From contig NZ_JACRTF010000001.1 of the NCBI RefSeq assembly GCF_014385165.1, forward strand, positions 2,790,001-2,854,000: DNA of 64,000 bases, in the 5' to 3' direction. Origin of the DNA: Jilunia laotingensis (GTDB lineage: Bacteria; Bacteroidota; Bacteroidia; Bacteroidales; Bacteroidaceae). Within the stretch, counting starts at the first letter, position 1, and each line of letters starts with the position of its first letter. Position numbers and translations under genes: made by a program. Below, in pieces: positions 1-64,000 of the stretch. Under the pieces are notes generated by a model. It did no database searches. It worked only from the letters and a program-made list of their open reading frames with translations, and had not been told where the DNA came from.

Positions 1-480
1 GAAAAATCCCCGTTCTTCACTTTCTGCATGGTAGTCGGGATAATAAAAAGCAGGATGCGCCCCTATTTGGAAATGCATTTCCTTTTCTCCTGTGTTTTTG
101 ACTTGCCAGATTACTTCAATTTGATTTCCGTTCAGACGATAACCTATTTCCAGGCAGAATGGAAAAGGATATTTCTTTAATGTCTCTTCATCGTCCTTCA
201 GGCGATATCTTACTTCATCAGAATTCTTCTGTATCAATTCAAAATCCATGTCACGGGCAAAACCATGCTGGCTGAGGTTGTAAGTGATTCCTTCATGCCG
301 GTATTCATTGTTCCATACACTTCCGACAATGGGAAATAGAACCGGAGAATGGCGTTTCCAGAATGCCGGGTCTGCTTGCCATAAGTATTCTTTCCCTCCG
401 GAGACGATGCTGCAAAGTTCCGCTCCGTGTGACGAGGTCTGAAGAGTAAGCTGGGAATTAGAAATGGTTTCCATATTCAT
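1..480 (-). CDS. Aldose 1-epimerase family protein (3' end outside window)
   Basis: This is an open frame running off the left edge, with 160 codons visible from an ATG at 480. The translation begins MNMETISNSQLTLQTSSHG and contains SPVLFPIVGS, an SQHGFARD motif and QIGAHPAFYYP. This is the pattern of galactose-mutarotase-like proteins of the LacX/YeaD type, with the conserved His-Gly-Phe-Ala-Arg segment and a later His. These enzymes interconvert sugar anomers or bind hexose (phosphates) in the cytoplasm. A second ATG lies two codons in, so the exact start is uncertain. The gene diverges from the fructan locus across about 390 bp, and a role in sugar metabolism fits but is not shown. Confidence 0.8.
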   Translation of the reverse strand, partial: MNMETISNSQLTLQTSSHGAELCSIVSGGKEYLWQADPAFWKRHSPVLFPIVGSVWNNEYRHEGITYNLSQHGFARDMDFELIQKNSDEVRYRLKDDEETLKKYPFPFCLEIGYRLNGNQIEVIWQVKNTGEKEMHFQIGAHPAFYYPDYHAESEERGFF

Positions 481-678
481 ATTTATTATTAAGTTACAAA
501 TAATGTTCGTTTAGCGATGCGGCTTTATAGGATATGGAATCTATATGTGCCGAAAGCATTACCGATACATGTGATCATTCGGAATGATTTTTATATGCAA
601 ATGTAGGATAATTCTGATAATAATGGTGCAAATTCCTCACTGTAATTCTGTCTTGGGGACAGGGATTAATCTTTAGAG

Positions 679-700
679 AAAGTTTGGTAAATCAAACTTT
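679..700. promoter_or_regulatory. Perfect 8-bp inverted repeat upstream of the susC promoter
   Basis: AAAGTTTG (679-686) and CAAACTTT (693-700) are separated by 6 bp. The site lies about 100 bp upstream of the putative susC -7 element. The dyad could be an operator for the fructan HTCS or a catabolite regulator. Only the symmetry is seen and the protein is inferred. The rest of 481-872 shows no credible gene. Confidence 0.35.
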
Positions 701-801
701 TCCTGAAGAAATGAGACTTCAAATCTACTTAAAACAAGCTCTTTGTATCAAATTTATGAGTGTTTGCAACAATATTTATAGTCGCTGCCGGTTGATTGCA
801 T

Positions 802-809
802 TATGTTTG
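802..809 (+). promoter_or_regulatory. Putative -7 element for the fructan susC operon
   Basis: TATGTTTG matches the Bacteroides -7 consensus TAnnTTTG. It would start transcription near 816 and leave a leader of about 55 nt before the susC ATG at 873. No TTTG lies at the expected -33 position, which fits a promoter that needs an activator such as the HTCS. ATTGC (795-799) and GCAAT (822-826) flank the element as a short dyad. Confidence 0.5.
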
Positions 810-872
810 CATCGACAAAACGCAATGTCAATCGTGATTTAAAATCTAATTATTAACTTTAAACTAATAAGT

Positions 873-3800
873 ATGCCAAGAAACAATCTTCTTAGATTTA
901 GCACATTTATTGCTCTTCTATTAGTGAGCATAACTTCGTTTGCTCAACAATTACTGGTTAAAGGTTCTGTACTTTCAAAAACCGATAATGAACCTATTAT
1001 CGGTGCTACGGTTATGGAGAAAGGTACAAACAATGGTACTATCACCGATATTGATGGTAATTTCACACTTAAAGTAAGCAATCCGAAAGCTCAGGTGGAA
1101 GTTTCGTATGTCGGGTTTATCTCTCAATTATTGAATGCCGCTACTACGATGAGAATAATCATGGAAGAAGATACGCGGAATCTTGAAGAGATTGTGGTTG
1201 TAGGATATCAGACACAGCGTAAAGTAGATCTTACCGGTGCCGTTTCCGTGGTCGATATGAAACAACCCATCAGTGAATCCAATCCGAATGTTCTTAACTC
1301 TCTTCAAGGCAAAGTGGCAGGTGTACAGATCAGTACAGATGCGGCTCCCGGTGGGGGAGGGACTAAAATCAGAGTACGTGGTATGAGTACTGTGAATGGG
1401 AATGATCCCCTTTATATTATTGATGGCGTTCCTACTACGGAGAATCTTAATTCTTTGAGTAGTAATGACATCGAATCTATACAAGTATTGAAAGATGCTT
1501 CCTCTGCTTCTATTTATGGTTCACGGGCTGCCAATGGAGTTGTAGTCATTACAACTAAAAAAGGATCAGGCAATCGTATATCGGTAAATGTAGATATCTC
1601 AGGAAGTTTTCAAACTGTTGCCAAACAGTTTGAAATGCTGAATGCCCAGCAATGGGGAGAAGCCTATTGGACAGCCAATAAGAATGCAGGGTTGAAACCT
1701 AGTCATCCTTTTTATGGAGATGGCGATACACCGGTGTTGATAGAGTACCTTGATGATGCCCGAAAAGTGAAGGCTTCTGATACGGACTGGCAAGATGCGA
1801 TTTACCGTTCAGCGTGGACGCAGAATTATGCAGCTAATGTAATGAACAGCGGAGAAAGAGGAACGATCATGTTTTCTGCCAACTATACCAATCAGGACGG
1901 TTTAATGGATTATACTTATTTTCAGCGTTTTTCAGCTCGTGTCAATTCTACTTACAAGATTTCGAAATATCTTTCAGTAGGCGAGAACCTCATGGTTGCC
2001 AAGTGGAATGATCTGGGATATACTACTCAAAACGACCGGGGTATTCCTTATGGAGCGATGCGGCAACATCCTGCAATTCCAGTAAAAGATAGTGATGGAA
2101 AATTTACTAATCCGCTATCGTTGGCGAATTCGGATATAGCCAATCCGGTTCATGAGTTGTATAATGGACGAGATAACTCAAATGAAAGCTGGCGAATTTT
2201 CGGGAATGCCTATTTGGAAATTTTTCCCGTTAAAGGATTAAGCTTGAAAAGTAATATCGGAATAGAACATGTACAATTCCTCAATCAGGCATTGAACCGT
2301 AAGGTTCAGGAATCCGACAAGAATAGTGTTTCACGGGCTTATGGTCAAGGAGATACTTGGACATGGACAAATACGGCAAATTATAATCTTAAATTGAATA
2401 ACCACAATCTGACAATACTTGCCGGTACAGAAGCTATATCTTATAAGTATCAAGGGTTGTCCGCCTATCGCGATACCTATAAATTTGAGGATGACCATTA
2501 TATGGTAATCGATGCTGGAGAAGGCACACAGACAAATGGTGGTGGTAAGTCTGCATGGGCTTTATTCTCTTTGTTTGCAAAGGCGGATTACAATTGGAAC
2601 GACAGATATTTATTGTCGGCTACCATTCGCCGGGATGCGACATCCCGATTGTATAAAGACAATAACTCCGGTGTATTTCCTGCTTTCTCCGCTGCGTGGA
2701 GAATTTCGGAAGAGGAGTTTATGCCGGAATCGGATATTCTGACGAATGCAAAGATCCGTTTCGGCTGGGGACAGACCGGTAATTCCGCTATAGATAATAA
2801 TTATGCTTCTTATAGCACTTATCGCTATGATGTTGGAAATGGTGCTTATGATTTAAACGGTAGCGGAAACAAAACTTTGGCAGGTATCATCGTTGCTACT
2901 TCCGGCAATAGAAACTTGAAATGGGAAACTACCACGCAAACGAATATCGGGTTGGATTTTGGATTCTTCAACAACTCTTTGAATATGAGTTTTGATTATT
3001 ATCTGAAGAACACAAAAGATGTGCTTACAATTCCTCCTACACTTTCTGTTGCAGGCGAAAATGCTTCTATGTGGACTAATACGGGATCGGTTAAGAATCG
3101 TGGATTCGAATGGATGATTGATTATCGTAGTGCTAAATATGGTGACTTTTCATGGGGCGGTACGTTGAACCTTTCCCGTTACAAGAATAAAGTCGAAAAG
3201 TTAAATAATCTAGTGAAGTTCATAGGTGGTGATTATCGTCTGATGGAAGGTCAGCCGATGGGAGTATACTATGGGTATGTCGTAGACGGAATTTTTCAAA
3301 ATGATGATGAAGTTCGCAATCATGCCGACCAACAGGGAAAAGGAGTAGGTCGATTGAAATATCGGGATATGGATGGTAACGGAGTCGTAGATGATAAAGA
3401 TCAATGTGTGATTGGTGATCCGAATCCTGACTTTTCTTTAGGTTTGAGTTTGGACTTCAGTTATAAACGCTTTACGTTAAGTGCATTCTTTACTGGTGAT
3501 TTTGGGTTTGATATCTATAATACCACAAAGCGTCAGCTGGATTTCATGACTTATGGCGGGACAAGTACGAATCGGGGTGTTTCGGTACTCGATGCATGGA
3601 CTCCCACCCATACAAATACGTCGGTACCCGCATTGACTGTTACAGATAATAATAATGAAGGTCGTATGTCTACATATTATGTGGAAGACGGTTCTTATCT
3701 GAAACTGAAATATGTTAAACTGAAATATGATTTTCCATCTGAATGGCTGAAGAAGTTTGGTGCTTCCGGGTTGAGTATCTTCGGGCAAGTTGAAAATCTG

Positions 3801-3926
3801 TTTACGATTACCAATTATTCAGGACTTGATCCGGAACTTCCTCTCGGTGATTACGGAGCCCGTGTGGACACTGCTCCTTATCCAATCGCACGTACTTTCT
3901 CAATGGGTGTGAACCTGAAATTTTAA
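873..3926 (+). CDS. SusC-like TonB-dependent outer-membrane fructan transporter
   Basis: This 1017-residue protein opens with a signal peptide (about 1-25, ending SFAQQ). A carboxypeptidase-regulatory-like domain follows (about 28-105, GTVLS-type start and DGNFTLKV). The TonB box region LEEIVVVGYQTQ leads into the plug, which carries DAAPGGGGTKIRVRG and the SusC-family signature DGVP followed by SIQVLKDASSASIYGSRAANGVVVITTKKG. A 22-strand-type barrel ends in a C-terminal aromatic (NLKF). It imports oligosaccharides across the outer membrane using TonB energy, paired with the SusD protein 27 bp downstream. Position and partners match BT1763 of the B. thetaiotaomicron levan locus, so fructan is the likely substrate. 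Whether that is levan or inulin cannot be read from the sequence. Confidence 0.95.
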   Translation: MPRNNLLRFSTFIALLLVSITSFAQQLLVKGSVLSKTDNEPIIGATVMEKGTNNGTITDIDGNFTLKVSNPKAQVEVSYVGFISQLLNAATTMRIIMEEDTRNLEEIVVVGYQTQRKVDLTGAVSVVDMKQPISESNPNVLNSLQGKVAGVQISTDAAPGGGGTKIRVRGMSTVNGNDPLYIIDGVPTTENLNSLSSNDIESIQVLKDASSASIYGSRAANGVVVITTKKGSGNRISVNVDISGSFQTVAKQFEMLNAQQWGEAYWTANKNAGLKPSHPFYGDGDTPVLIEYLDDARKVKASDTDWQDAIYRSAWTQNYAANVMNSGERGTIMFSANYTNQDGLMDYTYFQRFSARVNSTYKISKYLSVGENLMVAKWNDLGYTTQNDRGIPYGAMRQHPAIPVKDSDGKFTNPLSLANSDIANPVHELYNGRDNSNESWRIFGNAYLEIFPVKGLSLKSNIGIEHVQFLNQALNRKVQESDKNSVSRAYGQGDTWTWTNTANYNLKLNNHNLTILAGTEAISYKYQGLSAYRDTYKFEDDHYMVIDAGEGTQTNGGGKSAWALFSLFAKADYNWNDRYLLSATIRRDATSRLYKDNNSGVFPAFSAAWRISEEEFMPESDILTNAKIRFGWGQTGNSAIDNNYASYSTYRYDVGNGAYDLNGSGNKTLAGIIVATSGNRNLKWETTTQTNIGLDFGFFNNSLNMSFDYYLKNTKDVLTIPPTLSVAGENASMWTNTGSVKNRGFEWMIDYRSAKYGDFSWGGTLNLSRYKNKVEKLNNLVKFIGGDYRLMEGQPMGVYYGYVVDGIFQNDDEVRNHADQQGKGVGRLKYRDMDGNGVVDDKDQCVIGDPNPDFSLGLSLDFSYKRFTLSAFFTGDFGFDIYNTTKRQLDFMTYGGTSTNRGVSVLDAWTPTHTNTSVPALTVTDNNNEGRMSTYYVEDGSYLKLKYVKLKYDFPSEWLKKFGASGLSIFGQVENLFTITNYSGLDPELPLGDYGARVDTAPYPIARTFSMGVNLKF

Positions 3927-3953
3927 TCTATAAACTATAAAACGCAACAGATT

Positions 3954-5591
3954 ATGAAATTAAATTATAAAATAGCAACTCTTGCATTTTCATGTGCGGT
4001 AACATTCTCTTCTTGTGCAGATTTTCTGGATGAGAAACCTTATGGGCAATTTACTTCGGATCAGATTGACGACACCTCGATTGAAGGTCTTATGGCAGCC
4101 GCTTATGCTGGATTGGAAGCTCATTTCTTTGGAAACAATGAATCGTTTACCGCTCCTGTTTCCAATTGGGTGTTCGATGTACGTTCGGATGATGCCTATA
4201 AAGGAGGAGGTGGTGTCAGCATGGAGGCGTCTATTCATCAATTGGAAATATCCAACCTGACCAGTGACAATCCTACCGGTGTGAATAAATGGAAAAATAA
4301 CTATTATGCTATTTCACGCGTGCATAAAGCCATGCGGGCTGTGAATGATGCAAAGATAGATAATAAAGCTCCTTTACTTGCCGAACTTCGGTTGTTACGT
4401 GGACATTTTTATTTTGACTTGATTCGCATATTCGAGCGGATTCCTTATCTCACAGAAGACAGTGATCCGAATACGACCACATCTTCCGAGTTTACCCGTA
4501 CTGAGATTTTTGATAAAATTAAAAAGGATTTCCAGTATGCATGGGAAAATCTTCCTGAATCCCAGGAACAGCCGGGACGCTTTAATAAGTATGTAGCTGC
4601 TGCTTATATGGCAAAACTCGCTGTAGAAACCAAAGATTGGAGTACAGCTATCGAATTTGCCGATTATGTAATAGGAAGTCATAAATATGAACTTTATGAC
4701 AATTACTTGGACATGTCGAAGATCGAGTTCAATAACATGAAAGAGTCTGTCATGGCCGTACAATTCTCGACAGCAAATGATAATGCGCATATAAATTGGG
4801 GAAGCTTATTGAATACTACTTATTCTGACGGTAATCTTTTTGGTAGCGGTGATGATTTCTTTTTGGGCAGCCAAAATCTCGTAAATGCTTTTCGCACCGA
4901 TGAAAAAGGATTGCCTTATCTGGATGATTTTAATTCTGTTAATGTTGGTCCGACTTACATGGGTAATATCGATCCTCGCCTTGATTTTACGGTGGGACGT
5001 ATCGGTGTACCTTTCCGTGGATATACTTATAACGAAAAATGGTGCCGTGCCTATGATATCTATGGAGAGTATTCCGGAAAAAAAGGGTTGATCGATCCAA
5101 ACTCGTCTGAAATGGTTCAGGGATTCCCTTGGGGAGCTTCCAGCCTGAATTATTGCATCATTCGTTATGCCGATGTACTTCTATGGAAAGCTGAGTCTTT
5201 GATAGAGTCTAACCAGAATTTGGATGAGGCGCGTAAGATTATCAATGATATTCGTGCCAAAGCTAAAAGAAGTGTAGATGCAACCTATTCTCCGGTAGAT
5301 GTCGATCCGATGCAAAACAGCTATAAAGTAGAGGGGTATCCTGAGACTGGATGGAATCAGGAATATGCACGTAAGGCATTGCGTATGGAACGTCGTCTGG
5401 AATTGGCAATGGAAGGTCATCGTTGGTTCGATCTGGTTCGTTGGGGAGAAGCGGTAAATGTTATTAATAAGTATATGCGTGAAGAAGAAAGTTTACGTCC
5501 TTACTACAAAGATGCTACGATTACGCAGGATGAAATTTACTTGCCTATTCCTAAAGATGAGGTCGAAAATTCAGGCGGTTTATATGATTAA
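3954..5591 (+). CDS. SusD-like surface glycan-binding lipoprotein
   Basis: The protein has 545 residues. The signal peptide ends in a lipobox (TFSSC, lipidated Cys about residue 21) followed by ADFLDEKPYGQFTSDQ, a typical SusD start. The SusD/RagB fold is supported by the N-terminal TPR-like part (LRLLRGHFYFDLIRIF), the C-terminal block with IRYADVLLWKAESLIE, and the RMERRLELAMEGHRWFDLVRWG signature. It caps the SusC barrel and binds fructan at the cell surface. It starts 27 bp after susC in the same operon and corresponds by position to BT1762. It is complete and shows nothing abnormal. Confidence 0.95.
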   Translation: MKLNYKIATLAFSCAVTFSSCADFLDEKPYGQFTSDQIDDTSIEGLMAAAYAGLEAHFFGNNESFTAPVSNWVFDVRSDDAYKGGGGVSMEASIHQLEISNLTSDNPTGVNKWKNNYYAISRVHKAMRAVNDAKIDNKAPLLAELRLLRGHFYFDLIRIFERIPYLTEDSDPNTTTSSEFTRTEIFDKIKKDFQYAWENLPESQEQPGRFNKYVAAAYMAKLAVETKDWSTAIEFADYVIGSHKYELYDNYLDMSKIEFNNMKESVMAVQFSTANDNAHINWGSLLNTTYSDGNLFGSGDDFFLGSQNLVNAFRTDEKGLPYLDDFNSVNVGPTYMGNIDPRLDFTVGRIGVPFRGYTYNEKWCRAYDIYGEYSGKKGLIDPNSSEMVQGFPWGASSLNYCIIRYADVLLWKAESLIESNQNLDEARKIINDIRAKAKRSVDATYSPVDVDPMQNSYKVEGYPETGWNQEYARKALRMERRLELAMEGHRWFDLVRWGEAVNVINKYMREEESLRPYYKDATITQDEIYLPIPKDEVENSGGLYD

Positions 5592-5626
5592 CTTAGTTTT
5601 ACTTAATGGAAAATAGAATCAACAAC

Positions 5627-6793
5627 ATGAAAACATATTTATATTTATTGATCACATCTTTGCTTATCGTTGTTTCATCATGCAGTGATGTGGAGTATGC
5701 TTCTGCACCGGAAATGGCTAAAGTCAGTAATTTGCAATGTGCAGTGGATGGACGGAATGTGATTTTATCATGGACAATGCCCGCTCAGGCTGAGGTGGCA
5801 GGTGTGAATATTCAGTGTAATAATGATGCTCCTGTTATATTGGAAGGGGTTGTGAATACTTATACATTTGAACGAGTGGCTTTAAATAAAGAGTTGGCTT
5901 TCACGGTGAAGGTGAATTATACGGATGGTAAGGTATCCGAAGGTGAAACTGTCCGGACGACTGTGGAAGGTATGGCAACCGGAAAGGTCGGTTATTTAAT
6001 AGCCTATGATAAACCGGAGGATATAGAGGATGATGACGAACAAGCTTCCGCCCGATGGTTTCAGGCGAATTATCCGACTGGAGAAATATTGACACCTTCC
6101 ATGATAACTTCTATAGATTTATCAGAGTTTGCCGTTATTTGGATACATATAGATCGCGTTGGCATTGGACTGGGATGGGATCGTTTGCCTGCTACATTGA
6201 TTTCTGATGAAGTAATGGCGGCTTTGGTTCAATATTATAAAGAAGGAGGAAATTTATTCCTTTGTAATCATGCTACCCAATTGATACTGCCTTTAGGCAG
6301 ATTGGCGGATAATCGTGCGCCGGGTATTTTCGGTGACGGTGAAGGAGGAACGGGTGATGACATATGGACGATAAATGCAAATATCGGTTTACAATATGAT
6401 CGTAGCACTCATGCAGCTTTTCAAGGTATGTCCATCTCCAATCAATATGACGATCATGAATCTTTCCCGTTGATCGGACCAGGACAACGTGAAGATCATA
6501 ACTGTATGTGGGACTTGAATTCTTTCGATTTCCCTGCGCTTTATCCCGATGCGGAGAATATTGTGAAAGCTTTTGAAATGGAGAATGAAGCTGTTGTACT
6601 GGCAACTTGGGGACATGTGGTTGACTGGTGTTGTGCCGGTATGGTCGAGTTTAATCCTACGGAAGAGTACAAAGGTCGCTGTATTGCAATCGGGCTTGCG
6701 GCTTATGAGTGGAATCAGAATACTGGTATTAACGCTTATCAGTCGAACCTTGAATTAATGACGAATAATATCCTGACTTATTTGCAGGAATAA
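5627..6793 (+). CDS. DUF4960 surface lipoprotein of the fructan locus
   Basis: The start is placed at ATG 5627 ([13 protein letters not shown]) because it begins a clean lipoprotein signal ending VVSSC, with Cys about residue 19. An in-frame ATG at 5606 would prepend seven polar residues. The protein has 388 residues. An N-terminal fibronectin-III-like domain (about 30-120) precedes a larger DUF4960-type domain whose fold resembles the glutamine-amidotransferase-like proteins found in glycan loci ([31 protein letters not shown]). By position it matches BT1761, a surface lipoprotein reported to act in levan binding. It has no recognisable catalytic site of a glycoside hydrolase. The role as an accessory fructan-binding protein is inferred from the operon. 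Confidence 0.8.
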
Positions 6794-6805
6794 TTCATTG
6801 GTTAT

Positions 6806-6844
6806 TTTAGCGCAAAGGAGACTCATCGTACACTTTGCGCTAAA
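6806..6844 (+). terminator. Intra-operon hairpin between the DUF4960 gene and the first GH32 gene
   Basis: There is a perfect 12-bp inverted repeat (6806-6817 with 6833-6844, loop 15 nt), followed by a pyrimidine-rich CTTTTCTCTTC run. It could be a partial terminator or an mRNA-stabilising 3' stem that lets susC, susD and the lipoprotein be made in excess of the enzymes. Confidence 0.55.
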
Positions 6845-6870
6845 CTTTTCTCTTCAATAAAACAGTTACT

Positions 6871-9360
6871 ATGGCAGAAAATAAAAATATAATTAAGAGT
6901 GTCTTGCTATTTCTGGCAGGAAGCTTCATCGGGGTATTTACCGGATTTGCACAGTTGGTAAGTCATTTTCCTATGGAACTTGAAGGCGATAAAATTGTGG
7001 ATAGTCAGACGGGGAAATCGTTTTTAGTGAATAGCAATCTTGCACCGGAACAGGTTGACGGGGCAGAAGGAAAAGCGTTGCGTCTAGATGGTTATTCTAC
7101 TTATGTGGCAGCAAATATTGATGTGGCAAAACTCAGTACGAAAAGCCTCACGTTTTCTTTATGGTGTGCCATGGAAACCTATCCGATGATGAACAATGAC
7201 GAGGCTGTCAATACTTCGACCTATCTTGCCGGAAATATGGATGAAGGCAATAAAAGTGGATTTGCCTTTTTGCTAAGTTCTCAGGGAGATTATTCTTTTG
7301 ACTTTTATGTCAGTGGTTGGAAAGTGACATGTAAGGCAAATGAAAAATTGGAGAAATATGTATGGAATCATCTGATGGCAGTGGTGGATGTAAACAAGAA
7401 AGAAGTAAGTATTTACCGTAATTCAGAGCTGGTCGGTTCGGCATCCATACGTCTGGATGGGGAAATAACGGTCGGTGGAGAAAGTTTTATAATTGGAAAA
7501 TCCTTTAGTGACATAAAATCAGGACCGTTCTTGCTTAACACGATTAACGGATTGATAGATGATATACGGATTTATAATACAGCGTTGTCAGTTAGCGAAT
7601 CGGGGTATAAAACTCCGGAACATGAAGCCGATCTGTCCATTCCGGAATCCCGTTTTGAAAATGATATACTTCGCCCTGTTTTTCATGGTATGCCGGGTGG
7701 CAACTGGACAAATGAACCTCATGGATTGGTGTTTCAGGATGGAAAATACCATTTGTTTTTCCAGAAAAATGCGAATGGCCCCTACTGGGGCAGACTTCAT
7801 TGGGGGCATATTACCAGCGAGAATCTTTATGATTGGAAAGAGGATAAAATAGCTCTGTCTCCATCTGCCGACTACGACTGGAAGGGATGTTGGTCGGGTT
7901 GTGTGTTCAATGATGCCGTATTGACGGGTGGCGAACCACATCTGTTTTATACAGCGGTTGATAATGCTAAAGCAACCATAGCCGAAGCTTATCCGGTAGA
8001 CGGACAACTGACGGACTGGATGAAAGTTAATCATAATCCTATTATTCCCGGAAAACCAGTGGGATTAAGTGATGATTTTCGTGATCCTTATATATTTTCT
8101 GCCAATGGTGAGTTTTATATGATCGTAGGTACCAGTAGTGATGGAATTGGTGCGGCTACATTGCATCGTTACGATAAGGCAACAAAGAACTGGAGTAATG
8201 ACGGCAGTCTTTTTTTCAAAGGACGAAATGCCTCTATTTCGGGTACTTTCTGGGAAATGCCCGTAATTGTGCCCATGAACGATGGAAAATGGTTGTTTAT
8301 GGCTACTCCTCTCGGAAGTCGTCAGGGGGTGGAAGTGCTGTATTGGGTGGGTACTATTGGAAATGACGGAACATTTACCCCTCTTCCTGCTTATCAGAAT
8401 GAACCCCGTGAAATGGAACTCAGTGGGATGGGAAAGGATGGATACGGATTGCTTTCTCCATCTTTATATCAGATAGAGGTCGGTAAGTATGCAGCTATCG
8501 GGATTGTTCCGGATAAGCTGAGTTCCGAAGCAAATTATACGTTGGGTTGGGCACATACTTTTAGTTTGCCACGTGAACTGACGTTGGACGAAAATAATCA
8601 GTTATCACAGAAACCTTATGGCGGGCTTTCTAAATTGAGAACCAAAACGACTCATTCTGCCACTGATTTTGATTTGAACGGAACGCGGGAACTTACTCCT
8701 GTGGTGGGTAGATGTCTTGAAGCGCAAGCCTCTTTCAAAGTTAATTCGATTAGTAAGGTTGGCTTTCGTTTCTTTAAAAAGGATGATAAAGCAGTGGAAG
8801 TTTATTATAACCCTTTATTAAATAAGGTGGTTGTCGATGCACGTACAATAGATCGTCTAAAGAATGATGAAGGTTCTTTCGACGGACTGTATGAATCGAT
8901 TCTTCCGGCAAAAGTAGCTGTTGGAAGTGAATTCAATCTTCATGTTTATGTCGACCACTCTATTATGGACATATTTATTAATGAAAAGTGGGCATTTTCA
9001 GTACGCTTGTTTCCTACCGATCCGGTGGCAACAGGAGTTGAAGTCTTTAGTGATGGCGGGAATACGACATTCAGTAGTTTGAATGCTTGGATACTTGATC
9101 CTAAAAACAAAGGGGATGTCGGCATAATGGATGTAGATACGGTGGATATTGAACTGAAAGTTATCGGATCTGTCCTGAAATATGGAAATCTACCAGTGGA
9201 TGCAGTACTTTCATTTTATGACTTTTCCGGGCGAATGCTTGCCCGGAATCGCGTGACGGATTCAAACGGAACTATACAACTTCCCTTCTCAGGAAGCTGT
9301 ATAGTTCACGTAATTGGCTCCGGAGTCAATTACAGCGAGAAAATTACAGTAAATAACTAA
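6871..9360 (+). CDS. LamG-GH32 fructan hydrolase with a variant nucleophile motif
   Basis: The protein has 829 residues. A hydrophobic N-terminus (about 10-32, ending GFAQL) precedes a LamG/concanavalin-like domain (about 33-245). A GH32 five-bladed propeller (about 265-570) and a C-terminal beta-sandwich (about 600-760) follow. A last segment (about 770-829, LSFYDFSGRMLARNRV) resembles a sorting tail. GH32 hallmarks are FRDP (Asp about 405) and WEMP (Glu about 462, acid/base). The usual WMNDPNG nucleophile motif reads WTNEPHG here, with Glu about 282 in place of Asp. It sits where the endo-levanase BT1760 lies in B. thetaiotaomicron but has a different architecture, so its fructan linkage preference may differ. 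Export is clear, but surface anchoring is uncertain because no lipobox is seen. Confidence 0.88.
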   Translation: MAENKNIIKSVLLFLAGSFIGVFTGFAQLVSHFPMELEGDKIVDSQTGKSFLVNSNLAPEQVDGAEGKALRLDGYSTYVAANIDVAKLSTKSLTFSLWCAMETYPMMNNDEAVNTSTYLAGNMDEGNKSGFAFLLSSQGDYSFDFYVSGWKVTCKANEKLEKYVWNHLMAVVDVNKKEVSIYRNSELVGSASIRLDGEITVGGESFIIGKSFSDIKSGPFLLNTINGLIDDIRIYNTALSVSESGYKTPEHEADLSIPESRFENDILRPVFHGMPGGNWTNEPHGLVFQDGKYHLFFQKNANGPYWGRLHWGHITSENLYDWKEDKIALSPSADYDWKGCWSGCVFNDAVLTGGEPHLFYTAVDNAKATIAEAYPVDGQLTDWMKVNHNPIIPGKPVGLSDDFRDPYIFSANGEFYMIVGTSSDGIGAATLHRYDKATKNWSNDGSLFFKGRNASISGTFWEMPVIVPMNDGKWLFMATPLGSRQGVEVLYWVGTIGNDGTFTPLPAYQNEPREMELSGMGKDGYGLLSPSLYQIEVGKYAAIGIVPDKLSSEANYTLGWAHTFSLPRELTLDENNQLSQKPYGGLSKLRTKTTHSATDFDLNGTRELTPVVGRCLEAQASFKVNSISKVGFRFFKKDDKAVEVYYNPLLNKVVVDARTIDRLKNDEGSFDGLYESILPAKVAVGSEFNLHVYVDHSIMDIFINEKWAFSVRLFPTDPVATGVEVFSDGGNTTFSSLNAWILDPKNKGDVGIMDVDTVDIELKVIGSVLKYGNLPVDAVLSFYDFSGRMLARNRVTDSNGTIQLPFSGSCIVHVIGSGVNYSEKITVNN

Positions 9361-9423
9361 GAGGATGTAACGGATGTCATATCAATTGTAACAAAACTTA
9401 TAGTTGCTCTGATGAGAGGCATC

Positions 9424-9431
9424 TATCTTTG
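9424..9431 (+). promoter_or_regulatory. Putative internal -7 element before the second GH32 gene
   Basis: TATCTTTG matches TAnnTTTG and lies 48 bp before ATG 9472. A weak TTG (9404-9406) is the only -33 candidate. It suggests that the second GH32, importer and kinase can also be transcribed separately from susC. Confidence 0.45.
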
Positions 9432-9471
9432 CACCTGTGGAATGTATAAAATCTTAATACCAACTAAGAAC

Positions 9472-11286
9472 ATGATTCATTTTAAAAACTCTTGGCAGAA
9501 CCTTGGAAGAACACTTTCCTTATATATAGTAGGAGTAACGACTATCGTATTTTCCTGCCAGGCTGTAAACCCTCCTTTCGTGATAAAACATTTAGGCGAT
9601 GGACAGAGCATTGTCCAGATTGACGAGCAGAAAAAGTATCTGCTGTTGCCGGTAGAAGAAGTTTCTCCCGAAGCAAAATTGTATATGATTGCTGATAACG
9701 ATGTGGTACGGAATATGAATGTCCGTCTGGCTATTAATAAGGTGGACTACTTTGTTCCGGTCGACTTGACCGGATTCGATAAAAAGCACCTCTCTTTCAA
9801 TTTTCAATTGATACCCGATTCGGCCATATGTTGGAACGAGATGAAGCTTTCCGATACGTTCGATGTCTCCAACCGGGAGATGTTTCGTCCGGTTTATCAT
9901 TTCACCCCGGCCTACGGATGGATGAATGATCCTAACGGTATGGTCTACAAAGACGGAATTTATCACCTGTTTTATCAGTATAATCCTTATGGCTCCATGT
10001 GGGGCAATATGCATTGGGGACATGCGACGAGTCGTGACCTTGTGTCGTGGGAACATCAACCGGTTGCCATTGCGCCGGATGCATTGGGAACCATTTTCAG
10101 TGGCTCGTGCGTGGTGGACAAAGATAATACGGCAGGTTTCGGTGCAGGAGCTATTGTGGCTTTCTATACATCAGCGAGCGACCGTCAAGTGCAGAGCATG
10201 GCGTATAGCTTGGATAATGGAAAGACTTTCAGGAAATATGCCCGCAACCCGATATTGACTTCCACTCAACGTGACTTCCGTGATCCGAAAGTGTTGTGGC
10301 ATGAAGCTTCGGGAAGATGGATTATGATCTTGGCGGTAGGGCAGGAGATGCAAATCTATTCTTCTCCCAATCTGAAGGATTGGACAATGGAGAGTAAATT
10401 CGGTGAAGGCCAGGGAGCGCATGGTGGTGTGTGGGAATGTCCCGACTTGATCGAACTTCCTATCGAAGGCACGGAACTGAAAAAATGGGTGTTGATTTGT
10501 AATCTCAATCCCGGAGGCCCGTTCGGTGGAAGTGCCACTCAGTACTTTGTCGGCACGTTTGACGGAAAGAAATTTGTGAATGAATCGCCAGCCCTTACCA
10601 AATGGATGGATTGGGGGAAAGATCATTATGCTACCGTCACCTGGAGCAATGCGCCCGAAGGTCGTCATATTGCGCTTGCATGGATGAGTAACTGGCAGTA
10701 TGCCAATAATGTTCCGACACAACAGTACCGTAGCGGTAATTCCGTTCCACGTGACCTTTCACTATATACTTCCAAGGGAGAAACCTATGTGAAATGTACC
10801 CCTTCCCGTGAGTTGCTGAAGCTACGTGATAAAGGTACAAAAAAACGCTCTTTTAAAGTAGACCGTTCATACAATCTTGACCGGCTTCTTTCTGACAACA
10901 CAGGTACTTATGAGATAGAGATGACCTTCAAAAACAAGAATGCGGAAATCATCGGTTTCCAGCTTTTCAACTCCAAAGGAGAAGAGGTGGAGATATATTA
11001 CAATCTGGTTGACAAGCAGTTTGCCATGGATCGTACGAAAAGCGGAGACGTTTCTTTCAGCAAGGATTTTCCGGCAGTTACACTAGCTCCGATAGAGGGC
11101 AAGGACGAGATGAAGTTGCGGCTTCTCATTGATAAATCGAGTATCGAGGCCTTTGGTGACGATGGACGTTTCTCCATGACAAACCTTGTTTTCCCTTCGG
11201 AACCTTATAATCGCATCAGTTTTTATGCCAAAGGCGGAAGCTACAACATAACATCATTCACTGTATACAATTTAAAAACTAATTAA
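9472..11286 (+). CDS. GH32 exo-type fructanase lipoprotein
   Basis: I start the gene at ATG 9472 (MIHFKNSWQNLG) because a -7-like element lies just upstream and the signal then ends in a lipobox (IVFSC). Earlier in-frame ATGs at 9412 and 9442 would overlap that promoter. The result is 604 residues. GH32 motifs are canonical: WMNDPNG (nucleophile Asp about 153), FRDP (Asp about 271) and WECP (Glu about 322). A C-terminal GH32 beta-sandwich follows (ESSIEAFGDDG-like IDKSSIEAFGDDGRFS). About 100 residues precede the catalytic domain. It hydrolyses beta-fructofuranosides. By order and size it resembles BT1759, an exo-acting enzyme releasing fructose. It lies 111 bp after the first GH32 and 4 bp before the importer gene. 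Confidence 0.92.
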   Translation: MIHFKNSWQNLGRTLSLYIVGVTTIVFSCQAVNPPFVIKHLGDGQSIVQIDEQKKYLLLPVEEVSPEAKLYMIADNDVVRNMNVRLAINKVDYFVPVDLTGFDKKHLSFNFQLIPDSAICWNEMKLSDTFDVSNREMFRPVYHFTPAYGWMNDPNGMVYKDGIYHLFYQYNPYGSMWGNMHWGHATSRDLVSWEHQPVAIAPDALGTIFSGSCVVDKDNTAGFGAGAIVAFYTSASDRQVQSMAYSLDNGKTFRKYARNPILTSTQRDFRDPKVLWHEASGRWIMILAVGQEMQIYSSPNLKDWTMESKFGEGQGAHGGVWECPDLIELPIEGTELKKWVLICNLNPGGPFGGSATQYFVGTFDGKKFVNESPALTKWMDWGKDHYATVTWSNAPEGRHIALAWMSNWQYANNVPTQQYRSGNSVPRDLSLYTSKGETYVKCTPSRELLKLRDKGTKKRSFKVDRSYNLDRLLSDNTGTYEIEMTFKNKNAEIIGFQLFNSKGEEVEIYYNLVDKQFAMDRTKSGDVSFSKDFPAVTLAPIEGKDEMKLRLLIDKSSIEAFGDDGRFSMTNLVFPSEPYNRISFYAKGGSYNITSFTVYNLKTN

Positions 11287-11290
11287 TAAC

Positions 11291-12457
11291 ATGAACCACA
11301 CTAAAAACGCTCCATTAACAAAACTCATCCCGGTGATGCTTTGCTTCTTTGCCATGGGATTTGTCGATTTAGTAGGCATTGCCTCCAACTATGTGAAAGC
11401 CGATCTGAACCTTACGGATGCTCAGGCTAACATCTTCCCTTCACTTGTATTCTTTTGGTTCCTCATCTTCTCCGTCCCTACGGGTATGCTGATGAACCGT
11501 ATCGGGCGTAAAAAGACGGTGCTTCTCAGTCTGGTCATCACTTTTGCATCCTTGTTGTTGCCGATTTTTGGTGATAGTTATATGCTGATGCTTGTTTCGT
11601 TCTCATTGCTCGGGATTGGAAATGCTTTGATGCAAACATCACTCAATCCGTTGCTTTCCAATATCGTCAATGGTGACAAGCTTGCCAGTAGTCTTACTTT
11701 CGGTCAGTTTATAAAAGCCATTGCTTCTTTCCTTGCACCGTATATTGCCATGTGGGGAGCGACGCAGGTTCTTCCGTCATTCGGGCTTGGTTGGCGCGTA
11801 CTTTTCCCTATCTATATGATTATTTCGGTTGTTGCTATTTTGTTGCTGAATGCCACCCGGATTACCGAAGAACCGGAAGAAGGAAAACCATCTACATTCG
11901 GAGAATGCCTTGCGTTGCTCGGCAAACCTTTTATCCTGCTTTCGTTTATCGGTATTATGTGCCATGTCGGTATTGATGTCGGCACAAATACTACTGCACC
12001 GAAGATTCTTATCGAGCGTCTTGGCATGACACTTGCCGAGGCAGGATTTGCCACGAGCCTTTATTTCATCTTTCGTACTGCCGGCTGCTTTCTCGGTTCG
12101 TTTATCTTACGGAAAATGTCTTCCAAAATCTTCTTTGCTATTAGTGTCTTGTGCATGTTGTTGGCTATGGTTGGATTGTTCATATTCAATGACTTGATGA
12201 TGATTTATGTATGTATTGCTTTGATCGGTTTTGGAAATTCCAATGTGTTTTCCATTATCTTCTCGCAGGCATTGCTTGCTATGCCGCAGAAGAAGAATGA
12301 AGTTTCCGGTCTGTTGATTATGGGGCTTTTCGGAGGCACCATCTTTCCGTTGGCAATGGGCGTAGCCAGTGATGCTATCGGGCAGAGCGGTGCTGTAGCC
12401 GTGATGACGGTCGGAGTCATATACCTTCTTTTCTATACGCTCCGTATTAAGAAATAA
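11291..12457 (+). CDS. MFS sugar/H+ symporter, probable fructose importer
   Basis: This 388-residue inner-membrane protein has about 12 hydrophobic segments. The MFS loop motif is NRIGRKKT (about 70-77), and the fucose/glucose-galactose (FHS/GluP) subfamily style shows in LLGIGNALMQTSLNPLLSNIV. It starts 4 bp after the GH32 stop, so it is translated from the same message. In the matching B. thetaiotaomicron locus BT1758 occupies this place and imports monosaccharide, so fructose released in the periplasm is the likely cargo. It is complete. Confidence 0.88.
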   Translation: MNHTKNAPLTKLIPVMLCFFAMGFVDLVGIASNYVKADLNLTDAQANIFPSLVFFWFLIFSVPTGMLMNRIGRKKTVLLSLVITFASLLLPIFGDSYMLMLVSFSLLGIGNALMQTSLNPLLSNIVNGDKLASSLTFGQFIKAIASFLAPYIAMWGATQVLPSFGLGWRVLFPIYMIISVVAILLLNATRITEEPEEGKPSTFGECLALLGKPFILLSFIGIMCHVGIDVGTNTTAPKILIERLGMTLAEAGFATSLYFIFRTAGCFLGSFILRKMSSKIFFAISVLCMLLAMVGLFIFNDLMMIYVCIALIGFGNSNVFSIIFSQALLAMPQKKNEVSGLLIMGLFGGTIFPLAMGVASDAIGQSGAVAVMTVGVIYLLFYTLRIKK

Positions 12458-12501
12458 TTTATATCATAATCCGTTTTTAATATAAACAGTAAATTGAATT
12501 T

Positions 12502-13386
12502 ATGAATAACATAATCGTAGGAATGGGGGAGGCACTTTGGGATGTGCTTCCCGAAGGAAAGAAAATAGGGGGTGCCCCGGCGAACTTCGCCTATCATGTA
12601 TCGCAGTTCGGTTTTGACAGTCGTGTGGTCAGTGCCGTTGGTAATGATAAGTTGGGGGATGAAATCCTGCAGGTATTCGATGGAAAGCAGTTGAAATATC
12701 AATTGCCGAAAGTAAACTATCCCACTGGAACTGTCCAAGTCGCCTTGGATAATCAAGGAGTACCTTGTTATGATATAAAAGAAAATGTTGCTTGGGATAA
12801 TATTCCTTTTACGGACGAACTCAAGCGTTTGGCACTCAGTACCCGTGCCGTTTGCTTCGGATCGTTGGCCCAACGCAATGAAGTGAGCCGGACTACCATC
12901 AATCGTTTTCTGGATACGATGCCCGACATGGAAGGACAGCTGAAGATATTCGATATCAATCTTCGTCAGGGATTTTATACCAAAGAGATCATTCGTGAGT
13001 CCTGCCGTCGTTGTAATGTTCTGAAGATAAATGATGAAGAATTGGTTGTTATCAGCCGTCTTTTCGGATATCCCGGCATTGATTTGCAGGATAAATGTTG
13101 GATTCTCCTTGCCAAGTACAACCTGAAAATGTTGATATTGACTTGCGGCACGAATGGCAGCTATGTGTTTACTCCGGGTGTGATTTCCTATCAGGAAACA
13201 CCGAAAGTGCCTGTAGCCGATACGGTGGGGGCCGGTGACTCCTTTACAGCTACCTTTACCGCTTCGCTTTTGAAGGGAAAGAGTATTCCTGAAGCCCATA
13301 AGCTGGCAGTTGAAGTGTCGGCATATGTTTGTACGCAGAGCGGTGCTATGCCTGTGTTGCCGGAGACATTGAAGGAGAGGTTATAA
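12502..13386 (+). CDS. PfkB-family fructokinase
   Basis: This 294-residue cytoplasmic kinase has both PfkB signatures. GGAPANFAYHVSQFG (about 23-37) is the sugar-binding N-terminal motif. DTVGAGDSFTATF (about 240-252) contains the catalytic Asp of the GAGD anion-hole motif. It phosphorylates imported fructose using ATP. It is last in the fructan operon, 44 bp after the importer, and is followed 58 bp later by a perfect 23-bp hairpin. It matches BT1757 in position. The length is normal for bacterial fructokinases. Confidence 0.92.
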   Translation: MNNIIVGMGEALWDVLPEGKKIGGAPANFAYHVSQFGFDSRVVSAVGNDKLGDEILQVFDGKQLKYQLPKVNYPTGTVQVALDNQGVPCYDIKENVAWDNIPFTDELKRLALSTRAVCFGSLAQRNEVSRTTINRFLDTMPDMEGQLKIFDINLRQGFYTKEIIRESCRRCNVLKINDEELVVISRLFGYPGIDLQDKCWILLAKYNLKMLILTCGTNGSYVFTPGVISYQETPKVPVADTVGAGDSFTATFTASLLKGKSIPEAHKLAVEVSAYVCTQSGAMPVLPETLKERL

Positions 13387-13444
13387 TAATGAGGATATTC
13401 TTGAAACCTCTTCTATATTTTATCGGTTTCCATGACATAGTGTG

Positions 13445-13497
13445 AATCAGAGGATGAACTCACTTGCAAATTCAGCAAGTGAGTTCATCCTCTGATT
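13445..13497. terminator. Bidirectional hairpin ending the fructan operon
   Basis: There is a perfect 23-bp inverted repeat (13445-13467 with 13475-13497) and a 7-nt loop. It sits between the convergent fructokinase and GNAT genes. There is no long T run, so it may act partly as a 3'-end stabiliser. Confidence 0.75.
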
Positions 13498-13505
13498 TCT
13501 ATATC

Positions 13506-13979
13506 TTAATCACTTATTTTATATTCCATTTCTGTGCCAGTTCCTGTAAACCCGATACTTCTATAATAATCTATCAATGCTGGGTTTCCTGAGGCCGCGG
13601 TGATGAAAATCTTCTTAAAACCTTTGTCTTTTGCAATACTAATGACGTACTCAATCGTAGCCTTGCCTGCCCCCTTTTGATTGGCGGCAATATCATCTAT
13701 AAGCATACTGTTCGTCCGAATGGTCACTCTTGTGACGCATACAACTTTTTCTGTTGTACTCTCCATTGCTGCTATAAAGAGGGCACTTCCACGCGCAAGT
13801 TTAGAGGTGGGCGTGATAATTTCATCCTGAGTTACCCAACGAGAAACATCATTAAGTGTCTGTTTTGCTATATCGACAATATCTTCATAGTGTAAGTTAT
13901 CTGAAGCGATATTAAAAATAAATCTATTATACAAATCTTCTCTCAGTGAGGAATTTTCACCAATTACATATGTTAGCAT
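13506..13979 (-). CDS. GNAT-family N-acetyltransferase
   Basis: The protein has 157 residues and acetyltransferase features in the C-terminal half. These are the acetyl-CoA loop QKGAGKATIEYVISIAKDKG (about 101-120) and the following strand and helix NPALIDYYRSIGFTGTGTEMEY. The substrate is not apparent. It lies on the opposite strand between the fructan operon and its regulator, so it is probably not part of sugar use. A -7-like TATATTTG is readable on the minus strand at 14053-14060, giving a leader of about 65 nt. Confidence 0.75.
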   Translation of the reverse strand: MLTYVIGENSSLREDLYNRFIFNIASDNLHYEDIVDIAKQTLNDVSRWVTQDEIITPTSKLARGSALFIAAMESTTEKVVCVTRVTIRTNSMLIDDIAANQKGAGKATIEYVISIAKDKGFKKIFITAASGNPALIDYYRSIGFTGTGTEMEYKISD

Positions 13980-14432
13980 ATCTTATTTATATATTCTCCT
14001 ACTCTCTTTATTATTTGGCTTTTCGGAATCCACCTTTGGTAAACCTACGGAGCAAATATATTGATTCATTCCAAATGGGGGCTAACTTGTTTTACAAACT
14101 ACGTGTTTTCTTTATATATATAGCTTTTGAGGAGTTAGTAATTGGGATTTCAATTATGAATAGCCGTTGAACTATGTAGCGCATAGAAAAGGAAAAACAG
14201 ATTGAGAATGAAATTAAATAGAACGGAATAAAAGATTTTAGAAGGAAAACTTAAACAGACTTTTCTATACTCTGATTTATTGGAATGACATTAATCTTTT
14301 TTTATATCTAATCTTATCAATATGTAGCAATATGCTCTAATTTCCCTTTTATTACTAACCGATCCTTTTTATCAGATCGTTGAAATAGCACTCCAAAAAG
14401 CTGTTTTAGGGGTCAAAAGCGAATGAAAAAGG

Positions 14433-14608
14433 GATAAAATCACTATAAATGACGGGTGAAATAGCGATTGCCAACAGATAGAATACCCATTTTCATCGGA
14501 TAAAGTATTAATCATCATCAGATGAAACAACCATTTCCAACAAATGAAGCATTCATTTCCATTAAAACGAGGCTAAATTTACTTGAAATGAGCTATAATT
14601 CCCGTTTC
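14433..14608. repeat. Degenerate tandem array with 22-bp period (array A)
   Basis: Consecutive 22-bp units start at 14433, 14455, 14477, 14499, 14521, 14543, 14565 and 14587. Several units begin GATGAAA, GATAAAG or GGTGAAA and end CAACA, CATCA or CATCG. Centres are A/T-rich and variable (for example ACCATTTCCAACA in the unit at 14521). The period is not a multiple of 3, so it is not a coding repeat. The remaining DNA at 13980-14430 shows no convincing gene. Confidence 0.6.
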
Positions 14609-14952
14609 TTTTCTCTATTTCTCTTCTTTCGGTGAAGGTTTCTTTTGTGACGGAATGAGATGATAATTCTATGATATTTGTCATTTGGAAAGGACAGGGA
14701 AATAAGTGCTGTTTTATGTAACTCCTGTCTTTGTTTTATTATCAAAGTGGAAAACTGTGATTGCTCTACAATCCGTTTTTTCTCATCATATGTATCATCG
14801 CCCGGAATAACAATACTCATGACGAACGAGAGAAACAAAGTGTCAGAAAGACAAATCGACCTAGGGTCATTATATGCTTGATTCGACAGGATAGAATTTA
14901 TAGACATGAATGCACTATTTGGATTCTCTGCTTTTTTATATTCGATGCCCAA
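14593..14952 (-). other. Doubtful 119-codon open frame
   Basis: An open frame starts MGIEYKKAENPNSAF and ends in a basic, low-complexity tail (RHKRNLHRKKRNREKKREL). I recognise no family. It overlaps the end of the 22-bp array and its start abuts the HTCS promoter divergently. It may be a chance frame or a decayed gene. Confidence 0.2.
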
Positions 14953-14968
14953 TTTAAAAGAAGGAAAT

Positions 14969-15000
14969 TTTGCACATCTGTTGTTTTTCGCTTAAATTTG
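14969..15000 (+). promoter_or_regulatory. Promoter of the fructan HTCS transcript
   Basis: TTTG (14969-14972), a 20-bp spacer and TAAATTTG (14993-15000) give a full match to the Bacteroides primary sigma-factor promoter. Transcription would begin near 15007, about 30 nt before the small ORF at 15036. This fits constitutive expression of the regulator. Confidence 0.75.
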
Positions 15001-15035
15001 TAATTTATCGGAGACAACATCAATTGGATAATACC

Positions 15036-15227
15036 ATGAAATACAACAGATTCTATGCTACAGGGATATTGATTTGGATATTACTTTTCCTGACTTTTCC
15101 CTTGCTTCCCCGTTTTTCAGGAACTGATTCACTAAATCCGGCCAAAGTGGAATTAATGTATTATCCGGTGGTTCATTCGAATAATAATATGCGTAAGATA
15201 CAAGTTATAGATAACACAACAGAATAA
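15036..15227 (+). CDS. Small membrane peptide in the HTCS leader
   Basis: This is a 63-codon frame from ATG 15036. A start at 14970 would lie inside the promoter. The peptide begins MKYNRFYATG, has one hydrophobic stretch (ILIWILLFLTFPLLPRF, about 11-27) and then a polar tail ending DNTTE. It ends 6 bp before the HTCS ATG and must be on the same transcript. I do not recognise a family. It could be a real micro-protein that interacts with the sensor, or a leader ORF that sets HTCS translation. Confidence 0.5.
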   Translation: MKYNRFYATGILIWILLFLTFPLLPRFSGTDSLNPAKVELMYYPVVHSNNNMRKIQVIDNTTE

Positions 15228-15233
15228 CAATTC

Positions 15234-17975
15234 ATGAAAACTATATATTTGATTTCTCTCTTTTTACTTGTCTTTATGGCGGGATGCAAGAATGATGCAC
15301 CGCGCTATGTCATCGGTGTGTCTCAGTGTAGCGATGACAGTTGGCGGCACAAGATGAATGGGGAGATAGAACGGGAAGCGATGTTTTACGATGGGGTAGC
15401 CGTGGAGATACGTTCTGCTCACGATGATAATGCAAAACAACGAGAGGACATCCGTTATTTCATCGATAAGAAGGTCGATTTGCTGATTGTAACGCCTAAT
15501 GAGGCTGCTCCTATTACTCCGGTGGTGGAGGAGGCTTTTGATGAGGGGATACCTGTGATTGTCGTAGACCGGAAAATCCTTTCGGATAAGTATACCGCCT
15601 TTATGGGGGCGGATAATTATGAAATAGGCAGGGAAGTAGGTAAATACTTGGCGGCAAAGTTGGGAGGAAAAGGAAATGTCGTAGAACTAACAGGGCTGAG
15701 TGGCTCTACGCCTGCTATGGAACGGCACCAGGGATTCATGAGTGCCATCAGTGCTTATCCTGATATTCATCTGTTGGCCAAAGCCGATGCGGCATGGGAA
15801 CGTGATCCGGGACGTGTCATTATGGATTCGCTTTTACGGATTTATCCTCGGATAGATGCTGTCTACTCGCATAACGACCGGATTGCACCCGGAGCATTTG
15901 AAGCGGCCGATCAGTTGGGACGGGCGGATGATATCGTATTTGTCGGGATCGATGCATTGCCGGGCAAAGGCAATGGAGTGGAATTGGTGTTGGACAGTGT
16001 GTTGGATGCCACTTTCATTTATCCTACCAACGGGGATAAGGTAGTGCAACTGGCTATGGATATTCTTAACATGCAACCCTTTCCGCGTGAGACGATTATG
16101 GAAACTGCGATTGTAGACCCGGTCAATGCTCCCGTGATGAAACTGCAAACAGCTCATATTGCTGACTTGGACAATAAGATAGAGACTTTGAACGGACGTA
16201 TCGGTGGCTATCTGTCCCGGTATGCCACCCAGCAAGTCGTTCTTTACGGCAGCTTGCTCGTTCTATTGCTGGTAGCCGGATTGCTATTGGTGGTTTATAA
16301 GTCCCTCCGTTCAAAAAACAGGTTGAATATAGAGCTGTCGAAACAAAAGGCGCAGTTGGAAGAGCAGCGTGACCAGCTTTCCGAACAACGGGATCAACTC
16401 ATACAACTGTCGCATCAGTTGGAAGAGGCTACCCATGCCAAACTGGTGTTTTTTACGAACATATCCCATGACTTTCGCACTCCGCTGACATTGGTAGCCG
16501 ATCCGGTGGAGCAATTGCTTGCGGACAAATGTCTTTCCGGTGATCAGCATCGTTTGTTGCTGCTTGTCCAGCGCAACGTGAATATCCTGTTACGTCTTGT
16601 CAACCAGATTCTTGATTTCCGTAAGTATGAAAATGGGAAAATGGAGTATTCGCCTGTATCTGTAGACTTGCTGCAATGTTTTGAGAACTGGAATGAAGCT
16701 TTTCAAGCGGCCATACTTAAAAAGCACATCCATTTCTCATTTGAAAGCGAACCCCATACGGATTACCATACTTCAGCGGACATCGAAAAGTTGGAACGTA
16801 TTTACTATAATCTCCTTTCCAATGCTTTTAAATTTACTCCGGAGAACGGAAAGGTGGCAGTGAGTCTTTCTCCTTTTGAAAAAGAGGGACAAGCGTTTTT
16901 CCGTTTTACGGTAGCCAATACCGGTAGTCTGATTTCTGCGGAACATATACGTAGTATTTTCGATCGTTTCTATAAGATAGACATGCATCACTCCGGATCG
17001 GGAATCGGTTTGGCGTTGGTGAAGGCATTTGTTGAAATTCATGGGGGCACGATTCGCGTAGAAAGCGATGAACGGCAAGGAACAGTGTTTACGGTAGAAC
17101 TTCCGGCAAATAAAGGGCAGTCCGATATCGTTCCTCCTTCTTCGGAAGTGTCCATCCCCTCGAACTTACCGGCCGACTTGACGGAGGAGGAAGGAGAGAT
17201 GGAGCAAGGGTATGATTCTAATCGGATGTCGGTGCTGATCATTGACGATAATGCGGATATACGTTCTTATATCCACGGCCTTTTAAGTGCAGAGTACGCT
17301 GTGATTGAAGCCGCTGATGGGGCGGAAGGTATTCGCAAGGCAATGAAGTTCGTGCCCGATCTTATCATTTCGGATGTCATGATGCCGGGGATAGACGGTA
17401 TCGAGTGTTGCCGCCGCTTAAAGAGTGAGTTGCAGACTTGCCACATTCCCGTGATATTGCTGACGGCTTGCTCACTCGATGAACAACGTATTCAGGGGTA
17501 TGACGGAGGTGCGGATTCATATATTTCCAAACCTTTCAATTCGCAGCTTCTGATGGCACGTATCCGGAATCTTATCGATTCGCATCAGCGCCTGAAACAG
17601 TTCTTTGGCGACAGGCAAACCTTGGCAAAAGAGGACATTTGTGAATTGGATAAAGATTTTGTCGAAAAGTTCAAGATGCTTGTTGAAGAGAGGATGGGCG
17701 ATTCCGGTTTGAATGTGGAAGACTTGGGGAGAGAGATGGGATTGAGCCGTGTGCAGCTTTATCGGAAACTGAAATCGCTGACTAATTATGCCCCCAATGA
17801 ATTACTACGCATGGCTCGCCTGAAAAGGGGAGCTTCGCTGTTGGCTTCTTCCGGTATGACAGTAGCGGAAATTGCATATGAGGTCGGGTTCACTTCTCCT
17901 TCTTATTTCACGAAGTGCTATAAAGAGCAGTTCGGAGAAAGTCCGACCGACTTTCTGAAACGAAAAGGAAAATAA
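15234..17975 (+). CDS. Hybrid two-component regulator with periplasmic fructose-sensor-type domain
   Basis: The protein has 913 residues. The N-terminal hydrophobic segment ends FMAGC (possible lipobox or anchor). A type-I periplasmic sugar-binding domain follows (about 24-310, YVIGVSQCSDDSWR, VTPNEAAPITPVVEEAFDEGIPVIVVDRK). Then come a membrane helix (about 330-350), a coiled coil with repeated EQRDQL (about 362-395), the HisKA H-box ISHDFRTPLTL (His about 412) and an HATPase with GSGIGLALVKAF. The receiver domain starts about 664 (VLIIDDNADIR, phosphoacceptor Asp about 712 in ISDVMMPG). An AraC-type DNA-binding domain ends the protein (about 815-913). This architecture is that of BT1754, whose sensor binds fructose and activates the levan locus. 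It is therefore the likely activator of the operon at 873-13386. Confidence 0.93.
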   Translation: MKTIYLISLFLLVFMAGCKNDAPRYVIGVSQCSDDSWRHKMNGEIEREAMFYDGVAVEIRSAHDDNAKQREDIRYFIDKKVDLLIVTPNEAAPITPVVEEAFDEGIPVIVVDRKILSDKYTAFMGADNYEIGREVGKYLAAKLGGKGNVVELTGLSGSTPAMERHQGFMSAISAYPDIHLLAKADAAWERDPGRVIMDSLLRIYPRIDAVYSHNDRIAPGAFEAADQLGRADDIVFVGIDALPGKGNGVELVLDSVLDATFIYPTNGDKVVQLAMDILNMQPFPRETIMETAIVDPVNAPVMKLQTAHIADLDNKIETLNGRIGGYLSRYATQQVVLYGSLLVLLLVAGLLLVVYKSLRSKNRLNIELSKQKAQLEEQRDQLSEQRDQLIQLSHQLEEATHAKLVFFTNISHDFRTPLTLVADPVEQLLADKCLSGDQHRLLLLVQRNVNILLRLVNQILDFRKYENGKMEYSPVSVDLLQCFENWNEAFQAAILKKHIHFSFESEPHTDYHTSADIEKLERIYYNLLSNAFKFTPENGKVAVSLSPFEKEGQAFFRFTVANTGSLISAEHIRSIFDRFYKIDMHHSGSGIGLALVKAFVEIHGGTIRVESDERQGTVFTVELPANKGQSDIVPPSSEVSIPSNLPADLTEEEGEMEQGYDSNRMSVLIIDDNADIRSYIHGLLSAEYAVIEAADGAEGIRKAMKFVPDLIISDVMMPGIDGIECCRRLKSELQTCHIPVILLTACSLDEQRIQGYDGGADSYISKPFNSQLLMARIRNLIDSHQRLKQFFGDRQTLAKEDICELDKDFVEKFKMLVEERMGDSGLNVEDLGREMGLSRVQLYRKLKSLTNYAPNELLRMARLKRGASLLASSGMTVAEIAYEVGFTSPSYFTKCYKEQFGESPTDFLKRKGK

Positions 17976-18018
17976 ACCAGCATATTGAATATAAATAAAC
18001 TCTAATATTAGATACTTC

Positions 18019-20871
18019 ATGAAGAAATTACTATCTCTGCCTCCGAATCTTGTAGATTGTTTCCATGAACTGGAAGGCGTGGAGGCTTCCGAATGGTTTT
18101 GTACTTCCGACCCCGTAGGTGCGAAGTTAGGTTCGGGAGGGGGAACGACTTGGCTATTGCAGGCCTGCCACGAATATGATGCTAATCAAGATTCTTTTTC
18201 CACTTGGTTGGGCAGTGAAAAACGAATCTTGCTCCATGCCGGGGGACAGAGCCGCAGACTGCCGGGGTATGCTCCTTCGGGCAAGATATTAACCCCGATA
18301 CCTGTTTTTAGCTGGGAGAGAGGGCAGAAGCTTGGCCAGAATTTGCTTTCGTTGCAACTTCCTTTGTACGAAAGAATTATGAATATGGCTCCCGAGAAAG
18401 TGCATACGTTGATAGCCAGTGGAGATGTCTATATTCGTTCGGAAAAACCGTTGCAGGAGATTCCTGAAGCCGATGTGATTTGTTATGGACTTTGGGTGAA
18501 CCCTTCATTGGCTACTCATCATGGCGTGTTTGTTTCCGACCGGAAGACTCCGGATGTACTCGACTTTATGTTACAAAAGCCTTCTCTTGCCGAACTGGAA
18601 GGATTGGCAAAGACACATCTTTTTCTGATGGATATCGGTATCTGGTTGCTAAGCGACCGTGCCGTGGAGTTGTTGATGAAACATTCCAGGAAGAAAGATT
18701 CCGGCAATATCACTTTTTATGATCTTTATTCGGACTATGGACTGGCACTGGGTAGCCAACCGAAAGTAAAAGATGAAGAATTGAACAGTCTTTCGGTTGC
18801 TATCTTGCCTTTACCGGGTGGGGAGTTTTATCATTATGGCACCAGCCGGGAATTGATATCCTCTACATTGGCTGTTCAGGAGAAAGTCCGCGATCAACGT
18901 CTCATCATGCATCGGAAAGTGAAGCCGAATCCGGCCATTTTCGTTCAAAACTCTTCCACCAATATTGCATTCTCAACTGCGAATGAAAACTTGTGGATTG
19001 AAAATAGCTATGTGGGTAAAGGCTGGCGGTTAGGTTCCCGGCAGATTATAACCGGAGTACCGGAAAATGATTGGAAGATTCGTTTACCGGACGGAATCTG
19101 CCTAGATGTGGTTCCTATGGGTGACAAAGGCTTTGTTGCGCGTCCTTACGGCTTGGATGATGTTTTCAAAGGTGATATATACGCGCCCCATACCAGTTTT
19201 ACCGGGATACCTTTTGAAGAATGGATGTCACGGCGAAACATTACACGTGATGATATTCCAGGATGTACGGATGATTTACAGGCTGCATCTATTTTTCCTT
19301 TAACGGAATCGGTAGACGATCTTGGCGTGCTTCTCCGATGGATGACTTCGGAACCTGAACTGGTGGAAGGACGTATGTTATGGTTGAATGCTCAAAAAAT
19401 CTCTGCGGATGAAATCTCTGCAAGTGCCAATTTGCAACGTTTGTATACACAGCGCGCTGCTTTTCGCCGGAACAATTGGAAAGCACTGTCTGCTAATTAT
19501 GAGAAGAGTGTTTTTTATCAGCTTGATTTGGAAGATGCTGCACATGAATTTGTAAAACAGGGACTTGATACTCCGCGGGTTTTGCCGGAGGATGCATCGC
19601 AAATGTTGCAAATGCACAACCGTATGTTCCGGGCACGTATCATGGAACTGGAAGGTAAACCGGAGGCGAAGGAAGAGGGAAACGCTGCTTTCGACCTTTT
19701 ACGTAACGGACTATTGGGAGAGGTTTGCAAGCAGAAATGTCAACCGAAGCTGAATGTTTATTCCGATCAGATTGTGTGGGGACGAAGTCCTGTGCGCATT
19801 GATGTTGCCGGAGGTTGGACGGATACTCCTCCCTATTCGCTTTATTCCGGTGGGAATGTCGTAAACCTGGCCATTGAGTTGAATGGGCAGCCTCCTTTGC
19901 AGGTGTATGTCAAGACATGCAAGGAACCGCATGTCGTGCTTCGTTCCATAGATATGGGGGCGATGGAAATTGTGAATACCTACGATGAGTTACAGGATTA
20001 TTGTAAAATAGGTTCTCCTTTCTCCATTCCTAAAGCGGCTTTGGCTTTGGCAGGGTTCTTGCCGCAATTTTCTGAGGGAAGCTATGGTTCGTTAAGGGAA
20101 CAATTAGAGGCTTTCGGTGCTGGAATAGAAGTCACTTTGCTTGCTGCCATACCTGCGGGATCAGGATTGGGTACAAGTTCCATTCTTGCCTCTACCGTGT
20201 TGGGTGCCATTAATGATTTTTGTGGTCTGGCATGGGATAAGAATGAAATATGCCGTTGCACGTTGGTTCTGGAACAACTGCTTACTACGGGTGGGGGTTG
20301 GCAAGATCAGTATGGTGGAGTCTTTTCCGGAGTGAAGTTGCTGCAAACGGAAGCCGGCTTTGACCAGACTCCATTGGTGCGTTGGTTGCCCGACCAACTT
20401 TTCACTGCCCCAGAGTACAGAGACTGCCATTTGTTGTACTACACCGGAATCACCCGTACTGCGAAAGGCATATTGGGAGAGATCGTTCGTTCCATGTTCC
20501 TCAATTCCGGTAAACACCTTGCCTTGCTTTCGGAGATGAAAGTCCATGCGATGGATATGAACGAGGCTATTCTACGTGGAAACTTCTCTGGTTATGGCAG
20601 ACTAATAGGAAAAACCTGGTTGCAGAACAAAACGCTGGATACCGGAACGAATCCACTGGAAGTGGAGAGTATAATCCGCTTGATAGAAGATTATACACTG
20701 GGGCATAAGTTGCCTGGAGCAGGTGGTGGCGGTTATCTTTATATGGTGGCGAAAGATCCTCAGGCGGCTGTCTGCATCCGTCGTATATTAACGGAATATG
20801 CTCCTAATCCTCGGGCACGTTTTGTTGATATGACTTTATCGGATAAAGGATTGCAAGTGTCGAGGAGTTAG
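18019..20871 (+). CDS. fkp: Bifunctional L-fucokinase / GDP-fucose pyrophosphorylase
   Basis: The protein has 950 residues, the length of Bacteroides Fkp. The N-terminal half is an L-fucose-1-phosphate guanylyltransferase with the nucleotide-binding loop HAGGQSRRLPGYAPSGKI (about 74-91). The C-terminal half is a GHMP kinase. It carries WGRSPVRIDVAGGWTDTPP (about 588-606), the ATP loop PAGSGLGTSSILAS (about 712-725) and KLPGAGGGGYLYMV near the end. It makes GDP-fucose from salvaged fucose in two steps for capsule and glycoprotein fucosylation. It lies 43 bp after the HTCS stop and could be read through from it, but a metabolic link to fructan is not evident. Confidence 0.95.
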   Translation: MKKLLSLPPNLVDCFHELEGVEASEWFCTSDPVGAKLGSGGGTTWLLQACHEYDANQDSFSTWLGSEKRILLHAGGQSRRLPGYAPSGKILTPIPVFSWERGQKLGQNLLSLQLPLYERIMNMAPEKVHTLIASGDVYIRSEKPLQEIPEADVICYGLWVNPSLATHHGVFVSDRKTPDVLDFMLQKPSLAELEGLAKTHLFLMDIGIWLLSDRAVELLMKHSRKKDSGNITFYDLYSDYGLALGSQPKVKDEELNSLSVAILPLPGGEFYHYGTSRELISSTLAVQEKVRDQRLIMHRKVKPNPAIFVQNSSTNIAFSTANENLWIENSYVGKGWRLGSRQIITGVPENDWKIRLPDGICLDVVPMGDKGFVARPYGLDDVFKGDIYAPHTSFTGIPFEEWMSRRNITRDDIPGCTDDLQAASIFPLTESVDDLGVLLRWMTSEPELVEGRMLWLNAQKISADEISASANLQRLYTQRAAFRRNNWKALSANYEKSVFYQLDLEDAAHEFVKQGLDTPRVLPEDASQMLQMHNRMFRARIMELEGKPEAKEEGNAAFDLLRNGLLGEVCKQKCQPKLNVYSDQIVWGRSPVRIDVAGGWTDTPPYSLYSGGNVVNLAIELNGQPPLQVYVKTCKEPHVVLRSIDMGAMEIVNTYDELQDYCKIGSPFSIPKAALALAGFLPQFSEGSYGSLREQLEAFGAGIEVTLLAAIPAGSGLGTSSILASTVLGAINDFCGLAWDKNEICRCTLVLEQLLTTGGGWQDQYGGVFSGVKLLQTEAGFDQTPLVRWLPDQLFTAPEYRDCHLLYYTGITRTAKGILGEIVRSMFLNSGKHLALLSEMKVHAMDMNEAILRGNFSGYGRLIGKTWLQNKTLDTGTNPLEVESIIRLIEDYTLGHKLPGAGGGGYLYMVAKDPQAAVCIRRILTEYAPNPRARFVDMTLSDKGLQVSRS

Positions 20872-20895
20872 TACAAAACGGTATTGACAAAATAG

Positions 20896-20978
20896 CACCC
20901 TTACTACAGTTTGAACTGCACTCCTAAAGTTTTGTATCTAACTTTTGGGGTGCAGTTCATCATTTTGTAGTGAGGGTG
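20896..20978. terminator. Long imperfect inverted repeat after fkp
   Basis: Arms of about 36-39 bp (20896-20931 and 20940-20978) have an 8-nt loop. Long matching blocks are GAACTGCAC and AAAGTT, and the outer ACTACA/CACCCT segments also pair with a few mismatches. It lies between the convergent fkp and LruC genes and is probably a bidirectional terminator. Confidence 0.65.
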
Positions 20979-21042
20979 ATGTTCTTATAAATCCAAGGCT
21001 TTTAGGAAGAACCTTGTTTTTTCTTTATTTCATAATCGTTGG

Positions 21043-22320
21043 TTAATTCAATGGCATTAACAAGTCCTTATTACTATTACCTTGTCCGTACCAGTTTGAA
21101 TCGTTCTGTCCTCCGCTGGTTGCCCATTTCTCAAAATTTTTATAAGCATCCAGGAAGTTTGCTTTTTCAATGGCTTGAGCCACATCGTCCGGAACTTTCA
21201 GTCCCCAGATTAGACGGTCTACACTGTAATAGTAGTTAGCTATATTGCCATCCAATGGAAGGATATTCTTATTATCTATAGGGTATTTGTAAGCTACCGG
21301 TTCATATCCACTCAAGTGGATTTCTGTTCCATTTTCGTGTGCCAGATAGAATTCAAAATCTTCGTCCTCCAGATTCCCTTTGATTATTACGGGTTCTTTT
21401 AACTCTATATATATGTTTATTTGAGGCAATTTATCGCTTGAGATAGCATATTCTTTTTCGGTATTGTAGTAATGGCTACCTGCTGGTTTGTGCAGATTGT
21501 CTGTTAATTCGCTGAGGTCGATAATTGTTTCTCCATTCTTACCTTCTATCAACTTTACTTCTGTGATTTTGGTATTGAAACTTTCATGAAGGCTGATAGA
21601 ACTGATATCAGCTCTCTTTAATCCGTGGATTCTTAAATAAGGACGGTAGTCCAATGAACCACCCATGGCTTTCAGACGGGCACCGATCTGCATAGCTTTC
21701 GTAGTGTAATTCTTATTGTTACCATTGCCAGTTTTTTCTACTTCGTATAATTGTACTTTATAATTCATTACGAAGTCATTGAAGTCATAATCTCCCAAAC
21801 CGGGGAATAAATCCTCGAACATGATTGTGCCCCAACCGTTTTTAGGATAATAAACCACATCGGATTGATCCGTTTTAATATCATTATTGTCTCGAGTTTG
21901 TACCATGGCTCTGGTATTTGAGGGCAATGCGATATTAATATTGCCGTTTCCGTTCAGAGAGGCAGATATTACCTTTTTCTGTCCATCACTTGTTTCGTAT
22001 TGAAAATACAGTTCGTTGACATAACTTGGCAAACTAAGTGACAGAGGAGCGTTTTCGGAATTTGTAGTGAACGAAGCGACTAATTCGCTTTCACTACAGC
22101 TTTTATCTAAATAGACAGAAATTGGAGTGTTGTTTGTTGTTGTGACAGTGCATTCGGCATTCTTTGTCATCTTCCAGTTAAAGTTTGACGGAATGTTCAA
22201 ATTTGCAACGGTGTGATCTTTTTCAGGCAGCTTATCTTCATCATACAGGTTTTTCTCACAAGAACTGAAGATTACAGTTCCTAAGAATAATGAGAGGAGG
22301 AGGAATTGATTCTTTTTCAT
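21043..22320 (-). CDS. LruC/DUF4842-domain lipoprotein
   Basis: I start the gene at ATG 22320 (MKKNQFLLLSLFLG), because upstream codons lack signal character and lie inside the likely leader. This gives 425 residues. The lipobox is IFSSC (Cys about 20). The N-terminal half holds beta-rich segments. The C-terminal half has FEDLFPGLGDYDFNDFVMNY followed by the GARLKAMGGSLDY block, which is typical of the LruC (DUF4842) domain of Bacteroidota cell-surface proteins. The DYDFNDF stretch looks like a calcium-binding acidic loop. The function is unknown, and a surface location is inferred from the lipobox and family. Confidence 0.8.
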   Translation of the reverse strand: MKKNQFLLLSLFLGTVIFSSCEKNLYDEDKLPEKDHTVANLNIPSNFNWKMTKNAECTVTTTNNTPISVYLDKSCSESELVASFTTNSENAPLSLSLPSYVNELYFQYETSDGQKKVISASLNGNGNINIALPSNTRAMVQTRDNNDIKTDQSDVVYYPKNGWGTIMFEDLFPGLGDYDFNDFVMNYKVQLYEVEKTGNGNNKNYTTKAMQIGARLKAMGGSLDYRPYLRIHGLKRADISSISLHESFNTKITEVKLIEGKNGETIIDLSELTDNLHKPAGSHYYNTEKEYAISSDKLPQINIYIELKEPVIIKGNLEDEDFEFYLAHENGTEIHLSGYEPVAYKYPIDNKNILPLDGNIANYYYSVDRLIWGLKVPDDVAQAIEKANFLDAYKNFEKWATSGGQNDSNWYGQGNSNKDLLMPLN

Positions 22321-22359
22321 ATTTTGTTTGTTTTGGTGATTGTTTGTTTTTAGATGTTG

Positions 22360-22391
22360 CAAAGGTGGAAATAATTTGTATATAAAGCAAA
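22360..22391 (-). promoter_or_regulatory. Probable promoter of the LruC lipoprotein
   Basis: Reading the minus strand: TTTG (22391-22388), a 20-bp spacer and CACCTTTG (22367-22360), one base off TAnnTTTG. It supports the start at 22320. Confidence 0.5.
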
Positions 22392-22477
22392 TAAAGTTGT
22401 ATATTTTATCCAAATAGGGGTGTTTTCTTGTTTGAATGACTCTTTTTCTCTACTTTAGTTGTTTGAATTGATAAGTT

Positions 22478-22813
22478 ATGAGAGATTACAAGGTAAACAA
22501 GGAGGCTATTTCCGAATCGTTCTGCGCTGAGGTCTATGAGATTGTACGTTCTGTTCCTGTGGGAAGGGTAACTACCTATGGGGAAATAGCTGCTTTACTT
22601 GGAAAACCGCAATGTTCACGTATGGTAGGTAAGGCACTGAAGCAGGTTCCTATGGAATTGGATTTGCCTTGTCATCGGGTAGTCAATGCTCAAGGTCGGT
22701 TGGTGCCCGGTTGGGAGGAGCAACGTGAGTTGCTCCTGAGTGAAGGCGTCCGCTTTAAGAAAAGCGGTTGCGTAGATCTGTCAGTTTATCGTTGGAAATT
22801 TGATAGTTTGTAG
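22478..22813 (+). CDS. MGMT-family DNA methyltransferase-like protein (single domain)
   Basis: The protein has 111 residues and covers only the C-terminal DNA-binding/active-site domain of O6-alkylguanine-DNA alkyltransferases. It has the helix-turn-helix region VPVGRVTTYGEIAALLGKP (about 25-43) and the active-site PCHRVV (Cys about 68). Because Cys is kept, it is not a classical alkyltransferase-like (ATL) protein, in which Trp replaces Cys. The N-terminal Ada/Ogt domain is absent. Its likely role is direct repair or recognition of alkylated guanine, and activity is not certain. It is convergent with the PAS gene. Confidence 0.85.
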   Translation: MRDYKVNKEAISESFCAEVYEIVRSVPVGRVTTYGEIAALLGKPQCSRMVGKALKQVPMELDLPCHRVVNAQGRLVPGWEEQRELLLSEGVRFKKSGCVDLSVYRWKFDSL

Positions 22814-22832
22814 CTATATTTTGTATGGATAG

Positions 22833-23165
22833 CTACTTCCTTATATAATGCGGCATTTCTGCGGGTATCTCCATGGAGATTTCTACCATGCCTCCTACGA
22901 CTTCGTCTTTTTTCCATGCGGTTTGATAGATCATCTTCCTAATGCCATTCTTTTCGATTGTATAAGAATTGGTACCACCTGTTTCCAGCATCTCCCTGAT
23001 TTTAGCTTGTGATTGCAGGTTGTGGCAATCGAACAGGTTCTTTCCGATCAGATCGCCATGTTTGGCAAATGTTTTGCAAGCTTTATCGTTCATAAACAGG
23101 ATAACTCCTTCAGTGTCGCAAACTGTTACGGCACAGTTCATTTCTTTTGCCCATTCGTACGTCAT
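22833..23165 (-). CDS. Stand-alone PAS-domain protein
   Basis: This 110-residue protein is essentially one PAS fold. CAVTVCDTEGVILFMNDKAC (about 11-30) is followed by LIGKNLFDCHNLQSQAKIREML, and the final strands end VVGGMVEISMEIP. No output domain is attached. It may sense a small ligand or redox state and act through another protein. The partner is not visible, and the nearest gene on the same strand is the pyruvate oxidoreductase upstream at 27035-23481. Confidence 0.75.
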   Translation of the reverse strand: MTYEWAKEMNCAVTVCDTEGVILFMNDKACKTFAKHGDLIGKNLFDCHNLQSQAKIREMLETGGTNSYTIEKNGIRKMIYQTAWKKDEVVGGMVEISMEIPAEMPHYIRK

Positions 23166-23425
23166 ATCATTCTTATTTTGAAGTTTTATTTAGTATTTAA
23201 AGTAATCAGTGGCATGCGTATTTTATGACTCATGTTCGACAGGAAAAACCAGCCGTGTTCATGGCGGATGTGTCAACATGGGTCGAACCATTGGCATTCA
23301 CAGATGATAGTGCCAGACAGACGGAAAGATATATAGTGTTGATCATTGTGATTTATCCGCTTGTGTGAGTTTGGGGACAAAAGTACGTTTTTTCCATAAA
23401 ATTCCATTCATGATCAAACAAAAAA
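23166..23425. other. Non-coding gap between PAS gene and PFOR
   Basis: About 260 bp hold no convincing gene. A minus-strand TACTTTTG (23385-23378) fits TAnnTTTG and could start a leader of about 200 nt for the PAS gene, but no TTTG stands at -33. Confidence 0.35.
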
Positions 23426-23455
23426 GAGTGGAAACCCTATAAAAGATTTCCACTC
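23426..23455 (-). terminator. Terminator of the PFOR transcript
   Basis: A 9-bp stem (23426-23434 with 23447-23455) has a 12-nt loop and is followed on the minus strand by a T-rich run (CTTTTTTG). It lies 25 bp beyond the PFOR stop. Confidence 0.75.
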
Positions 23456-23480
23456 CGTTTTATCTAGTAGTTCAAATTAC

Positions 23481-26400
23481 TTATTCGGCATTTCCCCAAG
23501 CTTGGTTAGCTAAACGCTTGTAGTTGTTGAAACGCCATTTTGCGTTGTCTTCAGCAGCCTGGAACAGCTCTTCTGCTTCGGCAGGATACTGTTTCATTAC
23601 AGACGCATAACGGACTTCGCCTTTCAGGAAGCCTTTGAAGTCATCCCAGTTCGGCTCTTTGCTATCCAACTGGAACGGGTTCTTTCCTTCTGCTTCCAAA
23701 GCAGGATTGTAACGCCACAAGTGCCAGTAACCGCACTTAACAGCCTTTTCTTCTTCTTCCTGGCTCTTGCCCATACCGGCTTTCAGACCGTGGTTGATAC
23801 ATGGAGCATAAGCGATGATGAGTGACGGTCCGGGATATGCTTCAGCTTCGCGGATTGCTTTCAGGGTTTGAGCTTGATCGGCACCCATAGCGATCTGTGC
23901 AACATAAACATAACCGTAAGTAGTAGCCATCAGACCGAGGTCTTTCTTACGTACGCGCTTACCGGAAGCAGCGAACTTGGCGATAGCACCTACCGGGGTT
24001 GCCTTGGAGGACTGTCCACCTGTGTTTGAATATACTTCTGTGTCCAAAACCAGGATGTTAACGTCCTTGCCTGAAGCGATAACATGGTCGAGGCCACCGT
24101 AACCGATATCGTAAGAAGCACCGTCACCACCGATGATCCATTGACTGCGTTTTACAAGATATTGAGTCAAGCCTTTCAGTTCTTTGCTGATCGGACAACC
24201 GGCAGCGATACCTTGTTCGATGATTGCTTCGATCTGCGGAGCGAGTTCCTTAGTCTTGTCGGCATCGTTCATGTTTTCGATCCATGCTTTCAATACTTCC
24301 TTGGCTTCGGCTGGCGCATTGTCTTGAGACAAGATCTCGTTGAACAACTTCACGATACGGGCACGCATCTTTTCGTTGGCCAGTTCCATACCCAAACCAA
24401 ATTCGCAGAAGTCTTCGAACAGTGAGTTTGCCCATGCGGGACCATGACCGTTTTCATTCTTGGTATACGGAGTTGAAGGTACCGAACCGGAGTAGATAGA
24501 AGAACATCCGGTAGCGTTAGCAACCATCTGTCGGTCACCGAACAACTGGGAAATCAGTTTGACGTACGGAGTTTCACCACAACCGGAGCAAGCACCGGAG
24601 AACTCGAACAACGGAGTTGCGAACTGAGAGTTCTTCACATTGGCTTTGATATCTACCAAATGTTGTTTGGTTTTCACGTTGTCTGCACAGTAAGTCCAGT
24701 TGTCTGCTTGAGCCAGCTGGCTTTCGAGATGCTTCATGGTCAATGCCTTTCCGCCCTTTTTCGGGTTGCCCGGACAGATGTCGGCACAGTTGCCGCAACC
24801 CAGACAGTCGAGAACGTCTACCTGAATACGGAAAGTCATGCCATCGAATGCCTTACCTACCGCTTTCAGTGATTCGAAGTTGGCACCCTTCTGTTCTTCC
24901 GCATCGAGTACGAACGGACGGATAGAAGCGTGAGGACAAACGTAAGCACATTTGTTGCACTGGATACAGTTTTCCGGATTCCATTCCGGTACGAAAGCAG
25001 CTACACCACGTTTTTCGTATTTAGCTGTTCCTTGGTACCATGTGCCGTCTTCGATTCCCTTGAATGCAGATACCGGCAGTAAGTCACCGTCTTGTGCGTT
25101 GATCGGACGAACCACCTCGTTGATGAATGCCGGGTCGTTGTTTTCAACTTTGGCATCATCGGGAAGATTTGCCCAAGCCGGATCGACGGTCAGTTGTTTG
25201 TATTCGCCACCACGGTCAACGGCTGCATAATTCTTGTTAACAATGTCTTCGCCCTTCTTACCGTAAGACTTAACGATGAATTTCTTCATCTGTTCTACAG
25301 CCTGTTCTACAGGGATTACACCTGTGATACGGAAGAATGCGGACTGAAGGATCGTGTTGGTACGGTTGCCCAAACCGATTTCTTGTGCGATCTGAGTGGC
25401 ATTGATATAATATACGGAGATATTGTTCTTTGCGAAATACTTCTTCACGCGGTTCGGCAGGTTCTTGGCCAACTCTTCGCCTTCCCAGATAGTGTTCAGG
25501 AGGAATGAGCCGTTTTTGCGCAGTCCGCGTGTTACATCGTACATGTGCAGGTAAGCCTGAACGTGGCAAGCTACAAAGTTCGGGGTATTCACCAGATAGG
25601 TAGAACGGATCGGTTCGTCACCGAAACGCAAGTGAGAGCAGGTGAAACCTCCGGACTTCTTAGAGTCGTAAGAGAAGTATGCCTGGCAGTGTTTGTCGGT
25701 GTTGTCACCGATAATCTTGACTGAGTTCTTGTTGGCACCTACAGTACCGTCAGCACCCAAACCGTAGAATTTAGCTTCGAACATACTTTCACCGCCCAAT
25801 GCGATCTCTTCTTCTTGTGGAAGAGAAGTGAAAGTAACATCGTCTATGATGCCGATAGTGAAGTGATTCTTCGGCATTGGCATGGCGAGGTTTTTGAATA
25901 CGGAGATGATCTGAGCAGGAGTAGTATCCTTAGAACCCAAACCGTAACGGCCTCCAACGATGACCGGAGCGTTTTCGGCACCGTAGAAGCAGTCTTTAAC
26001 ATCCAGGTACAGCGGTTCACCGTTAGCACCCGGTTCTTTTGTGCGGTCAAGAACTGCAATGGTCTTGGCGGTCTTAGGTACGGCAGCCAGGAAGTGCTTA
26101 GCCGAGAACGGACGGTACAGGTGAACTGCAACCAGACCCACTTTCTCGCCTTTGCTTGTCAGGTAGTCGATTGCTTCGCGGGCAGCTTCCGTTACGGAAC
26201 CCATCGCGATGATTACGCGGTCGGCATCTTCTGCTCCGTAATAGTCGAACAAACCATACTTGCGGCCGGTGATTTTGGAGATTTCATTCATATATTCTTC
26301 TACGATGCCCGGGACTGCCTCATAGAAGTTGTTGCATGATTCGCGGTGTTGGAAGAAATGATCGGGATTTTCAGCCATACCGCGGGCAACCGGATTCATC

Positions 26401-27035
26401 GGGTTCAATGCACGGGCACGGAATTCAGCCAAGGCTTCCTGGTCGATCAGCGGAGCAAGGTCTTCATTTTCCAGCATTTCTATCTTCTGGATCTCGTGTG
26501 AAGTACGGAAACCGTCGAAGAAGTTCATGAACGGAACACGGGCTTTGATGGTAGAAAGGTGGGCAACACCTGCCAAGTCCATAACTTCCTGTACGGAACC
26601 TTCTGCCAACATGGCGAAGCCGGTCTGACGTGCAGACATTACATCCTGATGGTCGCCGAAGATACACAGTGCATGAGAAGCCAGCGTACGAGCCGATACG
26701 TGGAACACGCAAGGCAGGAATTCTCCGGCAATCTTATACATATTAGGAATCATCAAAAGAAGTCCCTGCGAAGCAGTGTAAGTAGATGTCAGCGCACCAG
26801 CCTGAAGCGATCCGTGAACTGCCCCTGCAGCACCTCCTTCAGATTGCATTTCTTGTACCAATACCGTTTCGCCGAAGATGTTTTTACGTCCTGCGGCAGC
26901 CCATTCGTCTACATATTCAGCCATTGTAGAGGAGGGAGTGATCGGGTAAATTGCAGCTACTTCCGAGAACATATACGAGATATGTGCGGCAGCCTGGTTA
27001 CCATCACAAGTGATGAATTTCTTCTGTTTAGTCAT
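23481..27035 (-). CDS. nifJ: Pyruvate:ferredoxin (flavodoxin) oxidoreductase
   Basis: This 1184-residue single-chain PFOR converts pyruvate and CoA to acetyl-CoA and CO2, passing electrons to ferredoxin, a central step of anaerobic fermentation. Domains in order are pyruvate-binding N-terminal (ITPSSTMAEYVDEWAA), transketolase-like II, the gamma domain with GLGSKDTTPAQI, two 4Fe-4S motifs (CIQCNKCAYVCPH about 690 and CLGCGNCADICPG about 745), and the TPP-binding domain (CSGCGETPYV about 820, GDGASYDIGYGG, then NTGGQSSKATP). The length is normal. Only 32 bp separate it from the upstream ATPase gene, without a visible promoter, so some transcription may come from that gene or from inside it. 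Confidence 0.97.
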   Translation of the reverse strand: MTKQKKFITCDGNQAAAHISYMFSEVAAIYPITPSSTMAEYVDEWAAAGRKNIFGETVLVQEMQSEGGAAGAVHGSLQAGALTSTYTASQGLLLMIPNMYKIAGEFLPCVFHVSARTLASHALCIFGDHQDVMSARQTGFAMLAEGSVQEVMDLAGVAHLSTIKARVPFMNFFDGFRTSHEIQKIEMLENEDLAPLIDQEALAEFRARALNPMNPVARGMAENPDHFFQHRESCNNFYEAVPGIVEEYMNEISKITGRKYGLFDYYGAEDADRVIIAMGSVTEAAREAIDYLTSKGEKVGLVAVHLYRPFSAKHFLAAVPKTAKTIAVLDRTKEPGANGEPLYLDVKDCFYGAENAPVIVGGRYGLGSKDTTPAQIISVFKNLAMPMPKNHFTIGIIDDVTFTSLPQEEEIALGGESMFEAKFYGLGADGTVGANKNSVKIIGDNTDKHCQAYFSYDSKKSGGFTCSHLRFGDEPIRSTYLVNTPNFVACHVQAYLHMYDVTRGLRKNGSFLLNTIWEGEELAKNLPNRVKKYFAKNNISVYYINATQIAQEIGLGNRTNTILQSAFFRITGVIPVEQAVEQMKKFIVKSYGKKGEDIVNKNYAAVDRGGEYKQLTVDPAWANLPDDAKVENNDPAFINEVVRPINAQDGDLLPVSAFKGIEDGTWYQGTAKYEKRGVAAFVPEWNPENCIQCNKCAYVCPHASIRPFVLDAEEQKGANFESLKAVGKAFDGMTFRIQVDVLDCLGCGNCADICPGNPKKGGKALTMKHLESQLAQADNWTYCADNVKTKQHLVDIKANVKNSQFATPLFEFSGACSGCGETPYVKLISQLFGDRQMVANATGCSSIYSGSVPSTPYTKNENGHGPAWANSLFEDFCEFGLGMELANEKMRARIVKLFNEILSQDNAPAEAKEVLKAWIENMNDADKTKELAPQIEAIIEQGIAAGCPISKELKGLTQYLVKRSQWIIGGDGASYDIGYGGLDHVIASGKDVNILVLDTEVYSNTGGQSSKATPVGAIAKFAASGKRVRKKDLGLMATTYGYVYVAQIAMGADQAQTLKAIREAEAYPGPSLIIAYAPCINHGLKAGMGKSQEEEEKAVKCGYWHLWRYNPALEAEGKNPFQLDSKEPNWDDFKGFLKGEVRYASVMKQYPAEAEELFQAAEDNAKWRFNNYKRLANQAWGNAE

Positions 27036-27067
27036 AACTAAAATTAATATTTAAGTAAATAATTCAT

Positions 27068-28246
27068 TTAATATAAAAGGCCGAACATCCAGAGGGGAAT
27101 CTGGTTCTCCCTGCCTATTTCGGCTTTGTGCAGTGCGTACGTCACACCGGGATTGTTCTTTATTTTCACTCCTTCGCAGCAGATCTTGAATGGCATTACC
27201 TCGTCCACCATGAATGAGATGTTTTTGTCCCCCTTGTGTACTTTGTGGTCTTTCCACATCGTGTTTACGAAGAAGGTGTCGAGTACGTCCTGTTCTTCCA
27301 CTTTGACGGGGTAAATGGAGTACATCAGGTTGGAGTTGTGCATCATGATCTTTGAAGGTTTCTTGGGGAACTCTTCTCCCTTGGGATATACAAGATTGAT
27401 CATGCGCGCATCTGCCAAATATTTGATGTAATTCATTACTGTTGCACGGGATGTCTCGATGTCCGTAGCGAGTTGGCTTACGTTGGGCGCTTTCGGTCCG
27501 TCGACCGCCAACAGATAGAGTAATTTCTTTATCTTTGAAAGATATTTCAGTTCGATTTGTTTGATGAGCAGGATGTCTACTTCCACCATCATGTTCATGG
27601 TCTTAAGCAGATTTTCCGAGAAGTTGCGCTTTTCGAGGAAGAAGGGGTAGAATCCATGATGCAGATAGTCTTGGAAAAAGTCCATCGGACGGACTTTTGA
27701 AAGTATCCCTTTGGCTATCTGTTCGTGGTTGCTGAGAATTTCTTCCAGTGAGTATGCCCGGAACTTCATGCCCGTCTGAAGGTTGAGGAATTCGCGGAAT
27801 GAAAGACCACGCAGATTGTAACTCTTTACGATGTCGCACAGCTCGAGATTCTCCTCTTTGAGACGCATCACGGACGAACCGGTGAAGACGATCTTCAAAT
27901 TGGGAAAACGGTCGTAACACATACGCAGCTCCTTGCTCCAGTCCGGATGTTTGAAAACCTGGTCGATCAATAATACCTTTCCGCCCCGGCGTTGGAATTC
28001 GTTGGCGAAGTCCACCAGGCTATGACCGGAAAAATAGAAGTTGTTCATGTTGATGAAAAGGCAGGAACGATCCGTTCCGAACTTCTCTTTGGCATATTGA
28101 AGGAGAAAAGTGGTTTTTCCTACGCCACGTGTACCTTTGATACCGATCAGGCGATCGCCCCAGTTAATTTCATCCATCAAGTCGCGACGAACGGGAGCGT
28201 TAGTGTGTTCAACCAAGTATGCGTGTGTGCGGTAGAATGATTCCAT
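27068..28246 (-). CDS. AAA (AAA_14) ATPase with DUF4143-like C-terminus
   Basis: The start is set at ATG 28246 (MESFYRTHAYLVEH) because a strong promoter lies at 28271-28301. The longer frame to 28390 would run through it. This gives 392 residues. Walker A is GTRGVGKTT (about 38-46). The Walker B-like strand is KVLLIDQV, with Gln where Glu is usual. FTGSSVM is a sensor-like strand. A winged-helix segment (about 240-300, ATDIETSRATVMNYIKYL) and a DUF4143-like C-terminal domain ending QIPLWMFGLLY follow. Such proteins are common in Bacteroidota and their role is unknown. It lies directly upstream of PFOR. Confidence 0.85.
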   Translation of the reverse strand: MESFYRTHAYLVEHTNAPVRRDLMDEINWGDRLIGIKGTRGVGKTTFLLQYAKEKFGTDRSCLFINMNNFYFSGHSLVDFANEFQRRGGKVLLIDQVFKHPDWSKELRMCYDRFPNLKIVFTGSSVMRLKEENLELCDIVKSYNLRGLSFREFLNLQTGMKFRAYSLEEILSNHEQIAKGILSKVRPMDFFQDYLHHGFYPFFLEKRNFSENLLKTMNMMVEVDILLIKQIELKYLSKIKKLLYLLAVDGPKAPNVSQLATDIETSRATVMNYIKYLADARMINLVYPKGEEFPKKPSKIMMHNSNLMYSIYPVKVEEQDVLDTFFVNTMWKDHKVHKGDKNISFMVDEVMPFKICCEGVKIKNNPGVTYALHKAEIGRENQIPLWMFGLLY

Positions 28247-28270
28247 TTCTTTTCTTTGGTTTTTCGGGTA

Positions 28271-28301
28271 CAAATATACTTCTTTTTCTGATAATTGCAA
28301 A
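28271..28301 (-). promoter_or_regulatory. Promoter of the AAA ATPase (and possibly PFOR)
   Basis: On the minus strand: TTTG (28301-28298), a 19-bp spacer and TATATTTG (28278-28271). It is a full consensus match. Transcription would begin near 28264, giving a short leader to ATG 28246. Confidence 0.75.
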
Positions 28302-28682
28302 GTAGAGATAGCAAAATTGTGCTTTTGTTTAACAAGTTTAGTGCTTTCGATACGATGGAGTGTATCGCTCAACGGAAGTATGTTTATCATTCTGACGTTT
28401 TGTCAATGTGATATTCCTGTCTGCTCAGGAGGGTGAAATCTACCGTCAATAGGGCATTTGGTTTCAAAAAACGCAGCCATTTCGAATTAGGATTTATTCT
28501 TTTGTTACCCCCTTGGCAAGTTGTGTTGCAAATGTAGTGAAAGTTTGTTCTCTTTCGATGAATTGTGAGAAATAATATTGTTTTAACTTTCTTTTTGATG
28601 GCATGGAAAGGTTGAAATTAGGGAGCTGTTATGTGCTAACGAATGTGAATGAACTTGGTTTTAGGGCTGAAAAGAGCGGGCC

Positions 28683-28836
28683 GGTGAGGAAGAGACGGTT
28701 GGTCGGTGGGGAAGAGGTGGTTGGTCGGTGAGGAAGGGACGGTTGATCGGTGAGGAATTAATGGTTGATCGGTGAGGAATAGTTACTCAACACGATAGAA
28801 ATAGCTATCTGACACGTTGGGAATAGCTATCCAACG
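28683..28836. repeat. Tandem array with exact 22-bp period (array B)
   Basis: Seven units start at 28683, 28705, 28727, 28749, 28771, 28793 and 28815. An eighth, poor unit may follow. The first five begin GGTGAGGAA or GGTGGGGAA. Units 1-4 end GGTTGGTC or GGTTGATC, and units 5-7 end CAACA, TGACA or CAACG. Units 5-7 share a central ATAGYTAYC. So the array changes type midway while keeping its phase. It lies in the 28391-28970 gap, which has no other clear gene. TATATTTG at 28860-28867 just after it could be the -7 of the next gene. Confidence 0.75.
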
Positions 28837-28970
28837 GGATGGATAACGGACTTTTTGTGTATATTTGTGAAATTTTACCCGGATAGCACACCGTTTCGTT
28901 CCTATAGCGAAGGGATGGTGTCATCCGAAACTATAAATATTGGAATAATTGATACTGAATGTTTAGATAA

Positions 28971-30176
28971 ATGGTCAGAATGTCAAAAAGAGAACTCTAT
29001 ATTTTCAATCCGGACAACGATCTGGCATTGGCAAATGGTGAAGCAAACTATATGCCTCCGGCCTCTGCCCAGCAGATGGCTTCCGACTTGGCTTTACTCC
29101 CGGCATGGTATGCTGCCCCCGGCAGCGCGGTGTTGGCGCCATCGGCTTACAATCTTGTTTTTCTCCGTGAAATGCAACGTCTGTTGCCAATTCCGGTGGA
29201 CTTGATGACTGCACCGGAACTGGCTTCGGACGGGCAGTTTACCCCTGTTCCCTGGGGCTGGAATCCGGCTTTGAGGAAAAAGCTGCTGCTTGCGGGGGTA
29301 GAGGAAGACGGGCTGCCTTCTTTGGGACATATTGCAGAGTTGCGCAGACTTTCCCACCGTATGCAGGTGGTAGAGTTGTTATCCCGTTTGCAATTGAATG
29401 AATATTTCTGTGGGGAATCGCATTATCTGACTCGGCCTGAGGAATGGCAGAGCTTTGTCGAAGAGCATAAGTCATCTTTGTTGAAAGCCCCTCTTTCGGG
29501 TAGTGGTAAAGGGCTGAACTGGTGCAAGGGTATGTTTACTTCTTCCATTTCCGGGTGGTGCAAGCGGATAGCAGCATTGCAGGGTGGGATAATGGCAGAG
29601 CCTGTATATGATAAGGTAATAGATTTTGCTATGGAATTCTGTTCGGACGGTTTAGGTAAGGTTCGTTTTGTGGGTTACTCTGTATTTGCCACGAATCGGA
29701 GTGGAGCCTATGAAGGCAACGTGTTGCAATCCGACGAGCAGACGAGGCGTGAGCTTTCGGCTTATGTCCCGGGTGAATCGACACTTCGATTGCAGTCGGT
29801 GCTTGAAGAAGAATTATCCTTGCGTTTCGGTCGTCATTATGCCGGCTACTTGGGCGTGGATATGATGCTTTGCCGTTTCCCCGGTTCTGCCCCCGAATTC
29901 CGAATTCATCCCTGTGTCGAAATCAACCTGCGGATGAATATGGGAGTCGTGGCTCATATGTTGTATGACAGATATGTGGCTCCTTCATCGTGCGGCCGTT
30001 TTTCCATTACTTATCATCCGGCTCCCCATGAGGCATTAAAAGACCACGAGCGGATGAGGTCTGAATATCCGTTGGAAATTGAAAACGACAAGATTGTTTC
30101 AGGATATCTTCCATTGGTTCCGGTACATAGGTGGACATCGTACGGGGCATTGGTAAAGATTGAAAGGATTTCCTAG
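28971..30176 (+). CDS. Uncharacterised protein, ATP-grasp-like
   Basis: The protein has 401 residues; ATG 28980 (MSKRELYIFNPDND) is an equally good start. I do not recognise a named family. Features suggest an ATP-grasp enzyme. SLLKAPLSGSGKGLNWC (about 171-187) resembles the Lys plus glycine-rich ATP loop, EPVYDKVIDFAMEF resembles the hinge, and VEINLRMNMG near 320-330 resembles the Glu-x-Asn-x-Arg metal site. No signal peptide is present, so it is cytoplasmic. If correct, it would ligate a carboxylate to an amine or thiol, and its substrate is unknown. It is convergent with the GHL10 gene 9 bp away. Confidence 0.6.
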   Translation: MVRMSKRELYIFNPDNDLALANGEANYMPPASAQQMASDLALLPAWYAAPGSAVLAPSAYNLVFLREMQRLLPIPVDLMTAPELASDGQFTPVPWGWNPALRKKLLLAGVEEDGLPSLGHIAELRRLSHRMQVVELLSRLQLNEYFCGESHYLTRPEEWQSFVEEHKSSLLKAPLSGSGKGLNWCKGMFTSSISGWCKRIAALQGGIMAEPVYDKVIDFAMEFCSDGLGKVRFVGYSVFATNRSGAYEGNVLQSDEQTRRELSAYVPGESTLRLQSVLEEELSLRFGRHYAGYLGVDMMLCRFPGSAPEFRIHPCVEINLRMNMGVVAHMLYDRYVAPSSCGRFSITYHPAPHEALKDHERMRSEYPLEIENDKIVSGYLPLVPVHRWTSYGALVKIERIS

Positions 30177-30185
30177 CCGATATTA

Positions 30186-31643
30186 CTAAAATCCTTGTAC
30201 TGCTTTTCCCTCATTCCCATAACGGTCCACTGCCGTTACTGCGAAATATATCTTTTCTGTCCAAGGATAGATGGGGGCATACGTATATTGAGTTCCTCGC
30301 ACATTTTGCGCAATGATATTTTCCGGGTTCGTTGTATCTACCGGATAAGTATCCGATGCATAAATCACATATCTCGGCATATTCATCCGGTCATTGTCTG
30401 TTGCCGCCTGCCAGGTGAGCAATAGGCAACCGTTTCCTTCAGGTGATATTCTTAAGTCGGACGGTGCGGTAGGGGCTTCATTGTCAAGCCACGGCATCGG
30501 TGGTTGGAGAGCGGGATATCTGTAAAAGTTCTCTTCCAGCTCATCGTAGATGCCCTGCGTGTTGTCCATCAGATATTGCACGCGATAGTGAGCTTCGCCT
30601 GCCAAACCGTGGCTACGGACGAAATTGATTTGGCGGTCGATGTCCTCGCGTATCCAGTTCCCTTCATCGGGGTGAAGGAAATAGATCCCCAAGCCCGGAA
30701 TCACTTGCCTTCCGTTGCTTTGTTCCTGCCAATCGAGGACGAATGGGTAGAAATTATTCTGCCTGAAATATAACATCGGATAAATCTGATCCTGTATGCC
30801 TTCGCCCAACCATCCCTGCGGATCTTGGTAAACGGTGTTGAAGGCATTCCAACCGCGCGAAGAGTAACGTGAGGTATCTTTGTACTTTCCTACCGGGCAT
30901 GTGCTTACCTTCACCCAAGGTTTTATCTCTTTTACACCTTTATATATATAGCGTACGATATCCGTCAGGTTGTCCCGGCGCCATTGTGCCAAAGAACGTC
31001 CTTTGCCATAACGTTTGAAATCATAACTGTCCGGAAAGCGCGGGGCATTTTCGGGGTATCGCAGATAGTCGAAATGTACCCCGTCCACGTCATACCGTGT
31101 CACCACCTCCCGTACCAGCTTCATCAGATATTCTTTGGTGGAAGGATGTCCGGGATTGAGGAAGTATTCGTTTTTATATGCGACACAAATCTCCTTTCTC
31201 TTCTTCGTGACGGATTGGTTGCCCAGACTCGCTACATGCCTCCGGTTGCCCAAAGGAATGGTCACCATCCATGCGTGGCATTCCATGCCGCGTTTATGGC
31301 ATTCAAGAACGGCAAATGCCAACGGGTCGTATCCCGGATCACCGCCTGTCTTTCCCGTTAGGATGGAATTGAAAGGCTCGATGGATGACTTGTAGATTAC
31401 GTCTCCCCGTGTACGTGTTTGGAACAGCACGGTGTTGAAGTTGGCTGCTTTCAACTTATCCAGTATGTCGGTCAGCTCTTTTTGCTGGCGACGAATACTT
31501 TCGGGAGTGGTGGTGGCCTTGCTACGAGGCCAGTCCAAGCCATAAACAGCCGTTACCCAGGCGGCACGGACTTCATACTTAGGCTGTGCTGCGGCTGGAA
31601 TGAGTAAAAATAAGGTGAGCAAGGAAAGAATATATCGTTGCAT
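30186..31643 (-). CDS. GHL10 (DUF187)-type family 10 glycosyl hydrolase-like protein
   Basis: This 485-residue protein has a signal peptide ending PAAAQP. The TIM-barrel GHL10 domain spans about 22-370. Its features are EVRAAWVTAVYGLDWPRS, FNTVLFQTRTRGD, HKRGMECHAWM, VTRYDVDGVHFDYLRYP (likely acidic active-site region) and GIQDQIYPMLYFRQ. A C-terminal fibronectin-III-like domain follows (about 385-485). It probably acts on a periplasmic or surface polysaccharide or peptidoglycan. A paralogue lies at 39593-41104. A -7-like TAACTTTG on the minus strand (31676-31669) gives a short leader. Confidence 0.88.
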   Translation of the reverse strand: MQRYILSLLTLFLLIPAAAQPKYEVRAAWVTAVYGLDWPRSKATTTPESIRRQQKELTDILDKLKAANFNTVLFQTRTRGDVIYKSSIEPFNSILTGKTGGDPGYDPLAFAVLECHKRGMECHAWMVTIPLGNRRHVASLGNQSVTKKRKEICVAYKNEYFLNPGHPSTKEYLMKLVREVVTRYDVDGVHFDYLRYPENAPRFPDSYDFKRYGKGRSLAQWRRDNLTDIVRYIYKGVKEIKPWVKVSTCPVGKYKDTSRYSSRGWNAFNTVYQDPQGWLGEGIQDQIYPMLYFRQNNFYPFVLDWQEQSNGRQVIPGLGIYFLHPDEGNWIREDIDRQINFVRSHGLAGEAHYRVQYLMDNTQGIYDELEENFYRYPALQPPMPWLDNEAPTAPSDLRISPEGNGCLLLTWQAATDNDRMNMPRYVIYASDTYPVDTTNPENIIAQNVRGTQYTYAPIYPWTEKIYFAVTAVDRYGNEGKAVQGF

Positions 31644-31694
31644 GGATTAATTTTGTTACTTAGTTCCGCAAAGTTAGTAAAAGTGTCGGTATTC

Positions 31695-31725
31695 TTGCGC
31701 GTTTCGTGAGATTATGTTACATTTG
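31695..31725 (+). promoter_or_regulatory. Promoter of the small membrane protein/barrel pair
   Basis: TTGC (31695-31698), a 19-bp spacer and TACATTTG (31718-31725). The -7 is a full match and the -33 is partial. It lies about 47 bp before the GTG at 31772. Confidence 0.55.
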
Positions 31726-31771
31726 CATGGCTATCTGTTTCATGATTTAGTAATTCATAATAAATAAACCT

Positions 31772-32002
31772 GTGAAGAAAGTTAGAAAATCAACTTGGGT
31801 GACTGTAGCCCTGCTTATCTATGTTTCTGCAACGGCAGCTTATCTACTGCCGCGCAATACAGAGATGGGTGATACAGAGAAATATTTAACCCTTGCAGCT
31901 TCGTATGTCATTGTCTTTGTTCTCTGGCTGGTACTGAGGAAAAAAGAAAAGTTACAACAAGAACGCAAGGAGAGGGAACATTATGATAATTTAAAGAAAT
32001 GA
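31772..32002 (+). CDS. Small two-helix membrane protein
   Basis: The protein has 76 residues from a GTG start. Two hydrophobic segments (about 8-25 and 38-56) are followed by a charged tail rich in Lys, Glu and Arg. It ends 4 bp before the outer-membrane barrel gene and shares its promoter. I do not recognise a family. The tail predicts the C-terminus in the cytoplasm. Confidence 0.7.
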   Translation: MKKVRKSTWVTVALLIYVSATAAYLLPRNTEMGDTEKYLTLAASYVIVFVLWLVLRKKEKLQQERKEREHYDNLKK

Positions 32003-32006
32003 GTGT

Positions 32007-32492
32007 ATGAAGAAAGTTGCATTGATTATTTGTCTGTTGGTGGCATCGTTGGGTGCCAAAGCACAGTTTGAACAAGGAAAGTGGATTGTTAATCCATCGT
32101 TGACCGGGCTGGACTTTTCGTATACGAAAAACGATAAAGCAAAATTCGGTGTCGGAGCCCAGGTAGGTACATTTGTGGCAGAAGGCATTGCGTTGATGGT
32201 GAATGCCGGAGCAGACTGGAGCAAGCCGATCGATATCTATACCATTGGGGCCGGAGGCCGGTTCTATTTTAATAAAACCGGTATTTATCTGGGAGCCGGT
32301 TTCGACCTGAACCGTTACCGATTGAATGGCGGGCATGGTGATACGGATTGGGGACTCGGAGTGGAAGCTGGCTATGCTTTCTTTTTATCACGTACGGTGA
32401 CTCTTGAACCGGCAGTTTATTATAAATGGCGTTTCAACGACAGTGATCTTTCTAAGTTCGGCATTAAGCTTGGCTTCGGATTCTATTTCTGA
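32007..32492 (+). CDS. Outer-membrane beta-barrel protein
   Basis: The protein has 161 residues. The signal peptide ends LGAKAQ (about residue 20). The rest is alternating beta structure with Gly-rich strands (FGVGAQVGTFVAEGIALMV, GVEAGYAFFL, KLGFGFYF) and a terminal aromatic, typical of an eight-stranded small barrel. It belongs to the group loosely annotated as outer-membrane beta-barrel or porin-family proteins in Bacteroides. The role is unknown. It is co-transcribed with the small membrane protein upstream. Confidence 0.8.
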   Translation: MKKVALIICLLVASLGAKAQFEQGKWIVNPSLTGLDFSYTKNDKAKFGVGAQVGTFVAEGIALMVNAGADWSKPIDIYTIGAGGRFYFNKTGIYLGAGFDLNRYRLNGGHGDTDWGLGVEAGYAFFLSRTVTLEPAVYYKWRFNDSDLSKFGIKLGFGFYF

Positions 32493-32597
32493 TAGTCTTC
32501 CTTTTGTTAAAAATAGTGCAGTTGATAGGGGACGAAGAACGGAATAATTCAAAAAACATTATTTTTGTTGTCAGTTTATGTAAAACACGAAAGGACA

Positions 32598-34532
32598 ATG
32601 AGAAAAAATGCTTTAAGAATTGTGCTGGTTACAGTTGTTGTAGTTCTCTGTCACTGTAATTATTTGAACGCACAAGGTTGGAGTTATCCGACAGAACAGA
32701 TTCAAGACCTTCCTTATGAAGATGGTATGGGGACAGAAGAAGCTCCTTACCGGATTACTAATGCCCAGCAATTGGCGAACCTGTCTTATTATGTAAATAA
32801 TGGAGTAGGATACGAAGGGATCTATTTCGCTCTGGCAGCGGACATCGATCTAAACCCGGGTTATACGTTTGGCAAGGACGGGACAATAAGTGGTGGGGAT
32901 GCACCGCAACAGTGGGTGCCGATCGGTACATATACTGGTTACAATGATAAAGATTTCAAAGGCTCTTTGGATGGGCAAGGGCATACTATCCGTGGAATAT
33001 ATCTCACGTTTCAACAGGATTGTGAGGGGTTGTTTGGAGTGATCAAGAATGGAAATGTCCGGAATTTGACTATTAGCAATTCTCTTATTATAAATAATAA
33101 CAAGGAGAATATTGAAGGGTATTGTGCCGGATTATTCGCTGGATACGCCCTTGATGTGAATTTTGTAAATTGCCGCAATGAGTCCTCTATCTATGGTAGA
33201 TCCGATAATTGTGAAAGGTGTGTCATAGGAGGGATTGCCGGTATTTTCTATGCAGGAGACAAGGCGACCGTTTTCAAGGATTGTCATAACAGTGGAAATA
33301 TTTCAGCAATTGAAGTAGAAAATGGATATAATCCATATCATATCTATACAGGAGGTATTATCGGTCGGGTGATGGGGGGATTTGGAAATATTCATGAAAT
33401 GTACCGTTGCACTAATTCCGGAGATATCAGCAGTACAGGCATGTCGGGTGGATTGGCAGGTGCTATTGATGGATTTTATGCTTGCTCTAATCTGGATAAT
33501 ACAGGAACAATTTCCGGAGAACTTTATGTAGGAGGAATTTTCGGACAGGGAGGGCATTACTCTGACGGTAAATTGTTGGAGGCATGCACTAATACGGGGC
33601 GTGTGTTTTCAAATTTTGCACTAGCTATTGGAGGTATTATAGGCGATGGTGGATATGCTGAAATTATAAACTGCGCGAATAAAGGAGAGATAGAAGTAAC
33701 GGGAAAACGTTCTGATAACAGGTGTTATACAGGAGGAATTATTGGAAATCCGTATTACAATACAGGGAATGCACCTGTAATCAATTTGACTGGTTGCTAT
33801 AATTTGGGAAACATTACCATTGACGATGGCCACTGCGGTGGTTTGATAGGTCAGTGCCCGACCTATTCCAAATGTAAGATGGAGAAATGTTACAATGCTG
33901 GAATGATTGCCAATCGTAAAGGTACTGCCGGTGGGCTGACTTCTGAGATTTGGAAGGATGGTAGCAGCATAATAAATTGCTATAACACAGGTGATGTAAG
34001 CGGGAACATACGCTCTACAGGTGGTTTGGTGGGTGTTTGTTGTTCAGCTTCTGATATAATTTATTGCTATACAACGGGTTCTGTTACTCCTATAGATGAC
34101 TTTATGGGGCCTGAAGTGGGTGGTTGTGGAAGCGTAATTGGATGTGTAACTCAAATTAATTCAATTCATCACTGCTATTATCTTTCGTCCGAAGATATGC
34201 CTGCTATTGGGGTGGATTATGCACACATTCCTGATTCTTCCTTGATGGCAAAAACGGCTGATGACTTTGCCGGTGGCCAAGTTTGCATCTTGTTGAATGA
34301 CACACAATATCCTACTCCTTGGGGGCAGGAACCGGGTAAGGACCCGACTCCGTTACTGAATGGGAAAGGTAATCCTGAAGTGTCTGGTATCGAAACAATC
34401 GAGCAAGGTGAATATAAAGGTGAGACGGTAATATATGATCTGACAGGACGGAAAGTTGAATCGACAAAGGGATTGAAAGGCATTTACATCGTAAACGGGA
34501 AAAAAGTTTTGTTTACTGGAGTTATGCCGTGA
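32598..34532 (+). CDS. GLUG-type repeat surface protein
   Basis: The start is taken at ATG 32598 (MRKNALRIVLVTVVVVL). The frame extends to 32565, but a TATTTTTG at 32560-32567 suggests a promoter there. This gives 644 residues. The signal peptide ends YLNAQG. The body consists of repeated beta-helix turns with GG(I/L)xG motifs (GGIAGIFY, TGGIIGRV, GGLAGAID, GGIFGQGG, GGLIGQC, GGLVGVC). Cys-rich turns (NCANKGEI, GCYNLGNI, KCYNAGMI) recur about every 35-45 residues. The C-terminus (IYDLTGRKVESTKGLKGIYI) resembles a short sorting or anchoring tail. It is probably an adhesin-like surface protein. The substrate is not known. Confidence 0.8.
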   Translation: MRKNALRIVLVTVVVVLCHCNYLNAQGWSYPTEQIQDLPYEDGMGTEEAPYRITNAQQLANLSYYVNNGVGYEGIYFALAADIDLNPGYTFGKDGTISGGDAPQQWVPIGTYTGYNDKDFKGSLDGQGHTIRGIYLTFQQDCEGLFGVIKNGNVRNLTISNSLIINNNKENIEGYCAGLFAGYALDVNFVNCRNESSIYGRSDNCERCVIGGIAGIFYAGDKATVFKDCHNSGNISAIEVENGYNPYHIYTGGIIGRVMGGFGNIHEMYRCTNSGDISSTGMSGGLAGAIDGFYACSNLDNTGTISGELYVGGIFGQGGHYSDGKLLEACTNTGRVFSNFALAIGGIIGDGGYAEIINCANKGEIEVTGKRSDNRCYTGGIIGNPYYNTGNAPVINLTGCYNLGNITIDDGHCGGLIGQCPTYSKCKMEKCYNAGMIANRKGTAGGLTSEIWKDGSSIINCYNTGDVSGNIRSTGGLVGVCCSASDIIYCYTTGSVTPIDDFMGPEVGGCGSVIGCVTQINSIHHCYYLSSEDMPAIGVDYAHIPDSSLMAKTADDFAGGQVCILLNDTQYPTPWGQEPGKDPTPLLNGKGNPEVSGIETIEQGEYKGETVIYDLTGRKVESTKGLKGIYIVNGKKVLFTGVMP

Positions 34533-34559
34533 AGGCTCTTTTATTAGTTTTTATATTTG

Positions 34560-34613
34560 AAGGAGGACTTTACAGGATCAGGTTTATTGCCGCGTATCTG
34601 TAAAGTCCTCCTT
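34560..34613. terminator. Bidirectional terminator between GLUG protein and uvrA
   Basis: A perfect 16-bp stem (34560-34575 with 34598-34613) has a 22-nt loop. A T-rich run (TTCCTTTT) follows on the plus side. It lies between convergent genes. Confidence 0.75.
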
Positions 34614-34641
34614 TCCTTTTATGATTTCCAAATAACCGTTT

Positions 34642-37416
34642 TTAATATTGCAACTTCTCTTTGAGGAATTGGCCCGTATAGCTTGCTCCGCATGCAGCGA
34701 TCTCTTCCGGTGTTCCCGTAGCTACAATGTAGCCTCCTTTATCACCGCCTTCCGGCCCCAAATCGATTATATGGTCGGCACACTTTATCATATCCATATT
34801 ATGTTCGATGATGATAATGGTATGCCCGCGGCGAATCAATGCATCGAATGCATCCAGTAGTTTGCGGATGTCATGGAAGTGCAGTCCGGTGGTCGGTTCA
34901 TCAAAGATAAACAGGGTAGGATCGGCCTTTTCCTGACTTAGGTAAAATGCCAGTTTTACACGTTGGTTCTCACCACCAGACAGGGTAGAGGAGGACTGGC
35001 CTAATTTGATATACCCCAGGCCGACATCCTGCAAGGGGATTAGTTTCTTGACTATCTTCTTTTGCCCATGTTCGGTGAAGAACTCGATGGCTTGGTTGAC
35101 GGTCATCTCCAGTACGTCATAGATGTTCTTGTCTTGGAACTTCACTTCCAGTGTGTCTGCTTTGAAACGTTTTCCGTGACAGGACTCACATTCCAGAACC
35201 AAGTCCGCCATAAATTGCATTTCGACCGTAATCGTACCGTCACCCTTGCACTCTTCACAACGGCCTCCTTCGCTATTGAAACTGAAGTATCCCGCAGTGT
35301 ATCCCATCTGTTTGGCTAACGGCTGTTCAGCCCACAGCTTGCGGATTTCATCGTAAGCCTTGATATAGGTCACCGGGTTGGAGCGTGAAGACTTGCCAAT
35401 CGGGTTCTGGTCTACGAACTCTATGTTTCTAAGGTTTCGGATATCGCCTCCGATGGAGACGAACTCTCCCGGGCGGTCACTGCACTCGTCCAATTCTCTT
35501 TTCAGTGCCCGGTAAAAGATATCACGCACCAAGGTGCTTTTTCCCGAACCGGAAACTCCCGTTACTACCGTCATTACATTCAACGGGAAACGGACATCTA
35601 CTCCCTTCAGGTTATTTTCACGTGCGCCTTTTATTTCGATATAATTATTCCAGGGACGGCGGTTTTCCGGTACGGGAATCTGTTCTTCTCCCAACAGATA
35701 GTGTACTGTATGGCTATTACTACCTTTTTTAAGATCTTTCATATCTCCCTGATAAACCACTTCTCCACCGAGCCGTCCGGCATTCGGCCCGATATCGATA
35801 ATATAATCAGCGGCACGGATGATCTCTTCATCATGTTCCACCACGACAACCGTATTGCCTAACGCCTGCAATTCACGCAAGACATGGATCAGCCGTTCAG
35901 TATCTCTGCTATGGAGGCCAATGCTTGGTTCATCCAGAATATAAAGGCTTCCTACCAGGCTGCTACCTAAGGAGGTAGCCAGATTGATGCGTTGGCTCTC
36001 ACCTCCTGAGAGGGAATTGCTCAGGCGGTTTAGTGTCAGATATCCCAATCCCACATCTATCAGGAAGCGGATACGGCTGTTGATCTCCAATAAAATGCGG
36101 CGGGCTACATTCGTATCATGCTCATTCAGCTTCAGCTCATCAAAAAACTTCTTTAATTCCGTGATAGGGAGATCTACTAGTTCGGATATATTTTTTCCGC
36201 CTACACGTACATATCCGGCCTCCGGCTTCAATCGTGTACCGTGGCATCTGGGGCAAAGCGTTTTGCCCCTGTATCGAGCCAACATTACGCGGTATTGTAT
36301 CTTATATTGGTTTTCTTCCAACATTTTAAAGAAGGCATTGATACCTTCAAAGTATTTTGTCCCTTCCCATAGCATACAGCGTTGCTCATCGGTCAGTTCA
36401 TAGTAAGGGGTGAATATCGGAAGTCCGGCTTTTTCAGCACCGCGGATTACCATGTCTTTCCATTCGCCCATCTTTTCTCCGCGCCAACAGACAATTGCTC
36501 CGTCATAAATCGAGAGCGAACGGTTGGGTACTACAAGATGCTCGTCAATTCCGATTACCTTGCCAAAACCTTCGCATTCGGGACAGGCTCCGACAGGAGA
36601 GTTGAATGAGAACATCTGGTCGTTCGGTTCTTCAAACGTGATCCCGTCCGCTTCGAACTTGGTGCTGAAAGTATGCAGCCGAGTTGTTCCGTCCGGTAAG
36701 TAAAAACGGAGCATGCATGTTCCGTCTCCTTCATACATGGCAGTTTCTGCAGAATCCGTCAAGCGGCTGACAGCATCTTTTGAGTTAGTTACCGACATAC
36801 GATCGATAAGCAGGTATACCACGTCTTTGGGGGATGGTTTATATTCGTCGATGCGAACCATTTCTCCATTTACTTCAAGACGGTTAAAACCCTGCTTGAG
36901 ATCCATTTCCAACTGTTCCGTTAGGGTACGTCCTTCATGGAGCAATATCTGTGTAAGTACTGTATACCGTGTCCCTTCGGGATAAGACAGCATGCAGTTC
37001 ACAATGTCTTCCGGTGAATGTTTCTTCACTTCTTGTCCGCTGACAGGACTGAAAGTCCGTCCTACACGGGCATAAAGCAAACGAAGATATTCGTATATCT
37101 CGGTGGATGTTCCAACGGTAGAGCGAGGGTTACGGCTGTTGACCTTTTGCTCGATGGCTATTGCAGGCGGAATGCCTTTGATAAAATCACATTCCGGCTT
37201 GCTCATCCGTCCCAGGAATTGGCGGGCATAACTGCTGAGGCTCTCCACATAGCGACGCTGTCCCTCAGCATAAAGCGTGTCGAATGCAAGGGATGACTTG
37301 CCTGATCCCGAAAGACCTGTAATGACAACGAGCTTGTTACGGGGAATATCTACGTCGATGTTTTTGAGGTTGTTGACTCTGGCTCCTTTGATGGATATAT
37401 TTTTATTTTCTGACAT
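34642..37416 (-). CDS. uvrA: Excinuclease ABC subunit A
   Basis: The start is placed at ATG 37416 ([18 protein letters not shown]), which has AGGAA upstream and a TAACTTTG -7 element (37451-37444). The upstream ATG at 37446 would begin at that promoter. This gives 924 residues. UvrA is the damage-sensing ATPase of nucleotide-excision repair and works as a dimer with UvrB. Both ABC modules are complete: Walker [14 protein letters not shown] and [11 protein letters not shown], signatures [12 protein letters not shown] and [12 protein letters not shown]. Zinc-binding pairs CPECEG, CPRCHG, CEECKG and CESCHG are present. Confidence 0.97.
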
Positions 37417-37596
37417 ATCAGGTTCCTTTCTATAGATGGTCGGCAAAGTTAGCGATTTTATTGCCAGAACGGAGTAAGGAGAGGCTTTCTATACGGGTTA
37501 AGATTTGTTATATTTTGAAATAGATTATGACTGCTTGTTAATAAAAGTGGTAATTTAGTCACGATATTTAAATATGATATTGAAAAGGATTGACTC

Positions 37597-39534
37597 ATGA
37601 AAAATATTCGGTTCGTTTTCTGTATAGTCATTCTTCTTTTTGCATGTATTTACCCTTCATGGGGCATAGACAAAACAAAGAATCTAAAAATGTTGGCTGA
37701 CAGTGCTAAAAGTTTGTCAGGTAAGAGTGAATTCGTATCTGTCAACAGAGCTTATATGAATTTGGCTCGGGAGTTGGAAGATACAATGCATATTGAAGCG
37801 GCTTATAATGATTTATTCAATCATTATTATCAATTGGGTGAAGTGGACAGTTTGCGAGTTGTCTGCTATGAATTAATGGACTGGTATAAAGGCCATGATA
37901 AGTCAAATGACCGCTATCAGATGTGGCGGCAATATATCCAGCGATTGACTGAAAGCGGTAGACAGGATGAAGCCATTGCCGAAACGGATCTCCTCAGTAA
38001 AGACGCGGAGAAAAACAATAATTCTTATGGTCATGCATGCAGTGAGATGTGCATCGGCTATAATCATCGTGTATTCAGTAACAACGTAAAGCTCTGTCTG
38101 GAATATTATAACAATGCCTTGAAGATATTTGAAGATGCCGGTTATAATGATGATGCCTATGTGGTTTGCCTGAATATTGTGCAGACTTATCTTGCCAGGC
38201 AGGAATACGGGGGTGTACAATGTTATCTCGATCGTATGGAAAAGCTCCGGGAAAAAATGAAAACTGCGGGAAAAGATATTCGGGAGAATCTGTACATGCG
38301 TTTTCTTCAGTTCAGAGTGATAGCAACATTAGCTCATGAAGGGAAAGTTGCGGCTGATGGATTTATCCGCGAAACTGATAGTTACTATTCGAGCCATCCG
38401 GGTTGCGTTGCTAAGGATGCATGGTATGGCTATAAAATCATGTGTTCGCGTACTCTCGGTGATCTGGAAGGGTCATTGAGTTACTTGGACTCATTGATGG
38501 ATTATCATAAGTCTATTGGTGCTTGCTATCCTGCCAATCTGCTGATGAAAGCACAATATCTTGAAATTGCCGGCCGGTTGAAAGAGGCATGTAAAGAATA
38601 TGCCAATTATGCACATGTCAATGATTCGGTTCGTTCGGTAGAGTTGGACGACCAATTAAGCAAGTATACGGTGCAGTTCGATGTGAACAAGCTGAAGATG
38701 GAAAAACTGGAGTTGAGTGCTGAAGTCAGCCGGAATCGTTTGATTGCCGTGCTTTCGGTGAGTGCATGTATTCTGGTGTTACTTATCATTCTTGCCTATT
38801 TTTATATTCGTACATTGTCTATGAATAGGAAACTGGATGCTGCCAATAAAGCAGTTATTAAAGCCAGTCGCATTAAAAGTTCCTTTATTCAACACATTAC
38901 GCATGAGATTCGTACTCCGCTTAATTCCATTGTAGGATTTTCGTCATTATTGGCGAATGGCGGTACAAGTGAAGAAGAAAACCGGGAATATAGCATGCAA
39001 ATAGAAGCAAGCAATGCCTATCTGCTCGATCTGGTAAATAATGTAGTGGATATTGCCGATATGGATTCGCAGACTGAGGATATGCCTAGACGCTCTGTCG
39101 ATGTAGATGCTTGTTGCCGGGAGTGTATTGCTGAAGTACGACCTTCCGTAAAGCCTGAAGTCGAAATGCAATATGAACCTTTGCCTCAACCGGTGACTTT
39201 GCAAGCTGTCGGGCCGTGGGTTAAGCGGGTATTGCTGGCTCTTCTCAATAATGCTGCAAAGTTCACTCAATCAGGCTATATACGTCTTCGTTACGAGAAC
39301 GACAGGCAACATCACTTGGTACGTTTCATCGTGGAAGATTCCGGTCCTGGAATTAGCGAGGAATATAAGGACAGCATTTTCGAACGTTTTGTCAAAGTGG
39401 ATAATTTCACTCCGGGGACGGGGTTGGGACTTGCCGTAGTGCATCAGATCATGGATATTGTGGATGGGAAGGTCTATTTGGATACAACATATGACGGTGG
39501 CGCGCGATTTATCGTTGAATGGCCTGCCGAATAG
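37597..39534 (+). CDS. TPR-type sensor histidine kinase
   Basis: The protein has 645 residues. The signal peptide or first helix spans about 1-24. An extracytoplasmic helical TPR-like region follows (about 30-375, with LARELEDTMHIEAAYNDLF and CLEYYNNALKIFEDAGYNDDAY). A transmembrane helix lies near 385-405, then HisKA with ITHEIRTPLNSIVGFSSLL (His about 430) and HATPase_c with LLNNAAKFTQSG and TGLGLAVVHQIMD. There is no receiver or DNA-binding domain, and no response-regulator gene adjoins it. It is an orphan kinase whose signal and partner cannot be read here. Confidence 0.9.
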   Translation: MKNIRFVFCIVILLFACIYPSWGIDKTKNLKMLADSAKSLSGKSEFVSVNRAYMNLARELEDTMHIEAAYNDLFNHYYQLGEVDSLRVVCYELMDWYKGHDKSNDRYQMWRQYIQRLTESGRQDEAIAETDLLSKDAEKNNNSYGHACSEMCIGYNHRVFSNNVKLCLEYYNNALKIFEDAGYNDDAYVVCLNIVQTYLARQEYGGVQCYLDRMEKLREKMKTAGKDIRENLYMRFLQFRVIATLAHEGKVAADGFIRETDSYYSSHPGCVAKDAWYGYKIMCSRTLGDLEGSLSYLDSLMDYHKSIGACYPANLLMKAQYLEIAGRLKEACKEYANYAHVNDSVRSVELDDQLSKYTVQFDVNKLKMEKLELSAEVSRNRLIAVLSVSACILVLLIILAYFYIRTLSMNRKLDAANKAVIKASRIKSSFIQHITHEIRTPLNSIVGFSSLLANGGTSEEENREYSMQIEASNAYLLDLVNNVVDIADMDSQTEDMPRRSVDVDACCRECIAEVRPSVKPEVEMQYEPLPQPVTLQAVGPWVKRVLLALLNNAAKFTQSGYIRLRYENDRQHHLVRFIVEDSGPGISEEYKDSIFERFVKVDNFTPGTGLGLAVVHQIMDIVDGKVYLDTTYDGGARFIVEWPAE

Positions 39535-39564
39535 TTGGAGATAATGCGGATTATTGTATCTTTG
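39535..39564 (+). promoter_or_regulatory. Promoter of the second GHL10 gene
   Basis: TTGG (39535-39538), an 18-bp spacer and TATCTTTG (39557-39564). The start of transcription near 39571 leaves about 22 nt before ATG 39593. The -33 overlaps the kinase stop codon. Confidence 0.6.
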
Positions 39565-39592
39565 CGCTGCATAATCGATTGAAAATAACAAT

Positions 39593-41104
39593 ATGAATCT
39601 TAGAACCTTTACCATTCTTTTGTCGGTCTTATTCCTTTCAATGGGAATGAAGGCTCAGACTCCGGGTAGTAGTGCTTATCCGAAACGTGAATTTCGTGCA
39701 GCATGGATCCAAACCGTTAACGGGCAATTCAAAAGTATGCCTACGGAGAGAATACAACAGATACTCATTGAACAACTTAACTCATTGCAAGGTGCGGGCA
39801 TCAATGCAATCATTTTTCAGGTACGTCCTGAGGCTGATGCACTTTATGCTTCTCAACTGGAACCGTGGAGCCGTTTCTTGACAGGTGTACAGGGTAAAAC
39901 ACCGACTCCTTATTGGGACCCGATGCAATTCATGATTGATGAATGTCACAAACGGGGTATGGAGTTTCATGCCTGGATTAATCCTTACCGGGCAAAAACC
40001 AACCTGAACGTGACGCTTGCCGATAATCATCTATATAACATTCATCCGGAGTGGTTTGTTACATATGGAAACCAACTCTATTTTGATCCGGCATTACCGG
40101 AAAGTCGTAAGCATATTTGCATGGTGATTACCGATATCGTTTCCCGTTATGATGTGGATGCCATCCATATGGACGATTACTTCTATCCTTATCCTGTTGC
40201 CGGGAAAGATTTCCCCGATGATAACAGTTTCGCCCGTTACGGAGGAGGTTTTACGAACAAAGCCGACTGGCGTCGCAGCAATGTGAACATCCTTGTCAAA
40301 AAGATACATGAGACTGTGCGTGAAATAAAACCGTGGGTAAAGTTCGGGATCAGTCCTTTCGGCATTTATCGTAATGAAGGCACTGATCCGCTGGGGAGTA
40401 AGACAAATGGTCTGCAAAATTATGATGATCTGTATGCTGATGTCTTGCTGTGGGCACGCGAAGGCTGGATCGATTATAATATTCCGCAAATATATTGGGA
40501 AATCGGTCATCCTCGTGCTGATTATGAGACTTTGGTAAACTGGTGGGCAAAACATACGGAGAATCGTCCTCTTTTCATCGGCCAATCTGTGATGAACACT
40601 GTAGAGCATGCCGATCCGAAGAATCCTTCCATCAATCAATTACCCCGTAAGATGGCTTTGCAGCGTGCTTACCAAACGATCGGAGGTAGTTGCCAATGGC
40701 CTGCCAGCTCGGTGGTGGAGAATGCGGGGAAATATCGCGATGCCTTGGTACAGGAATATCACAAATATCCTGCTCTCGTTCCTGTATTCGACTTTATGGA
40801 CAACGAAGCTCCGGATAAAGTTCGGAAAGTGAAACCTGTATGGACTGCGGATGGATATATGCTATTTTGGACAGCCCCGAAAGCAAAAACCGAAATGGAC
40901 CGTGCTGTTCAGTATGTGGTATATCGTTTTGACAGTAAAGAAACGGTAAATATCGATGATCCTTCTCATATCGTGGCCATAACAAGAGATAACTTCTATA
41001 AGTTACCCTATGAAAATGGTAAAACAAAATATCGTTATGTCGTTACTGCTCTCGATCGTCTGCATAATGAATCGAAATCAGTAAGCAAGAAAGTAAAATT
41101 ATAA
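39593..41104 (+). CDS. GHL10 (DUF187)-type family 10 glycosyl hydrolase-like protein, second copy
   Basis: The protein has 503 residues. The signal peptide ends MGMKAQ. The GHL10 barrel carries EFRAAWIQTVNGQFKS, INAIIFQVRPEADALY, CHKRGMEFHAWINPYRA, IVSRYDVDAIHMDDYFYPYP and VKFGISPFGIYRN. A C-terminal fibronectin-III-like domain follows (about 405-503). It is a paralogue of the protein at 30186-31643, which shares the layout and the HKRGME-HAW block. It is likely a periplasmic or surface hydrolase, with an unproven substrate. Confidence 0.9.
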   Translation: MNLRTFTILLSVLFLSMGMKAQTPGSSAYPKREFRAAWIQTVNGQFKSMPTERIQQILIEQLNSLQGAGINAIIFQVRPEADALYASQLEPWSRFLTGVQGKTPTPYWDPMQFMIDECHKRGMEFHAWINPYRAKTNLNVTLADNHLYNIHPEWFVTYGNQLYFDPALPESRKHICMVITDIVSRYDVDAIHMDDYFYPYPVAGKDFPDDNSFARYGGGFTNKADWRRSNVNILVKKIHETVREIKPWVKFGISPFGIYRNEGTDPLGSKTNGLQNYDDLYADVLLWAREGWIDYNIPQIYWEIGHPRADYETLVNWWAKHTENRPLFIGQSVMNTVEHADPKNPSINQLPRKMALQRAYQTIGGSCQWPASSVVENAGKYRDALVQEYHKYPALVPVFDFMDNEAPDKVRKVKPVWTADGYMLFWTAPKAKTEMDRAVQYVVYRFDSKETVNIDDPSHIVAITRDNFYKLPYENGKTKYRYVVTALDRLHNESKSVSKKVKL

Positions 41105-41133
41105 AGAAAAAGTAAGGGTAGGAGCGTACTTGC

Positions 41134-41216
41134 AAAAGCACGTACTTAACATCGTATAAAGTACGTATTCTAATCGGGTAAAATACGTACTTTATACGAT
41201 GTTAAGTAGGGCTTTT
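41134..41216. repeat. Large hairpin (27-bp perfect core) between convergent genes
   Basis: Core arms 41143-41169 and 41182-41208 are perfectly complementary over 27 bp with a 12-nt loop. The outer part (AAAAGC with GCTTTT) extends the stem to about 35 bp. It is much longer than needed for termination. It may be a bidirectional terminator or a small palindromic element. Confidence 0.75.
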
Positions 41217-41231
41217 GAGAAGATGATATAC

Positions 41232-41780
41232 TTAATAAAAAAGAAGTCCTGCTATACCACAAGCAATAATCATCAATATAGGATTTGTTTTGTATTTTCT
41301 TGTCCCGATAAAAGCAACGAGAAAGATTAGGATGCTGACAATAAAGGAATAGGTATCTTGAGTGGGAGATCCGAAGTTTTCTACATTCATCAGTACCAAT
41401 GCTGCTGAGGCTAACAGGCCTACTACAGCTGGGCGTAGTCCGCTGAAAATGGCTTCCACTATGGGATGCTTCTGATATCTAAGAAAGAATTTACTGATTG
41501 TGAGCATTAATATGAAAGAAGGTAGTACCACGGCAAACGTGGCTATAACCGATCCCCAGATGCTGCCTGTTGATGTGAATCCGACGTAGGTTGCTGCATT
41601 GATCCCAATGGGACCCGGTGTCATCTGACTGATGGCAACTATATCCGTGAATTCTTGTGAACTGACCCATCCATAACGAGTGACTACTTCTCCCTGAATC
41701 ATCGAAAGCATGGCATATCCTCCTCCGAAACCAAAAAGGCCGATTTTAAAAAAAGTATAGAATAACTGTAAGTAGATCAT
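41232..41780 (-). CDS. Chromate transporter family protein (short CHR, second subunit)
   Basis: The protein has 182 residues and about six hydrophobic segments. It has the CHR-domain N-terminal motif FFKIGLFGFGGGYAMLSMI (about 10-28), SQMTPGPIGINAATYVGF (about 50-67) and the FSGLRPAVVGLL block. Short CHR proteins work as pairs forming one transporter, with chromate or sulfate as anions in studied members. The true cargo here is unknown. It lies 24 bp after its partner in the same operon. Confidence 0.88.
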   Translation of the reverse strand: MIYLQLFYTFFKIGLFGFGGGYAMLSMIQGEVVTRYGWVSSQEFTDIVAISQMTPGPIGINAATYVGFTSTGSIWGSVIATFAVVLPSFILMLTISKFFLRYQKHPIVEAIFSGLRPAVVGLLASAALVLMNVENFGSPTQDTYSFIVSILIFLVAFIGTRKYKTNPILMIIACGIAGLLFY

Positions 41781-41804
41781 GGCTGATAATTATGATTGAT
41801 GAAT

Positions 41805-42350
41805 TTAGTTTCTTCTTCTTCTTTTCCATTGTCCCCACAGGAATCCCCCTATTCCTGCTGCGATGATTATCCATATCGGAGAGAATCCGAGTAACCAGAT
41901 CAGTAGTGCGGAGACCACGGGAATCCACATGTTATATCGGTTGATCCGGGCCGATTTTGCCATCGTGAATGTCGGTGCGGCAATCAAGGCTACGACCGCT
42001 GGACGAATTCCTTTGAATATCCGTTCCACGATGACATTGTCCTTGAAATTATGGAAAAATAGTGCAATGGCAAGGATAATGATAAACGATGGTAGCACAG
42101 TTCCCAATGCCGTAATGATACTGCCCCGTATCCCCTTCAATTTGTATCCGATGAATATGGAAATATTTACCGCCAGTATTCCAGGCGCAGATTGTGAGAT
42201 TGCTAACAAATCCATAAAATCATCCTGGGCTATCCATTTTCTCTTTTTTACTATCTCATTCTCAATAAGTGGAACCATTGCATAGCCTCCACCGATAGTA
42301 AAAGCACCTATTTTAAAAAAGATGCCGAATGCTTCCAGATAAATATTCAC
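41805..42350 (-). CDS. Chromate transporter family protein (short CHR, first subunit)
   Basis: The protein has 181 residues from a GTG start at 42350. CHR-domain motifs are FFKIGAFTIGGGYAMVPLI, SQSAPGILAVNISIFIGY and IFKGIRPAVVALIAAP. It forms a pair with the downstream 182-residue protein. The GTG overlaps the HTCS stop codon as GTGA, so translation is coupled to the regulator gene. Confidence 0.88.
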   Translation of the reverse strand: MNIYLEAFGIFFKIGAFTIGGGYAMVPLIENEIVKKRKWIAQDDFMDLLAISQSAPGILAVNISIFIGYKLKGIRGSIITALGTVLPSFIIILAIALFFHNFKDNVIVERIFKGIRPAVVALIAAPTFTMAKSARINRYNMWIPVVSALLIWLLGFSPIWIIIAAGIGGFLWGQWKRRRRN

Positions 42351-45300
42351 TCTTCCGATTCCTCCTTGTCTTTAATTTTTTTCTCTTTTTGTGTGGATGC
42401 CTTTGCATATTTGCTGGGACTCATATTAAAATGCTTCTTGAAGACTTCACGGAAATATTTCGCATCATTGAAACCTGTCATGTCTGATATTTCATTGATG
42501 TTATGCTCTCCTTCTTTCAATAGTTTTGCAGCTCGTTTCAGACGTATTAAGCGGACATAGTCACTTGGCGTCTGGTTTGTCAATGCCCTGATTTTATTAT
42601 ATAAACTTGTACGGCTCATGTTGAGCAGTTCGCAAAGTACATCGACATTAAATTCTGAATTGTCGATATTTTCATCAATACCCTTATTTACCGTATCGAT
42701 AAATTTCCAATCTAGTTCATTGGAACAATTAAGACGTATGTCCTGTTCTTCTTCTTTATCATTTTCTGTATCTAGACTGGAGAATTTGCTTCTTAAGAGT
42801 GCGCGGTTGGTCAACAGGTTGGCAATCGTAGCTTTCAGAATACCGATATTGAAGGGCTTCACCACATATTCGTCTGCACCAGTCTTTAGGCCGTCCAGAA
42901 TATTTTTCTCAGCATTGAGTGCTGTTAATAAAATAATAGGAATATGGGAAGTTTCGATATCGTTTTTGAGAATAGAACACAGTTCGTCACCTTGCATTTC
43001 GGGCATCATGATATCCGAGATGATCAGTTCCGGTTTATAGCCCTTTACGATGGATAGTGCTTCCTTACCATTACTGCATACTTGTACAGTATATTGTTCC
43101 GAAAGTGTATGTTTCAGATAATCACGTAATTCATCATTATCTTCTACGACCAGTATGCGTTGGCGGCTTTCATCCTGTTTTATTTTTGCATTCTCGTATA
43201 TTTCCGGTGTCGGCAATGTCTCATTTGGCTGGACTGGTAATTTTGTATTGCTCTTAGTTGCCAGATGTGCTTTGTTTAACTGCTTATTGTCTTTCGGGAA
43301 AGTAATCTTAATGAGCGATCCCTGATGTTCCACGCTGTTCAGATATATCTTACCCCGGTGCAGATGAACTAGTTTCCAAACGAGCATTAATCCGATGCCA
43401 CTTCCGGTTACTTTGGAATTGATGGCGTTGCTGCCACGGAAATGCATTCTGAACAGTTTCTTTTGTTCACTTTGGGGGATACCGATACCGGTATCTTTTA
43501 CTTCAATGCTCCATGTGTCTGGGTTTTCACTGACAAAGATATGTACACTTCCGCTTTCTAACGTATATTTCAAAGCATTAGAGATGATATTCTTCAATAT
43601 GGAGTCCATTTTGTCTTTGTCGAACCATACGTTTAAATAACGGAAATTACTTTCATAGGTGAAGTTTATATGTTTCACCATGGCATACGGACGGAAGGCG
43701 TTGAATGTTTCTTCCATATATGTATTCAGTTCATATTCTGAAATATACAAATCTGAAGAATATACATCCGCCCGTTCGAAATTGATCAGGTTGGTTGTCA
43801 ATCGTAATAAAGCGTTTACATTGCGCAACGCGGTATTCATATTGGATATTCCGTCCTTACTCAGCGTCTCTTTTTCGCGTAATTCTTCTAGTGGGGCTTT
43901 GATTAAAGTTAAAGGTGTCCGGATGTCGTGTGCCGTATTGATAAAGAAGTGTATTTTCTCATCCGATATTTTTCTTTGCTTTCTCATGATCACGATACGG
44001 ATCACTGTAGCAGCGATTAAGAGAATAATGCCGGTATAAGCCAACAAAGCCCATGGCGATAGCCATATGGGTTGGGCTATAATAATTTTCATTTCTCTTT
44101 CTTCAAGGGTGATTCGTTTGTCCTCATTCGAAACAGCCTGAACTCGCAAAGTATATTCACCCGGATTCAGATTGGTGAACCGGATGATGTTTTCACTTTC
44201 CGGACGGCTCCATTCGTCAAAGAATCCTTCAAGTTTATACTTGTATAGAATATTTGAAGGGTAATCATAATTGATAGAAGATACTTTGATGGAAAAGATG
44301 TTCTGATTATATTTTAGATAAAGTTCTTTCGTATCATCAATATCGATCTTCAACGGTGAATTATCATCTCCCGGATAGACTGTCTGATAGAAAAGGCGAA
44401 AATCGCTGAAAACCATCTTTGTAGAATAGGTTCTCGGTATCTTCATATCCTTATTGAATTCTACGGCTCCGTCCGAACTGCCGAATACGAAATATCCGTT
44501 TTTTCGTAAAGTTCCCGATTCTGCATTGAAATGAATGGTCATTAGCCCCTGTTCCTTCGTCCAGTTGTGGAATACTTTTTCTTCAGGATAGAAGCTTACC
44601 AATCCGTTTTCCGTGCTGATAAGAATATCTTTATCACCGTTCGAACGTATTGTATAGATATTATTCGAGATAAGGGCACAGTTGTCTACATGATAATGCG
44701 TAAACAGCTTTACGGTTGGGTCATAAATTAATAATCCCGAACCACCCGTTCCGATGTATAAACTTCCGTTCTCAGCCTGATAGAGTGAATAAATATAGGT
44801 TGATTCTACGGGCAGTTTGATTCGTTCGAAACTTCCGGTTTTCTTTTCCAGCAAGAATAGACCGGTTGCAGTGCCGATCCACAATTCTTTGTTGTTTTTC
44901 TCAACAATGGCTGTGATAGAGTTCAGCCCATTATAAGGTATAATTGTCTTTTCTCGCAGGTTTATTTGTTTTAGATTGTAGTAACCACCGGACCAGATGA
45001 TACCTTCAGAATCTTTCATGATGGTACGGATATATTTATCAGGACGCATGTTTGTATTGGTGAAGTCTGATGGAGTGAAGAAATCTGTGGTCAGACTTTT
45101 CTTGTTTATCTGATGGATTCCCGAACTATAGCCCCCTGCCCAAATTATTCCGGGTTGTACTTCACATAAGGTGATAAATATATGGTTCTTGTTTTGCTTC
45201 TTTTCATTAAAAGAACTTAGAAAAGAGTGCCACTCACCTGTCTGTGTTCTATATAAGCTTATACCGTTATTAGTGGCATACCATAAATCTCCTTCTGAAT

Positions 45301-46369
45301 CTTCAATAATGGAATTCACCTGATCATTGACAAGGGATTGTTTGTTGCCAATGGAGTGCTTGATCCAATTGTAACTTGAATATCGGTTATTGCGGATAGT
45401 GATTCCTATCGGGTAGTTTGCCATCCAGATTCTGCCTTCATCATCTAAATAAATATCATAGATATTATTGCCATTCATACCGTTATTTTTATTATAGTCA
45501 GCTACGATATACGGAGTCGTGTGGTAGGTATCTACGTTCATTTTGAAAACTCCGGCTCCATCCGTTGCGATTAATAACTCTTTATTATTTAATGGTTTAA
45601 TGGCATTGATACTCATATCTGCCAGACTGTATTCCGGCTGATAACTTTGTTTGGTATTCATATCATATACGAATATACCTCTTTGGAAAGTCCCTATAAA
45701 TAGTTTACGTGCTTTTTGATCGAAATATATTTCGTTGATTTGTATCATGATATTGTCCAACTTGTCGCAATGGATAGGTGATAAAGTGCCGTCTTTTAAT
45801 TCGGCATAATGGATGCCTTCTTCCGTAGCAATATAATAATGGGTATCATCAATTTGAGCAACATCGGTTATCATCTCATTTACCGCATTTTTCAGATTAG
45901 TAACTTTGCGTTTCTGAGTGTCGTACAAATAGATTGTCTCTTCACAACAAAGCCAGATGATGTGGTTGCTGTCTATAAAGCTGAAGCTGACAGGGGCAGG
46001 CATATCTTTGTTTGTTGCTTCCGGAAGTTTATATTCTACAACAAATGTATCATGTTGTTCGTCATATCGGAATATTTTTCCTTTTTTCCCTATTTGCCAG
46101 ATGGCACCTTCATCATCTATATAGAGCCAGTTAAGATTCAGCAATGAGTTTACTTCCTCTTTGCCATCCATTAATTTGTACTGTTTGAATTCTTTACCGT
46201 CGTAGCGGTCTACACCTTCATGCGTGAGGAGCCACATATATCCTTTGGGACCCTTTTGTATGGAGTATACTCTCCGGTTGCTCATGCCATCTTCTACACC
46301 GATGTATTTATAGGTTTGAGCAATACAAGTTAATGGAAGTAATACTAAGAGAAAAAGCCATTTCTTCAT
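42347..46369 (-). CDS. Hybrid two-component regulator (reg_prop/Y_Y_Y HTCS)
   Basis: The protein has 1340 residues. After a signal peptide (about 1-18) come two seven-bladed propellers of reg_prop repeats (about 20-670, repeated xGLWxGT-like strands such as NKELWIGTATGLFLL and NGSLYIGTGGSGLLIY). A Y_Y_Y domain (about 700-765) and a transmembrane helix (about 775-797) follow. The HisKA H-box is NTAHDIRTPLTLIKAPLEEL (His about 816) and the HATPase has GSGIGLMLVWKLVHL. The receiver is VVEDNDELRDYL with Asp in ISDIMMPEM. AraC-type HTH ends it (about 1235-1330). Such regulators usually sense oligosaccharides and sit beside their glycan locus. No SusC/D genes flank it here; the downstream partners are chromate transporters. 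Confidence 0.92.
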   Translation of the reverse strand: MKKWLFLLVLLPLTCIAQTYKYIGVEDGMSNRRVYSIQKGPKGYMWLLTHEGVDRYDGKEFKQYKLMDGKEEVNSLLNLNWLYIDDEGAIWQIGKKGKIFRYDEQHDTFVVEYKLPEATNKDMPAPVSFSFIDSNHIIWLCCEETIYLYDTQKRKVTNLKNAVNEMITDVAQIDDTHYYIATEEGIHYAELKDGTLSPIHCDKLDNIMIQINEIYFDQKARKLFIGTFQRGIFVYDMNTKQSYQPEYSLADMSINAIKPLNNKELLIATDGAGVFKMNVDTYHTTPYIVADYNKNNGMNGNNIYDIYLDDEGRIWMANYPIGITIRNNRYSSYNWIKHSIGNKQSLVNDQVNSIIEDSEGDLWYATNNGISLYRTQTGEWHSFLSSFNEKKQNKNHIFITLCEVQPGIIWAGGYSSGIHQINKKSLTTDFFTPSDFTNTNMRPDKYIRTIMKDSEGIIWSGGYYNLKQINLREKTIIPYNGLNSITAIVEKNNKELWIGTATGLFLLEKKTGSFERIKLPVESTYIYSLYQAENGSLYIGTGGSGLLIYDPTVKLFTHYHVDNCALISNNIYTIRSNGDKDILISTENGLVSFYPEEKVFHNWTKEQGLMTIHFNAESGTLRKNGYFVFGSSDGAVEFNKDMKIPRTYSTKMVFSDFRLFYQTVYPGDDNSPLKIDIDDTKELYLKYNQNIFSIKVSSINYDYPSNILYKYKLEGFFDEWSRPESENIIRFTNLNPGEYTLRVQAVSNEDKRITLEEREMKIIIAQPIWLSPWALLAYTGIILLIAATVIRIVIMRKQRKISDEKIHFFINTAHDIRTPLTLIKAPLEELREKETLSKDGISNMNTALRNVNALLRLTTNLINFERADVYSSDLYISEYELNTYMEETFNAFRPYAMVKHINFTYESNFRYLNVWFDKDKMDSILKNIISNALKYTLESGSVHIFVSENPDTWSIEVKDTGIGIPQSEQKKLFRMHFRGSNAINSKVTGSGIGLMLVWKLVHLHRGKIYLNSVEHQGSLIKITFPKDNKQLNKAHLATKSNTKLPVQPNETLPTPEIYENAKIKQDESRQRILVVEDNDELRDYLKHTLSEQYTVQVCSNGKEALSIVKGYKPELIISDIMMPEMQGDELCSILKNDIETSHIPIILLTALNAEKNILDGLKTGADEYVVKPFNIGILKATIANLLTNRALLRSKFSSLDTENDKEEEQDIRLNCSNELDWKFIDTVNKGIDENIDNSEFNVDVLCELLNMSRTSLYNKIRALTNQTPSDYVRLIRLKRAAKLLKEGEHNINEISDMTGFNDAKYFREVFKKHFNMSPSKYAKASTQKEKKIKDKEESEE

Positions 46370-46424
46370 ACTAATAAGACTTTTAGAATTATGTATTTCG
46401 ATTTCCTGGGGGGTGAATGAATCA

Positions 46425-46455
46425 CAAAAATAGGAAGTATTTTTGATATAACAAA
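46425..46455 (-). promoter_or_regulatory. Promoter of the HTCS-chromate transporter operon
   Basis: On the minus strand: TTTG (46455-46452), a 19-bp spacer and TATTTTTG (46432-46425). It is a full consensus match, with a leader of about 50 nt. Confidence 0.75.
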
Positions 46456-46597
46456 ATATTTCAGAAGGATAGATTTCCGCTTTTTATATCTACTTGACTA
46501 ATATGATCCTGAATTTGTATATAGTGAACGTTGAATGAGTATTTGTTTTGAAAACAGAAAAAACAATTCGTTGTTTTGTGTGATTAGAGTAAACGAA

Positions 46598-46627
46598 AAG
46601 GCTGTCACCGGATAAAGTGACAGCCTT
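46598..46627 (-). terminator. Terminator of purL
   Basis: A perfect 11-bp stem (46598-46608 with 46617-46627) has an 8-nt loop and is followed on the minus strand by CTTTTCGTTT. It lies 25 bp beyond the purL stop. Confidence 0.8.
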
Positions 46628-46651
46628 AGAACGATAAGAAATATCAGTGAA

Positions 46652-49600
46652 TTATTTCATTTTCTCTTCTACCCACTTGCGTGCGTTGACAAATGCTTCG
46701 ATCCAGGGAGTGACTTGATCGCTCTTCAACCGATCCGCAGGATAGTTGGCATTTTGCCAGGGGAACACAGAACGCTCCAAGTGTGGCATCATCGCCAAAT
46801 GACGTCCATCGGTGCTGGCAATGGCAGCTATGGAATAGTCCGAACCGTTCGGATTACCTGGGTATTCATCGTAAGAATATTTTGCCACCACATTGTACTT
46901 GTCTTCCTCATAGGGAAGAGAAAATTTTCCTTCTCCGTGTGCCACCCAGACTCCCAGTTTGCTACCGCTCAATGAGCCGAACATGACGCTACGATTGGTC
47001 GGGATAGTCAGTCCGACAAAGGTCGATTCGAACTTGTGGGATTCATTATGTAGCATATGGGCTTTCTTTTTATGCTCAGGATTGATGAAGTTCAATTCTA
47101 CCATTAGCTGGCAACCGTTGCAGATACCTAATGATAAGGTATCTTCGCGGGCATAGAATTTATCAAGTGCTTCTTTGGCTTTAGGGTTGAACAGGAAGCT
47201 GCCTGCCCATCCTTTGGCTGATCCTAGCACATCCGAGTTGGCAAAGCCACCGCAATAGACGATCATATTCACGTCTTCCAATGTCTCGCGTCCACTGATC
47301 AGGTCAGTCATGGTAACGTCTTTCACATCGAAACCAGCCAGATAGAGCGAGTATGCCATTTCACGTTCACCATTCGTTCCCTTCTCGCGGATGATAGCTG
47401 CACGTATGCCGCTTGGTGTACGGCGGTCAGGAGTGATGTCGTATTGTGACAATTTTCCTTTAAAACCGGGCATAAAGGCATATTCCAAAGGTTGCATCTT
47501 ATAATTCTCAAAGCGTTTCTTGGCACAACCGTTCATGGATTGTTTACGGTCGAGCAGATATGAAGAAGCATACCATACATCACGCATATAGTCAATGCCG
47601 AATTGGTAGGTTGCCCCGTCTTTCGATACGAGGATATGTCGTTCGTCCGTTGGTTTACCCAGTTTGATAAATCCTATGCCTGCATCTTCGAGTATTTTCT
47701 TTACTTCTTCTTTATGTTTGTCGGCTATCTGGATGACGATACCTGGATTCTCTGCGAAGAGGATTTTTACGATGTCATTCTCCTTCATCTTACCGAGGTC
47801 GATTTCAAGTCCACCCTCCACGTTGGCGAAACACATTTCGAGCAATGTAGTGATAAGACCACCTGCGGAAATATCGTGTCCTGCCAAGATCAATCCTTTG
47901 TTTACCAGTGCCTGAACAGCCATAAATGCATCACGGAAATATTCAGCATCCTGTACGCAAGGTACTTCATCGCCAACTTTGCCAAGTGATTGTGAGAAAG
48001 CCGAACCGCCAAGTTTCAAAGCATCGAAACTGAAATCGATGTGATAAAGAGTCGTCTTTTCGTTGTTAACGAGAACTGGTGATACGACCTTCTTCACGTC
48101 TGAAACTTCACCACCGGCAGATACGATAACTGTTCCCGGAGAGATTACTTTCTCGCCATCGGGATATTTCTGTGTCATGGACAGGGAGTCTTTACCAGTC
48201 GGTACATTGATTTGCAGTGCGCAGCAGAAATCACTTAATGCTTTTACTGCCGTGTAAAGACGGGCATCTTCACCTTCCTGCGAACGGCATGGCCACATCC
48301 AGTTGGCAGACAGGGAAATGCTATCCATGCCTTCTGCCATTGGTGCCCATACAAGGTTAGTCAATGCCTCGCTGACGGAGAGGATAGAGCCTGCTGCCGG
48401 ATCCGCCAAAGCTGCTTGAGGTGCGTGTCCGATGGACGTTGCAATCCCTTTCTCACCCCGATAATCCAAGGCCACGACTCCACAGTCGCTCAGGGGCAAT
48501 TGTATTTCACCTTGGCATTGCTGGCGGGCAACCTTGCCTGTTACGGAGCGGTCTACTTTGTTGGTCAACCAGTCTTTGCACGCCACAGCTTCCAGTTGCA
48601 AAACATTGGTCAGGTATTCGTGCAATTTAGACTGTTCGTATTCCGGCATTGCGTAATGACGTTCAACGGTCTTGTCGATCATGTAAGTCTTAGGTGAAGA
48701 ACCGAACATCTGGTCTACCGCCAAGTCGAAAGGACGTACACCGTCTGCCTGTTGGAAAGCAAAACGTTGGTCACCGGTCGTTTCACCGACAACGTACATC
48801 GGGGCACGTTCGCGTTCGGCTATTTTGCGTACATGTTCGATGGCTTCTTCTTTGATGAGAAGTCCCATGCGTTCCTGCGATTCATTAGCAATGATTTCTT
48901 TAGCCGACAATGTTTTGTCACCGATCGGCAACTTGCTCATGTCGATCAGTCCACCGCACTCTTCCACAAGTTCCGACAGGCAGTTGACGTGTCCTGCCGA
49001 TCCGTGGTCATGGATGGATACTACCGGATTCTCATCTTCTTCGCAGAGGGCACGAACCACGTTGTTGGCGCGTTTCTGCATTTCTGCATTCGCGCGTTGT
49101 ATGGCATTCAGTTCAATACCACTGCTGTAGCGGCCGGTATCGACTGATGACACCGAACCACCGCCAAGTCCGATACGGTAGTTGTCACCACCGATCACTA
49201 CGACTTTGTTGCCAGCTTCGGGTGTGCCTTTCAGGCAATCACGTTGTGTGCCGTAACCTACGCCACCGGCAAGCATGATTACTTTGTCGTAACCATATAC
49301 TTCGTTATTTTCTTTATGTTCGAAAGTCAGTACCGAACCGCAGATCAGTGGTTGGCCGAACTTGTTTCCGAAATCCGAAGCACCATTGGATGCTTTGATC
49401 AGAATTTGTTCCGGTGTCTGGTATAACCATTTTCGCACGGGCAGAATATCTTCCCAAGAGCGGCCTTCGTCCGTCCGTGGGTAAGAAGTCATGTAAACGG
49501 CTGTTCCTGCTATCGGCCAAGAACCTTTACCGCCCCCCATACGGTCACGGATTTCACCGCCCGTACCGGTTGAAGCACCATTGAAAGGTTCTACTGTTGT

Positions 49601-50356
49601 AGGAAAATTGTGTGTCTCGGCTTTCAGCGAGATCACACTTTTTATATCTTTTATTTGGAAGAAGTCGGGCTTTGAATGGTCAGCGGGTGCGAATTGCTCT
49701 ATTACCGGACCTTCTGCGAATGCCACATTGTCTTTGTAGGCAGAGATGATTTTGTTCGGATTCTCTTGTGTGGTCTTTTTTATCATCTGGAAGAGCGACG
49801 ATTCCTGTTCTTCGCCATCGATGATAAATGTTCCGCCAAAGATTTTGTGGCGGCAGTGTTCCGAGTTGATCTGCGCGAAACCGAAAACTTCCGAGTCAGT
49901 CAGTTTGCGTCCCAAGTCATTTTCCACCTTTTTCAAGTAGTCCATTTCCTCTTTGGAGAGTGCAAGCCCTTCTTTCTCGTTATAGGCTTCGAGGTCTTCA
50001 ATGTAGATGATCGGTTCCGGCTGGCGATTGGTGGTAAACACATTTTGATCCAGGCCTTTGTACATGCGTTGCAGCATCGGGTCGAATTCAGTGTTTTCAT
50101 CTTTTACGGGGAAGTACTCTTCAATCCGGCTGATGCCATCGACGCCCATGTTTTGGGTGATCTCTACTGCATTGGTACTCCAGGGAGTAATCATTTCGCG
50201 GCGTGGTCCCACGAAACAGCCTTTCAGGTTTTCTTCACTTTCCGTAGTGGCTTCGCCAAAGAGCCAACAGAGTTTTTTGTTATCGTCCGGTGTGAGCGAT
50301 TGGTTGCTCTCTACGGCAATCACGCTCTTGGAAGGGGTTCTGAAAAAAAGAATCAT
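46652..50356 (-). CDS. purL: Phosphoribosylformylglycinamidine synthase (large single-chain form)
   Basis: This 1234-residue enzyme of purine synthesis converts FGAR and glutamine to FGAM. The synthetase part has NSEHCRHKIFGG (about 168-179), LKAETHNFPTTVEPF and GGGKGSWPIAGTAVY. The C-terminal class I glutamine amidotransferase has the nucleophile motif LGICNGCQLM, with the His/Glu in MMPHLERSVFP near the end. This is the long form, typical of Gram-negative bacteria. Upstream DNA holds a TATCTTTG element (50450-50443). I see no purine riboswitch in the leader of about 80 nt. Confidence 0.97.
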   Translation of the reverse strand: MILFFRTPSKSVIAVESNQSLTPDDNKKLCWLFGEATTESEENLKGCFVGPRREMITPWSTNAVEITQNMGVDGISRIEEYFPVKDENTEFDPMLQRMYKGLDQNVFTTNRQPEPIIYIEDLEAYNEKEGLALSKEEMDYLKKVENDLGRKLTDSEVFGFAQINSEHCRHKIFGGTFIIDGEEQESSLFQMIKKTTQENPNKIISAYKDNVAFAEGPVIEQFAPADHSKPDFFQIKDIKSVISLKAETHNFPTTVEPFNGASTGTGGEIRDRMGGGKGSWPIAGTAVYMTSYPRTDEGRSWEDILPVRKWLYQTPEQILIKASNGASDFGNKFGQPLICGSVLTFEHKENNEVYGYDKVIMLAGGVGYGTQRDCLKGTPEAGNKVVVIGGDNYRIGLGGGSVSSVDTGRYSSGIELNAIQRANAEMQKRANNVVRALCEEDENPVVSIHDHGSAGHVNCLSELVEECGGLIDMSKLPIGDKTLSAKEIIANESQERMGLLIKEEAIEHVRKIAERERAPMYVVGETTGDQRFAFQQADGVRPFDLAVDQMFGSSPKTYMIDKTVERHYAMPEYEQSKLHEYLTNVLQLEAVACKDWLTNKVDRSVTGKVARQQCQGEIQLPLSDCGVVALDYRGEKGIATSIGHAPQAALADPAAGSILSVSEALTNLVWAPMAEGMDSISLSANWMWPCRSQEGEDARLYTAVKALSDFCCALQINVPTGKDSLSMTQKYPDGEKVISPGTVIVSAGGEVSDVKKVVSPVLVNNEKTTLYHIDFSFDALKLGGSAFSQSLGKVGDEVPCVQDAEYFRDAFMAVQALVNKGLILAGHDISAGGLITTLLEMCFANVEGGLEIDLGKMKENDIVKILFAENPGIVIQIADKHKEEVKKILEDAGIGFIKLGKPTDERHILVSKDGATYQFGIDYMRDVWYASSYLLDRKQSMNGCAKKRFENYKMQPLEYAFMPGFKGKLSQYDITPDRRTPSGIRAAIIREKGTNGEREMAYSLYLAGFDVKDVTMTDLISGRETLEDVNMIVYCGGFANSDVLGSAKGWAGSFLFNPKAKEALDKFYAREDTLSLGICNGCQLMVELNFINPEHKKKAHMLHNESHKFESTFVGLTIPTNRSVMFGSLSGSKLGVWVAHGEGKFSLPYEEDKYNVVAKYSYDEYPGNPNGSDYSIAAIASTDGRHLAMMPHLERSVFPWQNANYPADRLKSDQVTPWIEAFVNARKWVEEKMK

Positions 50357-50442
50357 GTTGTATAATTACGGGTTTACGATTTGCGATTTTGTGATCGAAG
50401 CATCCCCTTGACGTAGAGGATAGACTTCTTTTTCTTGCGGTG

Positions 50443-50450
50443 CAAAGATA
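50443..50450 (-). promoter_or_regulatory. Putative -7 element of purL
   Basis: TATCTTTG on the minus strand fits TAnnTTTG. A TTTG lies 23 bp upstream, a longer spacing than usual. Confidence 0.45.
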
Positions 50451-50493
50451 GTAAGAAAAAAGGAGATGGATAACAAAAAGGTATAATAAATGC

Positions 50494-50549
50494 AGGAGTC
50501 AATAACAGGCGTTTTCTTTAAAAAAGGTAGACGACTGTTATTGACTCCT
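50494..50549 (-). terminator. Hairpin at the end of the exported-protein operon
   Basis: A perfect 15-bp stem (50494-50508 with 50535-50549) has a 26-nt loop. It lies about 45 bp beyond the stop at 50592 and upstream of purL. No T run directly follows. Confidence 0.6.
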
Positions 50550-50591
50550 ACGGATGGAATGAATTTTATTTCACATATACTTTGCCATGAA

Positions 50592-51494
50592 TTATTGAAT
50601 TATCACCTTGCATGATTCCCGGCTATTATCAGGACGCGAAAGTATCATGATATAATTTCCCGCATGGAGGCCGGTAAGAGGAATATCGAGTATGCCATCC
50701 CGGATAGTAAGATCCATGCTATATTGCAATATTCCATCAAAAGAATACAATTCAAGTTTGATGAAATCCGATTCCGAGAAAGAGATGGATAACTGCCGGT
50801 TTTCAACAGGGTTATTCAGTACCCGGAACCGAGGAGTGGATTTATGTTCAATGACTGGCATAAGCTCATCACAGGTACATTTATCTTCAAAACGGAAAAG
50901 GGCTTCACTGTTACGCCAGACACCGACTAAATGTCCCTCATAATTGGTCGGAACCCATACACTACAATAAAGCAAATCTTTAACATTCCCGATGCCTTCA
51001 ATCCAACTAAAGTAACGTCCTTCCGGATCACCATCAAAAAAGAACTGCTTGCGAAGGATACCTTCAGTCGCTATGGTATCAATGCGGGCTACTTCCATTT
51101 CATATGTTTCGTAAGGATCCCATCCATCTTCATATTCTATACGGTCTCCAACCTTCAAATTGAAATCATAAACCAAATTCTCAAAACCTTCGCGCTCATT
51201 AAATCCTTTCCTGAAATAAAACACTTTTCTGTTTTCTTCACGAAAAGCCCCCATATATTCTTTCACATCAGGCTGCTCACATCGATTCCGATATATTTTC
51301 TTATAAGACTTGCCCAAAATCAAGGTATCTTCATTACTGATTACCGTCTCAACCCCGCTACTGCCTCCCGCTGCAGTCATTATCCATTTGCAGCTGCCGT
51401 CCATTATAAATGGCTGATAGGTGTATTCACTTGATTGAGAAGATAATGAACAACTGAAAAAGATCATTATAATAGAAAAAAAGAGATATCTCAT
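50592..51494 (-). CDS. Exported protein with type IX-like C-terminal sorting tail (short paralogue)
   Basis: The protein has 300 residues. The signal peptide ends SCSLSSQ. The middle is a beta-rich domain starting at YQPFIMDGSCKWI, related to the two next upstream genes (DTLILGKSYKKIY, REENRKVFY). The last about 75 residues (FRVLNNPVENRQLSISFS, then LYSFDGILQYS and LTGLHAGNYIMILS) form a Por-secretion-type sorting domain. Compared with its paralogues it lacks about 130 N-terminal residues. The function is unknown. It is last in the operon and probably attached to the surface or secreted. Confidence 0.78.
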   Translation of the reverse strand: MRYLFFSIIMIFFSCSLSSQSSEYTYQPFIMDGSCKWIMTAAGGSSGVETVISNEDTLILGKSYKKIYRNRCEQPDVKEYMGAFREENRKVFYFRKGFNEREGFENLVYDFNLKVGDRIEYEDGWDPYETYEMEVARIDTIATEGILRKQFFFDGDPEGRYFSWIEGIGNVKDLLYCSVWVPTNYEGHLVGVWRNSEALFRFEDKCTCDELMPVIEHKSTPRFRVLNNPVENRQLSISFSESDFIKLELYSFDGILQYSMDLTIRDGILDIPLTGLHAGNYIMILSRPDNSRESCKVIIQ

Positions 51495-51507
51495 AATTAC
51501 TATTTAT

Positions 51508-51545
51508 TTAATTTGATTTCAAAATTTGTACCTAATTATATCTAT
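51508..51545 (-). pseudogene. Remnant of a C25-like gene 3' end
   Basis: Read on the minus strand this segment translates, after an in-frame stop, as LGTNFEIKLN and a stop. It closely matches the last residues of the C25 protease at 54290-56611 (LGANFEIKISN). It sits just before the 300-residue gene, exactly as the protease gene sits before the 435-residue paralogue. Presumably a duplicated protease gene was deleted here, leaving only its tail. Confidence 0.5.
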
Positions 51546-51637
51546 GCGCGGACAGTAAGGAAGCGGATAGTAAAGAAGATGTTTCAGATGTTTCCAAACC
51601 GATTTTAAATCAAAGCATGATAGAACCATATTCTCTA

Positions 51638-52969
51638 TTATTGAATTATCACCTTGCATGATTCCCGGCTATTATCTGAGCGCGAAAGTATTAGGATGTA
51701 ATTCCCCGCATGAAGACCGGTAAGAGGAATATCGAGTATGCCGTCCCGAATGACAAGATCTGTCCTATATTGCAATATTCCATCAAAAGAATACAAATCG
51801 AGCTTTGTGAAATCCGATTCCGAGAAAGAGATGGATAGCTGCCGGTTTTCGACAGGGCTATTCAGTACCCGGAACCGAGGAGTGGATTGATGTTCAATCA
51901 CGGGAACCATTTCCTCGCAGGTACACTTGTAGGAATGGCAGAAAAGAGCCTTCCCATTGCGCCAGACACCAGCCAGAATAGGGTTGAAGCCAGTCACTAA
52001 ATACGGGAAAGGTCGGGTAAATACGTATTCACTGCCGATACCTTCAGTCCAGCTTTCATACGGGGCGGAATAAAAATAATATTTTCGACGGGGAATACCT
52101 TCTAGTAAAATTGTATCCACATGCAAAACCTTACATTCAGGATTGGGATCATCATCATTATCAGGATAAATAAAAGCATAACCATCTTCATACTCCATCC
52201 TATCACCTGCCTTGAGATTGAAATCATAAAGCATTCTTTCAGGAATAACTTCATTTGCAGCAAAAGGCGATGGATACAATGTCGTATCTACAAAGAATAT
52301 TTGACGATTTTCCTCACGGATCGCCCCAGAGTATATTTTTTCCGTGGGATGCTTGCAGGGGTGAACAAAAATCTTCTTATATGTCTTATTGGATATCAAG
52401 GTATCTTCATTGCTTATTATTTTTTTATAGCCATCAATTCCATATTGCTTATTTATGATCCATTCACATGAACCATCCATTATAAAAGGCTTATATTGAT
52501 AGCTCAATTTTTCTGTAACCGGATAATCGCATAGCTCATTATGATAAGTGTAGAAAACCTGATAAGGTATTGAACTTATGTCAGAGATTAACACAAGAAA
52601 AAGTTCATTATGGCTTCCACCTCTTATTTGGTAGGATAAATCCCTTAGACATTTTTCATTCGTCTCTGGTTCGTCTTTAATCTCCGTTTCCCTGATGAAG
52701 ACTGTGTCATTCGAACAGGTGATTTCTACATTTATATTGCTGCAGGAAGAATTTACCAGAATATCTTTATGGGAAAATCCTAATAGAAAACAGCTTTCTG
52801 TGAAGTTGTAGCTTTCGTTATATGAAAACATCTCATAACGATCTTTTATCGCTTTATCCAGACATTCTCCAAGCTTTACATTCTCGACTTGAATCGGTTT
52901 AATGTTGGGCTGTGCATACAGAAATAGATTGCATGCACACAATAAAATCAGAAATAATAATTTATCCAT
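51638..52969 (-). CDS. Exported protein with type IX-like C-terminal sorting tail (paralogue 2)
   Basis: The protein has 443 residues. The signal peptide ends LFLYAQP. An N-terminal region (about 20-150, with KDILVNSSCSNINVEI and SNDTVFIRETEIK) precedes the shared YKPFIMDGSCEWI domain. The sorting domain at the end (RVLNSPVENRQLSISFS to CKVIIQ) is nearly identical to its neighbours. It shares most of its length with the protein encoded just upstream (8 bp gap), so the two arose by recent tandem duplication. The function is unrecognised. Confidence 0.78.
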   Translation of the reverse strand: MDKLLFLILLCACNLFLYAQPNIKPIQVENVKLGECLDKAIKDRYEMFSYNESYNFTESCFLLGFSHKDILVNSSCSNINVEITCSNDTVFIRETEIKDEPETNEKCLRDLSYQIRGGSHNELFLVLISDISSIPYQVFYTYHNELCDYPVTEKLSYQYKPFIMDGSCEWIINKQYGIDGYKKIISNEDTLISNKTYKKIFVHPCKHPTEKIYSGAIREENRQIFFVDTTLYPSPFAANEVIPERMLYDFNLKAGDRMEYEDGYAFIYPDNDDDPNPECKVLHVDTILLEGIPRRKYYFYSAPYESWTEGIGSEYVFTRPFPYLVTGFNPILAGVWRNGKALFCHSYKCTCEEMVPVIEHQSTPRFRVLNSPVENRQLSISFSESDFTKLDLYSFDGILQYRTDLVIRDGILDIPLTGLHAGNYILILSRSDNSRESCKVIIQ

Positions 52970-52977
52970 ATTCTTTA

Positions 52978-54285
52978 TTATTGAATTGTCACCTTACACG
53001 ATTCCCGGCTATTATCTGAGCGCGAAAGTATCAGGATGTAATTCCCCGCATGAAGACCGGTAAGAGGAATATCGAGTATGCCATCCCGAATGACAAGATC
53101 CATCCTATATTGCAGTATTCCATCGAATGAATATAATTCGAGCTTGGTGAAATCCGATTCTGAGAAAAATATGGATAATAGTCGGTTCTCAACTGGGTTA
53201 TTCAGTACCCGGAACCGAGGAGTGGATTTATGTTCAATGACGGGAACCATATCCTCGCAAGTACACAGGCCGGCAAAACAACAGTAAAGTTCTTTCCCAT
53301 TGCACCAAACACCAATCAAATTAGGATTGTAACCGGTCATTAAAGGCGGGAAAGGTTCGGTGAATACGTATTCGCTACCGATACCCTCAGTCCAAGTATC
53401 CCAATATGGTTCATCAAAATAAAATTTCCGGCGAGGAATGCCTTCCAGCAATATTGTGTCTATATGTGAAACCTGGAGAATGCCCGGAAGATCCCTGGAA
53501 TTTTCGTATTCCATCCTGTCACCCACCTGGAGATTGAAATCGTAAAGCTTCTTTTCCGGAATAATTTCATTTGCAGTATAAGGCGACGGATACAATGTCG
53601 TATCTACAAAGAATATTTGGCGGTTTTCTTCACGGATCGCACCAGCGTATATTTTTTCCGTGGGATGCTTACAGGGGTGAACAAAGATCTTCTTATATGC
53701 CTTATGGGATATCAAAGTATCTTCATTGCTTATTATTTTTTTATGCCCATCAATTCCATATAACGTATTTATGATCCACTCACACGAACCATCCATTATA
53801 AAAGGCTTATATTGATAGTCTGATTTTTCAGTAACCGGATAGACACATTCATTGCTACCGGTATAGAAAGCTTGATAAGGGATTGAACTAACATCGGATG
53901 TTAACACAAGAACAAGCGCATGATGGCTTCCTACCCTAATTTGGTAGGATAAATCCCTTAGGCATTTTTCATCTGTATTAGTTTCGCTTTTAATCTCTGT
54001 TTCCCTGATGAAGACTGTGTCATTCGAACAGGTGATTTCTACATTTATATTGCTACCGGAAGAATTCACCAGAATATCTTTATGGGAAACTTTTAATAGA
54101 TAATCATTGTCAATGCAATCCTTTTCATACGAAAACATCTCATAACGATCCTTTATTACTTTATCCGTATTGCATAGTTTGACCTTCGTGACATGAGCCT
54201 GTTCAACTGCCGCTTGCGAATGAGGTTGGGCATACAAAAAGAGATTGTATACACAAAAAATGATCAGAAATAACAGTTTATTCAT
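52978..54285 (-). CDS. Exported protein with type IX-like C-terminal sorting tail (paralogue 1)
   Basis: The protein has 435 residues with the same layout as the 443-residue paralogue. The signal peptide ends LFLYAQP, an N-terminal domain of about 130 residues follows, then YKPFIMDGSCEWI with the conserved HPCKHPTEKIYAGAIREENRQ block, and last a sorting tail. A Cys-rich loop (CCFAGLCTCEDMV) precedes the tail. It starts 4 bp after the C25 protease stop, which suggests coupled expression and possibly a role as partner or substrate of that protease. The function is unrecognised. Confidence 0.78.
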   Translation of the reverse strand: MNKLLFLIIFCVYNLFLYAQPHSQAAVEQAHVTKVKLCNTDKVIKDRYEMFSYEKDCIDNDYLLKVSHKDILVNSSGSNINVEITCSNDTVFIRETEIKSETNTDEKCLRDLSYQIRVGSHHALVLVLTSDVSSIPYQAFYTGSNECVYPVTEKSDYQYKPFIMDGSCEWIINTLYGIDGHKKIISNEDTLISHKAYKKIFVHPCKHPTEKIYAGAIREENRQIFFVDTTLYPSPYTANEIIPEKKLYDFNLQVGDRMEYENSRDLPGILQVSHIDTILLEGIPRRKFYFDEPYWDTWTEGIGSEYVFTEPFPPLMTGYNPNLIGVWCNGKELYCCFAGLCTCEDMVPVIEHKSTPRFRVLNNPVENRLLSIFFSESDFTKLELYSFDGILQYRMDLVIRDGILDIPLTGLHAGNYILILSRSDNSRESCKVTIQ

Positions 54286-54289
54286 AATG

Positions 54290-56611
54290 TTAATTGCTTA
54301 TTTTAATTTCAAAATTTGCACCTAATTCTATTTCAGTTCCCGCATCCAATGTAATTCCCTCTGAAACTTCCAATACAATATCCGATCCCGACTTAACAAC
54401 GAAATCTCCTGTAGCCTTGGTCGGATCAACAGAATTTCCTGTGGTTATTTGACTACCTTTGATATAATGAGTGCCGGTCACTGATTCATTCTGTAAATAG
54501 ATAGGAGCGACATAAGGTATATAGTCATGTTTATACAATGTCAAAACATAATTTTGGGGTAAAGGATAAAATGTAGCAGTTCTTCCGACTTGAAAATAAA
54601 TACGTTGGTCACTAAAAAGACCTCTTAATGATATATTTGTACCATCGACTCCCGTATTCACAGTCAAACTATTCGATGATTTGGTAACAGACGCATTAAG
54701 AAAGCGAGAAGGAGTATTCGTCCACATTTCAAATTCGGGACAACCTATCAGGTTATGCGTCAAAGCCAGCCAATGAAAATCACTTCCTTTATAATCGGCT
54801 TTGGAAAAGGCTTCGGCTTGTCCTATCTTTCCTGAAAAGAATTTAATCCGATTTACAAATTTTTTTTCTAAAGCTGTAGAACTCCCCGTCCAACCTTCTC
54901 GGGTATTTCCCAAAAACGCAACTCCACCGTATTTCCCTCCAACAGTGAACGACTCTCCTACATTATATTTCATATCATAAGTGACTCCACCACCCACATA
55001 TATATCATATGGAGTGACGGAACAAGCTATAGAATAAAGGACTGACGGATAATTAAAATTGACTAGATTATCAAGGCCATTACCTGTTTCGATCTCATTC
55101 CATGGGGCGGGATAGACTCCTTCCCGGGCATTGACAAGATAATGTCCTGAATTATTGTTACCATTACTTTTTGCCTTCACTCCACTGGGACTCCCATGGG
55201 CAAACCAGCTAACAAAACCATGAAAATTATTATTCATCAGATCAATCACATCCTTTCCCGTGGGATAGGTTGGAATTGAATCAAGATGTTCCGGATATTC
55301 TCTCAAGATTGTAGTATCAGGGAAAATGGTATAAAATTCATTGGCAATAGCCTCCCCTTCATGATCGTTTTGCATTTTGTCCGACTCCATATACAATGCC
55401 TTTTTCAAGTAAGCATAATTACCTTTGCCGGGATTCTGCTCATAAAGCAATAGTTTATCAATATAATTATTGATCTCTTCACCATCCCGACATAAAAGGC
55501 GTCCGACAAATAATTCCGGATTATAATCCAAACCATCCGATTTCTCTCCTAAATCGGAATCTCCATCTCGATTCCAATTTCCATTCAAGTCACTAAAATA
55601 CAAATCGGAAGGAATTTGGACGTTGCCACGATAGTAATCTGTGCCATACCGAATCGGCACAAACTCCCTTCGTCCTCCCAATAACACATACCTTGTTCCC
55701 TTGTCATAAGCCAGTTTTAGGTATTGGCGCAACTTGCCCGCGTCATCGGACAAGTTGGATACTTCATCTTTCGTTATGGAAGCATCACTCAATATGTCCT
55801 GCATCGTCACAATACCCGCATTCAGACCTTTCTGACGTTTCCAATCGACCAGTCTCCTAAAGTAAGGGGCTAAGCTTCTAGAAGTGATCACCACATATTC
55901 ATAAGCCGGAAGATTCATGGTTGAAGCGGTTGCCCGAACCTGTGAACGGGAATTCAGTATTCGGCTTATGTCCGATTTATTCTCTACGAAACCAAGCATT
56001 TCTTTCAGTTCTGCCGATTTTCTGGGGGGAGAAGCAATGGGAGATATTCTTTTTGCTACATTTCTCGATGACACATTATTATAATTATAGTTGATGGTAA
56101 AGCCAACCGAAGAATGAAACAGCAGTTGATTGGAGGAAGCCACGTACTGTACGGGTGTCACCTTTACCGTCAAGATTCGTTTGTCACCGTCCAGATACCC
56201 TTCATCTATAATCTGGGCTATTTTCTCAGGATATGCACCGGAAGTGACAAAAGAAGATGGGATGAACTCGCTCTTTACACTATTCAAAGAGATTGGGATG
56301 GGTGCTTGAATAGGTAATAAGGGGGCGGACAGATCAATCGGTATACTACCGGAAGCATTTATATCAATTGAAAAAGAGACAGGTTCGTTAGGAACAATAA
56401 AACGGAGAATGCGGTAAGGCAATGAAGGTGTCCCTACACTGTCATTTGCCGAGCAATCCTCATACGACAAATTAGCATACGTATTTCCGTCTTCCTGCAA
56501 CTGATTGTCGATAATCAGTTTATCAGGATCGAAAGCAACCGTATGATTAATTTGGGCTTGTATGCCCATATGGCATAAAAAACAAGCTATCAGTAATACA
56601 TATTGTTTCAT
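54290..56611 (-). CDS. Gingipain-like C25 family cysteine peptidase
   Basis: I use ATG 56611 (MKQYVLLIACFLCHMG), since an ATG three codons earlier only adds MYI. This gives 773 residues. The signal peptide ends GIQAQ. A C25-type propeptide (about 20-215) precedes the catalytic domain, which starts at YEYVVITSRSLAPYFRRLVDWKRQKG and carries His about 472 (WFAHGSPSG) and Cys about 530 (SIACSVTPYD), the gingipain dyad arrangement. An Ig-like part and a terminal segment ending ELGANFEIKISN follow. The terminus is not a classical Por sorting tail. It is probably a secreted or surface protease. It lies 4 bp before the paralogue 1 gene in the same operon. Confidence 0.85.
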   Translation of the reverse strand: MKQYVLLIACFLCHMGIQAQINHTVAFDPDKLIIDNQLQEDGNTYANLSYEDCSANDSVGTPSLPYRILRFIVPNEPVSFSIDINASGSIPIDLSAPLLPIQAPIPISLNSVKSEFIPSSFVTSGAYPEKIAQIIDEGYLDGDKRILTVKVTPVQYVASSNQLLFHSSVGFTINYNYNNVSSRNVAKRISPIASPPRKSAELKEMLGFVENKSDISRILNSRSQVRATASTMNLPAYEYVVITSRSLAPYFRRLVDWKRQKGLNAGIVTMQDILSDASITKDEVSNLSDDAGKLRQYLKLAYDKGTRYVLLGGRREFVPIRYGTDYYRGNVQIPSDLYFSDLNGNWNRDGDSDLGEKSDGLDYNPELFVGRLLCRDGEEINNYIDKLLLYEQNPGKGNYAYLKKALYMESDKMQNDHEGEAIANEFYTIFPDTTILREYPEHLDSIPTYPTGKDVIDLMNNNFHGFVSWFAHGSPSGVKAKSNGNNNSGHYLVNAREGVYPAPWNEIETGNGLDNLVNFNYPSVLYSIACSVTPYDIYVGGGVTYDMKYNVGESFTVGGKYGGVAFLGNTREGWTGSSTALEKKFVNRIKFFSGKIGQAEAFSKADYKGSDFHWLALTHNLIGCPEFEMWTNTPSRFLNASVTKSSNSLTVNTGVDGTNISLRGLFSDQRIYFQVGRTATFYPLPQNYVLTLYKHDYIPYVAPIYLQNESVTGTHYIKGSQITTGNSVDPTKATGDFVVKSGSDIVLEVSEGITLDAGTEIELGANFEIKISN

Positions 56612-56711
56612 GATATACATTTTATATTTAAGGATTATGCCTCCTTTGAAAAGGAGACATAATTCGGAATTATCCAGTTATTTTATTAGAAACAGCACAT
56701 GGTTCTGTTCA

Positions 56712-57941
56712 TCATTCCAGCACCATACGTTTGGAGTCGATCACCGTACCGTCAATGATCAAAGCGTACACATACATTCCCGGTTCGAAATCAGTGGCAC
56801 TTATCTGTACTTTGCCGGTAGTGGTTCCCGGTGATAAGGGATAACGTTTCAGTAGTCCTCCATTCAAATTAAAGATGCTGATAGATGCGCTTCGGGCATC
56901 CTGCGACAATTGATAAGCAATCTCCGTAGACTGGTTGAACGGATTAGGGGTATTTTGATAGAGTTTTGGAATGGACATACGCATGGGATTGGAGTCTACG
57001 ACTTCATTTCCCTCATTTGCAGCGGCATTTCTTGGCAATATCTCCCCGGATTTAAGTTGATTCACTTCCGTAGTCAATTCCTGAATGGACTGCACTAGGA
57101 GAGGGATCATCTCGATATAGTTAATGCTCAGACCACCCTGTTCGTTTTCATAAACGAGATTGGGATATACTTCCTTCAATTCCTGGGCGATCAGACCGTA
57201 ATGGGCGCGTGAATAGATTTGAGCTTCATCGAAAGTCAGTTCTTTAGTAGCTGCTACCGTGTCCGTGGCTGAAAGGGCAGCACGAGAGGTGCTGAGAGGA
57301 GATTGCATACTGAATTGAATCGTGTTCAACCGACTTAACTTAGTCATTGCACTTTCTTCCGAATCTGATTGGGAGGATAAAAGAGAAGGGTTGGATGAAG
57401 AAATTACAGGGGTCAACAACATTCCATTGACACTACCGGTTACAAAAACATTTCCCCGGAAATAGCCAGCATAACGTCCGTTTATATAAGTACCGTAATC
57501 GTTATGAACGGATGTAGCATAAATGCCTGCACCTTTATTAGTGCCATAAAGCATTGCCAAGACACCATAGTTGGAACCTGGCGTATAATTACCTGCTATG
57601 CCGATCAATCCAAATGATTGTCCTGTATCGATTGCGGTAGGAGTGTATGCAAAACCGATAACTCCAACATTATAAGCATGGGGAGATAGCCCAACACCCG
57701 CATCAACAGCTCTTGCCCAACCGGAACTAGTTGAAGCATCGCGCGAGGCCGAAAATGTAATAGATTTAGTCGAACTGATTTTAGCTTCCTTTATAGACTC
57801 ACCAGCCGTGTTTATACTCAGGGTAGACAAAGGCACAGCACTGGTAGCTATACCGACTTTACCATCAGCATTAATTTTCACTTGTGAGAAACTTAGCGCA
57901 CAGGTCATTGCAAAGCAAATAAAAATAAAATTCCTTTTCAT
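56712..57941 (-). CDS. Exported protein with S74-type domain and type IX sorting tail
   Basis: The protein has 409 residues. The signal peptide ends ALSFS. The N-terminal part is Gly/Ser/Thr-rich and fibre-like (ADGKVGIATSAVPLSTLSI). An S74 intramolecular-chaperone-like segment (AHYGLIAQELKEVYPNLVYE, about 250-270) leads into a helix (IPLLVQSIQELTTEVNQLK). The last about 85 residues (LYQNTPNPFNQSTEIAYQLS to ALIIDGTVIDSKRMVLE) are a classical type A sorting domain. It is first in the five-gene operon. A trimeric surface fibre is a reasonable guess. It shows no catalytic hydrolase site. Confidence 0.8.
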   Translation of the reverse strand: MKRNFIFICFAMTCALSFSQVKINADGKVGIATSAVPLSTLSINTAGESIKEAKISSTKSITFSASRDASTSSGWARAVDAGVGLSPHAYNVGVIGFAYTPTAIDTGQSFGLIGIAGNYTPGSNYGVLAMLYGTNKGAGIYATSVHNDYGTYINGRYAGYFRGNVFVTGSVNGMLLTPVISSSNPSLLSSQSDSEESAMTKLSRLNTIQFSMQSPLSTSRAALSATDTVAATKELTFDEAQIYSRAHYGLIAQELKEVYPNLVYENEQGGLSINYIEMIPLLVQSIQELTTEVNQLKSGEILPRNAAANEGNEVVDSNPMRMSIPKLYQNTPNPFNQSTEIAYQLSQDARSASISIFNLNGGLLKRYPLSPGTTTGKVQISATDFEPGMYVYALIIDGTVIDSKRMVLE

Positions 57942-58098
57942 AATACATTAAAATTTAATTTATAATAGGGTTAACTTCTTAAATTCTTCTCATGAAACGT
58001 TCGTTTATGGAGTGACAGGTTCTCAAAAAGTGTTTGTATGTCAAGTGACTTTTAATGTATTGGCAGGCAAAGGGGCTAAGGACACTGTTATACCGAGA

Positions 58099-58129
58099 CA
58101 AAGATAACAAAATTAAATTGTATTTTCAA
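58099..58129 (-). promoter_or_regulatory. Promoter of the exported-protein operon
   Basis: On the minus strand: TTGA (58129-58126), a 19-bp spacer and TATCTTTG (58106-58099). It predicts a leader of about 150 nt to ATG 57941. Confidence 0.6.
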
Positions 58130-58382
58130 TTATTTTAGTTAAATAGTAGCGTGATATGCAATGAAATAGAAAACATCTATTCCATTTATTTTAGAATGGC
58201 AATGAAAAAGGAATTCATGTTGAAATATACCGGTCGTCGATTTATAGTAATCTTTGTATAGTTATTTTGTCGTATACTGTTTTTTGCCATTGTTTGGAAA
58301 TAAGTAAAATAGTATTAGTATATGAAAAAGGGAGTAAGATAAATGGTTGATATACAGTGCTGAATGAATGCTTTTTTACCTC

Positions 58383-58492
58383 GGTGATGAACCCCTTCTT
58401 CCTCGGTGATGAAGGGGGTGTTCCTCACCGAGGAAGGAGGGGTTCATCGGTGTCCTTCAAGGTGTTCATCGGTGAGGGGAAAATGCCGGCAT
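58383..58492. repeat. Tandem array with exact 22-bp period (array C), folding into a 24-bp hairpin
   Basis: Five units start at 58383, 58405, 58427, 58449 and 58471. Four begin GGTGATGAA, GGTGAGGGG or GGTGTCCTT and the third begins ACCGAGGAA. The first four end CCTC or CATC. Segments 58386-58409 and 58425-58448 are complementary over 24 bp with a single G-U wobble and a 15-nt loop. The array fills part of the 57942-58720 gap, which has no other visible gene. Confidence 0.75.
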
Positions 58493-58720
58493 TTTAAGTA
58501 CTCAGCTATGTAATATATTTTCTTATAATCCTGCATTCAAACAGTTGACAGAATAATTATATTTCTACAGCTTCGGCTATGGATGTTTAGAGCGAACTAT
58601 GGTTACTATCCTTTTTTATAGATTAATTCATATATGACTTAAATAATGTATTGAACAGTGTCCGACCAAAAAACGTTAATATCCTATGTCGTTCTCATAA
58701 AAAAGTGCGATATTTGCGGC

Positions 58721-59374
58721 ATGAATCAGATTGGAACAATTATAGATATATTGATAAAGGGCTGTGCTATCGGTGTAATTGTCTCCGCTCCATTGGGGCC
58801 GGTAGGGGTTCTTTGCATTCAGCGGACTTTGAATAAAGGACGCTGGTATGGCTTTGTTACCGGACTGGGCGCTTCTTTAAGCGATATTGCCTACGCTTTG
58901 TTGACAGGATATGGCATGAGCTTTATCTTCGATTATATCGATAAAAATATATTCTATTTGCAGCTTCTCGGAAGTATAATGCTACTTGTTTTCGGTATTT
59001 ACACCTTCCGCAGCAATCCGGTAAAGTCTATCCGGCCGGCATCTACCAATAAAGGTTCTTATTTTCATAACTTCATCACGGCATTTGCCGTCACTCTTTC
59101 CAACCCGCTTATCATCTTCCTTTTCATCGGACTTTTTGCACGTTTTGCTTTCATGCAACCCGGTGTATTGCTTTTTGAAACGATCACGGGATATCTGGCG
59201 ATTGCCATCGGTGCCCTTCTCTGGTGGTTCGGCATCACATTCTTTGTCAATAAAGTGCGGAAAAAGTTCAATCTGCGAGGCATTTGGATCCTGAACCGTA
59301 TCATTGGCGGCATTGTTATGGTTGTGTCCGTAGTAGGGTTGGTATATACCTTTCTCGGGGAGTCTATTTATTGA
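58721..59374 (+). CDS. LysE family exporter
   Basis: ATG 58721 (MNQIGTIIDILIKGC) is chosen because homologues begin here and the upstream 21 codons are not membrane-like. This gives 217 residues. The family motif SAPLGPVGVLCIQRTLNKGR (about 20-39) and about six hydrophobic segments identify the LysE/RhtB superfamily of amino-acid exporters. The substrate is unknown. A GATATTTG close to a -7 box ends 5 bp before this ATG, which would make the leader very short or absent. The operon continues with the DUF4924 gene. Confidence 0.85.
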   Translation: MNQIGTIIDILIKGCAIGVIVSAPLGPVGVLCIQRTLNKGRWYGFVTGLGASLSDIAYALLTGYGMSFIFDYIDKNIFYLQLLGSIMLLVFGIYTFRSNPVKSIRPASTNKGSYFHNFITAFAVTLSNPLIIFLFIGLFARFAFMQPGVLLFETITGYLAIAIGALLWWFGITFFVNKVRKKFNLRGIWILNRIIGGIVMVVSVVGLVYTFLGESIY

Positions 59375-59424
59375 ACCAAGCAAGAAATCATGTATTGCGA
59401 AATAAACAAAGGAGGAATGAAAAG

Positions 59425-59967
59425 ATGAAGATTGCACAGCAACTGAAAGAAAAAAACATTGCCGAATACCTTATCTATATGTGGCAAGTAGAGGATATGA
59501 TCCGTGCCAACCATTGTGATATCGATAGGGTGGAGCAAAATATGATATCCCGTTATCCGGAAGAAGATCGTCCGGCACTTCATGAGTGGTATGATAATCT
59601 CATCAACATGATGCGCGAAGAGAATGTCGTGGATAAAGGGCATCTACAGATCAACAAGAATGTAATACTCAATTTGACGGAACTTCATAATGCTTTGCTG
59701 GCATCTCCGAAGTTCCCGTTTTATAATGCGGCTTATTTCAAGGCATTGCCTTATATTGTGGAGCTGCGTAGCAAGAACGGGCAAAAGGAGGAACCTGAAC
59801 TGGAAACCTGCTTTGAAGTTCTGTACGGAGTGATGCTGCTGCGTTTGCAGAAGAAAGAGGTCAGTGCTGAAACGACGAAGGCGATAGAGGCTATCAGCGG
59901 CTTTTTATCATTACTAGCCAACTACTATGACAAGGATAAAAAAGGAGAATTAAAATTAGAAGATTAA
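59425..59967 (+). CDS. DUF4924 family protein
   Basis: The protein has 180 residues from ATG 59425, preceded by a GGAGGA sequence, an unusually good ribosome site for this genome. It begins MKIAQQLKEKNIAEYLIYMWQ and is largely helical and cytoplasmic. The MWQVEDMIRANHCDIDRVE block is typical of DUF4924, a Bacteroidota-specific family without known function. It lies 50 bp after lysE and 1 bp before rfbD, so the genes form one transcript. An ATG at 59417 is out of frame. Confidence 0.8.
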   Translation: MKIAQQLKEKNIAEYLIYMWQVEDMIRANHCDIDRVEQNMISRYPEEDRPALHEWYDNLINMMREENVVDKGHLQINKNVILNLTELHNALLASPKFPFYNAAYFKALPYIVELRSKNGQKEEPELETCFEVLYGVMLLRLQKKEVSAETTKAIEAISGFLSLLANYYDKDKKGELKLED

Positions 59968-59968
59968 T

Positions 59969-60829
59969 ATGAGGATATTGGTAACCGGGGCGAATGGACA
60001 ACTTGGCAACGAGATGCAAGTGCTTTCCAAAGAGAACCCGCAGCATGTCTATTTTTTTACCGACGTACAGGAACTGGATATTTGCGATGAACAGGCAATC
60101 AACCGTTTTGTGACAGACAACGAAATAGACATTATAGTGAATTGTGCAGCTTATACAGCTGTGGACAAGGCCGAAGACAATCCGGAACTGTGCGATAAAC
60201 TGAACCACATAGCTCCCGGTTATTTGGCCCGGGCCGCTCAAAGCAGGAATGCTGCCATTATCCAGATATCTACCGATTATGTCTTCGACGGAACTGCCCA
60301 TGTCCCTTATACGGAAAAGGAACCCACTTGTCCAAACTCTGTATATGGCACTACGAAGCTGGCTGGTGAGCAGGCTGTAATGGCGCAATGTACCAATGCG
60401 ATGATTATTCGTACGGCATGGTTGTATTCAACCTTTGGAAATAACTTTGTAAAGACGATGATCCGTTTGGGTAAAGAGCGTGAATCGTTAGGTGTTGTCT
60501 TCGACCAAATCGGAACCCCTACCTACGCTGAGGATTTGGCACGCGCCATCTATGTTGCCATCAATCAAGGTATTGTCCCGGGCATTTATCATTTCAGTAA
60601 TGAAGGGGTATGTTCATGGTACGATTTTACGATAGCTATCCATCGCATAGCCGGTATCACTGCATGCAAAGTAAGACCGTTGCATACCGATGAATATCCG
60701 GCAAAAGCACCCCGACCTAATTATTCGGTACTCGATAAGACAAAGATCAAAACAACTTTCGGCATCGAAATACCCCATTGGGAGGAGAGCCTGACAAAGT
60801 GTATCAATAAAAACAATCATAACGAATGA
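59969..60829 (+). CDS. rfbD: dTDP-4-dehydrorhamnose reductase
   Basis: This 286-residue short-chain dehydrogenase/reductase of the RmlD family makes the last step to dTDP-L-rhamnose for surface polysaccharide. The NAD(P) loop is TGANGQLG (about 6-13), and [13 protein letters not shown] and STDYVFDG are present. The catalytic Tyr and Lys are in [11 protein letters not shown] (about 126-136). It is unlinked to rfbA, B or C here. Its stop overlaps the prfC start (ATGA), so the two are translationally coupled. Confidence 0.93.
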
Positions 60830-62394
60830 ACGAAGAAATACAGAGACGAAGAACTTTTGCGATTATTGCACATCCGGATGCCGGTAAGACATCTTTGACT
60901 GAAAAACTGCTGCTTTTTGGTGGGCAAATTCAGGTAGCCGGTGCCGTAAAAAGTAACAAAATCAAGAAGACCGCTACCTCGGACTGGATGGAGATTGAGA
61001 AACAGCGTGGTATTTCGGTGACGACTTCCGTGATGGAATTCGATTATCGCGACTACAAGATCAACATCCTCGATACACCGGGGCACCAGGACTTTGCAGA
61101 AGACACTTACCGTACGTTGACTGCCGTAGACAGCGTTATTATCGTAGTGGATGGGGCAAAAGGTGTGGAAACACAGACGCGTAAGCTGATGGAAGTCTGC
61201 CGTATGCGCAATACGCCTGTCATCATCTTCGTTAATAAGATGGACCGTGAAGGTAAGGATCCGTTCGATTTGCTGGATGAGTTGGAAGAAGAGCTGATGA
61301 TCCAGGTTCGTCCATTGTCATGGCCTATCGAACAAGGTGCCCGCTTTAAAGGTGTCTATAACATATATGAGAAGAAGCTCGACCTGTACCAACCTTCCAA
61401 ACAGGTGGTGACGGAGAAAGTGGAAGTTGATATCCATTCGGAGGAATTGGACAAGCAGATCGGTAAACCATTGGCTGATAAATTACGTGGCGATCTGGAA
61501 CTGATCGAAGGGGTATATCCTGAACTCGATATAGATGCTTATCTGGCTGGAGATACTGCTCCCGTGTTCTTTGGTTCTGCCTTGAATAATTTCGGTGTGC
61601 AGGAATTGCTGAATTGCTTTGTGGAAATAGCCCCGAGTCCCCGCCCTGTCAAATCGGAAGAGCGTGAAGTCGATCCGGAAGAGCCTAAATTCAGCGGATT
61701 TATTTTTAAGATTACGGCTAACATCGATCCGAACCACCGTTCGTGTGTGGCGTTTTGTAAGGTATGTTCCGGTAAATTTGTACGTAATGCTCCTTATTAC
61801 CATGTGCGTCATGGCAAAACCATGCGCTTTTCATCACCTACACAGTTCATGGCACAACGTAAAACTACGATTGATGAGGCATATGCAGGTGATATTATCG
61901 GTTTACCGGATAATGGGACATTCAAGATTGGAGATACGTTGACGGAAGGCGAGCAGCTGCATTTCCGTGGCTTGCCGAGTTTTTCACCGGAGATGTTCAA
62001 ATACATCGAGAATGCCGATCCGATGAAGCAGAAACAACTGGCCAAGGGTATCGACCAATTGATGGACGAAGGTGTGGCGCAGTTGTTTGTCAATCAGTTC
62101 AATGGACGTAAGATCATAGGTACGGTAGGTCAGTTACAGTTCGAAGTAATCCAGTACCGTCTGCTCAATGAATACAATGCTTCCTGTCGTTGGGAACCGT
62201 TAAGCCTTTACAAGGCTTGTTGGATAGAGAGTGAAGACCCGGAAGAACTGGAAGCTTTCAAGAAACGCAAGTATCAGTACATGGCGAAGGATCGTGAGGG
62301 TAGGGATGTCTTTCTGGCTGATTCGAACTACGTACTACAGATGGCACAGATGGATTTTAAGAAGATAAAATTCCACTTTACGAGTGAGTTCTAA
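60826..62394 (+). CDS. prfC: Peptide chain release factor 3
   Basis: This 522-residue translational GTPase recycles RF1 and RF2 from the ribosome. The G motifs are [10 protein letters not shown] (about 16-25), [14 protein letters not shown] (about 84-97) and NKMDRE (about 138-143). The domain II and III regions match RF3 rather than EF-G ([21 protein letters not shown]). It begins inside the rfbD stop by a 4-bp overlap and ends before a perfect 24-bp terminator. Confidence 0.96.
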
Positions 62395-62413
62395 ATAAAG
62401 TGAGGCTATTTCA

Positions 62414-62464
62414 TTAAAAAAGAGAGGACGCGATGTCACTGACATCGCGTCCTCTCTTTTTTAA
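62414..62464. terminator. Bidirectional rho-independent terminator after prfC
   Basis: A perfect 24-bp stem (62414-62437 with 62441-62464) has a 3-nt loop and A/T tracts on both sides. It serves both prfC and the convergent gene at 62501. Confidence 0.9.
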
Positions 62465-62500
62465 TAGTTATCGGTTGCGGTATCCCCGCAACCGATATTT

Positions 62501-64000
62501 TTATTCACGAATCACCTTTACAGATGCATCCTGATATTTCAATAGGTAAGTTCCCGCCGGTAACTGTGTTGTACCGATAGTATTGTCACCTGCTTTCAAT
62601 TCAATCTGCATGATGAGCTGTCCGTTCATGTTGTAAAGTTCAGCCATTGCCGTTTCAGGTACGTTGACTACAAGTTGGTCTTTAAACGGATTGTTCAGTA
62701 TGCGAATGATACTGTTTGCATCAGCTTGTGTACTGTCAATACCATCAGGCTTATTCGACTTAACAGTGACAGCGAAAGTCGATTCTGCATATTTTTCTCC
62801 AAATCCTTCTTTTGCAACCGAGTAACGTACGGTTAAGTTGGCTACACCTGTCCGATCTTTGGCCGGTATCAGGACAAGGGAGTCGGTTACGGTGTCGATA
62901 CTGTCACGTATTAATTCCGGATTGTCATTTGCTGTTACAGACTTATTGATTGTTACGTAATAAGTACTTCCTGTGTAATTGAATACATTCTTTAAATCAA
63001 GTCTGAGCGTATCCGTGCCTTCAATGATTGTCGTATCTTTGAGTGCTTCGGCAAGTGTCGGTTTTACGATTTCGGCTTTGATTGTCAGATCTACATCTGT
63101 GCGTGTAGAAACACCTGCTTTGTCGATAGCCTCTACTTGGAAAGTAATTACCGAGTCTTTATCTACTGTACCTCTGAAAAGTTCTTGAATTCGGATATCG
63201 CCTTCTTCCAGGTTGTCCAGTTGTGTGATCCAAGGATGTTTTTCCAATCCGCGCAGATAGATATTAAAGTCACCTTCACGATCGGTAAAGTTCGTTTTCC
63301 AGATGGAGTGTGCCGAGGCACTTGTTGCCATTTCGTAGCAATAGTTATTGGGACTCATCGTAAAGCGACTGGCTGGTTTCGGTGCTTCGTTGTCACCAAG
63401 TTCCGGCTGTAAAGTCAGGTTGGCAGGTGTTTTGCCAAGGTTGAAGATATCTTCTACTTTACTCATGGATTTACCGTAATAAGCACTTCCCTGATATGTA
63501 GAAGCATCTTCGTTTGCATAAGTGACGTAGAAATAATTGTTGATGCTGTCATATACAGCTTCTGTCGGATATACATTGCTTCCTGTCATATAAATACCGT
63601 CGAGGATTTCACTCTTTTCCGTATCATAGATAGAGAAACCGTTGTAATTGGCCAACAGGATAGAATCGCCAATTGCTTGTTTCATAGCTACCGGAACACC
63701 TTCGAAGAATGCTTGAATACCGTCTGTTTCGACCACTTTGGAAGTATTGTTCGTCGTGTTGAACTCTAGGATGGAAGCTGGTGCTTCGGTGGCGGGATCG
63801 TAAGGACGAATACCATAAACCTTGTCATCTTTGGCAACGAGTGTAGTTACATCCAGACCTTTTTGATTCAATGACACTTCGCGGGATAAAGTGAAGTTTT
63901 TCAGATCGATTGAACTCATGGAACTCTTGTCTTCCGTGGCTGCAATGATATATAGTTTATCGTTGGTTACGGTCATGTCTTTCATAGGTTTACCTAATGT
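62501..64000 (-). CDS. Cell-surface protein with type IX sorting tail (5' end outside window)
   Basis: An open frame crosses the right edge, with 499 codons visible. The first visible part is a beta-propeller-like region of the DUF5074/YncE kind (LDVTTLVAKDDKVYGIRPYDP, NYNGFSIYDTEKSE). Ig-like segments follow (PVT- and DSV-rich, about 300-410). The last about 80 residues (SIIRILNNPFKDQLVVNVPE to LPAGTYLLKYQDASVKVIRE) form a type A sorting domain. An ATG at 63985 is internal, because the frame continues as TLGKPMKD upstream. The function is unknown. Confidence 0.8.
   Translation of the reverse strand, partial: TLGKPMKDMTVTNDKLYIIAATEDKSSMSSIDLKNFTLSREVSLNQKGLDVTTLVAKDDKVYGIRPYDPATEAPASILEFNTTNNTSKVVETDGIQAFFEGVPVAMKQAIGDSILLANYNGFSIYDTEKSEILDGIYMTGSNVYPTEAVYDSINNYFYVTYANEDASTYQGSAYYGKSMSKVEDIFNLGKTPANLTLQPELGDNEAPKPASRFTMSPNNYCYEMATSASAHSIWKTNFTDREGDFNIYLRGLEKHPWITQLDNLEEGDIRIQELFRGTVDKDSVITFQVEAIDKAGVSTRTDVDLTIKAEIVKPTLAEALKDTTIIEGTDTLRLDLKNVFNYTGSTYYVTINKSVTANDNPELIRDSIDTVTDSLVLIPAKDRTGVANLTVRYSVAKEGFGEKYAESTFAVTVKSNKPDGIDSTQADANSIIRILNNPFKDQLVVNVPETAMAELYNMNGQLIMQIELKAGDNTIGTTQLPAGTYLLKYQDASVKVIRE

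Follow-up and report, generated by a model that had tools for sequence, protein, structure and literature searches.

The window (the whole 64-kb stretch of DNA analysed) raises the question of why several of its intergenic gaps carry direct repeats of one period, 22 bp, whose sequences differ strongly. It had been predicted from the sequence that unit length is conserved above unit sequence, and a phased protein-binding site, an RNA and replication slippage had been offered as explanations.

Detection of 22-bp Arrays in the Window

Self-matching of 88-bp segments over the whole window showed lag-22 peaks at 28671 (0.80), 14452 (0.64), 58365 (0.62) and 41127 (0.45). The best peak off lags 22 and 44 (lags 8–59) was 0.53, at lag 40 and again at array 2. 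The arrays and the genes beside arrays 1–3 are as follows.

14408..14588, no strand: array 1, some 8 units of 22 bp, imperfect, with a motif close to GATGAAAT..CATTTC
28679..28842, no strand: array 2, about 7.5 units of 22 bp
58374..58474, no strand: array 3, about 4.6 units of 22 bp, with TCGGTGATGAA at 58381 and 58403
41124..41200 (limits by eye), no strand: array 4, AAGTACGTACTT-type units at 41136, 41159 and 41181
13506..13979, minus strand: GNAT family gene (PF00583), flank of array 1
15234..17975, plus strand: hybrid two-component protein with periplasmic binding domain, kinase, receiver and AraC-type HTH, flank of array 1
27068..28390, minus strand: AAA_14 ATPase (PF13173), flank of array 2
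28971..30176, plus strand: gene without Pfam or NCBIfam match at E 0.001, flank of array 2
56712..57941, minus strand: protein with T9SS sorting domain and S74 match, flank of array 3
58658..59374, plus strand: LysE-type translocator (PF01810), flank of array 3

In each gap of arrays 1–3, none of 1000 dinucleotide shuffles attained, at whatever lag from 8 to 60, the value observed at lag 22. The 22-bp direct repeats claimed for these three gaps were therefore confirmed by the comparison with shuffled gaps that had been named beforehand as able to refute them. The maximal-scoring extents (14408–14588, 28679–28842 and 58374–58474; 8.2, 7.5 and 4.6 units) lay near the predicted coordinates. The predicted set of three held for the period of each member and overlooked the fourth, weaker array, whose lag-22 value was matched by 0 of 1000 shuffles at lag 22 and by 10 of 1000 at any lag.

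Arrays 1–3 occupy divergent gaps: array 1 between the GNAT gene and the hybrid two-component gene, array 2 between the AAA_14 ATPase gene and the gene without known family, and array 3 on the 5' side of the LysE-type gene. Array 4 occupies a convergent gap between a GHL10 gene (plus strand) and a chromate transporter gene (minus strand); its units are 23 and 22 bp apart, within a long inverted repeat seen by eye. The array 2 core, TCGGTGAGGAA or near it, was found at 28681, 28703, 28725, 28747 and 28769, the later units having diverged, and its right half-site resembles the GTTCC family described below with 3–4 mismatches per unit. Array 3 also holds an inverted unit, GTTCCTCACCGAGGAAG, at 58420–58436. 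Arrays 2 and 3 have the core TCGGTGANGAA in common; allowing up to one mismatch, the window has 25 matches to it where 4.4 would be expected, and these two arrays contain 8 of them. The array 1 motif is different, and its two-unit pattern was found in none of 8 genomes. By sequence the three arrays form no single family; period and architecture define the class.

Dyad symmetry was not significant for arrays 1, 2 and 3 taken alone, as 103, 178 and 41 of 500 column permutations, respectively, were equally good. Array 3 folds as a 24-bp hairpin (DNA z −6.8); for arrays 1 and 2 the fold was no stronger than in shuffled sequence (z −0.9 and −0.6). No Rfam match at the gathering score was obtained within the window. 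In sequence from the nearest species, the stretch next to the two-component orthologue showed no array in L002, where lag-22 values peaked at 0.36, and in L001 the best upstream lag-22 value was 0.56, about 1.3 kb off (5470). In the 210 bp covered of the array-2 gap in L002, the lag-22 value reached 0.36.

Distribution of the Period among the Bacteroidales

Self-similarity at 21–23 bp was frequent in the gaps of most Bacteroidales sampled. Outside this order it was found in 0 of 63 E. coli gaps and, for other Bacteroidota, in 1 of 172. Among 1344 gaps, 52 had lag 22, 20 had lag 23 and 19 had lag 21, while Markov-resampled gaps gave 0 at these lags. At other lags the highest counts were at 44 (25), 14 (16), 8 and 46 (13 each) and 66 (10). 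Dyad symmetry at p ≤0.05, determined for each array against 20 column permutations, was present in 62% of the 52 lag-22, 80% of the 20 lag-23 and 37% of the 19 lag-21 arrays. It was present in none of the 16 arrays at lag 14, and some was seen in small groups elsewhere (lag 18, 3/7; lag 24, 2/4; lag 27, 2/3). Counted from maximal-scoring extents rather than from the 88-bp detection window, 67 of 88 arrays round to 3–5 units, including 36 that round to four. Arrays 1–3 of the window depart from this pattern: they lie in divergent gaps, two of them are long, with 7–8 units, and in none is the dyad significant by itself.

In one and the same gap of related species, the 23-bp period was kept while the motif differed; the repeats there stand between a hairpin of terminator-like form and a stretch resembling a promoter. 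The FKP loci considered were the best 80 of 251; ARAGORN found no tRNA in the conserved flank that precedes FKP, and a tRNA origin for it was rejected. A literature search that covered few subscription papers found no description of the class.

Motif Families and Spacing

The arrays differ in sequence yet group into families, and every family has a characteristic unit, roughly dyad-symmetric, and a characteristic period (22 bp for ATAGTGACGSTAT and for GTTCCT..AGGAAC, 23 bp for AACAYSSSSRTGTT). In the families seen, sites are 12–17 bp long, and a genome can contain as many as about 25 arrays of one family. Pairs of ATAGTGACGSTAT at 22 bp were found in 8 of 60 genomes, with at most 59 matches per genome (reversed control, 0). 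GTTCC pairs at 22 bp were found in 5 of 6 genomes (control, 0), and AACAYSSSSRTGTT-type pairs at 23 bp in 2 of 6, with 36 and 40 matches per strand (control, 0). The search for further copies in other Bacteroides, the other test that could have overturned the original prediction, thus succeeded for several motif families.

In 800 kb fetched irrespective of motif, all 32 of 32 ATAGTGACGSTAT neighbour distances were exactly 22 bp, ten of the runs having four units and one having three. In the same stretches, two other families had distances of exactly 23 bp in 5/5 and 4/4 cases, and the GTTCC spacing was looser (22 bp in 11 of 15). When steps of up to 70 bp were allowed, all were 22 bp except one of 44 and one 11,11 pair (one locus seen twice). 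Family-specific units at fixed spacing support the proposal that unit length is conserved above sequence, and spacing kept while sequence changes between families points to DNA-binding proteins.

Divergence of Units and Spacers

Orthologous arrays found by flank homology (four pairs) differed at 12 of 208 unit positions and 32 of 108 spacer positions. Across 24 overlapping orthologue pairs, which share loci and come from 38 unique arrays that include orthologues, the differences were 96/1248 in units versus 221/648 in spacers. Both comparisons concern the ATAGTGACGSTAT family alone, most of whose arrays were found by motif, which caps unit divergence. Since the 24 pairs were limited to 22-bp steps, they give no test of spacing; the spacing claim is drawn from the motif-blind neighbour distances, the scan of steps to 70 bp and the flank-found orthologues. 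The lower divergence of units and the family-specific spacing support, at the level of sequence, the suggestion of a phased protein-binding site. One orthologous gap had no array in a 97–98% identical relative (G050), so single arrays are dispensable. Between some relatives, copy number differs by whole units, by 22 bp in L046 and L050.

Position of the Arrays

A facing stop codon lay 12–110 bp away in 32 of 38 ATAGTGACGSTAT arrays, and their gaps were convergent in 15 cases, co-directional in 21 and divergent in 2. The gene-end bias is strong for this one family and weak for the class. These arrays have FFRR outer symmetry, an A-rich left edge and a T-rich right edge; within 20 bp on each side of the 38 arrays, a strong common base was seen only at −3 (A, 0.87) and +3 (T, 0.84). 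Among 54 of the 76 flanking proteins, some of them mutual orthologues, the Pfam families included thioredoxin/AhpC, flavodoxin, nitroreductase and others with no clear theme, and no recurrent DNA-binding family was seen among the best 25 of 95.

On the chromosome, the 24 ATAGTGACGSTAT arrays of G028 left an array-free arc of 3.07 Mb (0 of 50,000 random placements), the 7 of G050 gave an arc P of 0.008 and a Rayleigh P of 0.012, and the 25 of G003 gave a Rayleigh P of 0.004 and an arc P of 0.05. One circle was assumed, the lengths of G028 and G050 were rounded to 6.5 and 4.8 Mb, and dnaA served only as a proxy for the origin. GTTCC arrays were not clustered (Rayleigh P 0.24 in G028 and 0.84 in G003).

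Folding, Half-Sites and Alternative Explanations

Arrays that form long hairpins could act in RNA, as terminators or 3' stabilisers. Their position 3' of stop codons, the A-rich and T-rich edges of ATAGTGACGSTAT arrays, the hairpin of array 3, the inverted repeat of array 4 and the long inverted repeats of different sequence seen by eye in the same gap of other species all agree with this. Among the 79 of 88 arrays of foldable length, 73% and 67% (two strands) folded beyond z −2, against 30% of 90 control segments. The half-sites, however, varied independently: in 78 of 88 arrays (at least 3 usable units), complementary cells numbered 1644 against 1639.5 expected, and changes were paired in 70 cases versus single in 554. 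The 27 most symmetric arrays had a slight excess of complementarity (z 2.0), below the z of 3.5–5.1 that phase selection alone gives. No covariation was seen between mirror units 1–4 and 2–3 in 12 of the 21 FFRR arrays (one per orthologous group, picked by hand), spacers 1 and 3 were not complementary, and G-T mismatches (36) versus A-C mismatches (45) showed no G-T strand bias. Of the gene ends, 8/34 and 6/61 had a terminator-like signal inside the array or at its end, compared with a background of 53/237 within 200 bp; the 34 facing ends came from 25 of 38 arrays, one per orthologous group by hand. A covarying stem followed by a T run, as in an intrinsic terminator, was not found in the arrays, and in the related species' gap the terminator-like hairpin comes before the array. 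Such an explanation also leaves the exact 22-bp spacing without a reason. We regard it as very unlikely, and the RNA suggested at the outset found no support. Neutral minisatellites growing by slippage with a preferred 22-bp step would explain the whole-unit differences between some relatives (as in L046 and L050) and the replacement of a motif with its period kept. Slippage would homogenise spacers along with units, whereas spacers are the diverged part; in one genome the same motif recurs at about 25 loci whose spacers differ, which slippage alone does not explain, and arrays are absent or nearly so in the sampled E. coli and other Bacteroidota. We find this explanation scarcely credible. 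The lack of half-site and mirror-unit covariation and of a G-T strand bias makes RNA, hairpin and slippage readings alike fit poorly.

Dispersed selfish or MITE-like repeats of the BrickBuilt or REP/BIME kind, with no host function and placed 3' of genes through promoter avoidance, would account for multi-copy extragenic arrays with FFRR symmetry and A/T-rich edges, for their varying presence among relatives and for spacer words such as ATGCCCGGG that recur at several loci. At orthologous places, though, spacers diverge more than units, and two aligned gaps showed no clean insertion or target duplication. RAYT (PF01797) was present in 4 of 15 genomes (G003, G019, G050 and G053) and was not found in array-bearing G016, G028, G009, G004, G001 and G002, which may be incomplete; RAYT as a driver is thus unsupported. 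Viral contigs gave 0 exact matches to three family patterns, by exact matching only. Selfish repeats seem an improbable origin. Chromosome-organising sites of the SlmA/Noc/MatP type, by which a protein marks a part of the chromosome and not single genes, would suit the clustering of ATAGTGACGSTAT arrays in G028, G050 and G003, and AACATCCGGATGTT-type units resemble what we take to be short palindromic occlusion sites. Those three genomes have orthologous arrays in common, so they are not independent, the GTTCC arrays of G028 and G003 are unclustered, and each genome has several families. This explanation is unlikely, though it deserves to be kept in mind.

Proposed Function

The reading we prefer, to which we give about an even chance, is that the arrays are helix-phased sites for putative lineage-specific dimeric DNA-binding proteins which insulate transcription units or anchor the chromosome. 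The class has the sequence features of phased operators: dyad sites, helical phasing and independent half-sites; conservation of units over spacers was seen in the ATAGTGACGSTAT family alone and is subject to ascertainment bias. The roughly dyad-symmetric sites would be clustered at a distance of 21, 22 or 23 bp fixed by family, which is about two turns and would put every site on the same helix face. Each family would be read by its own dimeric protein, whose cooperative binding would produce a compact nucleoprotein block. Located downstream of stop codons, or with a terminator on one side and the following promoter on the other, such blocks would insulate transcription units or anchor chromosome organisation. 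Motif and protein may drift jointly, and families would then vary by clade while spacing and unit number are kept.

More tentatively, and with some doubt, the Bacteroidales may have an unrecognised class of putative chromosomal DNA-binding proteins with fast clade-to-clade turnover of specificity. In a given genome each would mark as many as about 25 gene ends, using roughly four helix-phased sites at a time and forming insulating or chromosome-positioning blocks, with several families per genome. If so, this gut-bacterial order has dozens of site arrays per genome for putative proteins, which mark gene ends and perhaps chromosome domains; to our knowledge, little is known of nucleoid organisation in the phylum. 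The arrays would also exemplify a site architecture kept while motifs turn over, and would matter for interpreting Bacteroides intergenic regions and designing genetic parts. They are ready bait for cognate proteins, and a half-turn insertion would be a clean test.

Comparison with Known Systems

The near-palindromic motif PM2 of B. thetaiotaomicron promoters (PMC7366714) was set aside as a counterpart on its description as promoter-bound. BrickBuilt is described as an intergenic minisatellite MITE of Porphyromonas gingivalis with 19 dispersed copies of 1 to 22.8 tandem 23-nt units, which have conserved and non-conserved sites and predicted stem loops, together with a leader, a tail and IS5-type terminal repeats; P. 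gingivalis also has 22-nt repeats (PMC4596501). As far as that description goes, the arrays resemble BrickBuilt in being tandem intergenic units of about 23 nt in Bacteroidales with many dispersed copies. They differ in that ATAGTGACGSTAT arrays have no common flank beyond the A/T edge and mostly 4 units, and in the many unrelated motifs of the class. Leader, tail and terminal inverted repeats of the BrickBuilt type were not found in the 38 ATAGTGACGSTAT arrays.

REP/BIME elements with RAYT are described as short extragenic palindromes, clustered, in many copies and of alternating orientation (PMC2817692). By that description the arrays are likewise multi-copy extragenic palindromes, and differ in their exact two-turn spacing, their differing 9-bp spacers and the limited occurrence of RAYT. 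REP/BIME elements with RAYT have a GTAG tetranucleotide beside the hairpin.

MatP and SlmA are described as macrodomain and occlusion site systems (PMC3116907). The arrays resemble MatP, SlmA and Noc sites as dispersed short palindromic sites and, for the ATAGTGACGSTAT family in three related genomes, in uneven spread; unlike them, the arrays are phased and of several families per genome, with a putative cognate protein. MatP, SlmA and Noc each have many dispersed short palindromic sites per protein, unevenly spread and single. Iterons and phased operator arrays consist of tandem sites of about two helical turns, and iterons lie at one replication origin. The arrays share the tandem two-turn sites with iterons and, unlike iterons, lie in dozens of chromosomal gaps.

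Periodicity and Motifs of the Arrays in the Window

Self-match analysis (88-bp self-match, whole 64-kb window) showed lag-22 peaks of 0.80, 0.64, and 0.62 in three intergenic gaps, and the best self-match at lags 8–59 other than 22 and its double was 0.53 or lower. The original prediction of three gaps with 22-bp direct repeats was borne out, since the lag-22 signal exceeded that of the dinucleotide-shuffled gaps in all three: 0 of 1000 shuffles matched the observed value at any lag of 8–60 in each gap. The arrays were as follows:

Array 1: 14408–14588 (computed extent), 8.2 units
Array 2: 28679–28842 (computed extent), 7.5 units
Array 3: 58374–58474 (computed extent)
Array 4: about 41124–41200, convergent gap, weaker, AAGTACGTACTT-type units at steps of 23 and 22 bp

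For array 4, 10 of 1000 shuffles were equally good at any lag; by eye it lay within a long inverted repeat, and it was similar to the B. salyersiae family with AAGTATATACTT units at 23 bp. The core TCGGTGANGAA was common to arrays 2 and 3 (8 of the 25 near matches in the window; whole-window expectation, 4.4), which resembled the GTTCC family with 1–4 mismatches per unit. The motif of array 1 differed from this core. Dyad symmetry of the window arrays alone was not significant, with 103, 178, and 41 of 500 permutations equally good for arrays 1, 2, and 3. The window also contained a C25-type peptidase gene (PF01364; 54290–56620) and two T9SS sorting-domain proteins (56712–57941 and 62501–63985).

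Distribution of the Arrays among Genomes

The FKP gene (18019–20871, between arrays 1 and 2) was used to fetch Bacteroidales loci, and among the best 80 of 251 the nearest were those of B. nordii and B. salyersiae. To these we added uninterrupted sequence from B. xylanisolvens (800 kb) and from B. salyersiae and P. vulgatus (400 kb each). Together with the window, 1344 gaps, set by our own gene caller, were scored. The threshold was reached in 52 gaps at lag 22 and in 19 and 20 gaps at lags 21 and 23, respectively; none of the Markov-resampled gaps (one copy per gap) reached it at lags 21–23. The top counts at other lags were those of the harmonics 44 (25), 46 (13), and 66 (10) and of two short lags that were also raised, 14 with 16 gaps and 8 with 13. 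Some arrays consisted of low-complexity sequence (ACTACTTA or GTTAAAA, for example).

Counts per set, which sum lags 21–23 so that one gap can count twice, were 51/639 for the FKP loci, 20/361 for B. xylanisolvens, 12/175 for B. salyersiae, and 5/148 for P. vulgatus; the window had 3 positive gaps out of 21. The expected copies in other Bacteroides were thereby found in B. xylanisolvens and B. salyersiae. Three further genomes taken as Bacteroidales gave 5/52, 0/58, and 0/60, and four taken as other Bacteroidota gave 1/172, this assignment being inferred from full-length versus split PurL; 150 kb of E. coli K-12 gave 0/63. Therefore, 21–23 bp arrays are frequent in Bacteroidaceae and not universal in Bacteroidales. 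A fetched locus (L001, about 5470) had a lag-22 value of 0.56 approximately 1.3 kb from the orthologue of the window two-component gene.

The median array extent was 3.7 units, arrays 1 and 2 being long. Unit sequences differed widely among arrays, and many units were roughly dyad-symmetric. With 20 column permutations per array (p of 0.05 or less), symmetry was found in 62% of lag-22 (n = 52), 80% of lag-23 (n = 20), and 37% of lag-21 arrays (n = 19), in none of the 16 lag-14 arrays, and in part of the small groups at lag 18 (3/7), lag 24 (2/4), and lag 27 (2/3).

Families and Their Spacing

The motif ATAGTGACGSTAT was common to several B. xylanisolvens arrays. Two such units at 22 bp occurred in 8 of the 60 genomes of the genus sample (up to 59 matches per genome), and the reversed pattern had 0 matches in the same 60. 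Of 6 genomes, 5 had the GTTCCT..AGGAAC family at 22 bp, with 13 arrays counted for G003 and 14 for G028. Units of AACAYSSSSRTGTT type at 23 bp gave 36 matches per strand in B. salyersiae and 40 in B. nordii, and were absent from the four other genomes searched.

In sequence fetched irrespective of motif content, neighbour distances were exactly 22 bp in 32/32 cases for ATAGTGACGSTAT (ten runs of four, one of three), exactly 23 bp for AACAY (5/5) and AAGTATATACTT units (4/4), and 22 bp in 11/15 for GTTCC; B. salyersiae had 20 isolated ATAGTGACGSTAT matches and no neighbours. The spacing is therefore a property of the family. When steps of up to 70 bp were allowed, all steps in 42 clusters were 22 bp except a single step of 44 bp and an 11,11 pair (one locus, seen twice).

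The analysis established sites and spacing for the best families, and constraint for one. Over 24 overlapping orthologous pairs, units differed at 96/1248 positions and spacers at 221/648, unit divergence being capped by the use of the motif to find most of the arrays; this set is uninformative on spacing, since it took arrays with 22-bp steps only. In one pair, 17/27 spacer positions differed versus 3/52 unit positions. For the four pairs that flank homology could reach, the counts were 12/208 for units and 32/108 for spacers, with spacing kept. Many G009 arrays contained a symmetric variant, ATAGTGWCACTAT, alongside the CGSTAT form, and a G067 array had ATAGTGWCACTAT in all four units (at most 1 mismatch). 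We read this variant as lineage drift of the motif, perhaps together with its protein. Speaking against constraint, one array was missing from G050 in a gap otherwise 97–98% identical; thus, single arrays can be lost.

Placement in Gaps and on the Chromosome

The 38 ATAGTGACGSTAT arrays (including orthologues) lay in 15 convergent, 21 co-directional, and 2 divergent gaps, with a facing stop codon 12–110 bp away in 32. The first unit was forward in 34 and the last reverse in 36. The whole class (n = 88) comprised 49 co-directional, 22 convergent, and 17 divergent gaps. Of the co-directional arrays, 39 were nearer the upstream gene. Placement at gene ends is not universal, since window arrays 1–3 were flanked by divergent genes.

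In the alignment of five Bacteroidaceae from the ruminant gut, the gap preceding FKP was read as a terminator-like hairpin with a T run, then 23-bp units, then a promoter-like stretch. Across these five (loci L037 9060–9470, L064, L067, L042, and L051), the flanks aligned and the 23-bp period was common to three motifs: about AGACCCACCTGTGTCT in three loci, a second motif in L042, and a third in L067, with varying unit number. The array architecture outlives its motif.

The 24 clustered ATAGTGACGSTAT arrays of G028 left a 3.07-Mb empty arc, and 0 of 50,000 random placements were as extreme (genome lengths partly rounded). Those of G050 (7) and G003 (25) were also uneven, less so than in G028, with which they shared orthologues. 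With the same partly rounded lengths, no clustering of GTTCC arrays was found in G028 or G003. Among the AACAYSSSSRTGTT arrays listed for G002 contig C1, there was apparent crowding at 1.95–2.97 Mb, and none lay at 0.80–1.94 Mb.

DNA Sites or RNA

That the arrays act as RNA, as also proposed originally, would accord with their folding: 73% and 67% of 79 arrays (two strands) folded better than z −2, versus 30% of 90 control segments, and array 3 folds as a 24-bp hairpin. The A-rich left and T-rich right edges of ATAGTGACGSTAT arrays point the same way, as do long inverted repeats of other sequence seen by eye in one orthologous gap of other species. Several array-less species had such repeats in the gap orthologous to L096 13040 (L204–L213). 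The substitutions argue against RNA. In co-directional gaps, mismatches were balanced over 29 palindromic arrays (G-T 36 versus A-C 45), and half-sites within units did not covary in 78 arrays (1644 observed versus 1639.5 expected); the 27 most symmetric arrays alone gave z 2.0, under the z 3.5–5.1 of phase selection in column-permuted controls. In 12 independent arrays with two forward then two reverse units, mirror units 1–4 and 2–3 showed no covariation (z about −1), nor was spacer 1 complementary to spacer 3. At 8/34 and 6/61 gene ends, a terminator-like signal lay inside the array or at its end (background, 53/237 within 200 bp).

The fixed spacing per family and the lower divergence of units than of spacers favour the predicted phased protein-binding sites. 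We infer a dimeric protein and a function for the arrays: they would be phased sites for dimeric proteins, one per family, and the bound proteins would form nucleoprotein blocks where genes end or where one transcription unit gives way to the next. Such blocks may insulate genes or may organise the chromosome.

Comparison with Known Systems

Literature searching found no account of this array class. The nearest published description found was BrickBuilt of P. gingivalis (PMC4596501). BrickBuilt has MITE ends, whereas the ATAGTGACGSTAT arrays are without them, and 23-nt intergenic units are common to BrickBuilt and the array class.
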